DNA of 64,000 nucleotides. Origin: Nereocystis luetkeana (taxonomy: Eukaryota > Sar > Phaeophyceae > Laminariales > Laminariaceae). Of this stretch, positions 1-64,000 are shown piece by piece. Made by a program: the position numbers and the translations under genes. Each line of letters starts with the position of its first letter. Positions within the stretch are counted from its first letter, which is position 1. The DNA lies in NCBI GenBank assembly GCA_031213475.1, contig JARUPZ010000002.1, positions 16,084,738 to 16,148,737 of the forward strand, written 5' to 3'. Below the pieces are notes generated by a model. It worked only from the letters and a program-made list of their open reading frames with translations. It ran no database searches and was not told the origin of the DNA.

Positions 1-784
1 TCGAGCGAAGCGAGGGGCTGTGGGTGGGTTACACGGCGGCCTGTTTTGTAGCAGGTATAGGGGATTAGGGCATGCCTTACTCTTTGTGAGCTGGGCGATG
101 AAGCCGGAGATCCGCCGTCGGTCCCGTCCGTCCGTCCGTCCGTCCGTCCGTCCGACCGAAACATCTCCACGTTTCTGTTGTTTCTTGTTTTTCCTTTCTT
201 CAATTCCTATGCCTTCCACCAGAGCGCTCTCCCGCAGTTTGACGACAGTTTGTTCACAAACCCTTACCAGCGCAAGCGAGTGCGTAGCGAGAGCTATTAA
301 TAGCGTATATTTTATGAATCGGTAGGGTTGCAATGTGTTTTCTCTCGTCGAGGTCTCGCCGTAGGTAACAAAGTTGTGTGTATACTTACGTACCGTACGT
401 AGAATAGCAGCGATCGCGTTTTCATGCGCACCGATATTCGTAGCAGCGATCATGTTTTCATGCGCTCTAAATATTGACCGGGGTTTTATTTTTCGCCACC
501 CCGGTATACCCTCGTCGTAAATAGAGATTTCCACCTTTTGCGAGGCGTTTTGCCAAATATACAGGCACCGGCGCCAGGACTGCTGATGAGGCTTTTTTTT
601 AGTGTGTTAAGTACGACGTGTGTGCGGCGCGGTCCCTGTTTTTTTCTGCCATGTTTTTTTTTGTCATCCAGCGAAGGTTGTTGAAGTTATAAGGCAGTCA
701 AGAACCCGTGTTTTGCAATTTTTGTTTTTTACCCTGCTATAAGTGGAGTTTCTGTGTGCCGCCTTTCTGTATAACATGTTTGAA

Positions 785-892
785 TACTACGAGGGACCAT
801 AGTAAATAGGACCATATATTGTTGGTAAAAATAGGTAAATATATAGTTTTTTGTGTGTACCGTAGGTCCTATTTACTATGGTCCCCGTATTA
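785..892 (-). mobile_element. TA-flanked 105-bp MITE, copy 1
   Basis: Near-palindromic element with ends of the form TTACGGGGGACCATAG / CTATGGTCCCCCGTAA. Both arms carry the AGTAAATAGG version of the subterminal sequence. The interior is AT-rich and oriented opposite to copy 2. The outer few bases are degenerate (TACTACGAGGG on the left). Confidence 0.8.
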
Positions 893-1119
893 GTAATCAG
901 AACCAGTTTATGGTGCGTATACACACGATGGGATGCCTGGTGTTTCGTTTCCATCGCGGGTTCTGATAGCTATATGCCCCCTCTCCCCCGGTAATATGGT
1001 GCGCGTTTTTTTACTGGTACCCCTCCCTCGCATCCGCCAGTCTCTTGAGGGTCCCGAATGCACTAAATCTTCGTTCTCGGCCGTCAAAATGGCAAGGAAG
1101 TGGCGACTTTGCCTGTTGC

Positions 1120-1250
1120 AGTTCGTGAGCGCCGATACCCCCCAGCCGAACTGTTGGAGGTGTCTCTATTGTCTCTTCGGTGTCCCGTCTCGAAGGGGAT
1201 GCATGGTCAAGGGTCAAAGTACTAAGGCAAGCAAATCAATGAGTACGCCC
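1120..1250 (+). mobile_element. LINE 3' tail fragment
   Basis: Matches the reverse complement of 16060-16185 over about 125 bp, including the blocks CTGTTGGAGGTGTCTCTA and GTCTCGAAGGGGATGCATGG. It ends in AATGAGTACGCCCGCCCC, the same 3' end as the other copies. It is a severely 5'-truncated insertion with no coding capacity left. Confidence 0.65.
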
Positions 1251-3371
1251 GCCCCCCGCCCCTGGGTCCCATTCCGACGTAACGCCTCATCTAATAGCAA
1301 CTCGAGCCGCCGCTCCGTTCTTCCGCCCTCTTATGTGGTTCCCCCTTCCCTCCTCCCGACGTGAACGCCCCATCCAATATAGAGCCCAAAGACGATGCTC
1401 CTCCGTTCCTCCGCCCCACCTGCTTTTTCCTTTGCTGCGTCCCAGATTATCTCCGCTGTACTCGACGACCGCACAAAGGCGAAAATTTCGTTCTTGACGA
1501 GGAAGGAGGCCCCCGCGAGGTTGGCGAGGCACGTTGACCCTTCCTACCTGCCGTCGTCGCTGCCGGGGGGGCTCGACCCTTTCCGCTACAGCAACAAGGC
1601 GTACCTCTTGATTTGACTCCCGAACACGGAGAGAAAAGAACACTGCGGTTGTTTTTTTGTACAGGAGACTTGGAATCTCGTTGTTTATTTTTGAGGCCTC
1701 GATCGCGACCCTTTTACGCTACAGTATATGTGTGGTAACAACAGGGCTTATTTTTTGCCTCTTGGTTTTCGACCGCCGGAAGCAGCAGTATCATCACAGC
1801 AGTAGTAAGAGTTAAATTGTTTTTAGATTCTTGTTTTTGGTCGTTTGCGTGTTTGCGTGCGTGCGCGTGCGAGTCGCGGAATCTTAGCTCTCGTGTGTTC
1901 TTTAGCTCGCAGAATCCTGTTTCATGTGTGCGGCTCCAGGATTCGTGTCTCGTGTGCCCTTCACGGAATGTTATTTCGTGTGCCGCTCACGGAATATCAT
2001 GTCGGGGTGGATTGTTTTCGTGCGGCCTCGGTTAGATTGGTCCGTTTTTGTTTTTTTGTTTTTTGGGAGTGTTTTACCGTATTTTCGCCGGCTTTTATTC
2101 CGTTTTTTTTTCTTGTGGCGGTTTTCTCTCGCTTTTGTGTTTGCGCGTTTTTTGTTCCTCTTTTTTTTCGTAACTGTTTCGAGAACAGCTGCGCGAGGTG
2201 CAGGGTAGCGAAACACACAGTGCGCGTAGTGTGTCATGGAAGGACTTCTGCAACTTTTTAGTTTTGTTCCCGTATCACACACGATTTCTGCCTCCCTCCT
2301 AGGCAGTCAGTCGCCGATACTGCTGTATGTAGTCTTATCCCCGGTAGTTTTCACTGGTACGTACGCAGCAATTGGCAATTTTACTCCTTTTGCTATGTAC
2401 TTAAAAATGGACCCACTCTCATTCCAAGTGGTCAGTTTGTCGCCGAGAAGTGCGGTGCAGTTCTGGAGGGGAGAGGTTAAGTTCACATTTTTTTCAACTT
2501 ATATATAACTTGTTTTTTTTTTTTGTTTTCCACTCGTCTGCTGATTGAGGCATTTCATTCGTTCGCTATGTACGAATATGGTGCCTTTTTTTTCTTCTTT
2601 TTTTTTCACCTGCCCTACGCGGGGGCCGCCACTTGCCTTGTCTTACGCCATGCAGTCCAGTTTCCCCCCCCGTTTTTTACGTATGTATGCGCACAGGGAC
2701 GTACCCCGAACCTCCGCCGTATGTGCGGTGCGCGTAGGTTTGGTAACGCCGATCCCCCTGGTTGCAACACGCACGCACGCACAGCACGGCCCTGATGGCC
2801 TCGGTTGCGCTACGCACGAAGGAGGAGAGATGGCGGCATCTCCTTGGCCCCTTTTACGAACAGCTTAGCGTGGATGCAAGATCGAGCGTGCACGCCAGTA
2901 CATCATGTATATGGAAGCCGGCGGGCGTTGTCCCCCCCGCGCCTCGCCTCGCTCCGCCCCGGCCCCGAAGTAGTTTACGATGTGGTTTTGATAGTGTCGC
3001 GTATTCTATCGATACGAACTACTACCGGATCAATACGATAGACCAAACAAGCAAAAGTACCAGGTAGGTATTAATAGATATGCTTTGGGAATATATTGGT
3101 TCGTGCAGTAGCTGGGGCGGCTGGATAGGAAAATCGCGGCCGATTCTACACCACCCAGAGTCTTTTCTCGTTTCTTGTCTTTATTTCGTACTTTGCGGTT
3201 TAGTTGATTTGGAGCTCGATTTTTTTTTTCTGCGTTTTCTTAACCGTTCTACAGCTCTGAAAAATGGCACAAACTATTTCCGAGTAGTTTGTCCCCCCAA
3301 AGCGTGGGTAGGTGCAGCTCTTCTTGCGCGACAGGTTATCGTCGATAGGATGAAAACATGGGGGGGGGGGG

Positions 3372-3612
3372 AGTGGTACTTATGTCATGCATGGCCGTAG
3401 TCGTATGTATTGACCATAGACCCTCACATCCCTACAATGCTGGGACGGATCACAAGTCGAATTTTCACTGACCAGGCAGATACTGCTTGCGTTTGCGCGA
3501 AGCGCGAAGGGCCGTGAGGTGTTCGGCGAGTCGCATGAAGTGTGAGATGCATCCTACTGAGAACCCGCTTGTGAGGCGGACTTTCTTGCATACGGATGAC
3601 AGCGTAGAATTA
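3372..3612 (-). mobile_element. Dispersed LINE-tail family R1, copy A
   Basis: About 230 bp shared with 13681-13905, and in shorter form with 21300-21465 and 62552-62665. The conserved core is CATGCATGGCCGTAGTCGTA, followed by CCCTACAATG and GTGTTCGGCGAGTC. The 3' end (left edge) abuts a G11 run at 3361-3371. A shorter piece with the same edge is at 3640-3675. Confidence 0.6.
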
Positions 3613-5089
3613 GTCGATTTATTTTCCGGTGTGGTGGAGAGGGGGTACTCATGTCATGCATGGCCGTAGTTGGATGGCAGTGGGTGGGGTGGGGGGTAGA
3701 GAGCAGCAACATTATGAGCTGTCCGGTATGGTATCATGCCAGGCACGTAATGATGTCCGACAAGGTGTTTTGATTTTATTTCTCATCAAAACACGTGTTG
3801 GGTTGCCCGCGGTTTACAGCCAGAATCGGCGGGAAAAGTTATACCCTGGCATACGTTAGGTCGAGGTTTATTCCAGGTTCTTGCGAGCGAAATTGTGGAA
3901 GCCTGATCCTTCTGTTCTTGCTGCTCTACCTGCACGTTCCTACCAGGTAATATTCTTACTGTAATAAATTGCGTATCGCTTGTTTGTCCATCTTGACCGT
4001 CTCTTTTGTTTTGTGGTATTCGCACCGCAATATTTTCGCGCCGTGAAAAACTGTTTCGTTGCAAATAAGCACGTACTTCGAGTATATATTTAATGCATTT
4101 CGAGCACCTATCCAGGTACCTACGTACCGGTATTTAATTACATGTAAACAAAGTACGAGTACATATTTCCTGCGCATTTCTTCTTTTTTCGTTTTATTTT
4201 TGTAGTTTTGCCGTGCGCTGTGCTTGGTGTTGCTGGATTCTTGACAGCAGCGCTGGCATTGGTGTACCATTCATTTTGGGTCTGTGTGTGTGCACCCGGT
4301 ACAATAGGCATTACTGTATTAATACTTCGTATTATTAATAGTAACTCGCTTCCTCTTTGCGGGTTCCAGTTGCGATCCCACTCTGTCTGCCGTGGAATAT
4401 AATATCCGCCTGGGGTCTGAGGTGAGTGTCAAACAGGGCGTATACTCCCGGCAGATGCCAGGGTGGTACCTCTTTGCTCACGGACAAGGGTAAATCACGA
4501 ATCATCCCAGCAGCTACCAGGTAGATGCTTAGTGACGGGTGTACTGCTGTCCGTAGTACTTACACTTCTGAGCCAGCGCTTACAGTCATGTGTCTTGTAT
4601 TCAGTTCAGCTCTCAACCTGCATTCAGTATTCTCAGCTTGTAAACCTGAGTCTCTATTCTTGGTAATTGCAGATATGTCTGTCTGCCTGTCTGTCTGTCC
4701 GCATCCCTTGCATTTTCGAAATTATATTGTAGTTCGCTTTTATAAGTAGTATCTCTGGCGTGCTGTGTGCTGTGTGCTGCTGCTGTGTCTGTGCTCGCGT
4801 CACCTCATTTGCTCACGATCTCAATCCCTGTTTGCTTGCTGGAAATTAGTTGGAAACTTGCTTCAACTATGCTCTTGGTCAGGAAAATCCGCTTTTCCCC
4901 GTGGTCTGCGGTAGTCGGATCTACGCGCCATTTTTTTTCTGTGGAAGAATCTGGTGCGTCACAATACCAACAGAACGAAGCAGAAGTGTATGTAGGATGC
5001 TGAATGCCCTTCCCGAGCCACGACGAATATCCCATATCCCTGCCCAGTACGATCACTACAGTAGTACCGATAGACGCTCAGTATGAGCC

Positions 5090-5235
5090 AACCCCCGCCT
5101 GTTGGGGTGCCGTCTGTGCCGGTGCCGACTGGTCTCATTCGTCACTCTCATTAACTCTGTCTCCGACTCCACAAAACGAAAAAAGAGCAAACCGAAAACA
5201 GCGCTTGAATACATTTCATCGAGGGCAATAGCAAT
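5090..5235. repeat. Dispersed repeat R6, copy 1
   Basis: Shares the ordered blocks GCCGACTGGT, CGTCACTCTCA, CACAAAA, ACAGCGCT and TCGAGGGC with 7880-8020. I see no coding capacity or terminal structure, so the class is unknown. Confidence 0.5.
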
Positions 5236-5444
5236 CAGCATATATATCTCTAGGAATCAGGACGGGCACTGGGTGTACTGATGAAGCTGTGTAGAAAGGG
5301 CGATTGAATGGGAAGACAACACACACAATGATCGACGTATTACTATACCAATAGTTCGCTACAGATGATACCTGGTATTCATTAGAGGTATTCGACCCTT
5401 AGACCATATATACTGAAACATACCATGTTTCCACCAGGTAATAT

Positions 5445-6480
5445 TTAGTCATAATATATGTATTCACCACACCGTACCATCATACCGTACCACCAACATA
5501 CCATATCACATACCGAGTTTATAAACAGATGCATCATAAGGATCGTTTGTTCAACCTTCAACAAATTAAACAGACCGTCAACTTCCACATCGACGGCGTG
5601 CCCGCTTTTCTTGCCCTTTTTCTTCCCCCTATTGGAACAACTCTTCTGCGCAAGCTTAGGGCAGTCGCGCTTGAAGTGTCCGGTAGCCTTACAGTGGTGG
5701 CCTTGGTCGTCGCTTGACGCAGCGGCCATCGCCGCTCCACGCCAAGAAATGGGAGGCGTAGACGACTTCCTGGGCAAGTCGTCGATGTGGACGTTGATTG
5801 CGATCTGTTTAATTTGTTGAAGGTGGAAGGAACGATCCCTATGATGCATCTGTTTTATAAAATCGAACCCCTTCAGGAAGGAATTGAGCAGAGCGTCGGC
5901 GCAGGTGTCGAGGATGGCCTCCCCCATGTCCTCCAATCTGAGCCGCAGGTCGTCTATGGGGGTAGCGATGAAGTCAACTGGGTCGCCATCAGGCTTCATC
6001 GACTTGGAAAAAAGTTTATCCCGGCACGCACGACGGGCTTCTCTCGTGTTGCCGTCGAAACGCTCCTGCAGGGCGTTCCAGGTGGCAGCCCCGTCGCCCG
6101 CGCAACCCAGCTCCTTGACCTCGTACGCCCGCGCGGTGATGTGCACGGATCCCATGGTCATGAAGGACCCATGGGCATGAAGGACAGGACGGAGAAGAGA
6201 TTGATGTTGGCCTTCTTTCAACTGTCACGTTCAGTCGCTGGTTTTAGGGTTAGGTGCCCCATCGATAACGTGGAGCATATCCAAGGCGTGGAGACTCAGT
6301 GCTTGACGCATTTTCCCCACCCACTCGCGCAAGTCCGTTGTGCCTTTGCACTTGCCGATGCCGTCAAGTGCTCGGTGAAACGCGGTGGAAGTATAGTCTC
6401 TCTTGGCTTCGTAATTCTCACGCGCCGCAGGAGTCGACCAACTGCTGCTACGCGCGGGACGCGTAGATCGTGAGCACCCC
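5445..6480 (-). mobile_element. Decayed Copia-type retrotransposon gag (UBN2-like)
   Basis: The minus strand encodes a gag-polyprotein fragment. It reads TWNALQERFDGNTREARR, then a conserved helical block with LRLRLEDMGEAILD and LLNSFLKGFD, then a zinc-knuckle remnant CKATGHFKRDC next to a Lys-rich stretch. This order is typical of Ty1/Copia gag of the UBN2/DUF4219 type. The knuckle lacks its first Cys, the frame changes near 6216-6228, and no protease, integrase or reverse transcriptase follows. It is therefore a dead fragment. Part of it is present twice in inverted orientation (see the inverted repeat at 5524-5856). Known of the family: gag packages retroelement RNA in cytoplasmic particles. 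The identity rests on motif recognition; I cannot see LTRs. Confidence 0.75.
5524..5856. repeat. Inverted repeat of a gag segment (~83-bp arms)
   Basis: Bases 5524-5606 are the diverged reverse complement of 5771-5856. Arm 1 begins AAACAGATGCATCATAAGGA and arm 2 ends CCTATGATGCATCTGTTT. Each arm encodes, on opposite strands, a version of the gag peptide around LQQIKQ. A spacer of about 165 bp lies between them. Confidence 0.75.
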
Positions 6481-8600
6481 TGTAACGTCCCGAGTACCTA
6501 AAAGGCTCGACGCGCAAAAAAACAGTGCCGGAGGATTAATAGTGCTACACGCAGTGAGTAATGATGGTTAGGTTGCAGCCCGGAAACCCACAACCTGCTT
6601 CCGCAGATACTCTTCCAGTGTCCGCCCAGACTCCTGTGCTCCACGAGTGTACAGGTCAGATCGACAGCGGGTGGCTAATCTGCCGAGCTGTGGCGTCGGA
6701 GTTGCCAACTCCAGCCACGTTCTGAAAGCACACGGGTCAGGTGTGCCCATAGACTTGGTACACGTCTTTCGGTGAAGACGTTTGGCTGCTGCAGATATGC
6801 TAGCAGGCCTACAGTAGTAGTTAGACCCTCAGGCTACACACGTACCGAACACAGCACGCGGAAGGTATCTTGGACAAACTCCACCTCGCGTGAACCACGC
6901 TCAGGCGATTTTGACGTCAGTCGATTCACGCTAAGTGTGTATGAATGAGGCTGCAGTAAAAAACAATTGCAGCCTTCGAAGCCAAACCCTCAGCCTACAC
7001 ACGACGCTACCGAGGCGGCACTCCGCACGTACGACGTGGAGAATATTGGACCCGGCGTCGCCCCGCCATAAAAAACGCGCTGGCTGTTCGGATGTCAGTC
7101 GCGCACAGGGAACGCCAAAAGAAGGTACTCTGCACGCGGCCAACAACAAAATTTTGCACAACTAACTCTATTCGCCGACCGAAATCAACGCCTAGAAATT
7201 ATGCCCCGCGAATGAATGCTTTACACAGAACAGTATCGTACCGAACGTGCAGCCGTGAACCCAGGTAGGTGATCAGTCCGGGCCCTTTAACAAGCGGGTT
7301 GACTCAGTGCAGACGTCCAGCAGAAGAAGCTGTCTCCAGCAGAGAACACCCCGTGGAGTGTAGATGTGTATGCACAACAACACGCGATGACAGCAGGTCG
7401 CGATCACCGGAAGTATCCACTCGCCACGCTCGAGCTCATGGGCTATTATTATGGGATGTTGTATACCCTTGGCACAGTGAGTGGCAGAGGCTGTGTCTCT
7501 CGGTGTTAGTCGAGGTGGTGACACTGCGAGCGGGTAGCAGAAGTGAAGTATAAGATACCTTCCTGCAGCGGAGACGATGGTGTGAGGTAAACACGGCGCT
7601 TATAACACACAAGTATATAAACCACAGAATACACTGAAGTCCGGACGATGGTATAGCTTCTCAGAGATGATAGGACAGCTAGAATAATACCATGCCAATC
7701 CAGAGAGATGCACCATGAGTGAGGTTCAGGAACCTTCTATTATTAATATTATAGGACACTACGAGTATATACGGCAGTAATTCCTACGCATACATACGTT
7801 AAATGCCAACCGACCTATCATTAGATCTACACTATGCACACAAGAGCAGTGCTACTGTGCTGTACATGGACTGTGCCAACCTATAACACCCCGCCTGCCG
7901 TGGTGCCGACTGGTGGTCTCTCTCGTCACTCTCAACGACTCCAACTGATACTTCACAAAAAAAAAGACAAGCGAAAAACTGTGAAGAACAGCGCTCGAGC
8001 TTAAATCGAGGGCGATAACTCTCTGTACCATCGTACATGCTCTGTGGTCGGTACCATGATATACCTGGTATATATATATCTGTGATATCTGACGTGAATC
8101 GAGAAACAAAGCGATTCAGGGCATGTACGTGGCAGCGCGTCTTTCATTTTTTAGAGAGATTGTGTATATCTTTGTCCTCGTCGTGTGGATATCGACCATG
8201 CTCGTATGTGATATCAACGACAACAACCAACACTGCGAGGAAGACGGAGGTGCTGATCAACCCTGTTTTGGTACGTACGTGGTACCTGATAAAAAACGCC
8301 CCCAAAAATAGAGCCTCTTTCGCGCGCATTCAAAGAAATATCCCAATATCCAAAGGACCGATCCGGCACTGTCAAACAAATAACGGCAAACGGTTTTCTT
8401 TCATTTTTTTTTTCCGACACATATTTTAGATCTCGTTTCCTCCGCTTTGATCGATCGTGATCTACACCTACCTACTACCTGGTGCTTGCTTGCGGTACTG
8501 CTGTGGATACCGTTTGTTGTTGGTAGACGAGTGTATAGAGCGACGAGCGGCGAGTGAGTGAGCGTGTCTCTTGTCTCTCTTTCGACTTACAACCACGACA
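6481..8600. other. No recognised gene
   Basis: Contains a second copy of repeat R6 (7880-8020) and a diverged tandem pair of about 140 bp (roughly 6815-6950 and 6955-7100, sharing CCCTCAGSCTACACACG). A minus-strand ORF at 6568-6750 with a plausible acceptor upstream has no recognisable family. Confidence 0.4.
7880..8020. repeat. Dispersed repeat R6, copy 2
   Basis: Partner of 5090-5235; the ordered blocks match over about 140 bp with small gaps. Confidence 0.5.
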
Positions 8601-8612
8601 AGTGAGCAACGT

Positions 8613-11015
8613 ATGGATGGAACTCCTACGAGATTGTTGAACGAGGTGAGTCTCGTCCTTGGAAATGGGCGAAGCTATGTAATCCTAAGGTTGTCTAACC
8701 CGAAGTATCACACGCTGTGTGCTTGATTCAAGAACGAGAGTTGTACGTACGTATATAGATACTTCGACGCCGAGAGCACAGAGCCTCGGAGGCGTAGCCG
8801 GCTGCTTGCTACTTTGCTGACTAATCTGTGTGCCTTTTCCCAGTGAGCCTCGATATGGTTGTGCTGCACTGTACTGCTGCTGTAGTCCCACTGCGTGTAG
8901 AAAAATCTTTACCTGCGCCTGCCGACTAAATAAACACGGCGGCAGTGCGTGCTGTCTTGTGTTGTGGATGCACGTTCGGTTGAGCCCTCCCACCCACTGC
9001 TGCCGCCACCGTGCTTGTCTTCTGATCATTACCGTGGACCATAGTTAATAGGACCTATGGTATAATAAAAACCTATATATTTCACCATTTTCACTGACAA
9101 TATTTGGTCCTATTAACTATGGTCCGCCGTAATAGTTAAATCCCACAGGGAGAAAAGTTTCTTGGAAGGGAGAGACTGGCTTGCGGCGTTGAGCACTACT
9201 CACCAAAGTTTTGAAGATCATGGCGGACGCCGATGAGCTGACGGGCACGGAGGGGCAAGAGCCGCTGACGGAGAGGACGGTGCGGACTCCTTTTTTTTGT
9301 GCAGTGTTTATTTTTTTTGCTCGTCAATAATAATATTCATGTTCTTTGCTTCTCGTCGCTCCCGTCGTAGGGATAGCTTTCAGCTTCGTATAATATCATA
9401 CCTGGTACCTGGTATCCTATTATATTCGTGTTACGGAGATATTCGCAAGTAGTAAGTGTACGGCGAGCGATGGGCAACACACCGCTCGAGAGAATAAGCT
9501 GTACCAGGTACGTACAGATATTTACACGTACGTACGTGTGCGTGCTGTACGGCGGTCGACACCACTCACTCGTCCTACTGAACTCGTACATACACCACCA
9601 CCCGAGATTTCCCCCTTCGCAACAATACGTATGATGTCAACGTTGTTCTCCTCTGCGGGGCGTTGTTGCCGGCTTCCTTCTCGCCCACCTACTAGCTATT
9701 TCGAGGCAACCCGAGTTTACTGCGCGGATCTGAAGCGTACGTACACACGACGAATTGTTGGTGAAAACATCTCAACATTCCGGAACCAAAGTGAACTTAG
9801 TGGCGAAAGTGATCTATCTGTAGACACACACCGGTGCACTTACGAGTTCCACTATGAACACGTAAGTACGGATTCGACCGTACCGGCTGCTATTACGGGG
9901 GACCATATTTAATAGGACCAACCTACGGTATACATAAAAAGCTACCTAACCTGGTATATATTTAACCATTTTTAAAAACAATATTAGGTCCTATTTATTA
10001 TCTATGCCCCCCCGTAATACTACAGTAGTAGTACGAGTACAGTAGGTACACTGGTACCGATATGATTAAAATACCAGATGCTGAGGGCTTGGCGTAAAGT
10101 TCGTGGACGTACGATGCTGTTATGCCGCTCGACTCTTTGACACAGTATCACAGCTGCAACAGTACAGCAGAGAGAGGCGATTCTCATCATCGCGTTTCGT
10201 CAGCACCTAGTTTCCAGATCATATACTCCAATGGAAAGAATGCATGCACTACAACAAGGTACCAACTGTAACAAATACGTACCAGTACAGCAGTACTGCG
10301 GTTCACTTTGTTGGACTGAAACACTCTGGAGCTACTACTACTGTATGTTGTGTACGAATACATGCAACAGGCACTCGTACTCTCACAGTAGTCTGATTTC
10401 GCCCGCAGGCAGAAGAACCGTTAATTAATGTGCGGGTATCCAAACAACCAACCGAACAGCGCCTGGGACGCTGTTTTCTCTTTACATACCTGGTATACTT
10501 GCATCTATCGCCGTTAATTTTATCAGTGTCTATCGCCTCGTGGTGGCTTGCACAGATCGAAATCCTCGTGGCAGAGATCCCGGAAAATCTTCAGCAGAAG
10601 GCGAAACGCCGAGTGTGCTTGGCGATGGACAAATACGACATCGAGAAAGACATAGCCACGGATGTCAAAAAGCATTTTGACGAGGAATGTGAAGGCTCGT
10701 GGCATTGCGTGGTGAGCAAAACCCAGACAGACGAGCAAATTGGTGGGCTCGGTGTACGTATTGGAAATGGTTTACCTTTCTTTGTTTTATTATTTTTCTT
10801 CTTCTTCTTCTTCTTTTTCTTCTTCTTCTTCTTTTTCTTCTTCTTCTTCTTTTTCTTCTTCTTCTTCTTCTTCTTCTTCTTCTTCTTCTTCTTCTTCTTC
10901 TTCTTCTTCTTTTTTTTTTTTTTTTTCTTCTTTTTCTTATTCTTCTTCTTCTTCTTCTTCTTCTTCTCCTTCTTCTTCTTCTTTTTCTTCTTCTCCTTCT
11001 TCTTCTTCTTCTCCT

Positions 11016-11050
<35 letters not shown>

Positions 11051-13042
11051 TTATTTCGGGGTAGGCGTTTCTGAGTGATCAACGTCGAAGCTAATACTAC
11101 AAATACATCAATTATCGGATGGCAAACGCAACAACAATAAAAAAGAAAAACATAGATAGGTAGATACGTGCTGCAGCTGTCGCTAGGATCTCGCGCAGGC
11201 AGGAAGAAATTTATTACTTACTGTCGTCAACGTGCGTGCGTGCGTTCATTGGCGCAAGGTGCTTACGTCGTGTATGTCAGATTTGGTCGTACACGAGCAG
11301 ATGATGTTATTACGGGGGACCATAGTTAATGGGACCTATGGTATACATAAAAACTTATATATTTCACCATTTTTACTAACAATATTTGGTCCTATTAACT
11401 ATGGTCCCCCGTAATAGTCGTAGATTTCGCCGGTCGTGAATCCCCTTTAAAATCCAGTAAAATCAGGCTTCAGCCAGCTCGAAAGGGGGGGCCCTCACCC
11501 TTAAGGCACCGCGGTGCAATGTAATACTTTAGGAAACTCGGATTTATTTGTGTACTTTGTTTTCGTTCACACCGGTAACGACGTATCTGTACAGTGTATC
11601 GTCAGCTTCAGGTAATAATAACGACGACGGCGGGAGCATCTGTGTCTACTGTATGAGCCGCCGTCGAGTACCACAATTTGGTCGCAGCACGTCGCCTGTA
11701 TCTTTCGGCCATTCCGGTCCGGGTTCTCCATCATAATAACCACTGTATGGCAACCATCAGAACTACCGTATGTATGCGTAACCTACGGTCATCCATTCAT
11801 CCGTTGAGAGAAAAACGTATCCGAAGCATCCAATACCATGCGTCTCCAAACGTACATAGCACCACGTAGCTGGTATAGAGTAGTGCGCCAATGCGTTCGT
11901 CGCTTTCGGCGAGGTGCTCCTCGCTCCTCTCGAGCGGCGGGATCAAGCGGAGTCATGCCATAGGGCCGTAGAGGGGGGTATGTGCTGTACCTTTTTTTTT
12001 TTGCATGTTTGTCGCGGTAGAGAGGGGGTATATATGATGCATATTGCTTTTTTCGTCAGGTTTCTTGCGTACGACGAGCTCTCTAAAACCGCATCCCAAA
12101 GCGGACTCTCTTTTGCGATTACGGAAATCGTTCGCGCGCGCCGAAAAAACAACCAGCAAAACTCTGTAGTACGAAGTACCAGGTAGCACACAACGGGGTT
12201 GCCAACAAGGATACTGATAGTATTATAATCCGGGGGAGTCACTGGCATATATCCTTGACAAGGAAATACATATAGAATACGCGCGAACGGCTTCTCATAA
12301 ATTTGGAAATTCAGTAAAAATATGATATAGACGAGACATATTACGCAGCTTGCAAAGTTGAGTACCCACTATATAATCAGTCAAACTCACAGCTGACGTA
12401 TTTCCTAATTTTATAAAATATTATTATTACGGGGGGGCATAGTTAACAGGACCAAATATTGTTAGTAAAAATGGTTAAACATATACCAGGTAGGTTTTTA
12501 TGTATACCATAGGTCCTGTTAACTATGGTCCCCCGTAATAGGTGGATTTGCAAATATAGTGTTGGGGCACATAGACCCGCAAATGAGGAGGGAAGCCTTC
12601 GAGGTCAGTCAGAAACAATTGGGGGCCCAAGAGTATTCCCATCTACGGCACTGTAGAGGCATACCCGCACCGTAGACGGATACCGCACTGTAGAGGCATA
12701 CCACACTGTAGAGGCTTCGCTCGGCGCATTTTCTATCTCGTCCTACCCCGGTCAGGATCAGCCCAAGACCCAAGACTGACAAAAACGTATCGAAAACCCT
12801 CACGCCCCCTCCCCTCCCCGCCCCGTTCCCACTCCCCCCCCCCCCCCCCCCCCCCCTCCTCCTGCTGCCTCCTTTGTTATTTACTCTTCGCCGTTGCTCC
12901 TTGCTCAACGCATCACGCTCCATCCACGTGCGTGGCGTAGTCTGGGCGGAGTTTTGGATGCTCCGTCACCCACGAAACGAAACATTTGTTTTTTTTCAAG
13001 TGCGACCATATTTTCGTGCTGCTCTTCTGCTCCCCGGAGTAG
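8613..13042 (+). CDS. DYNLL: Dynein light chain, LC8 family
   Basis: Exons 9217-9279, 10556-10711 and 12941-13042 (stop TAG) join in phase 0 at every junction. A further exon, 8613-8645 (MDGTPTRLLNE, donor GAG|GTGAGT), also joins in phase 0, giving 117 aa; without it, translation starts at 9220 and gives 105 aa. The core is unmistakably LC8: KYDIEKDIATDVKKHFDEE, then GSWHCV, then SGRSFGCSVTHETKH, then a hydrophobic strand ending VLLFCSPE. Human LC8 aligns residue for residue, with IVGRNFGSYVTHETKH at the same place. LC8 is a homodimeric hub that holds dynein intermediate chains and many other partners; longer versions occur in flagellar outer-arm dynein. Introns are 571, 1,276 and 2,229 bp and carry four MITEs and a TTC array. 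The last acceptor (GTAG) is preceded by a C24 run. The first exon is the least certain part. Confidence 0.88.
9028..9134 (+). mobile_element. MITE, copy 2
   Basis: Same family as copy 1. Both arms carry the AGTTAATAGG version. It lies in intron 1 of the LC8 gene, ending about 80 bp before the acceptor. Confidence 0.85.
9891..10019 (+). mobile_element. MITE, copy 3
   Basis: Full-length and diverged, with small internal insertions, one containing CCTGGTATA. It lies in intron 2 of the LC8 gene. Confidence 0.8.
10794..11053. repeat. (TTC)n microsatellite, ~260 bp
   Basis: Nearly pure TTC/CTT with TTTTTC and TCC interruptions, 80 bp after the exon 3 donor of the LC8 gene. It creates long artefactual Phe, Ser, Leu or Lys frames. 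The polypurine/polypyrimidine tract could form triplex DNA; that is inference. Confidence 0.95.
11308..11416 (+). mobile_element. MITE, copy 4
   Basis: Intact ends TATTACGGGGGACC and GGTCCCCCGTAATA. The arms are TTAATGGG / CCTATTAA, one substitution from symmetric. Intron 3 of the LC8 gene. Confidence 0.88.
12425..12540 (-). mobile_element. MITE, copy 5
   Basis: Arms carry the TTAACAGG / CCTGTTAA version on both sides. The interior contains an extra TACCAGGTAGG. Intron 3 of the LC8 gene, about 400 bp before the last exon. Confidence 0.87.
12641..12716. repeat. Short tandem repeat, CGCACTGTAGAGGCATAC-type
   Basis: Four diverged units of about 18-20 bp. The core CCGCACTGTAGAGG recurs in the 98-bp tandem repeat at 21451-21650. 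Confidence 0.7.
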
Positions 13043-13680
13043 CGGGGTATGTAGCACGCGAGGCATCCCGACCTCAGCGCGTGGCTCGGCTTCACAAAGC
13101 TCGGAGACCGTGGACGCCCCCCCCCCCCCCCCCCCCCCCCCCCAACCGACCCCGGAACTGCCTCAAGCAAGGCGATCTCATCTTCATCTTCTTGGTGTAT
13201 AGAATGGATGTAGCGGTGAGACCAAGAACAGCAAGTGAAATGGTCAGGGGGCGATACCGCGCGAACCGGAGCCGAACGATTTTAGGAAGCAGAAGAAGGA
13301 TATCCGTTCCTGTTTTTTTTTCGGGGGGGGGGGGGGCCTAGTGGGCATTGCATTGGCCGACTATCGCCGCTGCGTATGCTTAGAATTGTAGCACGACTGG
13401 TATATGCGGAGGGTGATAGGCGGTCGGGAGGAGAGGAGTCGCATTGTTGGTGATTTCGGTGCTGTCGGGTCCTCGGTGGTGGTGATGGTGTAGGCTATTT
13501 TGCTCACCAAGTGCTTGTGGGGAAAATGATGGTCGATGCTGCTTGCGATGAGCGAGAGGCGGGAGCATTGTGTTGGTGAATCCAGGAACGGTGGTATCCA
13601 CGGAGCGTTAATGTGCACGGAAGGAGCCATTTATGCGTTTGAGCAGGGGAGAGGGGGCGGGGGCGGCGGCGGGGGGGGGG

Positions 13681-13905
13681 TGTACTCGATATCATGCATG
13701 GCCGCAGTCGTGTGTTTGAACTCGGACCCTCGCTTCCCTACAATGTCGGGATGGAGCACGTCGGGTTCCGACCGAACAGGCAGGCATTTCTCGCTTGCAC
13801 CAAGCGCAAAGCTAGACGGGGGGTGTTCGGCGAGTCCCATGAGGGGTGAGCTGCATCCTGCTAAGAACCAGTAGCGGGGCGGAGTTGCATATGGACGACA
13901 GCTTA
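13681..13905 (-). mobile_element. LINE-tail family R1, copy C
   Basis: Longest match to 3372-3612, with the blocks CATGCATGGCCGCAGTCGTG, CCCTACAATGTCGGGATG, GTGTTCGGCGAGTCCCATGA and GCTGCATCCTGCTAAGAACC. Its 3' edge abuts the G run at 13669-13680. A run of about 48 bases, nearly all G, follows at 13915-13963. Confidence 0.65.
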
Positions 13906-14261
13906 AAAGCGTCAGGGGGGGGGGGCGGGGGGGGGGGGGGGGGGGGGGGGGCGGGGGGGGCGTCATAGTGTACAAATATCAGGGGTAGTGTTCGTTGCGG
14001 CTGTTTGGTATATGTGTGGGTTGACTTATCCGAGCACGAAGCGTTTCCCGGCAACTGAGGAAAACATTTTTTCTTCGGAGAACAATTGGCTAGAAGAGAG
14101 CCGAGAATGTGTATGTGTGCTCCGGAGCTAACAACGTTGCTATCGTTCGTTGTTAGCCTCGGCTGGTGGGTGGTCGCGGCAGATGCATACGCGAGGGGCA
14201 CGTTTGTTTACAAAGCAAAAGATCTCCAGAAAAGGCAGCAAGACAAGTTATATTATGACTT

Positions 14262-14385
14262 CTTTTTTTTTTATGCCATCCCTTTTACTTTCCAGCCCAA
14301 CTCGTAGGGAGGTTTTGCCCTCAGCGATCTTCTAGACTAGCCGTGATGGTCACAGGTGTCGTCCCCTCTTCCCCCCCGGTACGTG
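14262..14385 (+). repeat. Dispersed repeat R3, copy 1
   Basis: About 120 bp shared with 25612-25735, including ACTTTCCAGCYYAACTCGTAGG, GAGGTTTT, CCCTC and CACAGGTGTC. Both copies begin after a T run. The class is unknown. Confidence 0.6.
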
Positions 14386-14514
14386 CCTTTAGGTTTTGTC
14401 GCGCATAGGGTTCAGCATTCCCACTGCTCGTCGATTTTCATCGAATGTAGCTAACTCACGCTTTCGCGCTTTCCGCCTATCAATTTCTTTATGCAAGAAA
14501 AAGTCCCTTCGAGC

Positions 14515-14592
14515 ATGCACTCGGTGAGACTTGAACCCACGGAATCGATCTTGATAGGCGCGCGGACCAACCTACCAAGCCATCGGGGACGC
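14515..14592 (-). other. tRNA-like sequence / SINE head
   Basis: On the minus strand an A-box-like TGGCTTGGTAGG is followed about 45 bp later by a B box, GGTTCAAGTCT, in a folded T arm (GTGGG/CTCAC). The would-be acceptor stem (GTCCCCG against CGAGTGC) does not pair, so this is not a functional tRNA. A tRNA pseudogene or SINE promoter head is more likely. Confidence 0.5.
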
Positions 14593-14599
14593 CGGTATG

Positions 14600-16009
14600 G
14601 GGTGATTCCATTCTGAAGAAAAAAAAAGGAGAAAAATGAAAACCAAAATCGCCCGAGAAAACACCTCACATAGACCCATGCCAGTGGAAACGCAAAGTTT
14701 CCGTTAAAACTTTGCATTCTGAAGATAGCCGCCATAATTTTTCAGGCACAGCTTGCTATGAGCACGATTCTTCAAACCGAAAGTTGCGAAGTTTTGGAAA
14801 ACCCCGAACGAAACAATTCTGGAGCCGATGCTGGGCCAAGATCGGCTTCAGGAAAGCTCAGGCGGATGTTTAGCTGGAAGCGGTGAGATTCTGCGTCCGT
14901 GACAGACATCGATCGGCAAACCAAGGACTGCGTCATGACCTCTGAACGGAGTGCGCTCGTTAGGGGCTCCGGCCCATCCTAGGTTCACCATGTTTACGCA
15001 ATGGCCGGTCATATGTGGCGGGCGCTGGGCAGGCGTATGATGAAAACAATCGGCCGCTGGTGTGCACAAAACTGATGACGAAGTTTCTCGATCCGTCTCG
15101 AACGGCAAAGAATAGTTTTTTTTCAGGTTTGGGAGAAGACCGTAGGACATCGCCGACAATTTCTCGCCACCTAGACCATGGATCCACCTGATATTTTCGA
15201 GTCGGTCATCTATACTCGTTGACCTTGCCCGGCACCAAGCGGGTTTGCCGTGGGACGAGCCTATGTTGATCGAGATCGAAGGTCTATCGTCACACGAGCT
15301 GTTTTTTATCGGCGTGTTGATAATTTGCAACGAGAAAAAACAAGTTGCGCCGCCTGCAGCCGTTTGGAAAAGAAGAAGAAACAAAAAAATATTTCCCCTT
15401 TTTTTCCCACAGCGGCGGTACGAGGATATCTCCTGCTGTTTCTTGAAGACTTTTTTTTTTCAAAGAAAACTCACGCCAGACTTCGGGTTCCCAATGTCAT
15501 AGGTCTTGTAGTACCGTAAATTGGGATCGATCACGAGGCTTTATTCAACGAGCGTGTGAGCTCGTGAGAGGGAGCAGCCGCCCAATAAAATGCGTGCATT
15601 GTGCACGTGTGGCGATTCCCACTGCTCAAAGTAAGAGTACATGAACGCTGTTATCACCGGGGCCTCGATCGAGGCAGCATCTCCAACAATGCGATCAATT
15701 CCAGCGCATTGCGTACGCACCGCATGTTGATGATTCATCAGCTCTCTCTCTCTCTCTCTCTCTCGCTACCTTCGCTGTGCGACCTGGCTATCCCCCGCTC
15801 TACCGATTCCAACCCTGTCCTTCCAGCTCCGCCGCCTGCTGAGTCAGGGTTTCTACAAGGCCCGCGGTGTCCCGTATCAGCTGGTGCAGGTCTCGACACG
15901 TCTCCGCCGCGCTGGGTCGGCCTTTCATGATGAGCTTGCCGGGCTCTTCCTTCTTTTGTTTTTCCTTGATCATAACGACACGAGAGGCGGCGTGTTTGTA
16001 CAGGTTCGG
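14600..16009. other. No recognised gene
   Basis: A minus-strand frame spans 14848-15384 (about 178 aa, from a non-ATG start). Its composition is mixed and I recognise no domain. A (CT)n run lies at 15741-15763. No splice-supported gene was found. Confidence 0.35.
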
Positions 16010-17230
16010 GGGGGGGGGCGGTGGGGCGGTGGGGCGGTGGGGGGGGGGAGGGGGGCGGGCGCACTCATTTGTTGCTTGTCTTTGTCATTTGACCATTGAC
16101 CACGCATCCCTTTCGAGACGGAGCACCGTTCCTACTCCTATTAGAGACACTTCCAACAGTTGGGCGCTCATTACGTTGTTTCTGTATATTACATAGAAAC
16201 GTTTTTCTAATCTTATGCCTTTCCTGTTTCGCCCCCTGTGGCCATCATCTATCTCCTAGGATAGCGATCGCTTTCTCGCTGCTATCTAGTGTATCAAAGT
16301 CCTCCGTGTCACATTCGTCTATTTAGTTCACCTCCTCTTCTATCACATCCCGTTCCCCCTTGTACATTTCGCATTCTCCTACTATACTTTGTGAGTTCTA
16401 CTCCCTATTGCTTTGCCACACGGGCACAATCTATGTGTCTACTTCCTCCTCCTCCCGGCTAATGGTGCACCTCTTTCTTCTTTCTGGCAGGTCCATGTCC
16501 CCTACACGGAACCGCAGTTTCAGCGTTTTCACAAAGTCCGCTGGGCCGTGCAAATAAATACGTTTTCATGCCTATCCCTTCGCCTAATCCCCCGTATATC
16601 TCTCAGCGTTTCTCCGATTTCACCTTGTTTCTTGGCGCCAGCCCTACCTTTCTTTTTATCCTTCCTTCTACTTCTGTCTTGTACCTATCAAACTTCTCTG
16701 CGGACAGTAGGTCTTCTTGGATCCCTCCCATTCATAATTCCTTCCGATACTTCCTCTCCTCAACTGCGCTGACCCACCTTATCCCAGCTCGCCCTTTTGT
16801 TACTTCCTCCCATAGAGCTCTATCAACGATGGCTGACAACTTTTTTTTTTTTCGGCATGTTACTTGCTTTGTATTGGCATTTCAACTTTCTCGCTTCTCT
16901 ATTTGTCTCGAGCGGGTACGTTCCCAGTTCTGCTGCCCTTGACGCTGTATTACTAGACGTACCTGAGCATCTTGGGTTTTTTTTTTTTTTTAGCTGTCAT
17001 TATCTGTACTGTTTCCGACTGTGATACGAACTTCGATTCTTCATACTGTATCGGGGGCCTTCTGTACGTCTAGAAATAAACAGTACGCTGTTAGCTCCGC
17101 GTCTCTCCCGCCTTGGATTATCTCGCCTAACGTGTAGACATGGTCGACGCAGCTACGGTTTGGCCTAAACCCTGCTTGCCCTTCGCTTATTTAGTCTCCC
17201 TTCTCGATCGTTGTTCCCATCCTATCGTTC
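16010..17230 (-). mobile_element. LINE (non-LTR retrotransposon) remnant
   Basis: Minus-strand frames near 17220-17040 read NDRMGTTIEKGD, a stop, then ISEGQAGFRPNRSCVDHV and CLFLDVQKAPDTV. These are the fingers/palm blocks of a LINE reverse transcriptase (the family has FLDxxKAFD). Lower down (about 16930-16730) comes the post-RT region LKCQYKASNMPKKKLSAIVD and WEEVTKGRAGIRW. Then (about 16450-16240) comes a Cys/His tail with CGKAIGSRTHIVGECEMYK and EKAIAILGDRWWPQ. The catalytic Y-x-D-D block is missing, so a deletion removed the active site, and there are several stops and frame changes. The 3' end is AATGAGTGCGCCCGCC next to a G/C-rich run. The 5' end at about 17230 directly abuts another copy's 3' end. 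Confidence 0.85.
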
Positions 17231-17382
17231 ACGTTGTACTCATTTGTTGCTTGCCCTTTGTCATTTGATCATCGGCCACGCATCCCTTTCGAGATGGAGC
17301 GCCATTGCTACGTACTCCCAACAAAGACATCATCAATTGTTTTTTGGCAGTCATCACGTATTTCCCATATATTACAGCCGGG
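17229..17382 (-). mobile_element. LINE 3' tail, second copy
   Basis: Matches 16062-16195 with about 20% divergence and ends in ACAAATGAGTACAACG. It sits head-to-tail upstream of the larger remnant. Unlike the others it is not followed by a C tract. Confidence 0.7.
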
Positions 17383-17639
17383 GTGGGGGGTGGGGGAGGT
17401 GTAGTTGGAGAGTGGGGTGCCGTCGCGTGGTGAGCAATGTTTTTTGTTACAGTAGAAGGGAATATGAATACATTCACACCTGTTGGCCTATTTTGTTTTT
17501 AGTCACCACGTTGGTCACGTGTGATATAGTATCCCCTCTCCCTTGTTGCGACATTATGGTTTGTAGCAATCGTCCCCTCATCATACCTGGCAGGCGTTAT
17601 CGCCTGATTTTCTGATGAGCACCTCGTCCCTTCGTTTAG

Positions 17640-19040
17640 AAGACGTCTATCTGGCGAGGCAAGCAGCAACTAATACAAGAGCACACTACATCTATGAGAG
17701 ACCAGAGCGGAACCAAAGGCATCAACCTGCTAGCAGCAGCCGGTCCCTAGGTCCACACTACCTTACACTTTACACGTGACTAAACTAGCCCAACATTTTT
17801 TCGGGGAATGTGTTTTAAGTGATCAACGCCGAAGCTAACCATGCTGCCTGCACATGGTCGGATGGCGAACGCAATACAAGTATCGATGCTATTAATAACA
17901 CGAAGCAGTACATCGCAGTCATGTTCATTGTTTCGAGTGAACAAAAAATGCTAACTTTTGGAGGGGCGCGAGGCACAGTCACTCGATCTCGTCAGCATTG
18001 CTTGTGGTCTCCGGGGCGAAAGGAACCCCTGTGAGACACGCGCCACTCAAAGCAGCCCAACACGTGACGGACGCATGCTACCAACGGTAGTAGGGGTACA
18101 GTGGTAGCACCTAGAGTTTCTCAGGCTTCCTCACTTTTGGACATCTACGAATAGCATCTCAGAACAATAAAAACTCAGCTTTTGTTTTTGAAAAAAAAAA
18201 AAAGTACGGACAAGCCAATGAGAAGCCCCTCTTTCGCCTAGGTATGCGACGAAATACATACAAATCATATAAACCATACAAATCATACAAACCATACGTA
18301 TAATACAAATCATACAAACAATCGAGCTGTTCACTGGTCGGCCGGATCAGGATCGGGTCGGGTCGGGTCGGGTCGGGTCTGGCCAGGAGGTCTTCAAAAT
18401 CTCACGTGTCGGGTCGGTGTCCGATTGGGTGACCCGACCCGACCCGACCCGGCCTGACCCGACCCGACCCGACCCGATCCGATCCGACCCGACCCGACCC
18501 GACCCGACACGACCCGACCCGACCCGACCCGACCCGACCCGACCCGACCCGACCCGACCCGCGAATTTTGACCCGACCCGTGAACAGCCGGTGGGTAGCT
18601 CTTCAGCCCCGGCAGCCAGACAACAGTTTGTCCAAAAGTGCTACTACCGATAGTAGTAAGTACAGCAGTATCCCCTATTGATGGTTCCCTCCAAAACAAG
18701 GGCGGGAAGCGTGGCGTGCTACTGCTGCAAGCGGAACTCCTGTGACCCTTTTCATACTGCAGTGCACAGTCACATGAGGCGTTCTACGATAGGGGTTCAC
18801 CCTGAATTTTCTGAGGCTCCTCTCTCAAGGAGCTACATATACCTCACCCGAAAAATGACTTCAGCAAAAACCAAATTGCTTCCCGCGATGACTAATTTCA
18901 TGGCCCAAGTGTACGAAAACGTCATTTTTGGAGGCTTGGTTGGGATTTCGACGAGTTTAGGCTTACAAACCCTATCATTCAGAAAATATTTCCCCGGAAA
19001 TGTGCTGCCTCTATGTCAGAACGTGTTACACGCAGAAAAT
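17640..19040. other. No recognised gene; simple repeats
   Basis: Contains an imperfect ACCATACAAATCAT series at 18260-18320 and the GGGTC/GACCC arrays. The frame from 18678 has no recognisable domain and runs into MITE copy 6. Confidence 0.4.
18352..18562. repeat. Opposed GGGTC and GACCC pentanucleotide arrays
   Basis: About five GGGTC units (18352-18380) are followed after 50 bp by about 25 GACCC units (18431-18562). The arrays are complementary, so a large hairpin is possible. The G-rich strand has the GGG-N2-GGG pattern of a G-quadruplex. Confidence 0.9.
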
Positions 19041-19047
19041 CTAATTC

Positions 19048-19148
19048 TATTACGGGGGACCATAGTAAATAGGACCTATGGTGAATACGAAAACCTACCT
19101 GGTATATATTTACGTATTTTTACTAACAATATTTGGTCCTATTCACTG
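19048..19148 (+). mobile_element. MITE, copy 6 (right end lost)
   Basis: The left end TATTACGGGGGACCATAGTA is intact. The right arm degenerates after GGTCCTATTCACT and the GGTCCCCCGTAATA end is missing. Confidence 0.8.
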
Positions 19149-20477
19149 CTTCCTCCCTCCCGACGACGTGATTACAGTCCTGAAAGGGGGCGATTGTAAG
19201 CTTCACTCGGCGGCAGAAACACAACACACTAATTTTACCGGCGGCCGAAACCGTTGTTGATTATTTTTTATCTGCAGACCCCTGACGGAAACGACAAACC
19301 AAGCGGCGCCACTAGCCTCCACAGGGACAGCAAGCGCTATGCCTTGGGAGTGAAACCGGACATAATGGCAATGAGACGCACCCCACGGCCCGACGAGGGG
19401 GTTTGCACTCTCGGGGCTCAATATTTTCTGCCCGGTCGGGCTCCTCTCGCGTGAGCAACTGCTGTTAGACCGATTTTTAGTGTGACAGTTTTACTCGTAA
19501 ATTTGTTTTTTTTGTGGGACTAGGTACTGCTTGTAGCGCGTGGAAACGGTAGTCGGGGTGCGTGAAACAACACATCTCTTCGGAGTTTCTTGCTTCCGGT
19601 GAAAAATATTGAGATCTCTTGACGTGAGAGGAGACCTCACAGAATAAGGCACCACCCCTACTAGGGCATTGCTCATACAATAAGCCGCCACCCCCTACAA
19701 GGGCACTTGTCCATAGCATATCGAGCGCGATTCTTCTGTGTTGGAACAAGCGCTTTCGCGGGCACGGTTGTTGTTGTTGCTGTGGAGCGCGCCGACTACG
19801 GAGGGGAAATTTAGTTTTTTTTTGGATGTCATACCGAGCAAAACCAAGAGAAAAATGATCGTCGCAAAATGTGGCAATTAACACGGTATGTTCCGAGCAT
19901 GCTGCCGCCGTGAACCCCCCCCCCCCCCCCCCCGCCCCCCCCGAAAAAAAACAACAACTCAAACCTGAGTTCTCCTCTTTCAAAACACCTTTATATTCGA
20001 TCCCACCTTCTTGAAAAAATAGGCTTGAAAATAGTGTCGGATTTCATTTTTTTCAGTACGTACGTGCGTAGTGTAATGGTGAGTTTGACATCCCGTCCAG
20101 CTATTTATTTTCACGGGCGAGGGGTAAGACAAACTTCGAACGGGTTGAGCTTGTTTTTCTTTCTGCACGAGCGTCATACATCCAGCCCAGATATCCATAT
20201 ATACAAAGTACCACCCTGAGCGTAAATGTAAGGACCGTTGGGTACTTATGTTAATATATATACGCTGCTTATAGTGCAGTCCATAGTGGTATGTATCCCA
20301 GCGGATACAAGAGTATGTGTGGGGGGGGGGGGGGTGCGGTATGATGCCGTGATTCACACGCGAAGAAAAACAGAAGCGGCCCGAAATCGCTGACGTAATT
20401 ATATGTCTCATTTTCTCCTATTATTGTTGTTCGTGAAAAAAAAAAGAGACATAAGGAACGAAAAAGGGTATATATAC

Positions 20478-22352
20478 CTTGAGCAGCGATGCGGACGAAG
20501 TGGGTCTCGCTTTGTTGCTTTTTCCGACCGCACCGTCTCGACTGCGCAGCGAGGGCTCCTTCTTCAGCCTGTCGAAGTTAGCGTGGGGGGGGGGGTTCCG
20601 GAGGCAGGTGTCCTCGTTGGGCTTGAGGCAAAGAAAGGAGGGTGGCGCACTCCTATCCCTTTGTGTGTTGGTCTGCGGCAATTCAGTGTTATGTTGAACC
20701 CTTTCAGTTTTGCAGTCCCCTATTTTTTCCCCTACTCGGGACTGCCCTACTATGAAGATCAAGAGCAGTATCGTTTCTCGTGTTCGTTGCTCTGCTTGCT
20801 CGCCGGATGATAGCCGAGCGAAGGGGCGATACGATCGTCATCCAGGCAGACGCGATAACGCCTGCCAGGTATGATGAAGGGACACGTGCTACACGTCACA
20901 ACGCCGCGAACAGGGGAGAGGGGATTTATACCACAACGTCAGCTCAGCGTGCGCGGTGTAAGATGGCCCATCGCTTTATTCGGTTGTAGTGAGTGTGATG
21001 CGCGTCGAGGCTCTGTCTCCCTTAAAAGAGTTACCAGGTGGCATGCAGAGGTAGGTGGCACTAAAGTGACCGCGAAGTAACACCTGTGATGATCGATTGG
21101 AGAAAAAATAGATCGGAAACAAACGGCGCTAATAGCTCCTTTTTAGCAATGCACTCCCATTGTGGGGACAACGCACTTGACATTAGAGTCACATACGTGC
21201 TTCTGCACACTGCAGTGCTGAAAAAAACTGACCGTATATACGCGCGTGCGGTGCGTGTTAGGGCATGTGTGGTGGGCCGACTTTAACGCGGGGCGTTCTA
21301 TGAATAGCGCCCAATAAGCATGCTCGCCCGACTCGCGCTTCGCGCTTTTGTTGCCAGCTGCATCTGCCTGGTCGGTGAAAACCTGACGTGCTTCGTTCCG
21401 GCATTGTGGGGATGCGAGGGTCTATGGTCCATACGACTACGGCCATGCATGGCATGAGTACACCACCCCCTCCCTACCGCACTGTAGAGGGATGACTGTC
21501 TCCCCCTACTGTGACATTGCTGTCTCCCCTACCGCACTGTAACGGCATGGCATGAGTACACCACCCCCTCCCTACCGCACTGTAGAGGGATGACTCTCTC
21601 CCCCTACTGTGACATTGCTGTCTCCCCTACCGCACTGTAACGGCATGGCATGAGTACACCCCGCCCTACCGTAGCATGGGTGGGTTTCTATAGTACCTGT
21701 GTACCGGAAGAAGGCCGGGAACGTGATTTCACGCTGTACACTGAGAATCTGTCACAACTATTTATTTGCTGCCATAACTTGTAAAAAAAAAAGGGCGCGT
21801 CTCATCGTCGCCGGCGGCCGAGGGTATAAGGCACACGGGACGGCGAGCCACCCATCGTTCCATATGTGGTTGCACGGCTTCACCATGTACGTAATAATGT
21901 TTATGGGCGATCAGCGCTGGAGTTCATGCTGCACAGCTGTGTCGGACACGGCAAGCTCGACGACCATAATATAAATATAACGCATTCATGAGCAGTAGTT
22001 AACGAACCTCCGAATGATCGATACCGCATGAACGCAAAAAATGAAACGGGGCACCAGGCAATATAATACCACCACACACCATATACAGGGGTGCATGGCT
22101 CCGCAGCTCATAAAATACCTTGAAAAGTCTTCTTTCATGAAGGCTTCAATCGAGAGTACTTTGCCGCACGAGTGAAAGGTTCCTGTGGGGTCGGCGGCGG
22201 CGCCTGCTTCGTCGTCGCCTTGCCCCTTTGCCCCGCCATAATTCTCGACTTTGAGGACGTGCAGCTTTCCACGAACGCGATGCGGCAAGTACGAAAAGTT
22301 GGCGCCAATGTCCCGGCACCGTTGAGTCGCCCGTTGAATGCTCTCCAACTGT
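20478..22352 (-). CDS. Two candidate exons of an unknown gene (partial)
   Basis: Exon 22352-22119 starts after TTCCAG (polypyrimidine tract partly made of CCTG repeats) and reads QLESIQRATQRCRDIGANFS, a basic middle, then FHSCGKVLSIEAFMKEDFS. Its donor CAAG|GTATTT leaves two bases. The next candidate, 20568-20478, starts after GACAG with one base and so completes the codon. It reads LKKEPSLRSRDGAVGKSNKA and ends at AAG|GTATAT in phase 0. I recognise no family. The first exon could also be entered from the donor at 23909, which leaves the same phase, making these alternative 3' exons of the neighbouring gene. No terminal stop exon was found. Confidence 0.35.
20696..20755 (+). mobile_element. 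MITE family R5, fragment
   Basis: AACCCTTTCAGTTTTGCAGT with a following CGGGACTGCCC matches the ends of the R5 copies at 50601-50690 and 55623-55834. Confidence 0.45.
21300..21465 (+). mobile_element. LINE-tail family R1, copy D
   Basis: Contains GGGATGCGAGGGTCTATGGT and ACGACTACGGCCATGCATGG, ending GGCATGAGTACACC followed by a C-rich stretch. It is the reverse complement of copies A and C. Confidence 0.6.
21451..21655. repeat. 98-bp tandem duplication
   Basis: GGCATGAGTACACCACCCCC starts at 21451, 21549 and 21647, an exact period of 98 bp. Two full units are nearly identical; the third is cut short. The unit carries the R1 3' end and CCGCACTGTAGAGG. Confidence 0.9.
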
Positions 22353-22371
22353 CTGGAAGCAGAAGCACAGG

Positions 22372-22372
22372 C

Positions 22373-22412
<40 letters not shown>
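22372..22412. repeat. (GGCA)n microsatellite
   Basis: About ten GGCA units. On the minus strand it is a CCTG array just upstream of the candidate acceptor at 22353. Confidence 0.9.
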
Positions 22413-22413
<1 letters not shown>

Positions 22414-23232
22414 GAAGAACAAGAAGAGACGGCGAGAGATCACACAACGAGCGCAAGGAATACCAGTATACGCATGTGTCAGACTTTTTTTTATACGGTG
22501 TAGAAAAGGTCTTTACTTACTACAGAGAAAAATATGTCACAACTCGGACAGACACATCATCAACAGATCATCTACAGATCATGATCTAGATCTTTCAGGG
22601 CAGTTAGATAGATCCCTGACGTGTATGATATGTATGATCTAGCTCATGTTGCCGGCTGGGAGCCGTATAGTCTGCACGATCTGGCACATGTTTCCTAAAA
22701 GTTAGAAAAAGTTGGATCTGTGCTATACATGCAGATCCTGCACAACGTCCCATAATGACCGGTAAGGGACTAGATGATATATATGTTGATCTACATGTAG
22801 ATAGATAGATCATGATCTTTACGATCTGTATGATTTGTCTGTCCGAGGTGGGGGAGTTTTTTTTTGCGGCCGGCCTTATAGCAAGTGGTACCTACCGTAG
22901 AATACGTAAGACCAAACACACACCCTCGGACAAAATTCCAAGCGGGGTTTTCTCGACAAAACGAAAAGAGAGTGCGAACACCGCAGCCCGACGCGCCTAC
23001 GGAAATAAGTGAGATCCGATACCCGCGTGCCCGACGGCGTAAAAAATGTGAAGGTGGTGTACCTGCGGAATCATGTGGGTAAAGATCGATCGATTATGCC
23101 CAGCCCAGAAGAATCCTTACCGGTAAAATGTTAGGGTGTACCTGGAACATGATTACGTACCTTCTACGAAATATAAGTGTTGCCAGGGTATACCACGGAC
23201 CGGTGCCACAAAGCTGAAACGCCTCATCATGC

Positions 23233-25411
23233 TTACATGTCCTCCATGGCTTTCACTTCTGCCCTTAGCGCCCTCACAAAGGTGTTGTCTTCATCCAGTG
23301 TCTTCTTTGCGTGCTCACGGAGAAACCTGCTAAAAACAAGAAGCATTGCACTCGGAGTGTCTGCCAATATAACGAACGCTTGGTGTTCATACCTATGTGT
23401 AAACGGGCCTTATAATGCGGTCCACAGTGGTATCAGGCATGTCGTCGTAAATACAAGGGACGTTTACTGTAGACAAGAACGGCGAAATACTCGTAAATGT
23501 ACCTGATGACCCTCCTTGGTGTTTACGATCAGACTGATACGCTTGAATAGTGTACGCCTTTATATACACACGTATAGCCGTGGAGGTCTCGTTTCGCTTG
23601 GATACTTACATACACTACATGGCCCTCCCGACCCGCATACAACGCTTTGCTGCTGTATCGCTGAACGAGCTGGAGAGCTTGATTCCACTTGATGTTTTGT
23701 TCACACTGCAGTACGCATGCGGGAGTGTAGATAGATGCTGAACGCATACATGCACGGGAGATACATACCGCAGTGGAACATGAAAATCGGCTCAGACGAT
23801 TATTCTTTAAACGCACAGGAGATAGATACGACGCTGAGTCACCATCAGCAAGCAGCTCGCACCCCATTTCTCATACAATACGCGTACCGGTACGGCTGTA
23901 TATCGCACCTGACAGAAACATCAGATCGACCAAGCTCGTTCTCTCTCTTGCGGGCTGCCAGGTGATCGGCGAGGGCCACCCTACAGCCGTCGAGATCTCG
24001 GGCACGCGGTCCCCCGCCATCAGCAGATGCCGGGCGATGCCTCGCCGCGATGTGCGAGTCTGTACCTGCACTCGTCATCATCAACGCCGTCGACGAGGCG
24101 GTGCCCGGTGATGCCCCATGCGGCCCTTGTCGGCCACATGTTGCCTCCGGGCCGAGTCGCTGAAGTCGATCGAAGAGCAGGTCAAGTTGCGGCGGCATCT
24201 TTGATTTCTTCGGCTGGATCGAGGTGGGGCCGACCGCGACTGCTGTGCTGGTGTAGTCACGAGTATGCGCCAGTTGGTTCTTGTCGTCGTGGTTTTCTGG
24301 GGTCATGCTGCTGCTGATGGGACGGCGACGGCGGCGGCGGTGTCGGTTGGAAATTATTTCCGCTGATGAACTCGACTGCCCAAGGAACACGGTGTGATGA
24401 TTGTCGGATGCACCCAGCGGCGACCCGCTCTCCTCGAAGTTCCGTGTCAGCGTGGCGCATGCGTCGAGCTCAGCCAGCGATATGCTCGAGGTGGGGATGC
24501 CTTCTAGGCTCGGAACGAGCATCGTAGGAGGGGTCCGATGGTTACTATTATTGTAGGACGAGCGGCCTTGGAAGCCCCCTGGTGGTGCAGACATTGGCCG
24601 TGTTTTGCCGTCCAAGCGCGATCCCGGCGTTGCTTTCTTCGAAGGGCGTACCTGCCCCCCAAATCATGTGTATCGGTACCGAGTTGGGGCTAAAATATGC
24701 GTTGTACCGGTACCGAGATGTTTTTTTTTCGTTGTCGCACAAAAAGGCAGCGACGTGAGCGCACGGGGCACCAGCATCGGATGAACCGGCGAGCTTTACA
24801 CGCGGCTACAGAGTCATCACCAGGGATATTTATACAGAACCAAGCGATATATTCATATGAGAGGATGGGCGCACGTATGCACCAGCGCTTACTCGAAGTG
24901 CATAATACACGATTACTCGTACTCGTACAGTTGTACTGCAGGAAGGCGTTCACATCTTCTATGTGTCACAAACACAGCAGTAGTAGTACGAAGTGCCTGA
25001 GCAAGACTTCTCCTCTCCTCTCTTCTCCTCTCTCTATTTTATGTCTCTTCGTCTTACAGTAGATGCCTTGAGAGACGCGATATCTAGAGGCTGCCACAAG
25101 ATAGTAAGTATGGCAGCTTTACGTAAGTCCGACCAAGTACCTGAACCAACCCCTCCCATCTCTCTCTGCACGTAAGAATCGTTATACCAGCAGGGTATAT
25201 GTCTCTGTGGGCGATATCATACAATTTCGCGCAGCCTCGTAAAAAGCTAAAAAACTAAATGTACGCTGTCAGTTGTGTGTGATACCTTTCTCGATTTTGT
25301 TCCTGTTGTATCACGATCACGATCATCCCGCACTGCCGAGGCGACTCGTCGGTGAATTTTCAAGGCAGCCTGGGCGGCAGCCTCCCACGACTCGTCGTCA
25401 TTGTCCCCCAT
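23233..25411 (-). CDS. Hypothetical protein, 321 aa, three exons
   Basis: Exons 25411-25286, 24651-23909 and 23329-23233 (stop TAA) join in phases 0 and 2 without a break. The start MGDNDDESWEAAAQAALKIH is the first ATG and is strongly coding in composition. Donor AAG|GTATCA meets acceptor GGGGCAG|GTACGC; donor GTCAG|GTGCGA meets TTTTTAG|CAGG. The middle is disordered and low in complexity: a run of Arg (RHRRRRRR), Ser/Pro-rich stretches and a possible amphipathic segment LDLLFDRLQRLG. The C terminus is a charged helix, LREHAKKTLDEDNTFVRAL, ending EVKAMEDM. I recognise no domain and assign no function. An alternative last exon at 22352 has the same phase. The model is self-consistent but has no homology support. 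Confidence 0.6.
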
Positions 25412-27129
25412 GTGTGTTAGATCGCTATGTACAGCAGTAGATTTTATTATTCCATTGCTGACGGTGTTTTGTAGGAAGTGAATGCGCCGTGTCTTGAATC
25501 TTGAGTTTGCGTGATGATACCAGTATCTACTACTACTGTAGGAAGATCCTATAATAGTGACGGTTTCGTCCAGAGCGAATTCTTCATCACACTCTTACGA
25601 AAACACTTTTTTTCCTTTTTTTTTTAATCATCACTTTCACTTTCCAGCTTAACTCGTAGGAGGTTTTACCCTCGACGACCTTCTGGACAAGCCGTGGGCA
25701 CAGGTGTCTACCCTTCTCCCCCCACGCTCTGTTGAATTATTAGTAGAACCTCATACGAGTACAGCAGTAAGTAGAACAGACACGTCATATCATAGAATCA
25801 CAGATTTGTGAAGCATCCTTGCTACTACAGTACGTAAATGATTCGTGAATCATTTTTGAAAAGCAAGCGTCCGTGTTTTTCGAAGCAGATTTCCAGTCTA
25901 TGTTTTACAGTGTACTACTGGTAGTGCTTTTTGAGGCACCCTTGCCTGTAGGCTCAGCTTGATCTCTTGTCCTGTACCTGATGGTACCTGGTAGAGCTGG
26001 TGAGACGAGTTCCCCGTCGTAGCATGTCCTTTCAGTTGAGGACGGGACGTATGCCAGTACCACATAAATATCTCCCTTCGCTCTCATGCCCTCAACATCC
26101 CCGCACCCTCACAGCTCGCATACCGTCGTACACCCACACGAAAATAGCATCTCGTTGGCTTACTCTAAGACGATTACTACTACGAGTACTGAAGATGAAA
26201 AAAAAAAACTACCGCGATGTACCTACTCCCAGCTGGTCCATCTCATAGACCTGATGGTGTTGCCTGGCCGCGGATCTTGGGCCAATCCCGTCAGAGGGAA
26301 GCAAACATTTTTTGGGCCTATATATCGCAACCTCGCACATAAGATTTTATTAAGACTGTATGTAGAGCAGAGCCAACGATATGCGTTGCTCTGCCGCTCC
26401 CTAGTTGCTCCCTAAAGACGTGTGTGTAAGGCAATTGAGGTGGTGGTGGTCGGTGTTCCGGGTTTAAGGCTTGAGAACGTTTTGTTAGCTTCTAACTCAG
26501 ACGCGAGTCGATGATGGAAGAAATAGCTGAAGTCTTCTCCCGATAAAAATGAAGGCAAGAACCGTGGTGGGGAGGGGGAGAGGACCCTGGATCTGGGTTA
26601 CGACTATTAATAAGAGGGAGAGAGAAAGCAAGGGCGAAAAAGTAAGCGGGAAGGCAAAAAAAATCCGAACAACAACGAGTGACAACCAACCTAATTTTGG
26701 CTCTTCTTGCATAACCCTCCATGTATGTCTACACACGCCTAGGAAATACGGGTGCGTGTGTGTGGTTTAGGTCATTTTTTTCTGGTACCCCTGCGAGCTC
26801 TGAAACACACACCCAGCATGGGGCCGACCCGCCGGAGGAATATATTTGCGATCTTAAGGGTAAATAGTCGCCCGAAACCACATAGAACACGCGCTGTGTC
26901 GGGTATTTCTGTGTACCACACAATTTTTCCCGGAGACATTGCGCGGGTGTGGCCTTGCACGGAGGAGTATTATATTAAGGCGAGAGGCCGGAAAGAGCTT
27001 AGAATAGGCAATATTCAGTGCTGGTCTTATTTATAGTGCCAGGTACGTCCATAGGGTTCTGGTTCGCAACTGGTGAGATGCCCACGGGCGCGTCTCCAGC
27101 GACGTTCTGGCCAGCTGCCCTTTTCCCAA
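25412..27129. other. No recognised gene
   Basis: Contains the second copy of repeat R3 (25612-25735) and one TACCTGGTA word near 25987. Plus-strand exon-like pieces with strong splice signals occur nearby (25065-25104, GTAAGT donor) but cannot be assembled. Confidence 0.4.
25612..25735 (+). repeat. Dispersed repeat R3, copy 2
   Basis: Partner of 14262-14385. It follows a T run and contains ACTTTCCAGCTTAACTCGTA. Confidence 0.6.
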
Positions 27130-30100
27130 TCAAACACCAACCACTTCGATGGCACCGGCCCGAAGGAAATCCTCGACGTTGATGGAAGCTCGATGCGCGC
27201 CGGCGCGGCCAGACCCATCGTGGCTGTCGGCGTGACTACTGCTGCTGCCACTACCGCCTCCTGTCGTTTCATTGCAACCAGCGACGACGTCCTGTTCGTA
27301 TCTGCACCCGACAGTCCCGTCAGTTCTCCCTCTTTCCAGGTCGACGAACACTGATATCGGCTCTGGTCGATACAGAACATCTCGGTACACGTTGCTTCGG
27401 AGCTCAACCCCCATTTGGATTCGAAGGGCCCTTCTCCCCTCGATCGCCCGAATTTCGTTTCGGTCATCTTCGCCGTAACTTAACGGTCCTGCTGCTCGAG
27501 AAGTCGCCAGCATAGCTTTTTCCCACTCTCTCTCCAAACCTGGCAGCGATGATGATGACATATGCACATCGACCACGAACTCATTTCGCAGCAAGCACAG
27601 CAACGTGCGCCCCCCCGCGGTGACACACCACTGCCCTTCCCTTCCCACGTCAAAATCCTCCACGCGTACCTCCACCGTCACCGTTTCGTCGATACCCACG
27701 ACGGTCAGAGAACCACCAACGGATGGACGCACGAAAGATATCCGACTGGTCCCCCGACCCAAGCAAAAAGCGCGTGTCATCCCCGCGACCAAACGACGGG
27801 AGTAGAAGCACGAGTCCCACCCCTGCGGCCGCTGGTCCACCAGAGCTTGCACGCGCCCGTCACGGGTGATACTGTCGTCAACGGCGACAACCCGTGCATG
27901 ATGCTCTCTTCCTTGGGGACGCCCCCCGTGCGCGTCGGCATCGGCGCCGGTGGTGCCGGTGCCGGTGGCGGTGGAGGTCAGTAGGGTCGCCCACAGCCCC
28001 ACCTGCCCCGTGGCAGCAATAACAACTCTCGCCGCACCCGAGGCTATCCGCGCGAGAGCGTCAGCATCGGCTGCACTTCGGACGAGTGTGACCTCGGCAG
28101 ACAGTGGCGTGAAGGGACTCCCCTCGCCTGACACGTCCAACGAAAAAAATGTGGGCAGATCGGTTAAACCACCACCGGGCGTTGCGTTCGTCGCGGCATC
28201 CACGTCCGCGGCTGGCAGCGTAGGGTCTAGGCCAGGTCGAGCCACGACGTCACCACCGGGAGATACCACAGCAGCCAGCGCGACGCTGGCCAGGCCGGTC
28301 GACTTGACTAGCTGGAGCATATCGAGAAATTGACCGTCGGTCCCGATGACAAGCAACTCGTGGGAAACGAATGTTTTTCTGGAAGGATTCGTCTCTTCTC
28401 GGACGCCAGGGTCGTCGGCCAGAGAAGCACGAGACCCGAAGCCCCAGGCTTGCTGAATATTGTTCGAGACGGACCCGTTAAAAGCCTCTTTTACAAGAAA
28501 CTCGTGGTCCCATACCGTCTGACAGTACACGACGTCGTACCAGCGCAGGCCCGCGTCCCCCGCGTAGCTAGGGCAGCCCTCTTCCCCGATGCCTTTTTCC
28601 AGACTCCGCTCATTTCTCACGGCGGTGCCTGGCGTGCAAACCCCCCCCCACAGTACCATCCCTCTCGCTTGTGCCGCGAGCCTGGGCATCGTTCTGCGCG
28701 AGCCAGGGCCTGTTTCCAGCGACAGCAATTCCCGAACGACAGTGTCAGCCGGCCCACCCCAACGCCCCGCCGCCCAGACAATGTCATAGCCGTCGAGACA
28801 ATCGACATCCAGCGGCAAGCGCAGCCATCGCCACTCGTGGGTTTTCTCTCTTTCCCCGCGTCCGCTTTCTTTTCTCTGCCGACCTCCCATGCCCCCTGGT
28901 TGGTCCTGGTTATCCTGTGGTGGTGCTATCAACCAGGTGACGTGGTACACCGATCCTAGGAGGCTAACTGCCGGAAGAAAAGTCGAGCGGAACGTGACAT
29001 CTTCTTCGAGATCCCGGTCGACCACTATGGCAAGGGTAAGACAGCCCCCCTCCCGCCGCGAACATCTCGCTTCGTTTCCCGGTTTTCCCTCCCGTTTTTC
29101 CTTCCCGAGCGCTGAATATAAAGCGTTACCGGGGAGTGAGCTCGCGAACGACAGAATGTCTTCCACCCGTCGCGCCCAGGTGTGGCCCCTTTCGATCATC
29201 GCTCGTCGTCGCTGCCTTGCGTGGACCTCCATTTCGTCCCGTCCATCATGCAACCCTTGATGATGCAGGAGATGCTCAATATGGCGGGCAACATCTCCTG
29301 GACGCCGTACGTAGAGAAGTGCGTCCCCGAAGAGGTCTTCAAGAGCGGGAAAGTGCTCCGAGATGAGTGGGGCCCCAACGGACATGGCCTCGAATACCCG
29401 GTTATTGATCATGCCGCTCTCACGCTGCGCATCCATGGTAACTCCGATCACGGCGAGCGCCCTGCCGTAGACAGCAGCCTGGAACGATGGAAATTACGGG
29501 TATAAGTTGGTACGTCGGCGATCGTAGCTAGCACTCTGACGTAGACAGAAGCCTCGAAGGATGGAAGAAACGGTTGTTGTCAGTATGTAGAAGCCCATGT
29601 AGTTTACCATTTGTGTGAAATTGACTGTAGAGCGCGAGGATCGTATTGTCCCATCGTATCATAAGTAGACAAACCCTATCCACAACTTCAGCGTGTAATT
29701 ATCATCTAACCACAGGCCAGCAGAAACAAGGCAACCGACAAATATTATAATGTACACATTGTATCAGCTACAACGCACGGGCACAACGTTGATATGATGA
29801 AAAAACCGGTGCCAACTACTGACCAGGTCTCCCTCCGGTAACACGCCCCTCCAGTAACCCGAAAATTCCGGGACATCTTGCCACCCCGAGCCATAGATAT
29901 CCAGGCCATATGGCGCCGCTTCCAAGAGCATCCACGCCAGCATCTTCTTGTACTCAAAGGCTCCGGCCGCTCCCACGTACACCACCCTACCACCGTCTCT
30001 TCGAACGTCCGCTATGTCACCCGAGGCACTCGCAGCCGAGTGGGGTGGGTCCGGATAAAGCGGGAATGCCTCGGTGTCGACCGCCAGCGGGATTAACGCT

Positions 30101-31960
30101 GTCGGTGCCGACGGAAGCAGGAACCGCCGGGTTGACTCGCTGTTGGTAAGGAAGCCGTTGACATCGAGAGCGGAGACGTGTGGTAGTCCTGGAAATCGCG
30201 GATCCAAGCAATAGAAGAGGACGACAGTCGGGCGGGGGTAGCCGACGGCCCGTACCTTCTCCAGAAGCGGTGGGGGAAAAGGTTGCGTCTGTTATCGCCC
30301 GGATGAGTGGGTCCGTATTGCGACTACGCATTATCACTGCAAAACTCATCATGGTATAATTCCAAGTAAAAACTGTCGCCAAAAAGTGCGGGCAGTTTGA
30401 GAGGGGGGGATATTTTTACCCAAGTTATGTAAGCCTCAACCTTGGTCCTTTCGGCCAGGTGTCTCTTCACATGCGCTCACCTTATATTTACAGCATCTAC
30501 GCGCCTACCGCTTCCATCGGGATACTGTGTTTGTCGCGGGGATAGATATCCTCAAGGTGGGTTAGGCTATTGAGCAGGTTCTCGTCGTTACTCGCGTCTG
30601 ACGGTTGCTTGCAGATGGAATAAAGGTAGCTTTGTTCCACAATCAGGTCACGAACGAGACTAAACAGGCGAGGAGGCGGAGCAATATCCCACCTGCCCCC
30701 TGTTTATCGTCTAAGATGCACCTCCCAAGTGATGCGAACACGTTCCCGTATCCAAATACTATATACCAGATGACTGGCCTTCCAGGGCACTACCATAACA
30801 CTAGCCTATTCTGATGAGCTGTGTATGCAGAAGTATCGGAAAATAAGGGGAATCCGGCTCCACGAACTAGAACATGATGAATCGAAGATGCGCCTCCTCA
30901 AAACCTACTCCCACACCTCTGGATGGCGAAGCTACGGGGCATTAGATGCCTGTGATGTCATCAACCATTCTGGAGCGCAGGAAGGTGGTGGTGTATGCAA
31001 CTGAGTGGAGAGTTTGAGATATCCGTGTGACCTCCTCTCTGTCCGGGGAGTAGCCTTAACCGGTTGGTTGATACCCACAGCGCTGCTATTAATAATACGT
31101 AATACAACGGCAGCAAGTGCCACTGTATGATAGTACTCGTCGTAGAAATGCCGTTTTGTGTGCTTTGGGCGGTCGTCTCTTTTGCGAAGTGGGAGATTAG
31201 TGTATACCAGGTATCATGTACCGAAGGTATATACAGTAGATCACGCCTCGTCGTCTACTGTACCTACACACGTTTACTGCAGCTATACTGTACCTCAACA
31301 AATAAACGCGCGAACCAGTGTATGCTCGTTAGGCTGCATGACAAGCAGCTATATTGGTACCCTCGGGGTATCCATTCCACTCAATGATCGATGATTCACA
31401 GCACGTTGGAACAGGCAACGTGTAAATCAATTACAACTACAGTCGTCATGCTGCGAGAATGTTAACAAATACACAAAGCCTCAAGGCCAACTCCCACGAA
31501 ACTTTATCCTTGCACCCTGCACCTCATGAATGAACACGTTGATCATCCTGAACCAGCCTTCGATAATGACGAGATCCCAATGCCGTTCGTGCAATCCACC
31601 GTATTCAAACGGGTAGAACACTTGCGCGTGCGCGATCTTTATGTCTTTCGAGCGCCCTTCGCTGATTTTTTCGCCATCCTTCTCGCCCGATCCTCCACCG
31701 CTGCTGCTTCCGGATCTTCTGAGAAGGGCCTGGCGCACCCCGGCCATAGTAACCGCGGAGCCAACGACCATCTCCGATGATGGCGGTACCTGCGCGTGCA
31801 GCGCGACGTTAATGCCAACGTGGTCAACAGCGGCGCATGTCATCCGTAGAACCGGTAGGCAGTTGATTACGAGAAATCTTAGAAGTACTTTGGAGATGAA
31901 CCCACGGCTGGTCGTACGGCAGCCGCGGTAGTGCGCGGCACTACCGCGCTGGCGTGCCAT
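27130..31960 (-). CDS. CgeB-type glycosyltransferase with long C-terminal extension (1,072 aa)
   Basis: Exons 31960-31523, 30255-29824 and 29478-27130 join in phase 0 at both junctions. After a hydrophobic segment at residues 21-44 (signal peptide or anchor) comes the N-terminal half, with WDLVIIEGWFRMINVFIHEV, TVVLFYCLDPRFPGL and NGFLTNSE. The C-terminal half has YGLDIYGSGW, YWRGVLPEGDL and GMINNRVFEAMSVGAPLIS (residues 312-330), the donor-sugar signature of the Glyco_trans_1_2/CgeB family (GT-B fold). The continuity of FIHE|VRAVGYPRP and GDL|AAVYGRA with that family confirms both junctions. Residues from about 400 to the end are unusual. One part resembles a second GT-B N-terminal domain (YDIVWAAGRWGG, YCQTVWDHEFLVKEAF, then QQAWGFGSR); a beta-rich tail follows. 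The N terminus suggests a secretory or Golgi location. Donor and acceptor sugars are unknown. Introns are 1,267 and 345 bp. Confidence 0.88.
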
Positions 31961-32277
31961 GTCACCACAAAGGATACGATGAAAGGCTAAAGGTGGAGCT
32001 GAGAGCAGTTAACGCTCTCGCCAGCTCCTGGGGCCAGGGCTGGTGGGTGCGGCTGAACCTCAACAACGACTGCACACATCTTGCATTCCCAGGAAGCAAT
32101 GCCTTAAAACTCTTTACAACTCCTGTCCATGGCCTGTGAGACTATGTGAGAGTGCCGAAAGTAGAATGCAGTCTGTGTGAGGCATCAAGGAAAACCACGT
32201 CACGCTGATCACGTGCCTCTTTCTCGCCACAGACACGGCTGCCGCGCCGCTCTCGGTAGAGAGAAGACCCTGAAACT
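31961..32277. promoter_or_regulatory. Divergent intergenic region, glycosyltransferase / plastid protein
   Basis: Only 317 bp separate the start codons of the glycosyltransferase (-) and the plastid-targeted protein (+), so the two probably share a promoter region. I see no clear TATA box. Confidence 0.5.
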
Positions 32278-32441
32278 ATGTCTGTAGCCCTAGTAACGAG
32301 GTCGTGCCTTGGCTGCTTGTTGCTAGCCGTTGCGACACAGGGCTTTGTGGCCCCCTTCTCCTTGCAGGCGAGGGCTAGAGCAGCACCGGGACGGCAACGG
32401 AGAGCGGCAAGGGGCCTGTCGATGATTGTCCCACAACCAGA
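32278..32441 (+). CDS. Plastid-targeted protein, first exon only
   Basis: The exon encodes 54 complete codons and ends GA|GTGAGT. Residues 1-22 form a signal peptide (MSVALVTRSCLGCLLLAVAT). Then comes QGFVAPF, matching the ASAFAP motif in which Phe is the first residue after cleavage and Pro follows at +4. An Arg/Ala-rich, acid-free transit peptide follows (QARARAAPGRQRRAARG). This bipartite presequence is known to carry nuclear-encoded proteins through the ER and periplastid membranes into heterokont plastids. The mature protein is not identified. One phase-compatible continuation is 33229-33313 (after TTCAAG, ending GCG|GTAAGT), reading SREGRKSSAATSFATSCRGS, but this is weak. Confidence 0.6.
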
Positions 32442-33462
32442 GTGAGTATGTATCATGTTTCTCGCCCGTTGTTGCGTCGGTGTGATGTGCGGTGATTGAC
32501 ATCGAATTGTTTCAGGGTCTGTGCGGCAGGAGCTGACCGTCTGGTGTGCCTTCAAGCACGTGGACAGCGGGCAGCAGACAACAGCAGTCACACAACGTTT
32601 TTTTGCTTTTTGGTTTTCCGCGCTGTTGCTCAGAGCGCGCTCAAGGAGCATGCACCACCTACTCGCACTGCTGCTGTACTCACAGCTTGCGCATGACAAG
32701 GGTGGCGTTGCGCTCAAGCCGCTAGGTTTTGTGTCCTCCACCGCTATAACACAAGCAAGCAGGTTGTTGGCGAAGAACTCGTGCCGTACAGTCAGCATTC
32801 CCACACAGGCGGGCTGTCATGTCACTGTGCGTGTCATGTTTCGAGATAGGAGTGAGTACGTATATACAGAGAGTATCTGGTGTGTGTCCAAATCGAGGAT
32901 GGACAACCGTCCAAATCGACTGGCCGATAGTCTGAAAAACAGACCCCAACACCCCAACCCAAACTTCGCATGAAGTCTACCAACGAGATGACGGCAAAGA
33001 GCAGACGCTCCTGCACCAAACTGCTCAGCGTGACATACGTATTGGGCGTGCTTGAATACTGCCTTAAACTTCGAAGCACATGCTCGCATCGTTTGAGAAT
33101 TGTGTGGAGAATTGATTTGTCAAGGGTTGGACCATATGGCGGCTTCGTAGAAACTGCAACCGTATTGCAGCAGTACATCAGTATGTGTACTATTAATATA
33201 CTCGTACTCGGAGGAGTTCTCCTTCAAGACTCATGAGCCGAGAGGGGCGCAAGTCGTCGGCAGCGACGTCGTTCGCCACGTCATGTCGTGGTTCACAGCT
33301 CACAGAAGCAGCGGTAAGTTTAGTGAAGCAGATCGGACCTTTCAACGTGTGCTGGGCTGGCGAGGGGGCGGTTAGTTGCGCTTCGGCAAACCGGAGACTG
33401 TTGTTTCCCGTGGTGGGAAATACGAGCAGTTGCTATTTCGTAGTTATGGAACTACGTCGTAT

Positions 33463-34351
33463 GGCCACTTCTTATGCAGCCGGAAACTAGGATTGAAAAA
33501 GCCGGTTTCCGATTGGAGACAAAAAATGGCAATCTTATGCAGTTGAAAAGGCGCCTTTTTAATTTAAAAAAAAACGATTATGATTTCCAACTGGACTATT
33601 ATGATTTCCAACTGGACCAGACAGTCGAAAAAACTGAGATTTCCGATCCAACTCCTCACTCGGATTCGTGCATCGGAAATGTTCGAAAATCCAGCCGCAT
33701 ACGAGTACTCGTACGAGTATTACATACCCACACAACAACACGACATACGACACAACCCCACACCACAACACCGGCAACGCTGGCTTGGCTGCTGTCACTT
33801 CTGCTGCTGCTCGGCTCGAGTAAGCGTGATATATCCTCATCTATGTCCGTCAGCAGCACGTGACAGCACGCGATGGCCGCAGTGTGCGGTATCGATGATG
33901 ACCTTTGGCCAACTGCTGCGCTGGCTGTAGCTTTGGCGACTGTCGAATGAACCCAGCGTCTTGATGGCCTCGAGGACGAGATGGAGGAGAACGCCCCGCG
34001 TGTGAAGCTCACACGCTGCTCGAGGAAGAAGCGAGACATCAGCATGTATGTGTGGTTGGGCGCAGGTGCTGGTAGGAGATGAAGACCTCTCTGGCCCCAC
34101 GAGCATTACGGCGAAACAGTTTGGAACCGACTTCCGTCTATCCTACCCTTTTTTATCGGTGCTACAGCAGTGGTCAAGCTACACTCACTCACTTGCATCA
34201 AGCGTCTCCTGGTCTCCAGAAAAACACACAAAAACTGTATATTCGATCCGGCGGGCGATAAGAAGGGTAGCTATTCGCAATCCAGTCGGAAAAATAACCG
34301 ATCGGAAACCGGCTTTTTCAATCCTAGTTTCCGACTGCATAAGAAGTGGCC
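33463..34351. mobile_element. 889-bp TIR element (non-autonomous DNA transposon)
   Basis: A 51-bp terminal inverted repeat begins GGCCACTTCTTATGCAG and ends GCCGGTTTCCGAT; the right arm at 34301-34351 differs at one position. TAT flanks both sides, a possible 3-bp target duplication. The interior has a twice-repeated ATTATGATTTCCAACTGGA and a GC-rich, coding-like block at about 33780-34045. No transposase is visible. Confidence 0.75.
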
Positions 34352-35011
34352 TATCTACGAGGTATACGTACGCACTCCTCCTGATTTTTCTCGCGTTCAA
34401 ACACGGTAAAGTAAGGACAATCTGATTTTTGAGATTGAGACGATTGGCCAGTCTACAGCAGTATTTAAAATGCTTGAATTCGTCCATCTGGGAAGCTGTA
34501 CGCTTGTACTGCAATGGAGGACACTCGTAGCCTTGATCTGTGGGCGTTGACGAGTCCGTTGGCCATTTTCTGCATGTTGCCGCGCAGATGGGGGTACGTG
34601 TGCGAGGAAGTTGACGACTTTCCAGATTACATTCCTGACATGGGCTGCGATGGAGAGTCCAAGTCCGGAGCGACTCCGGGTGAGTGACAATTGCATTGTT
34701 CCATTCGCCCTTGCGAGAGAGGCTTTATACGACTGCAGGGTAGATATTGGATATTTGTGTACCGATATATCGGTCAGGTTCTCCCTCCCGTCCAGCTCGT
34801 ATATATATCGTAGCGTCTGCGATTTGGTCCAGGTTGAATAAAATCATTGATAGTCCACATTATTAGCTCCTAATCAATTTTTCTTCCGAGATTTTTCCGA
34901 GGCAATCGAGGTTAGTGTTAGCTATCAAAGTCAAGTACCTGGTACACAGTATTTTAACCATTTTTTCGGAGCGGGGCAAAGGTCTATACAGCCCTCCTCC
35001 CGTCTTGGCGT

Positions 35012-35106
35012 ACTGGTGTGAAGGTATTACCTACTGAGCTATAGAGTAAAAGGCCGATCGATTACCCAGCCCAGGGTAATCCTTATAACACTCCGCCCCC
35101 CTCTGA
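35012..35106 (-). mobile_element. tRNA-derived SINE, copy B (truncated)
   Basis: Shares about 80 bp with copy A, including CTACTGAGCTATAG (A box reversed), CGATCGATTACCCA and CCCAGGGTAATCCTT. The B-box half is missing. Confidence 0.6.
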
Positions 35107-35210
35107 ACGGCGGGATGTTTGGGGGCGTCGAAACCGTATACGTCTGCACGTTGGCCTACCCGCTTCGTTTCATTACTTGGGGAACCAGGAATATGTGGTT
35201 TTAGGGACGC

Positions 35211-35362
35211 ACGCGCAAGCGTTTCTATAAAATAAACGTTCGAAGTGAGGTTCGAACCCGTGACCTGGACGACGTCAGATGTGAAGGTGTTACCTACTGA
35301 GCTATAGGGGTAAAATATCGATCGATTACCCATCCCAGGGTAATCCTTGTAACACTGGCGAA
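35211..35362 (-). mobile_element. tRNA-derived SINE, copy A
   Basis: On the minus strand CCCCTATAGCTCAGTAGGTA (A box) is followed about 35 bp later by GGGTTCGAACC (B box), the spacing of an internal Pol III promoter. The tRNA stems are incomplete, so it is not a working tRNA. Flanking blocks are shared with copy B, and a tail-like match (GATCGATCGATTATGCCCAG) lies at 23080-23110. Confidence 0.6.
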
Positions 35363-36180
35363 TAATAATCACATATACAAGGTCCCCTCCTGGATTGTGG
35401 TTGATTTGAAACCCCCTTGAAACCCCCGCGGGTGTCCCAAACTGAAAAGGGAGAGAGAGCCCGGCAGGCGTTCGCTCCTCGTACCAGCTACTCGAACATA
35501 CCCACCGGGCAAGAACGAAGAATGCAACAATCTCTTGAAAGCTAAAAAATAAAAAAAAGTAGTGCCACCGAGCAGTACCCGGGCAAGTAACGCCGATCAG
35601 CCCGAACGAGTTTATTAGTTCTGTATCGGATGTCGCTTTTGATTTGGTTTCTTCAGTAGAGGAGTAAAATACTTGAGTCTGCAGGCGTGCGCGTTTCACG
35701 AGAATGCCCTTTTTTTGAATATTATAGTACCGGGTGTTTGTTTTTTTTACAATGTTTGGCACGGAGGATATCGGTGGAACTTGTGGTGATTCCATCAAAT
35801 CGATTGCCACCAAAGAGCTTCACGTACCGTTTTCAGTGGAAGTCACGGGGGCAGTGCGCAGGGGTGTTTCATTTGGTCGGTCCCGGGCCGCATTTTCTAC
35901 CTGGTACACAACAGGCGCAAGGCGAGCCTTGCGCCCCCTACGACCCTCAGGTGTCCCTCGACTGATAAAGGGGTTACGCTCCCCTTGAACTTGGCCGCCG
36001 TGAGGCACTTGGTCGTTGGCTCGTCGTCCCAACACGCACTAATACATACCTGCGTCCCTGGGTGCTTGCTCGTTTGAAGTATGACTTGTCCTCCCTTCCC
36101 CCCGTCGCTGTCTCTGTCGGCCACTCTGACGCTCGCAAACTCGCAAACACTGCTGCTGTGTGATTATTCTTCTGTCTCAG

Positions 36181-36389
36181 AGTCCTACCCGGCAAACGAA
36201 CTTCCGCTGGATGACTTTTTCCACGGAGGCGCATTTATGTCCGACTTTCACGACATTCCGAGCCTCGAGCGTCCTTGCTATCAGGAGATGAAGAGATTTA
36301 TCGACCAAGAAGGTGCGAACTTGACCCTCACTGGAAGGAATTGTGGGCAGGCGCATTGGTACCGTTTTACACAAACTCTTAGCGAGTAC
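36181..36389 (+). CDS. Possible orphan exon
   Basis: After a good acceptor (TTCTGTCTCAG) the frame reads ESYPANELPLDDFFHGG, FHDIPSLERPCYQEMKRFID and GRNCGQAHWYRF, with a possible donor GCGA|GTACGT. The composition looks coding, but I recognise no family and cannot join it in phase to neighbouring exons. Confidence 0.25.
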
Positions 36390-36662
36390 GTATTCATGGA
36401 CTGCATTCGTGGGCAAGTATTATGCGAAGGTTGCTGGCTCTCTTGCCTCTTGGCGGACGGTCTTGACAGACAGAGAATCGTCAAGGAACTCCCCACACTA
36501 GCGCTATTGTATTGTATTTATAAGCCGCATAAAATAGACCGTCCACCGACAGCTTTGCTTATGGGTGGGGGGTGTGTCCGTTCATGGATTTGTTCTGTTC
36601 CTCTCATTTTTTTCTTCATGTTTTGCAGTGAAAGTTTTGATGAAACCCCTCCCAGGATGCGC

Positions 36663-36771
36663 TATTACGGGGGACCATAGTTAATAGCACCAAATATTGT
36701 TAGTAAAAATGGTTAAATATATAGCTTTTTATGTATACCATAGGTTCCATTAACTATGGTCCCCCGTAATA
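36663..36771 (-). mobile_element. MITE, copy 7
   Basis: Complete ends. The arms are AGTTAATAGCACC / GGTTCCATTAACT, the symmetric AGTTAATAGG type with later mutations. Confidence 0.85.
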
Positions 36772-36829
36772 TATTCTGCTGTTTTACGTAACCGTCATTT
36801 AAGAGTCAAGAGGTAAATCCGTCAGTAGT

Positions 36830-37235
36830 CGGGAGGAAGATGCACAGAGATGCCCTTGTGACAAAGCAAAAGACAGCAGTACAACTCGCATGGTGGGGAA
36901 ATGGAAATGCACAAGGAGGAATGGGAGGTGTTGGAGATGAGGAATCTAGACGAGTGTGACATGGAGAAGTCTATAACAGTAGTACACTAGATAGTAGCGG
37001 GAAAACGATCGCTATCCTATGAGGAAGATAGTGGGCACGAACGGCGAAACAGAAAAGGGATAAGAGAGCGTTTTTCTTCAATACCGGGTATAATGAACCA
37101 GGTATGGAAAAATCGTGTTGAGCGACCGCATGTTAGATGCGTCGCTATTGGGAGTAGGAACGGTGCTCTGTCGAAAGGGATGCGCGGTCAAGGTTCAACT
37201 TACTACAGTAAAGCTAGCAACAAATGAGTACCCCC
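36830..37235 (+). mobile_element. LINE 3' end fragment
   Basis: Reverse complement of 16060-16385 with about 75-80% identity. It retains degenerate coding for NLDECDMEK and AGKRSLSYEED from the Cys/His tail region. It ends CAACAAATGAGTACCCCCCC. It is 5'-truncated and frame-disrupted. Confidence 0.7.
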
Positions 37236-37545
37236 CCGCTCTCCAATACTTCTCATCATACGAGTGTGACCATGCACTGCAATGAGTACACCTCACCCCC
37301 CATATACTGAACAGCGACGGAGCAGCGGTCGTGTGGGATATATAAAATTATGAGGTTATTACTGCGAGTACCCCAACCAATTCGTTGTTCTTTCGTGGGC
37401 GTGTCTACGTGTTTCTCGACTCTGGCTGTCACGTACGGTAGTCTCATTTCGAGCCGACAGCCCCAGCCCTGCCGTGGTACTTTGATTGCTAAATGTTGCT
37501 TCCTCGATCTTGCTTTCCATCTACCGCCCCCTGCGGAATCACCAG

Positions 37546-38469
37546 GACTGACGATGCTGCCGGAAGAGACGGAGATGTTGGAGCGAGACATCCAACTGGA
37601 GCGCAGGAAGCGAGCGCAGGCGAGAAAGGAGCGCTACGCGGAGGAACCGGTGAGTCCTGCGAGAGGGACTGCTCTCTGCCTTATCTTTTTATGCGTTGTC
37701 TCGATCTTCTGAGCGTCGCGACCATGACACAGATGTCTATTGGCGCACACGTAGGTAAGCGACTGAGGGTGAACTCAGCAGCGTGACATTTTCAAGATAG
37801 TAGTAATTCACCGAGGAATGGACACTGCAGCAGTTGCGCATTTTCTCGTTACAGCAAGCCATCACGAGCGTGGCTCTGCCAGACCGACAGACACCGCCTG
37901 CGCATACGAATGCGTGTAGGCCAAGCTCACAGCAATACCATCATTCACTACGCGGTACACATATACCTCGTACGAAGTATAATGTTTACGTTAACACAAC
38001 GTGCGTTGTTGCGCATGATGACTCTCATCTACTCTACTTTTCCAAAGAACAGTACGTGTAGGTGCATTTGCCATGCATTTTCTCGGAGTGCTAGTTTCGT
38101 GACCACAGAGCTTGCATCTCTGCAGGATGAAGAATCGGCATGGACGTCGAGTGTGCTGGATATCGACGGATAGAAATAACGATTTACTCGTAGTGTTGAG
38201 GAACACAAAGGTGGAACCAAAATGTGATATTTAACATGTTTTGCCACTTTCCGATTTTCACGTGCGTCCAAACTTTGAAAAATGCTCAGGACGAGGATCT
38301 CGTTGACGATACCCTGGACGACGTACCCATCGGGACCGACGTTGAGATCGCTTCAGCGGACGTACCACCCCCACCCATCGATTTCGACGACAACGACGGC
38401 TACGATGATGGATACGATTCGCCGGGAGATTCGAGCGTTGCGGATGTGGAGAGCTCGGCGCTTTTCTAG
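37546..38469 (+). CDS. Acidic C-terminal exons of an unidentified protein (5' partial)
   Basis: Exon 37546-37649 (acceptor CACCAG, donor CCG|GTGAGT) reads LTMLPEETEMLERDIQLE then RRKRAQARKERYAEEP, a charged helix. It joins in phase 0 to 38290-38469 (acceptor GCTCAG), which reads DEDLVDDTLDDVPIGTDVEI, a proline run, then DDNDGYDDGYDSPGD and stop TAG. The C terminus is strongly acidic. The upstream exon must end with one base of a codon; I could not find it. The plastid presequence exon at 32278 ends in another phase, so a direct join is excluded. No family recognised. Confidence 0.55.
38065..38190 (-). repeat. Dispersed repeat R7, copy 1
   Basis: Reverse complement of 59110-59225 in blocks: GTTATTTCTA-CCGT, ATCCAGCACA, GCCGATTCTTCA and AGCTCTGTGGTCACRAAACTA. 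Other copies are at 50975-51165 and 59110-59265. Confidence 0.6.
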
Positions 38470-39512
38470 TTGCCGTAATTGTCTGTTGATACACTACATG
38501 AAGTTGCCCCTGCTATTTTTGGGAGATGTTTTTCAAGCGGTCGGTAGCGAAGATGGACGGGGGGGGGGGGTTCAAACAAATAGGCGTGTGCGGTACACGA
38601 GCGGTGTTTGGTAGAACCACACTTTTCAAACTGGACAGCTGGACGTCACAGCAGTAGCATAATGATGAAACGCAGGGGGGTTGCCCGGGATGTTTGCTTG
38701 CAGTAGTGCGACACGTTTCGCGCAGTTAACTATATTTGGGCAGAGATCGCCTACGCCGGGACTGGAAACCTCCAGTGGTTGGAGGATAAGATCAATGAAA
38801 AAAGTCGCAAGTCCGAGTAGGACGCTGGAGAAGATGAAAATTTTATTGGAGCATGGGCTGGTTGGCCGGGTCTGCTATCGATCTTCAGCCGGCGTGTTGG
38901 TGCCCCCACGATCTACGGCATCCACCAGTTATCCAAACGATGGGTGCGCGAACAAACAGCAGATCGACGGTTCGTGCTATACATGCTTCTTAAATTGATG
39001 ACTGCGGACGATGCGATTCACGTCTTGCACGGGCACGAAATCACATACCTGATACTTGATACTTCTACGTACGACCCCGTTTTGCCTCCGGGCATCTCCA
39101 TCAACCGCAGCGCTGCACTTTCACGACAACAGCCGCTCGTACACCCCCATCAACACGTCCCAGCCATGCGAAGGAACGCAGGCGACAAAATGGATACTTG
39201 GCAGATAAAGGGCTTGCTGCCACGCTGGCAGCTGCCAGGCCACGCAAGCACGGCGAAACCAGACACCATCCAAGGGGGCGAAAGCAGCAGATTAGGTTCA
39301 ATCGGTGTGACTACTCGCCAAGGGTGTCGGAAGAGTAACCCACACAAACGCACGCGCCACCTACCAAACATGCTACAGAAACACGGCTTCACACGGAGGC
39401 GAAACAAGAAACCACCGAGAGGGCTGCATACGTGAGCAAATTCACGCTCAGTCACCACGGGTGGTGTCATTCTCTCAGCCAGCCCCTACTGGTAAAGCAT
39501 GGCAGCCGGCCT

Positions 39513-40535
39513 CTATTCCTGCACCCGTCGTCGCCCCTTCTTGCCCTTCTCCCGTCGTTTCTCCTCGCCCTTCGTCGCCGCTGGCTTTGCCTCCTCCTCC
39601 GCCCCTTCCTCCGGCGACCGCGCCTCCGTATCGCCCCGTTTCCGCCCAGCCTTCTTTGCTTTCGTCTTCCGTTTGCGCGGACGGTTGCTGCTGGACTCCG
39701 CCACCCCAGAACCAGCATCCTCAAGACCTCCCCCTTCCCCTTCCGCATGATCCATGGACCTGGTTCTAGGCCTCTTTGCTCCGGCAGCTGTGGGTTCGGC
39801 AGTTTTTTGGGAGTCGGCGAGATCCACCGACCTCGTGCGGGGCCGGCTGGACGCCACCTGTGTCGACAACCCCAATTCGGCGTTGACAACGGCCATCTCC
39901 TCCCTGTTCCGCTTCTTCTTGGAGGACTTTTTCTTCTTCGTCGCTTCCTCCGCTGATCTGCCGACCCCTCCGATTACTGGGTACGAGGGAAGGGAGGAGG
40001 GGGTGGCCGCTTGGCCGAGGATGGCCCGAAGGTCGGCCGTGCTGAAGCCCTTCACGTCCTTTGAGCGCACGCGCCTCGCGCGGGAGGGGCAGGAGCTCGC
40101 AGCCTGCGCGGAGGGAGCAGAGGCGCCTTCGCCGCCGCTACTGCTGCTGTTGGCACCTTTGGCATCGTCTCCTTTCTGGCGTTTCTTGTCGCGCTTCTTC
40201 GACTTTTTCCTTTTCTTGTCGCTAGGTTGACCGTACGCCTTTCCCAGGGCTTCCAGCACTCCGTTGAAGCTCACCGCCGTGCTCGCCCAGCCCGCCGATC
40301 CCGTCGAGTCATGCGATGCCCCGAGGCCGAGGTTGTTGGACTTTTTGGCCACCTTGACGTGCTCAGAGACCCCGTCCTCGCGCTTCCCAAGGCCTTTGCC
40401 CTCCGTCCACCCCATCTTCTGAAGCATCTTGAGGCCGAACTTGGTCTTGTCGTTTTTCCATGCCTGATTGAGGGTGTCACCCACGCGCGGTGCAGGAGCT
40501 GCAGGCACCGTAGCCACTGCGGAAACGGCTGCCAT
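39513..40535 (-). CDS. PINX1: PinX1-like G-patch protein (340 aa)
   Basis: A single exon from ATG at 40535 to TAG at 39513. Residues 24-75 are the PinX1-type N terminus: AWKNDKTKFGLKMLQKMGW, then EGKGLGKREDG and KSNNLGLGA. This is a G-patch with the NxAWxNDxxKFGxxML lead-in special to PinX1/Gno1 and is followed by the PinX1-like helix around FNGVLEALGKAYGQ (residues 90-103). The rest is Lys/Arg-rich and disordered, ending in KGRRRVQE. In yeast and animals these proteins are nucleolar, stimulate the helicase Prp43 in pre-rRNA processing and bind telomerase. The telomerase-inhibitory C terminus is poorly conserved, so I infer only the ribosome-biogenesis role. It is head-to-head with RPA43, 215 bp between start codons. 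Confidence 0.9.
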   Translation of the reverse strand: MAAVSAVATVPAAPAPRVGDTLNQAWKNDKTKFGLKMLQKMGWTEGKGLGKREDGVSEHVKVAKKSNNLGLGASHDSTGSAGWASTAVSFNGVLEALGKAYGQPSDKKRKKSKKRDKKRQKGDDAKGANSSSSGGEGASAPSAQAASSCPSRARRVRSKDVKGFSTADLRAILGQAATPSSLPSYPVIGGVGRSAEEATKKKKSSKKKRNREEMAVVNAELGLSTQVASSRPRTRSVDLADSQKTAEPTAAGAKRPRTRSMDHAEGEGGGLEDAGSGVAESSSNRPRKRKTKAKKAGRKRGDTEARSPEEGAEEEAKPAATKGEEKRREKGKKGRRRVQE

Positions 40536-40750
40536 ACTGCTGAGTAGTGAGCGACACCCCGGCTACAGCAGCAGTGGTCTGGCACCGGGTCTCTGGGTCG
40601 GTGATGAGGCCAGCCGACGTCTCAGATAACCCCGTCTCCCGTCACAAGAAAAATGCTGGAGAGACTGGAACTCCAGGTATCGAAATCTGCGCTCTGCTCT
40701 ACTCCTTACAGAACAGCATCGTGGTTGTTTGTCTCTCTACCTCTCCAGCG
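40536..40750. promoter_or_regulatory. Bidirectional promoter region PINX1 / RPA43
   Basis: 215 bp between two divergent start codons of nucleolar genes. No TATA box is obvious. A shared promoter is inferred from the spacing. Confidence 0.55.
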
Positions 40751-43700
40751 ATGGCACCCTCTCCGTTTGAAGAAGTTGATGTGAGCCCCCATGTGTCTGA
40801 ATCAATCATTTCATTCGTCGCAAACGCTAAACTGCCCCTGCTTCCCATTCCGCACCACATGAAATCTCGATAGCTTTTCGAATTGCTTCGTACGACGACA
40901 CATTTTATGGGTTGTTTTCGTGGTCCAAAATGTGGCAATGGGTGCTGGCAGTTGTGCTTGTCCGCTGAGTGCTGCATGGAGCAGATTTGGGGCGGGATGT
41001 GAGTTGGATGATTCGTTCGCCTTGATGATGATACAGAGAATCTCAGTTGTGAGGGCCTTACGGCGGAAGATACGTAACAAACTTTACATTCAGCGCTCGG
41101 ACTACAGAGTTTGCAGTATCACCCAACACCCAACAAGCAACAGAACCGGCGCAGGGCAGCTACAACAGCAGTACTCGTACTGCTTGTTATATTGATCAGG
41201 AGAGCCGCGACCCCCCAACATACTGCAACAACATTCGTACATGCACTCGCACGTCGTACATGGTAGACACGGCACCTGGTAACTCTGTTAACCCCGGTAA
41301 CTCTGTTAACCCCTTTCGTGTACCAGGTGCATCCAGTAGATGTACACGCATACCCCCGTACGCCGTACACGCACCGACTGTTGTTATCCACCTGCCACGC
41401 CCCGCGCGGCAGATGAAAATTTGCGTCAGCCTGCTGCCGAGCGACATTGCGGACATCTACGCCGGCATCCGCCGCAACATCTACCAGTTCCTGATGCGCT
41501 ACAATGAATCCGTCGGTGGCGTCTTGCTAGCCGTCTCAGACCTTTCGTTTCCCGACGGCGCTAGGGACGGCCGCATCTCCGACGAGATGCCGCACATCCA
41601 CTTCGACGTCAAGGCCAAGGCACAGGTGTTCCGGCCGCGACCCGGCCACGTGCTGGAGGGACGTGTGAACAAGGCGAGTGATTCAGGCTTCCTCGACGTT
41701 GTGCGATAATGGTTTACCAGGTACGCCTCAACATGGCGACGCTAAAGGGACGCACAGCAGCACTACAACAGTAGCTCTACTGCTATTGGTGGTTGCCCTT
41801 CTACTGTCAGCAGTACTCGCAGCTCTATTGCTGGCTCTATTGCTGCCAGCAGTAGCTCTACTGCTGTCAGCAGTACAGTAGCTCCACTGCTGTGGTTCTC
41901 CCTTGTCACACGAACTGCCGGTTTCGGCATCCCCGTCTCCGTGCGCTGTCGTCTGCTTTGCTTGCGAATGCCGTGTTGACACTAGAGATGGGCATTATGA
42001 TTCGTAGTTGTTACCGCCGGTGTGTCGTGATCCCACGTCTCTCTGCGTTAGCAGTGTTGTTATCATACTGTGAACTACGACGGCTAGAGTGTATGACAGC
42101 TCGGGCTGAGAGAGCAGTCCGATGACAGGATGAGACAGGGAGAGATGATGAGTCAGAACCGAGGGGCGAGCAATCTTCGTTGCTCTCGTGGTGCTCGGGT
42201 CAAGGGACAATTCAGCGGGGCCTTGCTAAATCCCGCTGCGGAGAATCCGCTTGGCAGAATAGCCGCCGCTGAGGAGCCGTCTGCGGAACGTGGAGGAGAA
42301 GGCTCCGTGGCGAGATCCATACGTGACAATCTCCCGAGTTCCCCGAGCAAAGCTTCTTGAGGAGCTTTCTCGAAGGACGCTGGGGTTTCGACTATGTGGG
42401 TAGGCGTGTTGGTTCCGGGGGCATGGCATCACATCACCCCCCAGTTTTGGTGGTGATAGAGCTCGAGTGGATGGAGAATGGAGAAATTGAGGTGCTCAGC
42501 GAGCAGCAGCACAACGGAATGCTACAACAACCGGCAAGTCTATCACTTACAACGGAATGCTCCAACAACCGGCAAGTCTATCACTTGGAAGAAAGTGATA
42601 GACTTGCCGGTTGTTGGAGCATTCCGTTGTGCTGCTGCTCGCTGAGCACCTCAATTTCTCCATTCTCCATCCGCTCGAGCTCTATCACCACCAACACTGG
42701 GGGGTGATGTGGATGCAAGTGATAGACTTGCCAGTTGTTGGAGCATTCCGTTGTGCTGCTGCTCGCTGAGCACCTCAATTTCTTCATTCTCCATCCGCTC
42801 GAGCTCTATTACCACCAAAACTGGGGGTTGATGTGGATACCATGCCCCCGGAATCAACACGCCTAACCGGGACGCAACAGGACTACTAGCAACTGATAGT
42901 CTTGCCAGTTGTTGAAGCCTTCCGTTGTGCTGCCCGCTGAGCACCTTAATTTCTCCATTCTCCATCCGCTCGAGCTCATGGTTGACGATGCGGGCTGACG
43001 ATGCGGGCTAAGTGGTCTCTGATGGAGGCAGTTGAACTATGGGGGCCTGAAGCGTTGGGGGGGGTCCGTCCTGCCTTCCTTGCTCTCGTGGGTCCCCGAA
43101 GAACGTAGCGAGTCCTTCTGTGCTGCTGCAATGTCGGGGTCGGGGTTGCAGTTCGTAGTAGACATACTTTCAACTCTCGACTCGAATCGACTTGTGCCGT
43201 TGGTAATCAACTACCGTCAGACGCCAATAAGATTCGTAGTTGTTACCGCCGATGGGTCGTGATTCCACGTCTCTCTGCGTTAGCAATGTTGTTATCATAC
43301 TGTTGAACTACGACGGCTAGAGTGTATGACAGCTCGGGCTGAGACGGCAGTCCCATCACAGGATGAGACAGGGAGAGATGATGAGCCAGAGCCGAGGGGC
43401 GAGCAATCATCGTTGCTCTCGTGGCGCTCGGGTCAAGGGACAATTCAGCGGAGCCTTGCTAAGTCCCGCTGCGGAGAATACGCTAGGCAGAATCCGCTAG
43501 GCAGAATAGCCGCCGCTGAGGAGCCGTCTGCGGAACGTGGAGGAGAAGGCTCCGTGGCGAGATCCAAACATGACAATCTCCCGAGTTCCCCGAGCAAAGC
43601 TTCTGGAAGAGCTTTCTCGAAGGACACTGGGGCTCGACTATATGGGTAGGCGTGTTGGTTCCGGTGGTATCCACGGTATCGGATACTATGAATAATTTCG

Positions 43701-46700
43701 AAAAAGCGAGAACCGGATAGGAGGCGTTTTTCTCAAAAAAGAAAAAAGAAACAGTTTGACCGGTTTTTATGCCGGTTTTAACCGGTTAACCGAAAACCGG
43801 TTCAACCGGTTTTATAGGGGGAAACCATCCACATCATTGCAAATCAGATTGTTTTTTCGTTGAGTGGCACCTTGTGGTGTACTCACAAGTACGTGTTTAG
43901 TGCCGTTCGCAAATAATCCGTCTCTTTGAGATGGATTGCCACGCGTATTGGTGGTGATCAGCTGAAAAAATAATCAGTTATGTTGCCGACATCAGACTGC
44001 ATCAAAACCACCACAACCAGAGACCCGCACACTTTATGCTCCCGAAGCTCCACAAAAAGCAGTGTGACGGCTACCACCGTGCGTCAAGCACCAGTCGCAC
44101 TGCTTGTCTCTACACATGGCACGACTTCAAACCTCCGAAAAATCGATTAAATCAGACCCGCATCCTGTATGTGAAGGCATGAACCGGGGGGGGAGAAGGG
44201 AAAAGACCTGTGAACAGAGCTTATGTCCAGAACAAGACCTTTGAGTGGTGGCGTGTGGGACTGGCGAGATACGACGTGTTGGGGTGTTTTTTGTGAGCGA
44301 ATGTTCAGTGTAGGGTGAAGGGGTGTGGTCCAGCAGCAATTATCCGGTATAATCGATGCTGGGTCCACCTACGTTCAGGTTGTTGTCATGTTCTAGACTA
44401 ATAAATAGGCACAATCGACGATAGATCAACCAACCTGTCACGTTCATCAGTACGATATTCACAGCTGCTGCAGGCACGTTTTAGTGTAAAACAACCCGTT
44501 TTCTGGTTGAACCGGTTAAACCGGCGTTTTTATCCGATATAACCGGCTAACTAGACATCAAAAACTGAAGTGACAGTAAAAACTGGAGTGACAGTTTTTG
44601 TTTTAAATATCCGAGTAATCACGCACGCCTACTGGGTTTGCAAGAACCGCTGTCAACCATTTTTTCTATTTGGTGCCCATCTCTAGTTGATACTCTTGGC
44701 GGAATCCCCGCAGTAGGCGTTTGTGCGCGGTCCTGAATTTGATCAGGCAGCCCGCTTCAGAGGTAAGCACTTCAGCCAGTGTCGAACCGACTGGTTGTTG
44801 TTCAAGCTTCAGCTCTCAGAAGAACATATAAAAGAAATGGCGCTCAAGGCCAGTGTCGATTATCGGTCTTGTCCGACAGGACAGGATGAGGAGAAGGAGG
44901 AGAATATAAGAGAAAAGAAGTGGACGAATGTGCGTGTGCACGGTCGATCGATCACGGAGCTCTTAAGTCTCAAGACCCCTGGCATGCGGTGAAAACTAAA
45001 ACTCGAACCAAAAACCTCGGCTGAACTCGAAACGGTATTTCGGGGTTCTGCCGCATATATTCCCGAGATAACTGATACCTGATCCAACGGAGTTCCACCG
45101 CATACTACTGACTCGACATTGGATATACCGCACAGCTTGTACAGCCGTCACACTTTGTTCTGCTGCTGTGACCTACTCGCTACAGGCGACTATGATACCG
45201 ATCAGCGACTCGGTATAGACTACTGGCTACTGCTGGGTAGCATGGTAGCTATCCTTAATAGATACAAGTTGCCCCGAGGCGTCGGACTTGTCAGGCTGCA
45301 GTCGGCAAATATGCAAAGTAAACGAGTGTGCATTAGCTGCACGTCCAGTCTAGAGGAACCAGTCTATATATAGGACTGACATTTATTTCGACACCCACCT
45401 CCGCTCCTCCTCGCGCGACGTCTGTCCACATTCCCTTCACCCAGGTCACAAGTACTCACGTGGGAATGCTCGTCTGCGGACTCTTCAACGCGTCCGTGGC
45501 CTCGGAGTCCATGGGGAAAGGTTTCGAGTTTGACATGGCTCGTGGAGAGTGGAGGGGTGTCGGAGGCCAAGTCATAGGCGTCGGAGGTGACACGAAGTTT
45601 GTCGTTACCAGGTGAGGCACGTAGGAAACGGTTCAGCTAACCCCGACCACAACAAGTCGATGTGTATCAGGGACCTCAAATACGTCAGTCGAACGTAACA
45701 AGCTAAGCAGGCTTGCTGAATGAACGAGGACTGCAATTCGTCAGTGTTTGCTCTTCGCGTGGCCTAGGTGGGCATTTCGGAAGTTGGCTTGAGTACGTGC
45801 TCGCATCCTGTTTTCCCCACATGCGGCCACTAAGATTTGGGTATATATTTTTTCGAAACACGGTGTATTCCTGAGGTTCTACGTACGAGTATTTGTGGTT
45901 CGCCCTGACGGCGGCGCACAAAAAACGAAACAAGGGAAGCTGTGCTCCGTTTTTTTAGCTTCGTTCTTACTCAGTTGCCCTTGACGTCGTTTAGCGCAGT
46001 TCAGATATCCTCGCAGCCTCTTTCACAAGCAACTCATATTCTCACGCAACTCTCACATTACTTGCGCTTCCTGCTCAGCGTGTTCCCCGCGATAACATTT
46101 CCTAACGCAGACGGGAAGAACCATTCCCTACATCCGCAACCCGAGAGCTAACTGTCTTCGCAGCTGAAGTACCCCTTGCCCGTCCCACTCGTAGGAGGCT
46201 GTACTGCAGGCGTCGCCCACGTGGGGCATGGGTTAGACAGAGCTGAACGCCTGTATATACTCCTCGCGACATTTGGGCACATAGTAAGCGTACGACGCAC
46301 TCACAGTTCGCAGCCCTAACTCCAGTACTCATTTCGTGCAACCCCAGCAAGAAACCACTGGATGCCCAAGGCAAGTCGAAGTCCGTCGCCAGGGATGTAT
46401 TTCCCTGTTATATCGACCGCGCGCTTCCTTGCTTGCCCTACGCATCTTTTTCGCCATGGGTCGCTTATATGCCCGCCTCCCGTGGACCCGCTCGATTGCC
46501 TTCCGGAAACCTGTCGATCTTTTTGCGACTGCCCCCTCGCAGGATGCACGAGGCTGCGGGATTGATATCGATCGAGGGCTCTTTTGAGGGTCTCACGAAG
46601 GAGAACAGCTTGCCCGACAAGCGCTCCGCAGTTAGGCCGGAGGATGCTGTAGCCGCCAAGTCTTCGAAGAAGAAAGCGAGAAAGGCCGCTAAGGCCAAGA

Positions 46701-46720
46701 AGGCCAACGGCGACTTATAG
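40751..46720 (+). CDS. RPA43: RNA polymerase I subunit RPA43 (211 aa)
   Basis: Exons 40751-40780, 41413-41673, 45445-45611 and 46543-46720 (stop TAG) join in phases 0, 0 and 2. Exon 1 gives MAPSPFEEVD. Exon 2 gives MKICVSLLPSDIADIYAGIR, LMRYNESVGGVLLAVSDL and FRPRPGHVLEGRVNK. Exon 3 gives VTSTHVGMLVCGLFNASV, the OB-fold strand with the family's HxGxLxxxxFNAS signature. Exon 4 gives HEAAGLISIEGSF and a Lys-rich end. RPA43 forms the Pol I stalk with A14 and binds Rrn3 for rRNA transcription. Alignment to human VNKVSSSHIGCLV fixes exon 2's end at AAG, so the third intron starts GCGAGT and ends CCCAG, a GC-AG intron of 3,771 bp. A hAT-like element fills most of it. The tail is shorter than in yeast or human, where extensions are common. 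Confidence 0.9.
41760..41895. repeat. Imperfect CAGCAG/CTGCTG cluster
   Basis: Alternating ACTGCTG, CAGCAGTA and CTCTATTGCTG words just upstream of the hAT-like element, inside the RPA43 intron. Locally self-complementary. Confidence 0.7.
41999..42418 (+). repeat. Long direct repeat inside hAT-like element, copy 1
   Basis: About 90% identical to 43231-43664, from GATTCGTAGTTGTTACCGCC to AGGCGTGTTGGTTCCGG. It could be an LTR-like terminal repeat or an internal duplication. Confidence 0.9.
42402..42866. repeat. Foldback: ~150-bp inverted arms with extra tandem units
   Basis: The left arm 42402-42546 is the reverse complement of 42717-42866, from AGGCGTGTTGGTTCCGG to AACCGGCAAGTCTATCACTT. An additional inverted unit lies between them (42592-42712) and a diverged fourth at 42893-42976. 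Each unit carries GAGCTCGAG and CAGCGAGCAGCAGCACAAC. Confidence 0.9.
43231..43664 (+). repeat. Long direct repeat inside hAT-like element, copy 2
   Basis: Partner of 41999-42418; contains a local duplication of CGCTAGGCAGAAT. Confidence 0.9.
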
Positions 46721-47599
46721 CATTCTGGACGTGTTATATACCTGGTACACGAGTAGACGTTTTTTTTCTAGCTTTCGCTGCTGTAGACCGCGCGGGAAGG
46801 TGTGCGAGTTGCTTCGGTTCGCCGTTTCCACAGGAGGGGTGAGGGGGGGTGCGGGGCTATATAGCTGAAGCAGTCGATGCGTACTGCCGGTCATTGCAGT
46901 GCTTCGAGGTCGCCGACCATGGTGCTATGGCCCGCCTGCGACAACAGCAGTGACATCGTTCATCTTTATTTAGCTGTGACATAAATATGACACACCTGAT
47001 GCTGCATCCTGTGTGTATTCGTTTACTTGCTCAGGTACTACTACCATCGTACGAAAAGCATTCCCAGGTTTACAGCAGTATTATTAGTAGTATACGAGTA
47101 TGGATTTTTTTACTGCTTGCTTGTTTATCGCCCCTCGCTCGCCCATCCTGCCCTTGCCCTGAATTCTGATGGTAACGTCATCACGAAACTTGGAACCGTG
47201 GCAGAGGGAACCCCCCCCTCCCCCCCCCGTCCGCTCCGGCCATTGCCATTCATTTCTATGGCCCGCCGAGTACAGCACCCCCTATGGTCGTTCGCAGACT
47301 TTGATCGGATTGTATTTTCTCACCCTACGCGATCGCGCGAGAGCCCTACGGGTGGGTTTTTTGCGCAGCATTACGTTGAACTCGCTGAGGCTTGTTGATG
47401 AATCGCAGCAGCCCAGGCGAAGAACGAAGATGATTCAGGTTTTTAGTATGATCAGAGTAGAGACAGCATAAGGTGACCATGTGAGTATCACGGACACCCA
47501 CAGAAGTAACGACCAAGTAAACGACATCCCGAATAGTCATGAAACCGTCAAAAATACTGAATAAGCGATTGAGCACATTCGAACAAGGCTGCGCCTTGC

Positions 47600-47950
47600 T
47601 ACGGGATCCCACGTTACGCGTTGTCCCACGGTTCCCACGTGGGTGAACGGGTTTTTCGTGGGTTCGCGTGTGATCCCCGAATATCAATATTGTTTGGTGT
47701 GGCTCCGACGAGTTCCCCTGTGATCCCGCGATACTCCCGCTACACACAATTTGCCTCGCTGTTTGTTTTTCCCGCGAGTTCCCGCGAGGTCCCACGAGAA
47801 CCCTAACCCTAACTCCATGGCATCCCATGGGCTCTCATGGATTCCCGCGGAGGGTTCCCGCCGTAATTGGCATATGCGCCACATCCCGCGAGGTGCCATG
47901 TGGGATCCCATGGGGTACCGTAGCATCCCATGGGAGCGGGTTCCGCGCTA
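47600..47950. repeat. Degenerate TCCCRYGRG word cluster
   Basis: Many copies of TCCCGCGAG, TCCCATGGG, TCCCACGTG and TCCCACGAG occur at irregular spacing in both orientations. A short CCCTAACCCTAACT, two telomere-like units, lies near 47801. Confidence 0.75.
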
Positions 47951-48098
47951 AAGCTGAACATTTGTTGGGGAGGTTCCGTGAATTCTTACCATTTTCCTCT
48001 TGCTCCTGGAATTTTTTGGACATAATTATGTGATGAAGTTATGATGTGTAAATTGTGAGCGAAAAAGTCGTTCGTCTTGCCCGGGTTTCAGTGAGTGC

Positions 48099-48208
48099 TA
48101 CTACGGGGCATCATAGTAAATAGGACCAAATATTTGCTGGTAAAAATAGGTAAATATATAGGTCTTTGTATTTACCGTAGGTCCTATTTACTATGGTCCC
48201 CCGTAATA
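48099..48208 (-). mobile_element. MITE, copy 8
   Basis: Both arms carry the AGTAAATAGG / CCTATTTACT version. The left end is slightly altered (TACTACGGGGCATC). Confidence 0.85.
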
Positions 48209-49353
48209 GTATATTCCGGTGGCTAATAATCGAAACGCAGAAAGCGGGGATGGTACCGAAAAATCCCCGGAATTAAAAATGACTCGGATGAAGCTGAACA
48301 TTTCAGGTTATGAACAGAGTAAAATGTTGGGGCGGGGATCACGAAGAATCCGGTGTCGAAAATTGCCTATCTATTTTAAATTGGTGCAAAGTTGTGCAAC
48401 TTTATATGCCCGCTTTGTACTTATTCACCGCCGCCGCAAAAAACGTCCAAGAAATATAATATTTTCGCAATCGGCTGTTTGTCCATCCGCCCCTCGCCCT
48501 ACCATCCGGCAGTGAGAAGTCGAAGGCCGCAAAATTGTCTGGTCTGCTGCGGTCTGCGTTAGCTATTATAGTCTGCGTGCAGCTGCCATTTGTGCCGCAC
48601 CGTGTTGTGTTGTTCCGAGCCAACATACATGATGCGAAGGCCCTCGCCGCCTCCCGTAAGCCTGAGACCGACTCATTCCAGGGCGGTTACTGGCGTTGTT
48701 TATATAGTATGACCACCCCCCCTAAATCGGCAGCTCTGACGTATCTCATAAAAAAGTTCATAAAAAAAAATGTTTGGGAATGCGTCGAAAAAAAAATCGG
48801 GCGAGGGGGGACCTTTTTTTCTTGTGAACTTTTTTCAAACACCGTATTTGGGCGTAAAAAGTAGATCCCGAGTGTCGAGTTTTCGTTTATTTTTCATGAG
48901 TTCAGGAGAGAGGACATTCAGCTTTAGCGCGGAACCCGCCTGGGTAGTATCCGTGACATATCCCGCTCCCGCTGTTGTAATGCCCTTTCGCGTCGAGTCA
49001 CGATGTTTCATGCCAGTCCGGTGTCTCAAGAAAGGGGAATCATGAGTTCACCTAGTCAGTGATCGCGGCTATATGCAAATTTCCTCCTCGTGCCGCGGAG
49101 GAAGAGTTCCTTGTACACTGCACCTACTGCTGTAAAAGCGGAGGGCCGATACGAGTACGAGTGTTCGAGTACGAGATCTTGAATCCAGATCTAGAAACTG
49201 ACGGACAAAAAAAAATGTCTTATCCCTTATCCCCTGTGAGAACACGCCTCTTTCTGAACGTAGCTCCCTCTTCTCGAAATCGAAATGTGCGAAATGGCGA
49301 AATGGGCTACTCTGTGCACTTGCCTCAGACTGTCTCGGACCCTCGAACCCGTC

Positions 49354-49727
49354 ATGGCGCTTGAATCGTCAAGTTCGCACGATGATATCAATATTCGTGG
49401 CGCCGTAGCCTCTCTGGGCTCGGCTGAAGCGCCACGCCCGTGCTCTTCAAGGCACGAACCAGCATCAACTTGGGAAAACGAGATCGAGGACGTCTCTCCG
49501 AATGGCATTTTTTCTACGGGAGTGTCACCATCTGCCTCTCCTAAGCATGCCTCTTGTAACGCTCAATCTTCTGCCGCGTCTACCTCATCTTGCTCGGACA
49601 TGGAGGATAGCGTCAGCCCTGATATACTAGCGAGGAGAGGCGGTAGATCATGGTGCATCAGCGCAGCCGCCGCCGCCGAAACGATATCGAGCCCCGCTGG
49701 ACTTTTTCGATGTGATGCTGCTCCCGT

Positions 49728-49760
<33 letters not shown>

Positions 49761-49962
49761 GGGTGCCCAAGCTCGAGATGCAACGGCTGAATCAGCAGCA
49801 GCATCATTGCCATTGATCGAATGGGCATCGCCTCGTGTGGACACTCCATCACGACGACCTCGACCCCGACGCAGTATTCCAGCCTCCTCGCACTCTCCGG
49901 AACTCTTTTCGGTACCCTCGGGTGATTTCGGCTCGCCCCGTCGGGATGAACAGCGCAGGTGA
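49354..49962 (+). CDS. Ser/Ala-rich hypothetical protein (~202 aa)
   Basis: The frame opens upstream at 49285, but the ATG at 49354 (MALESSSSHDDINIRG) is the likelier start. The protein is disordered: Ser-rich, with an Ala run encoded by about nine GCT repeats, then a basic, Pro/Arg-rich C terminus (SPRVDTPSRRPRPRRS) ending at TGA. The sequence CGCAG|GTGACG just before the stop could be a donor, so it might be an internal exon. No domain recognised. Poly-Ala runs and acidic clusters (ENEIEDVS, CSDMEDSVS) resemble other coding sequence here, which is the main reason to accept it. Confidence 0.4.
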
Positions 49963-50600
49963 CGGACTGGCTGACCTCACCGTGAATCAATTTTTTGTGG
50001 CATTTTTTTATTCGTACGATACTCGTACTCGTACGAGTATTCGTTTTTTGTATGTTCGTGTTTTGCAATAAAAAACTACCAGAGGTACCCCAGGTAAAAA
50101 AGTACGTCTTGCGCTTTCCTTGACCTGCTCGCGGTGACAAGAGGCTTGGACGGCAGGACAGGAATGCAAGCAGTGTGGATTTGATCTCGGCTGAGTGCTG
50201 AGGGCTGCTGTTAGATTCTCGTTTAACGTATGAATGTTTCTATGAGTCATAGACTGCGCCCACAGCCTGACTCTTACTGGTACGTAGATACTCGTACGAC
50301 ACCTCTGAAGGACCCAGCAGCAGCGACTTCGTCAGATTTCCTCTCTGGCGTACCAGGTACCAGTATACGTATGTATGTATGTATGTACGTATGTATGTAT
50401 GTACCTGGTACTTTTTAGGGAACCAAGAACGAGCACCTCAGGCACGGCAGTATCGGGAAATAACGTCCTTTACATACTGGAATCATTAGAGTTGGATCGT
50501 TTTTGCTGTGTTTCTTGAAAAAGAGAAGAAAGAAAAAGCGTCACACCTGCTGCTGTTGTTGCCGCTGTGACTTCTCGGAATGGCGTCAATATAATGCTTG

Positions 50601-50690
50601 ACCCTTTTAGAACTGCAGTCCCCATTTTTGGGGACGAACCACTCGAATTATAAGCGCAATCTGTCCCCGAAACGGGATTGCAGTCCTAAT
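50601..50690 (+). mobile_element. MITE family R5, full copy
   Basis: About 90 bp with inverted ends: ACCCTTTTAGAACTGCAGTC on the left, and GGGATTGCAGTCCTAAT on the right. The internal GGGGACGAACCACTCGAATT matches the right half of the copy at 55623-55834. Confidence 0.7.
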
Positions 50691-50974
50691 CCATGTCTTG
50701 CTGCGGCTGGGTATAGACCAGTCCAGGGCTGCTGTTGTTGCTGTTCAGAGAATAGCAAGAACACTAGGCGACAGCACGAACAAGCCGTCTTCATCTATAA
50801 TCTCTGGCTGGTGCGACGTCAACGTTTTCCGTGTACTTGCACGTATCGGACGTCATTCTTGCAACAAGCAGCAGCACAGAAGCAGCACAGAAGCAGCAGC
50901 AGTCCCAATGTTTCATGCGTAAGTATCGATTGTCTCCCAGAGACGTCGTCACAGCAGCAGTATTTGTTTGTTCT

Positions 50975-51165
50975 CGCTCTTTCTACCCGTCGGCATCAAC
51001 CAAGTCAACCAGTGTCCGTGCCGGCTCTTAAACGCTAGAGAGATACAAGCTCTGTGGTCACAAAACTACGACACAAAAGATGTACAGGTACTTTACCAAT
51101 CCGCCGGAGGATAAAAAAGGTACTATACATTGTTGTGCAGTAGGCCAGAGTACACAATGCAATAT
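50975..51165 (+). repeat. Dispersed repeat R7, copy 2
   Basis: Shares TTTCTACCCGTCGGCATC, CCAGTGTCCGTGCCG, GCTCTGTGGTCACAAAACTA and a later TACACAATGCAAT block with 59110-59265. Confidence 0.65.
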
Positions 51166-51578
51166 GTTATTAGTTGCACGAGTTCGCAAATTCAAATATG
51201 TGCGGACGATCCTGCGTTTCGCGAGATTGAGTGGCAATCACCGACCTTACGTTTCAAGCGTTCGTGTAAGTGCCGGTCGTGTTTCGCTACCGATCCGCGG
51301 TGGATGCAAGACCACAACACCCGTAAACAAGACAATGAAACAACGAATACGTACGTACTCGTACGAGTAGCGCCTTGGGGGTACATACACAGCAGTACCC
51401 TATGAATGAGGTAATCGGACCTAACCAAGACGTTTCGCGGGGTCACCGTTGTCGTTCTCGGAACGCGGCTGCTGTCATTATTCTTGGACGACAATGAACA
51501 TGTGCTATTTCCTTTCCGCCATTTTTTTTTACACGCCCGCCACCCCGTCCACCCCGTCCACGCCGTCCGGCCTTTTCC

Positions 51579-53309
51579 GTGCTTGCCTCGCCACCGACGA
51601 CGCTCCTACCGACGGACCCATTTATTTTTGCAATTACCCCCAACAGCAAGCGGAAAAAACGAACGCGTACCGAGCCCAGCCCCCACCAGTCGCGCTCTCC
51701 TCCTAGGCAGCAGCCCCCGTCCCGGTGCCACCCCCGAGAGCGGCCACTAGCGTGGCAGGGAGATGGCGAGCAGGATGATGTGATGGGGGAAGCGGAACAG
51801 GGAGGCGCGGACGGAGAGGGAGAGGTCATGAGCGCTGGCCTACCTTCCCAAAGTAGCCGGAGAGAGCGCAAGGGGAAATTACCCGCCAGACCCTCCCGCT
51901 CGTCCGCGTCGTCCGCCTCGCCGTCGCTGCCGGCAGCAGCAGCGGCAGCAGGAGCAGGAGCAGCAGGAGCAGGAGCAGCAGGAGCAGGGACAGCAGCAAG
52001 AGCGGCGCGGGCGGCCGTGACGGCGGCAGCGCCCTCCAGTTCTGTTGAGGTGCTGGACCTCTCTGTGGCGGTACCGACAGAAGTTATCGACATTTTTGAC
52101 GACAGTCCTGTTGCGGCGGCCCGACCTTCGCTGCTTGGTGAGACTCGCGGAACGGGCAGGAAACGGGGGAAGATGAACGGCAGCCGCAACGGCAGCGGCA
52201 TCAGCATCAGCATCAGCAGCAGCAGCAGCAGCAGCAGTAGCGGCAGTAGTAGCGGCGGCCGCAGCGGCGGCGTTGGCAGCGGCAGCGGAAGCGGCAGCGG
52301 AAGCAACAGCGGTAGCGACGGAAACGTTAGTTGCGACAGCGTCAGCTACATCAGCGGCAGTGGTGGCAGCGGCAGCGGGAGCGGTGGCGGCTCGCCCGGG
52401 GGGGTAGGGACCACGGCCGAGGTTGTCGAAACCGAAGAGGGGCTTGCTGGTGGCACCCGCCAATCCACGCGAACGAGTTCGGCGGGTCGGTCAAATGCCC
52501 AAGCGACTGATTACAGTTCGTCGTCTCGTGCTAAGGGTCGGCGCCCCCTGTTTGGAGGAGGGGGGAGAGGAGACAGTGCGGCTCAGTCGGCAAGGCGTCG
52601 GCGCCGCCTTAACAACTCGGATGCCGCTGCCGTCGGCACTGCCGCCGTCGGTTCTTCCGCCGCGGAAAACTCGAGAGAGCACAGCGATGATGACGTCGCA
52701 GTGGCGGCGGCAGCGGCGCCGCCGCCGTTGTCAGCCACGGCGGCGGGAAAGCGACGGCGGCGGGCGGGCGGTGAAGGAGCGCGCTTGGCGGCCAGGCTCC
52801 AGCGGGAAGAAAGTAGTCGGCAAGAGGGGAGGGATGCAGCCATGGCGCGGCGGCTACAGACCGAGGAGGACCTCGATGTGACAGCCTGGAGTGGTGGGGC
52901 AGGAAACACTGGCGGCGGTAGCGGTGGTGGTGCCGGAGCGGGAGATCGGTTCCAGGAAACAGAAGTTCACATCAATTCGGGTTTTCTCAACAATTGGCGC
53001 GAGTTGGCGGAGATTGCGGAGAGTCCTTCGGGCCGTGACCCATCTTACGCGGGCTTCTCCGCGTGGTCTGGGGCGCGTAGAAACGCTCTCCAGAGGTCTG
53101 TCGCCCGGGGTGCTGTTGATGGTCCAGAAGCTGGTGCTGCTGGTTCTGCGGCGACTGAGACAGAGATATTTTTGGATGATGATGGGATATGGTCGGTGGG
53201 ATCGAGGGCTCAAGCTGCGTCAAGCAGACTCTCCAGGGCATCACGCCGCGGTCAGGCGGCGGGGGCATCAGCAAGGAGCAATGGCAGCGGCAGTGGCGGC
53301 GACAGCAGT

Positions 53310-53340
<31 letters not shown>

Positions 53341-56300
53341 GCAGCAGCAGCAGCAGCAGCGGCGTCAATAGCTCGACCACAAGACCTTCGCCCACCAGCC
53401 GCCGAGCCACCAGCTCTGCCAGGCGCGGCGCCTATAGCCACGTGGGAGGGAGAGGAGGGGCGGCCTCGTCCGGGGGAAGGGGAGGAGGCAGCTCCCAGTC
53501 GCGGGCGGCCGCCGCAAGGCGGCGAAGGCAGCAGACGAGCGAGAGCAGAAGGGGGAGGGTGAGGGAGGCGACCCCGAGCGAAATCGCGCAGGCGATGTCT
53601 CAGTTCATTCCTCACGGCCACCCCCTCCTGCACAGGTGGCACTTCCATGGAGCAGCGGGAGGAGGGGGAAGGGGGGGGGCGGTGGACTGGGCGCTGATGG
53701 GCAGAGACCTTACCCCTGCGGACTACCAGCGACTGCTGGCGTTGGGTGAGTGGAGTGCGTACGTAGACGGTGGCGGTGTGTGCGTGCGTGCGTGCGTTGG
53801 CAAGCGAGTGAGCGCGTGCGTGCACTGTTTGTTCGGTCGCCGTCGGCGGCCAATGTAGGGCGCAAGCAAGAAAGAAAGAAAAAAAGGCAGAGTGCACAAT
53901 CTGCTACGAGAGTCCGAGAACGATCTGCCTGGGCACGTATCATCTGTACATACATACATAAATACATACATACATACATACATACATACATACATACATA
54001 CATACATACATACATACATACATACATACATACATACATACATACATACATACATACATACATACATACATACATACATACATACATACATACATACATA
54101 CATACATACATACATACATACATACATACATACATACATACATACATACATACATACATACATACATACATACATACATACATACATACATACATACATA
54201 CATACATACATACATACATACATACATACATACATACATACATACATACATACATACATACATACATACATACATACATACATACATACATACATACATA
54301 CATACATACATACATACATACATACATACATACATACATACATACATACATACATACATACATACATACATACATACATACATACATACATACATACATA
54401 CATACATACATACGTGTTTTGCGTCGTTTGTTTTTTCTGCCATTCTCTCCATTCTCCGTTGTCAAGTTTTGTACGGCATGTATACCTACCGTAGCTGCTT
54501 ATGTTTTGTGTTGGTTTTGTTTTTCTACATGCGGCCTTAACACCTGTACAGTTGCCTCCTTGCACCAGTTTTTCTCCACGCCCTGGATTATTAGTACAGT
54601 ATGGCGTGCGAACATGTCTCTCTCTCTCTCTCTCTCTCTCTTCCTGTTCTCCCCCCATGTGGCCGGTGTCTCCTTTATTCATTTTTTTCGTTGTCTGCTC
54701 TTTTTCATCCGGTAACTTTTTTTTTTTCTCGCGATTTTTTTTTGTTCCGCTGTCGATGAAATGTGTTTTGGTTTGTGCGTGTGTGGTGGGCGCGCTTGCG
54801 CGAACCGAATGACCCGACCGAAAACAGATGAGCCGGTAGCCGACAAGCCCACCCGCGGGGGGCTTTCCCTAGAGGAGATATCCATGCTCCCGCAACAGAC
54901 CGGGAACGGCAGCGGCCCCATGGAGCAGTGCTGCATCTGCATGGACGATATGACCTCGAGGCAGAGTATCACCCGACTTCCGGCGTGTCTGCACACCTTC
55001 CACAGGTACGTATCATTCGTGTGTACATACTCCTACCAGGTACGTTTTTAATGTAAGTGTAGAAAGGCACCTAAGCTGTGAATATCGCATATTGGTCTTT
55101 GATCAGAAACTTGTATCTTTTTGTCAAGGTGCGTGTGATTTTTGTAGATACTCCGATCGCGCGTGCTGCCGGATGGATTGGGCGTCGTGCTGTAGTTAGG
55201 ATGTATGTTTCGTTGCGTGGTGTAGTAGGTGCTTGACGCCCCCCCCCCCGCTTTTTGGTGGTGTTGACGCAGTGTCACATACAATAACTGCTGCTACGTA
55301 CTATCGGGATGCACACATCCCGGAGCTACATCTGCTGTAATATTGATATTCGAAGTAGGACATACGATACTCGACGACGTGCATGCTAGGCTTGCTTACC
55401 GCTTTCTGGTGGTGTGCCGTACTGTGGCGAGCACTGCTGTAGGCCATGATTCCATGGATGAGGGGGTATTTTTTTTAATGACTGGCGGAGCACCAAATTG
55501 TCCGGTGGTCGATCAAAACCGATTTCAACATCACGTGGAGAACCGAAACACAGCCCTCGTACTTGTGGAAAACTCATCCCACACTAATTTCAAGTGTTTT
55601 AAAACCGTGGGTGCAGTTCTCAATCCCTTTTAGGGCTGCAATCCCGTTGTGGGGGAAAAACTATTACGGGGGACCATAGTAAATGGGCCCAAATTTTGTT
55701 AGTAAAAATAGGTAAATATATATATATTTTTTGTGTGTGCTGTAGGTCCTATTATATATATATACTATGGTCCCCCGTAATAGTTCAAAATTTGAGTGGT
55801 TTGTCCCCCAAGCGAGACTGCAGTCCCGAAAGGGTGTTGGGGTCTAAACCCTTTTGTTCGGATATACTGCTGTCGGACGTGAACTTGGGATCACGTGGCC
55901 TACCGATATAGCGAAGGAAGAGCGGTAGATATATAGTACACCATCACCGAAATACACCCACACACAGAAAGAAGCACAGATAGTACCTGATTGTCGAAGG
56001 CTCCAATACAGACCAAGCGATCCAATACCTTGACGTCAGAGGTGCCGCGACATAAACCACACAGGAGTAAGCCGTACCTTTTCGTCACTTTCTGCCCTCT
56101 CGTATATAACGAGGAGTATCTTAGCACCAAACCCCGGGTCGTATCTTAGCATCACGACTGCCTCGCAAGGCGAGCCATGCCCACATACCGTATGACCAGG
56201 CATACCAAATAATGCCTCGACACGTAATACGAAACCCCAGAATATTTATGAAACCGTCAGATATCCCCACACCAGTACGGAGTACAGCGGATCACGAACA

Positions 56301-57170
56301 CTTTTAGCACTGCACTATGCAGAAACATGTATGTATCTCTAATTCTAAGTGTTTAGTCCCCACAACGGGACTGCAATTCTAAATGGGTTCAAGGGTTCAT
56401 TAATCTCACCGCAGCAGTAGTTCCGCAGCTAATTTTTTTTCGCCTCTCATGCATTCTTGTATTTTTGACCTTACAAGAGTAGGTTTAGCAATCAGGGATA
56501 AGGGATCTTTAGGGATGTTTTTAACTTGAAAAATGAGTAGCGTGGTCTGCACTTCGGAATCGTCGTCCGCAACTGAGAAGTTTCCTGGTTCGATGTAAAC
56601 GCGGCGCAGCCGCGTTTATGGCCAGTTTAGGCCCGTTTTGGCTGCGGTTTGGGGTCAGGGTTAGGGTTAGGGTTATAGGGGTTGGGTTGGGTCTTCACCC
56701 GTACCTTGATCCCAACAGGAGCCAAAACACCTGAACAGCCTACCGACCTAAAGATCCCTTCTCCCAGATTGTTAAAGGTCCTCCCTTACCATGCGCAGAT
56801 AGCCGGCTGGATTGTGGTGAATCGCCTGCCAGCCAGGGTTTTGTTTTTTCCATGGTGCTGCCTGCGCAGAGTCACGCCTCGAATGTTGGCCTCTTCATTT
56901 CTTTTTGTTATGCTTCACACTTTCTATCGGTTCGAGTACTCCCCTGTCGTTGTTTTGTGGCCCTCCGACTGACTCTTGCTCGATGCTTCAGGGCTAACCC
57001 CACCCCCTCCCCCTCCCGCGCTGCTCCCCATCCCACGTCCCGGCCCCTTCCCTTGTCAATGCGCCCGCCGACCTCAAAAATTTACCAGCAAGTGCATCTC
57101 CAAGTGGCTGAGGGAGCAGGCGAGATGCCCTATCGACAAGACCACGGTGTGCGTCGACGGTTCTTGCTGA
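51579..57170 (+). CDS. Large RING-H2 E3 ubiquitin ligase (about 808 aa)
   Basis: Exons 51579-53745, 54828-55005 and 57089-57170 (stop TGA) join in phases 1 and 2. The long first exon is disordered: a basic KRKKRTRTEPS patch, Ser/Gly and Ala runs, and two ubiquitin-interacting-like helices (LAARLQREES, AMARRLQTEED). Near its end comes SRRGRVREATPSEIAQAM, then LTPADYQRLLAL. The RING reads CCICMDD, then LPACLHTFHSKCISKWL, then CPIDKT. Metal ligands are C757, C760, C776, H778, H781, C784, C795 and D798, so Asp replaces the last Cys, as in Rbx1. Such proteins pass ubiquitin from E2 to substrate; the substrate is unknown. The upstream start is uncertain: the basic patch could be entered from an acceptor at ACAG|CAAG (about 51647). 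Intron 1 holds the TACA array; intron 2 holds nested MITEs. Confidence 0.85.
53946..54413. repeat. (TACA)n microsatellite, ~468 bp
   Basis: About 117 units with one interruption near 53961, wholly inside RING intron 1 (53746-54827). Lacking stops in any frame, it creates artefactual YIHT and CMYV repeat frames on both strands. Confidence 0.98.
54616..54641. repeat. (CT)n microsatellite
   Basis: About 13 CT units in RING intron 1. Confidence 0.9.
55623..55834 (+). mobile_element. MITE family R5 with a nested MITE
   Basis: The left arm CCCTTTTAGGGCTGCAATCC and right arm GACTGCAGTCCCGAAAGGGT are inverted partners, interrupted by MITE copy 9. The right half matches 50601-50645 in reverse complement. 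A half-copy is at 56358-56395. Confidence 0.75.
55662..55782 (-). mobile_element. MITE, copy 9 (nested)
   Basis: Intact TATTACGGGGGACCATAGTA and TATGGTCCCCCGTAATA ends. The right arm is expanded by a TATATATATA insertion. It lies inside an R5 element within RING intron 2. Confidence 0.88.
56656..56681 (+). repeat. Interstitial telomere-like repeat
   Basis: AGGGTTAGGGTTAGGGTTAT, three TTAGGG units followed by degenerate GGGTTGGG, within RING intron 2. Confidence 0.8.
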
Positions 57171-57454
57171 ACTCATGTCTTATGTTCTTCAAGTTCCACG
57201 AAAACACACACATTTTTTTCCCCTCGTGGCTCGTGTGTATTGCTCCTTTGGCGTATCGTACGGCGTCACACGGGGTGCATGAAGGGAGCAACCACCCTGA
57301 GGTGTTCTCGAGAAAACGGTACTCGTAGTGAGCGTGGGGGGGTTCTTGCTAAAAATCGTTCTCCTTTTTCGTTCTTTCTTTGCTATCGTTTTTGTTGTGG
57401 CTTATTATTTTTGTTGTTGTGGCTTTTTTTTTAATAGCAGCTCTGTTGGCTTTG

Positions 57455-57541
57455 CTTAAGGCATCTCGAGGTGGCATGAAGGAGCAGGCGAGGTGTCCCA
57501 CCGATTGAAGGACGGGCTGTACGCGTGGGCGGTTCTTTGCT
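57455..57541 (+). pseudogene. Decayed copy of the RING terminal exon
   Basis: About 80 bp resemble 57090-57168: GCATCTCGAGGTGGC, then GAAGGAGCAGGCGAGGTGTC, then a GGTTCTTTGCTG end. A base is lost at the first Cys codon, a two-base insertion follows, and the frame hits TGA where Asp-Lys stood in the original. It lies 285 bp downstream of the real stop. Confidence 0.75.
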
Positions 57542-57599
57542 GGTTCTTGTCCGTGTTTTCTTTCTTTTTGTTATGATCAGTTTCTGTTTTCCAGTGTGG

Positions 57600-58718
57600 T
57601 AGCGGCGTAGGCTCAGGTCTGCTGTAAATGTAGTGGCGTACGGCATGCGACGGCCGCGCTGCTTTGCGCGATAGCTTCGCGGTGCTCGGCCCCGACCCGA
57701 TCGCGACCGACGCGGTGCAATTTGAGGTGGAAGTGGGTGAAGCCTTGCCCGCCCACCCGCCGCACTGCGCTGCACCGCACCGCACCGCGCGGTAGCTATT
57801 GCTACGCACCCCGCCGGTATACGCGGTGCAAATGCTCGATGCATGCCGTGTAAATTCATGATGCACGCGGCGCAGTGTTGGAGGAGGCAGGGCAACCCTT
57901 ATACCTTTGCCTTCCCCGCCAGCCCCGCCCACCCCCACCTCGCTATTGCTGCGCACGCCGCGTTGTTTTTGCTGCTGCTAATGTTACCGGCGGGGCCGAA
58001 ATGTGAAAGCAAGGAGGAATCGCAGCCCGCCCTGCATGAAGAAAACGAACGCGCAGCTCGAGCGGGATGGGCGACCTTTTGTGGAGGCGGTGAAGAGGGG
58101 GCGGGGGAGGGGGGTCATTGATTCGCCTGCCATCACATACCGTGCAATATCAGTGCTGTACGTACGTTGTTAGCCTCGGCTGCCGGGTAGGCACGGGGTC
58201 GAGGACGGGACAGGGGGTGGAGGGGGTGGGGGGAAGGGGCTTGGTTTGTGGATACAGCGACTGCTCTAGGTGCGGGGCAAGGAACGACGGGGGGACTATT
58301 AGTAGGTTGTACATTTTGTGAAAAGGGGGTGCTTCCAATCAGAACACACCTTTTGGAATCACTGAGCAATCTGGGAGGGCAAGTATTAATAGTTGTTGTG
58401 ACATGCTTGAGGGTGGAGAGGAGAGTGAAAATGCGGTGGCACTCCTCACAGCGGGGATGCCTGCACCAGCGTTGCGTCGTTTGCGTATACTGTTTGTTAA
58501 TAGGGGCTTTCGCTCGGGTATTGGGAGAAGAATGCAACAACAGGAGGAGGGCAGCTGTTTCGAAGTTCGACACTCTTAACGCAGGATTTCCCGGTATAAT
58601 ATCGCTGGAAGTCGTCGGTGGCGCCGTGTAACGTGATTTCGTTCTTGCTATGTACACGAGCACGCAGCCTTTCTTTGTAACGTCTACGGTGTGAAGAGTG
58701 CACTCTTCAACCAATCAC
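57600..58718. other. Low-complexity GC-rich stretch and an unassigned frame
   Basis: 57650-57850 is a CGCACCGC-rich stretch. A minus-strand frame at 58133-58714 contains a Cys/His cluster (WCRHPRCEECHRIF), but no conserved domain can be defended. Confidence 0.35.
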
Positions 58719-58744
58719 GTCGACCGGAATGCTGCTGCTGCTTC

Positions 58745-58777
<33 letters not shown>

Positions 58778-58894
58778 CTTCGCAAGGTGCGCCTTTGATA
58801 TGTCGACCACCGAGACCGGGAAACGCCTTCCGCGGGCGCTGTCGTCGTAGGCAGTGGAACCACTTCCAGGCTTTTTGCCACGTCCCTTACCCAT
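58719..58894 (-). CDS. First exon of an unidentified gene
   Basis: ATG at 58894 opens MGKGRGKKPGSGSTAYDDSA, then RGRRFPVSVVDISKAHLAK and an Ala tract (GCA codons broken by GAA). The frame meets TGA just after the possible donors TTCCG|GTCGAC (exon end 58725) and CGAC|GTGATT (58719). The basic N terminus and Ala runs look coding. No family recognised, and no second exon could be chosen downstream on the minus strand. The competing plus-strand frame is a CTG-repeat artefact. Confidence 0.45.
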
Positions 58895-59109
58895 GCGAGC
58901 GCGTTCGTTCGCCCAGCGCTGTGTACGGGGATGGCATGCCCACGTTGTTCGCGCCGTTGTTGTTTTCTGTTGAATGGGCCAGCCAGCCTTTTTTTTCTTT
59001 GTTAATACCTGGTACGAACTAAACTACAAAATACTGCCTGGTGTACTCGTGTCTGCTGTGAGTTCTCCCGACTGAATACTCGTTGCGTATAATGTGTGTG
59101 TATTCTTCA

Positions 59110-59265
59110 CATTAAACCGTTATTTCTACCCGTTGGCATCCAGCACAGCCAGTGTCCGTGCCGATTCTTCAATCCTAAAGAGAGTCACCAGTAGCTCTGT
59201 GGTCACAAAACTACGACACATCAGACATTGTTATGCAGTAAGCAGAGTAGACAATGCAATGCTAT
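59110..59265 (+). repeat. Dispersed repeat R7, copy 3
   Basis: Best-preserved copy: TTATTTCTACCCGTTGGCAT to TAGACAATGCAATGC. No coding capacity seen. Confidence 0.65.
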
Positions 59266-59961
59266 GTCTTCATACTGGATACGACAGGCACGACATACAC
59301 ATTATAATAGGAAAGAGAGATACCGAAAGAAACAAACAACAAATAAATACAAAATACAGAAAACCAATCGAAAAAGCCAAAGAAAAAAGGAAAAAGAAAA
59401 AGAAAAATACGTCGTGACCCCCCTCAGGAGAAGTGGCAGACACTTGACAAGACCGAGCTAAGGAAACAGCGCCTTAACATAAAAACCAAATAAGGCTAAT
59501 AGTCAACGGAAATAACAGGCAAACCGAATGTGCCAGGTATGTGATAGATACTGTTTTATCCCAAAGATTAGATCAAGACAGTTTTCGATCGGGTCACCCG
59601 ACTTTTCTTCTTTTCTTTCAACTGAGATGAAAATTACCAATTATATACTTAATACTCGTACTTCCGCCTGCTCTGAGTTTTCCCGACTACCCGGTGATTC
59701 GATCGGAGGTTCGGAAGTTACCCCCCCCCCCCGAGATCGAGTGTACGTCTACATGCCATGTGCAGTGTTTGTCGGTCGAAAAAAAAAGATAATTATTGTT
59801 CCAGGACAGGCTTTGGCGGAGGAATCGATTCCCATGGTGCACATCTTCCAGAAAAAAAAAAAAACTGCTTACCGTTTTCGCCCAAAATAGTTTGGCGGAA
59901 TCGATTTCGCCCACAATGTCTGTCGTCGATATGTCGTCGATTCTACAAAATATTACTAATA

Positions 59962-60070
59962 TATACGGGGGACCATAGTAAATAGGACCAAATATTGTTA
60001 GTGAAAATAGGGAAAGGTAGAGGTTTTTATGTGTAACGTAGGTCCTATTTGCTCCAGGTCCCCCGTAATA
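59962..60070 (-). mobile_element. MITE, copy 10
   Basis: AGTAAATAGG left arm. The right arm is altered (CCTATTTGCTCCAGG) but keeps the CCCCCGTAATA end. Confidence 0.83.
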
Positions 60071-60563
60071 TTAGTTTGTACCATAATCCGAATCCGCCGG
60101 GCCGACTAACTAGTTTCTGCAGACATTTTTCTTCCGTTGTGGTCCGACGCGTTTCCCACGTGGTGCCCAACTACTGTAAATTGATTTCGGTACGTATGGG
60201 ACAGCGAAATGATGATTGTATATTTTTATAACTCGTACGCATCATTTTTTTTTTTTTTTTCCTATCCCCCCTGTGTGTCTTTCCCATACACCAAGCCACA
60301 AACGAAAGTCTTGAAGTTTTCGGCCGACCCTGGGCTCACAATCTGACAAGCGGAACCATCGTGTCTACGCGTCTACGCGCCTGGCGTTGACTGCATCCGA
60401 GCTTTCAGAGCGTAGCTGGTTTGGCAACACCATCAACCGTGACCGCGCACGTACGTACACACGATCTCGGGAGGCGCCCCGTGGACTGTTATGTAGGGGA
60501 ACTTTCAACTTCGTTCGTAAACTTTTCAAGCCGTTTGTTTCTGCTGTGAGTCATCCTGATTTA

Positions 60564-60564
60564 C

Positions 60565-60607
<43 letters not shown>
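60564..60607. repeat. (TAG)n microsatellite
   Basis: About 14 units, continuing for three units beyond MITE copy 11 (60713-60724), which split it. Confidence 0.92.
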
Positions 60608-60714
60608 TTACGGGGGGCCATAGTTAACAGGACCTATGATATACATAAAAACCTATATATTAAACCATTTTTACTCACAATATTCGGTCCTGTTAACTAT
60701 GGTCCCCCGTAATA
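60606..60714 (+). mobile_element. MITE, copy 11, inserted in a TAG array
   Basis: Element 60608-60712 (105 bp) is flanked by TA on both sides inside a TAG array. Removing the element and one TA restores the array in phase. This sets the element ends (TTACGGGG / CCCCGTAA) and the TA target duplication. Confidence 0.93.
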
Positions 60715-61139
60715 GTAGTAGTAGCGTCAATAATAGGTCGAAACTCACTCAACTTATAGTTTTGCCACTTTTGTGAGGTTTCGAGAATCGAAATCAGGCA
60801 TTTCTGTGTGTCGGTCTCCGCCCCGATGCGTGATTAATGTGCGCAGTCCGGACCGATCGATCGATCGCTCCCCTTCACGTGTGTGCTGCCGCTGTACTCT
60901 GGTCTGGCAATGGCAGATCACCGTTCGACTCGTATTGGGCGACAATCACAATAATTCCGGGGGGGCATATGTAGTAAGAATCAAAACCCACGATGGACCC
61001 AAAAATCAGGTATCTCCCTATATGTTCACACACCGTATTTTGTTCTGATTACTGTGTATCCTCCGTAATAGCTACATTTGTAACGTGCGCACTGAAAGAG
61101 CACTGCACCTCACTCAAATGTAACGCGCCGTTCTCTCCC

Positions 61140-62970
61140 AGGTCAAGACCCACCGAGGCGAGGGTTTTCGCCACAAAAGAGGCGTTCATCTTCCCTCCGC
61201 CAACACCCACGCGAGGCGTTTTGCCAAAAAAAGTGCCGTTGAAGTACCGTCCATCCTCCCCCCAACACCCGGGCCAGGCTTTTTGCTACAACGGTACTGT
61301 CGTAGTCCCGTTCATCTCCCCCCCAACACCCAGGCGAGATTTTTTTGCAACAAAGATACCGTTGGAGTACCGTTCATCACAACCGCACCGTTCATCCATA
61401 CCCAACACCCAGGCGAGGCTTGTTGCGAAGAAAAAGTACCGTTGGAGCATCCCTCATGGCAAAAGTACCATTCGTCCTCCTCCGTCAAATACTCAGGAGA
61501 GTATTGTCATCGTTGCCAAAACAAAGTACCGTTGGGGTACCGTTCATCCTCCCGCCAACACCCAGGCGAAGATTTTCGTCATGAAAATACCGTTGGGGTA
61601 CCCTCCGTCCTGCCGCCAACACCACGCAAGGAGTTTTGCGACAAGAAGTACTGTTGGAGTATGATATCTTTAAATCCTCACGCCAACACCCTCAAGGCGA
61701 GGCTTTTTGCCGCAAAACCGTACCATGTATTGTTTACCCTCGCGCCTAAAACCCAAGCGAGGCTTATCGCCATAGAAAAATACCGTTGAAGTACCGTTCA
61801 TGCTCCCGCCAGCACCCAGGCGAGGATTTCGTCACAAAAGTACCGTTGGAGTATGGTCCGTCCTCCCGCCAACACCCAGGCGAGGAATGTTGCCACAAAG
61901 GTACTGCTATAGGAGTAAAATGATACCGTTAAATGCCCAGGCCAACACCTCCCAGGCGAGGCTTGTTGCCACAAAAAAAGTACCGTATCGTTCACCCTCG
62001 CGCCTAACACCCAGGCGAGGCTTCTCGCCACAAAAGTACATTTAGAGTGTACCATTCGGCCTCCAGCCAACACCCAGACGAGGCTTTTTGCTACAAAAGT
62101 ACCGTTGGGGCACCGTTTATTCTCCCCACAATACTCAAGCGCGGCTTGCTGCCACACAAGCACCGTTGGAGTGCCCCTCTTCTTCCCTCGCCAACACTCA
62201 GGCGGGCCTCTCTAGTACCATACCGTTCACCCTCGCGCCTTCCACCCAGGCGAGGCCTCTTGCCACAAAAGTACCGTTGGAATACCTTTCATCTCCCTCC
62301 AACCCCCAAGCCAGGCTTTTTGCCACAAAAGTGCCATCGGGGCACCGTTCATCCTCCCCCGCTGACACCCAGGGGAAGTTTTCGCCCCGAAAATACCGTG
62401 GGAGTGCCGTTCATCCCCCGCCAACACCCAGGCGAGGATTGTTAGCACGAAAAAAAAAAACGTTGGAGTACCGTTCGTCTTCCCTCACAAACACCCAGGC
62501 GAGGCGTTTTGCCACAACAGTACCGTTGGAGTACCGTTCATCCTCCCACCCCCCTTGCGCTTGGTGCAAGCAATGTCTGCCTGGTCGCAACATTGCAGGG
62601 ATGCGAGGGACTATGGTCATACGACAACGGCGATGCATGATAATGAGTATACCCCCCCCCCCCCAGGCTAGGCTTTTTGCCACAAAAGTACCGTTGGAGT
62701 ACCGTTCACCCTCCCCCCGCCAACATCCAGGGGAGGCTTTTGGCCATAAAATACCGTTGGAGTACCGTTCATCCTCCCCCTCCAACACCCGGGCGAGGCT
62801 TTTTGCCACAAAAACTACCATTGGAGAACCCTTTATCTTCTCCGCCCCCGACACCCAGGCGAGGCTTTGCCACAAAAGTACCGTTGGAGTACCGTTCACC
62901 CTCCCCCCGCCAACACCCAGGGGAAGCTCTTTGCCACAAAAGTACCGTTGCAGTACCGTTCACACATAAT
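61140..62970. repeat. GC-rich minisatellite, unit ~60-65 bp
   Basis: Some 25-30 diverged units built on ACCCAGGCGAGGCTTTTTGC, CACAAAAGTACCGTTGGAGT and ACCGTTCATCCTCCCGCCAA. Clear 62-bp spacing is seen between 61812 and 61874. Interrupted by an R1 insertion at 62552-62665. Open frames across it (KVPLEYRSS and similar) are repeat artefacts with many breaks. Confidence 0.92.
62552..62665 (+). mobile_element. LINE-tail family R1, copy E, inserted in the minisatellite
   Basis: GGGATGCGAGGGACTATGGT and CGATGCATGATAATGAGTAT, ending in a C14 run that continues into the array unit (CCCAGGCTAGGC). The left edge begins after TCATCCTCCCACCCC. Confidence 0.7.
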
Positions 62971-63439
62971 TAAAAACAGTGCTTCGGTGCAGCGGGTCAA
63001 TGTACAAGCCAAACCGCTCCCGATGAAATACACTCGGTAGAAAGTTCCCGTTTTCCCTTCTTCCTCCACGCACCAAAGCTGTTGAGTGCATCATGATAAC
63101 GCACCCCCGTGTGCACTCCCCCCCCCCCCCTCCCCCCCCAAAAAAAAAACTACGATTATATTTGAAGTAAATATTTACTGGCCACGGATTACATTCACCG
63201 TTCGCCCCCCCCTCCCGCTCCCCCAGAACCACACCAAAACATGCTACCTCCACTGCTGGAGGCAAAACAGACAGAAATTAAAATCATTCAAAAACAATCG
63301 TTGCTTAAAACACGAAACAACCAAACCAGACCAGCCGATCGGGGACCAAGCCCACGGAAGTCGGCAAACAACTATTTACGTGCCATTAATCGCCACCCGC
63401 GGCGGTCGCGATCAAATCGTTGAGATAGCTCGACCGCTT

Positions 63440-63670
63440 TCAGCCGCCGCCCCCTCCCCCCCTCCTCCTCCTCACCCCCCCCCCCCCCACGCCCCCCCCC
63501 TCCCTCCCTCCTCCTCTCCCCCCCCCCTTCCCACCGCCGCCTCCCCCCCCCCCCCCCTCCCTCCCTCCTCCTCTCCCCCCCCCCCCTCCCCACCGCCGCC
63601 TCCCCCCCCCCCCCCCGTCTCCGCCGCCACCTCGTCGTGCCCCTCCCTCTCCGCCCCCCCCCCCCCCAAC
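63440..63670. repeat. C-rich low-complexity tract
   Basis: About 230 bp of nearly pure C/T, with runs up to about 18 C and repeated CCTCCCTCCCTCCTCCTCTC units. Confidence 0.92.
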
Positions 63671-63697
63671 AGATATCAACACCCAAGCAGGCATCAA

Positions 63698-63895
63698 TCA
63701 GCACATCGGAAGAGAATTTTTGCACGCTCTCAAGTCGTCGATGGTCTTGCAGTGGTGGAAGAACACGTTCGCGTCGTTCGCCGGCACGAAGTTCTGCCTC
63801 TTGCAGGAGCACTCCCAAAGCCTCGCGTCCCTGAGATCGTTCAGGGGAAAAATCGCCCGGTCCACCCCGTGCAGCCACAGCCCGATCGTCACGTC
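63698..63895 (-). CDS. Last exon of a probable glycosyltransferase (partial)
   Basis: After acceptor TTCAAG (exon start 63895) the frame reads DVTIGLWLHGVDRAIFPLND, then LRDARLWECSCKRQNFV and FFHHCKTIDDLRACKNS, stopping at TGA. The opening DVTIGLWL resembles the EDVxxGxWL block of GT31-type beta-1,3-galactosyltransferases. The spaced Cys residues and the terminal histidines are compatible with that family's C terminus. The catalytic DxD region would lie in exons beyond the right edge. The family call is tentative. Confidence 0.45.
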   Translation of the reverse strand, partial: DVTIGLWLHGVDRAIFPLNDLRDARLWECSCKRQNFVPANDANVFFHHCKTIDDLRACKNSLPMC

Positions 63896-64000
63896 CTTGA
63901 ACCAGAAACAAAAATTAGGGGAAAAAACCGGCGAAAACCGAAATCAGCGACAAAACATGGGGGCAAAAAACAAGATCGGCATGAACCAAGAAAAAAAAAA

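Follow-up and report, generated by a model that had tools for sequence, protein, structure and literature searches.

TACCWGGTA, an over-represented palindrome in the brown alga Nereocystis luetkeana, is probably the excision footprint of a TA-targeting transposon

The genome of Nereocystis luetkeana carries the palindrome TACCWGGTA in large excess. In the limited set of paralogs compared, drawn from two repeat families, this word arises as a 7-bp TA-bounded insertion, an origin that the rest of the sites in the genome presumably share. We consider it probable that a TA-targeting, Tc1/mariner-like cut-and-paste transposon with CCWGG ends left TACCWGGTA behind as its excision footprint.

Results

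We analysed a 64-kb stretch of the assembly (hereafter the window), in which a first-pass annotation had noticed an over-represented palindrome. Counting bore this out: TACCWGGT gave 52 strand hits, where dinucleotide shuffles predict 3.45 and none of 100 shuffles reached 52. These hits fall at 30 places, of which 22 have the full palindrome and 8 miss one outer base. For the full TACCWGGTA, 22 sites were found against 0.33 expected, with 0 of 100 shuffles as high (Table 1). The ten coordinates quoted in the annotation were correct to within 6 bases, the exact starts being 3058, 8062, 9399, 12177, 31205, 34936, 46739, 50351, 55034 and 59006. The genome-wide count, on which the annotation had staked its claim, was not near background: TACCWGGTA occurs 182,395 times in 465 Mb, or once per 2.55 kb on average, and the reversed control word 1,744 times, a difference of about 105-fold. 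The window (22 in 64 kb) is similar in density to twenty 10-kb blocks taken elsewhere (88 in 200 kb, range 0-17 per block). None of the 22 sites fell within the three window frames with Pfam matches (27133-29493, 39516-40562 and 5448-6224, the last one under the curated cut-off; ten frames tested). Viral contigs scanned for the triple word gave no match. The rbcL reading was nearest to the solved chains 8bdb, 7yk5 and 5mz2, then at a lower level to 1bwv and 1bxn, and much more distant from the plant chains; this would make it a red-type Rubisco, compatible with a brown alga and equally with other algae that have this type.

The excess depends on the borders of the word. Among TA-N5-TA words in a 288-kb sample (a count that includes L005 and L006, both overlapping L004), the interior was CCWGG in 127 of 1,119, and the next commonest interior was found 16 times. 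The enrichment goes with TA at the borders: the CCWGG core had TA flanks 128 times in the sample and each of six other flanking pairs at most 5 times.

Table 1. Copies of the word and of the MITE in the window.
Feature	Position	Strand	Evidence or word position
TACCAGGTA footprint	3058..3066	.	word count
TACCAGGTA footprint	3941..3949	.	word count
TACCAGGTA footprint	4515..4523	.	word count
TACCTGGTA footprint	5369..5377	.	word count
TACCTGGTA footprint	8062..8070	.	word count
Further empty MITE copy for comparison	9028-9136		
Two stacked footprints TACCTGGTACCTGGTA, 7-bp period	9399..9414	.	word count
TACCAGGTA footprint	9502..9510	.	word count
MITE copy, 12-bp TA-bounded insert CCAGGTTAGG at hotspot TA	9888..10019	-	partial word 9949
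TACCTGGTA footprint	10487..10495	.	word count
MITE copy without insert (empty site for comparison)	11303..11421	-	
TACCAGGTA footprint	12177..12185	.	word count
TA-bordered MITE copy, clean 7-bp TACCAGG insert	12424..12541	+	word 12484-12492
MITE copy, other subfamily, 7-bp insert at same TA	19047..19147	-	word 19096-19104
TACCTGGTA footprint	25985..25993	.	word count
TACCAGGTA footprint	31205..31213	.	word count
TACCTGGTA footprint	34936..34944	.	word count
TACCTGGTA footprint	35898..35906	.	word count
Further empty MITE copy for comparison	36662-36771		
TACCAGGTA footprint	41715..41723	.	word count
TACCTGGTA footprint	46739..46747	.	word count
TACCAGGTA footprint near one edge of GTAT array	50351..50359	.	
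TACCTGGTA footprint at opposite edge of that GTAT array	50402..50410	.	
TACCAGGTA footprint	55034..55042	.	word count
TACCTGGTA footprint	59006..59014	.	word count
Further empty MITE copy for comparison	60606-60719		

Comparison of paralogs revealed how the word arises. Some copies of a MITE of about 110 bp have TA-CCWGG-TA, with 7 bp inserted, where others have plain TA, and copies of a second repeat show the same difference; the TACCAGG insert of the plus-strand MITE copy in the window is missing from most sister copies. When all paralogs in 330 kb were scanned for indels, 5 TA-bounded inserts of 7 bp came to light; 4 of them, in two unrelated repeats, were CCWGG. In both families the insert lies at a TA and is flanked by two TA, as in Tc1/mariner footprints. 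Other TA-bounded inserts seen among paralogs were CAG, CGAG, CAGCAG and CCAG, and the interiors, mainly of 5 nt, also came in 4- and 6-nt variants. TA-bounded CCG inserts at five places were discarded, since all were scored against the single copy L016, where one deletion seems to explain them.

Some TACCWGGTA sites sit within MITE copies. The annotation had raised the alternative that one long repeat family holds the word; most sample sites rule this out, since 89 of 106 runs had no relative in the sample that spans the site. Among the 17 sites with a spanning relative, a clean 7-bp gap was seen at only the two MITE sites; the scar was present in both copies at 4, and most of the others align too poorly to judge.

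Inserts recur at one TA of the MITE, whose empty form is AATGGTTAAATATATAGGTTTTTAT. This shared hotspot was occupied in 4 of 25 sample copies and carries inserts in both MITE subfamilies; the interiors CCGG, CCTTGG, CCAGGG and CCAGGTTAGG were also found there, and a single copy (L067) held three inserts. The exact occupied 32-mer has 305 copies in the genome and its reversed control none; W was A in 35 and T in 65 of the 100 matches listed. At 85 places in the genome (51 + 34), the hotspot showed TACCWGG without the following TA. Of the 50 inspected, 2 were not MITE sequences and 48 were MITE copies, including one from a duplicate contig. In 47 of the 48, the right MITE half starts at once or after one extra short unit; in the remaining one (L080/L090), about 263 bp of a common GTGTGTG-type repeat come before it. 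The CCAGGG form made up 41 of one set of 51 such places, and may represent one amplified MITE subfamily.

Units of the word are also stacked with a 7-bp period, TACCWGGTACCWGGTA occurring at 15,917 versus 2 places. The two units carried different W letters in 19 of the 59 stacked pairs among the + strand matches listed, thus tandem copying alone does not account for the stacking; the other 40 pairs, in which both units have the same W, outnumber the mixed ones, so local duplication probably contributes as well. Genome-wide, the 182,395 sites make up 166,478 runs, which are not all independent events. Tandem arrays are not the main form, as they would be in a minisatellite: 101 of 111 sample runs were single units.

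Next to the sites, TA recurred at +6, +13 and +20 in 56, 37 and 30 of 214 flanks, where 11.5 would be expected per offset from the whole sample and about 20 were found at neighbouring offsets. At 110 sites, with both sides pooled, there was a modest target preference: +1 was rarely A (0.04 vs 0.18 background), +6 was often T (0.49 vs 0.25) and +7 was mostly A or T (0.80 vs 0.54). Words with one mismatch numbered 140 in the sample, whereas 11 permuted palindromes averaged 43.5, and 73 of the 131 non-central changes were transitions. These copies look like products of decay without visible constraint.

We searched for the element that might have left these scars. None of the sites inspected held an intact element with the structure TA-CCWGG...CCWGG-TA. 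Six TA-bounded inverted pairs in the sample begin with CCWGG; all six run on as CCWGGTA and resemble two scars lying close together. The repeat of about 263 bp adjoining TACCAGG in L080 was rejected as a source, being a common GTGTGTG-type repeat whose other end is not CCWGG, and so was an inverted-repeat element at 17520-20935 of the window, in which TACCTGG lies inside the 84-nt arms and not at their ends. Profile searches of the genome gave no match to PF13358, none to PF01359 (which matched no control genome either) and 28 to PF03184; no CCWGG-ended inverted repeat was seen near the 8 PF03184 matches inspected. Eight 3-kb loci and two longer regions (L037 and L039) held no CCWGG-ended element. 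Because no intact source element was found, we can only infer the excision step.

Sequence sets and counts

L005 and L006, which overlap L004, were left out of the spanning-relative, flank, TA-recurrence, core-flank and one-mismatch counts, and also of the MITE hotspot, paralog indel, inverted-pair, junction-variant and ~263-bp repeat analyses. The last four were further run without L038, a duplicate of L037. Runs too close to a sequence end were dropped, leaving 106 for spanning relatives, 110 for flanks and 107 for TA recurrence. Sequences no longer than 2,000 bases were dropped from the inverted-pair search, and L053 (a duplicate of L050) and fragments <70 bases from the junction-variant analysis. 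The mixed-W stacked pairs (19/59) and the A/T split of the listed occupied 32-mers (35/65) were counted by hand.

Discussion

How could a transposon generate this word? The element would insert at TA and duplicate it, as Tc1/mariner-superfamily elements do, and its inverted ends would start with CCAGG (or CCTGG). Excision by a staggered cut would leave a few terminal bases on each flank. Both flanks would be the same sequence in opposite orientation, so that CC would pair with GG and the central base alone would be mismatched (A/A or T/T). Repair of the mismatch to A or T would yield TA-CC(A/T)GG-TA and leave the site 7 bp longer than before. That a longer element came in and was lost, what its termini were, how long the overhang was and that it belonged to Tc1/mariner would all be read back from the scar.

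Of the three readings offered by the first-pass annotation, the footprint of a small mobile unit gains support, in that the word is a 7-bp insertion at TA where comparison was possible; a protein-binding site and a replication-related word gain none. A protein-binding site under selection, whether for a transcription factor or as an insulator, origin or nucleosome signal, and scattered through non-coding DNA would be palindromic, dispersed and strongly in excess, as TACCWGGTA is. We nevertheless regard it as very improbable, given that the frequent one-mismatch copies decay without visible constraint, and that insertion at TA and 7-bp stacking are unexpected for a binding site. Slippage, that is, local tandem duplication of a 7-bp TA-N5 unit into a degenerate minisatellite, would account for the 7-bp periodicity and for the stacked pairs with the same W, but most runs are single units, both in the sample and genome-wide, and no neighbouring unit lies beside the MITE inserts at 12484 and 19096; we give it slightly less credence still. 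Binding site, replication word and slippage all fit the data worse than an excision footprint.

CCWGG is also the sequence recognised by Dcm in E. coli, and biased mutation or repair (short-patch repair at such sites, for instance) might enrich the word by substitution. The need for TA flanks, and the fact that the change is an insertion where compared, make this the most far-fetched of the explanations considered. A more serious rival, although in our opinion an unlikely one, is that the 7-bp unit is inserted directly and was at no time part of a longer element: a nuclease or transposase might nick TA and repair add CCWGG, or the palindrome might be the minimal unit moved by a transposase. 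The lack of a long CCWGG-ended element at any site inspected, the short inserts in 47 of 48 hotspot copies and the common stacking would all suit such a route. However, a W-centred palindrome is the expected product of two identical inverted ends, the junction variants resemble end-joining, and we know of no precedent for direct 7-bp insertion without an element.

The proposed excision footprint resembles known systems. In Sleeping Beauty, a Tc1/mariner element, the footprint is TAC(A/T)GTA; as here, TA is the target, its duplication is kept, and a short W-centred palindrome makes a net insertion. Unlike in Sleeping Beauty, the interior is 5 nt and not 3, about 166,000 runs occur in one genome and the element was not found. 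Short palindromes in large genome-wide excess are also known in cyanobacteria as highly iterated palindromes of the HIP1 type. TACCWGGTA is similarly in excess throughout the genome, but differs in being a 7-bp TA insertion where compared and in decaying without visible constraint, which is not what maintenance of the word by selection or repair would give.

In two studies, mariner-type excision leaves the TA duplication and bits of the element ends (PMC4561436, PMC1925063), and footprints of Stowaway MITEs and rice Osmar consist of TA and 1-4 bp of the ends, with several types per site (PMC1925063, PMC4561436). The retained TA and the several types at one site are shared with our hotspot, as the end bases would be, whereas Stowaway/Osmar footprints are heterogeneous and locus-specific and here one form dominates genome-wide. 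Tc1/mariner footprints are usually of 2-4 bp (PMC7913693), and the main form here, at 5 nt, is longer. In another brown alga, Ectocarpus, a published report describes 17 Mariner-Tc1 families with almost 12,000 copies, mostly non-autonomous MITEs (PMC12477816); the word "footprint" is absent from its main text. No title among the open-access matches listed reports TACCWGGTA or a genome-wide excess of footprints. This kind of footprint is already known; the scale of about 166,000 runs is unusual.

A bolder and rather doubtful extension is that this transposon is known almost only by its scars, its own copies being removed almost completely and reproducibly. If so, each visit would leave 7 bp (about 1.3 Mb in total) and two fresh TA targets. 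The element might then persist in very few copies that hop very often, or it might be excised in every generation, much as ciliates remove TA-bounded segments in a programmed way; ladders of scars within scars would then be a clock-like record of activity.

A 7-bp insert shifts the reading frame, therefore scars in exons should be selected against, and avoidance of coding DNA, if confirmed, would need no regulatory explanation. More generally, over-represented short words in non-coding DNA can be scars and not regulatory sites. Most studies of footprints deal with a handful of cases. A genome scarred once every 2.55 kb would let cut-and-paste activity, the products of end-joining and the choice of targets be counted in a eukaryote.

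Abundance and borders of the word

The first-pass annotation had singled out the palindrome TACCWGGTA (W = A or T) as over-represented, and the counts bore this out: the window holds 22 full palindromes against 0.33 expected, and TACCWGGT or its complement occurs at 30 places. The site positions it had listed were accurate to within 6 bases. In the whole assembly (465 Mb, 1,987 contigs) we counted 182,395 copies versus 1,744 of the same letters written backwards, an excess of about 105-fold. The window is typical of the genome, since 20 blocks of 10 kb taken at fixed steps from two contigs gave 88 sites per 200 kb. Site surroundings are slightly AT-rich (GC 0.466 versus 0.508). Other analyses used a sample of loci that grew as loci were added and stood, by analysis, at 288, 282, 310 and 330 kb.

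The TA borders define the word. CCWGG was the interior of 127 of the 1,119 TA-N5-TA words in the 288-kb sample, and the runner-up interior accounted for 16. In 310 kb, the CCWGG core was found 128 times with TA flanks and at most 5 times with each of six alternative flanking pairs. At the same spacing, the controls TAGG-N-CCTA and ATGG-N-CCAT gave 18 and 3 in these 310 kb, respectively; GGTCC adjoins TA within a ~110-bp TA-bordered MITE, which may be the source of the 18.

Insertions in repeat copies and a MITE hotspot

Where repeat copies could be compared, the word appears as a 7-bp insertion. An all-against-all comparison of the 330-kb sample yielded 325 places where one copy is longer by 3-20 bases with well-aligned flanks. 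The extra was 7 bases long at 14 places; five of these were TA-bounded, and four of the five read TACCWGG. Three of the four lie inside the MITE, using two different TAs, and the fourth in an unrelated repeat (locus L037 versus L017). When words and stacked words were collapsed into runs, 89 of the 106 runs with enough flank had no site-spanning relative within the sample; among the other 17, two showed a clean 7-bp gap, both inside a MITE, four had the scar in both copies, and most of the remainder aligned too poorly to be judged. Most MITE copies in the sample are empty, which suggests insertion rather than deletion as the direction.

This Stowaway-like MITE has TATTACGGGGGACCATAG at its ends and falls into two subfamilies. 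The roughly 310 kb of sample hold 25 copies, which scales to tens of thousands genome-wide. An insert sits at the same internal TA, the hotspot, in 4 of these 25, with both subfamilies represented. The exact occupied 32-mer has 305 genome copies and its reversed control none. In a hand count of 100 of the 305 places, 35 had A as W and 65 had T; both letters therefore occur at one oriented site. One MITE copy, in locus L067, carries three separate inserts.

Coordinates of the repeats and inserts (window positions unless a locus is named)
Feature	Position	Description
MITE copies	782-894, 9028-9136, 11303-11421, 12424-12541, 36662-36771, 48096-48210, 55660-55784, 59964-60070, 60606-60719, others	
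Hotspot inserts	12484, 19096, 9949 copy; L020:2941	L020: CCTTGG
Other TA-bounded inserts	around 49152-51367; also sample	TACGAGTA/TACTCGTA, TACAGCAGTA, TACAGTA
Element-like stretch	17520-20935	arms of 84 nt, inverted and 74% complementary, separated by about 3.25 kb; TACCTGGCAGGCG within arms
Inverted repeat	L039 (G000:C34:4442001-4452000)	1.9 kb, 99.5% identical; PF03184 frames on opposite strands
Widespread unclassified repeat	59094-59354; L007, L010, L016, L017, L037, L090	starts GTGTGTGTGTTCTTCACATT, A-rich end
TACA array	53947-54413	467 bp
Tandem repeat blocks	61183-62963	60-64-bp repeats

Origin of the insertion

The word fits a mechanism in which an element that targets TA, and whose inverted ends read CCAGG or CCTGG, is excised. 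Such an element would enter at a TA, and its two identical ends would later pair via CC and GG, a single mismatch giving the W centre; an overhang of 3 to 5 nt would suffice. Mariner-type transposases, as two papers describe them, make staggered cuts at the ends, and the TA duplication and element bases remain (PMC4561436, PMC1925063); footprints in the Tc1/mariner superfamily are usually 2-4 bp, according to another (PMC7913693).

The absent source element is the weak point of the excision reading. We turned the MITE hotspot into a trap, taking the 85 genome places (51 + 34) where the left MITE half and TACCWGG are followed by something other than TA, and read 50 of them (30 and 20). Two were non-MITE and 48 were MITE copies, one on a duplicate contig. 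None of those read held a long CCWGG-ended element: in 47 of the 48 the right half starts directly or after one further short unit. A ~263-bp insert between the halves of one MITE copy proved to be a common repeat whose far end lacks CCWGG. Six TA-bounded inverted pairs starting CCWGG in the 330-kb sample were also rejected, as all continue CCWGGTA and resemble neighbouring scars. Transposase searches returned 28 PF03184 matches, with no link to the footprint. Given these negative trap and transposase searches, the source would be rare, very mobile or gone, or else, as the main rival explanation holds, the 7 bp were inserted directly, with no longer element involved. The interiors at the hotspot TA are CCGG, CCWGG, CCTTGG, CCAGGG and CCAGGTTAGG, a heterogeneity of the joint such as end-joining would make. 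CCAGGG accounts for 41 of the 51 genome places whose TACCWGG precedes a base other than T (hand recount), and one amplified subfamily may partly be the cause.

Stacking and decay

The stacked unit TACCWGGTACCWGGTA occurs at 15,917 genome places versus 2 for its control, and removing these leaves 166,478 runs; about 1,700 of the genome-wide words are expected by chance. Not every run is an independent event, because some belong to repeats or to duplicate contigs whose copying followed the insertion (loci L014 and L016 are an example). Insertion of scar into scar is a simple reason for stacking, since every scar supplies two new TAs. In the 59 plus-strand pairs listed (hand count), W was the same in 40 and mixed in 19, thus local duplication probably contributes in part. 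Beyond collapsed runs in the 282-kb sample, TA stood at +6, +13 and +20 in 56, 37 and 30 of 214 flanks; the overall frequency of TA in the sample predicts 11.5 per offset, and offsets nearby have about 20. The excess is strong at +6 and modest at +13 and +20, as if older, decayed units surrounded intact ones. At the collapsed target A is avoided at +1, T is favoured at +6, and A or T is favoured at +7 (110 sites, both sides pooled, 282 kb).

The sites look unconstrained, judging by their variants. One-mismatch words numbered 140 in 310 kb, whereas 11 permuted palindromes averaged 43.5, a figure pulled up by one of them, CTACWGTAG, itself enriched. Transitions made up 73 of 131 non-central changes, where one third is expected if all changes are equally likely; the one exception is a C-to-G change at position 4, counted 17 times.

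Assembly and other inserts

An 8.2-kb stretch of C2 is duplicated exactly in contig G000:C809, and rbcL has 131 assembly matches, those listed all on small contigs; the assembly therefore seems to include duplicate and plastid fragments. Among solved chains, 8bdb and 7yk5 are the nearest to the rbcL reading, with plant chains well below, which suggests an alga with a plastid of the red lineage, conceivably a brown one.

Further TA-bounded inserts read CAG, CGAG, CAGCAG and CCAG. Other words are also in excess in the sample: TACGAGTA/TACTCGTA (62 versus 13 expected), TACAGCAGTA (30 versus 1.8) and TACAGTA (95 versus 46). These are possibly footprints of other elements, and their excess suggests that the footprints may be of more than one type.
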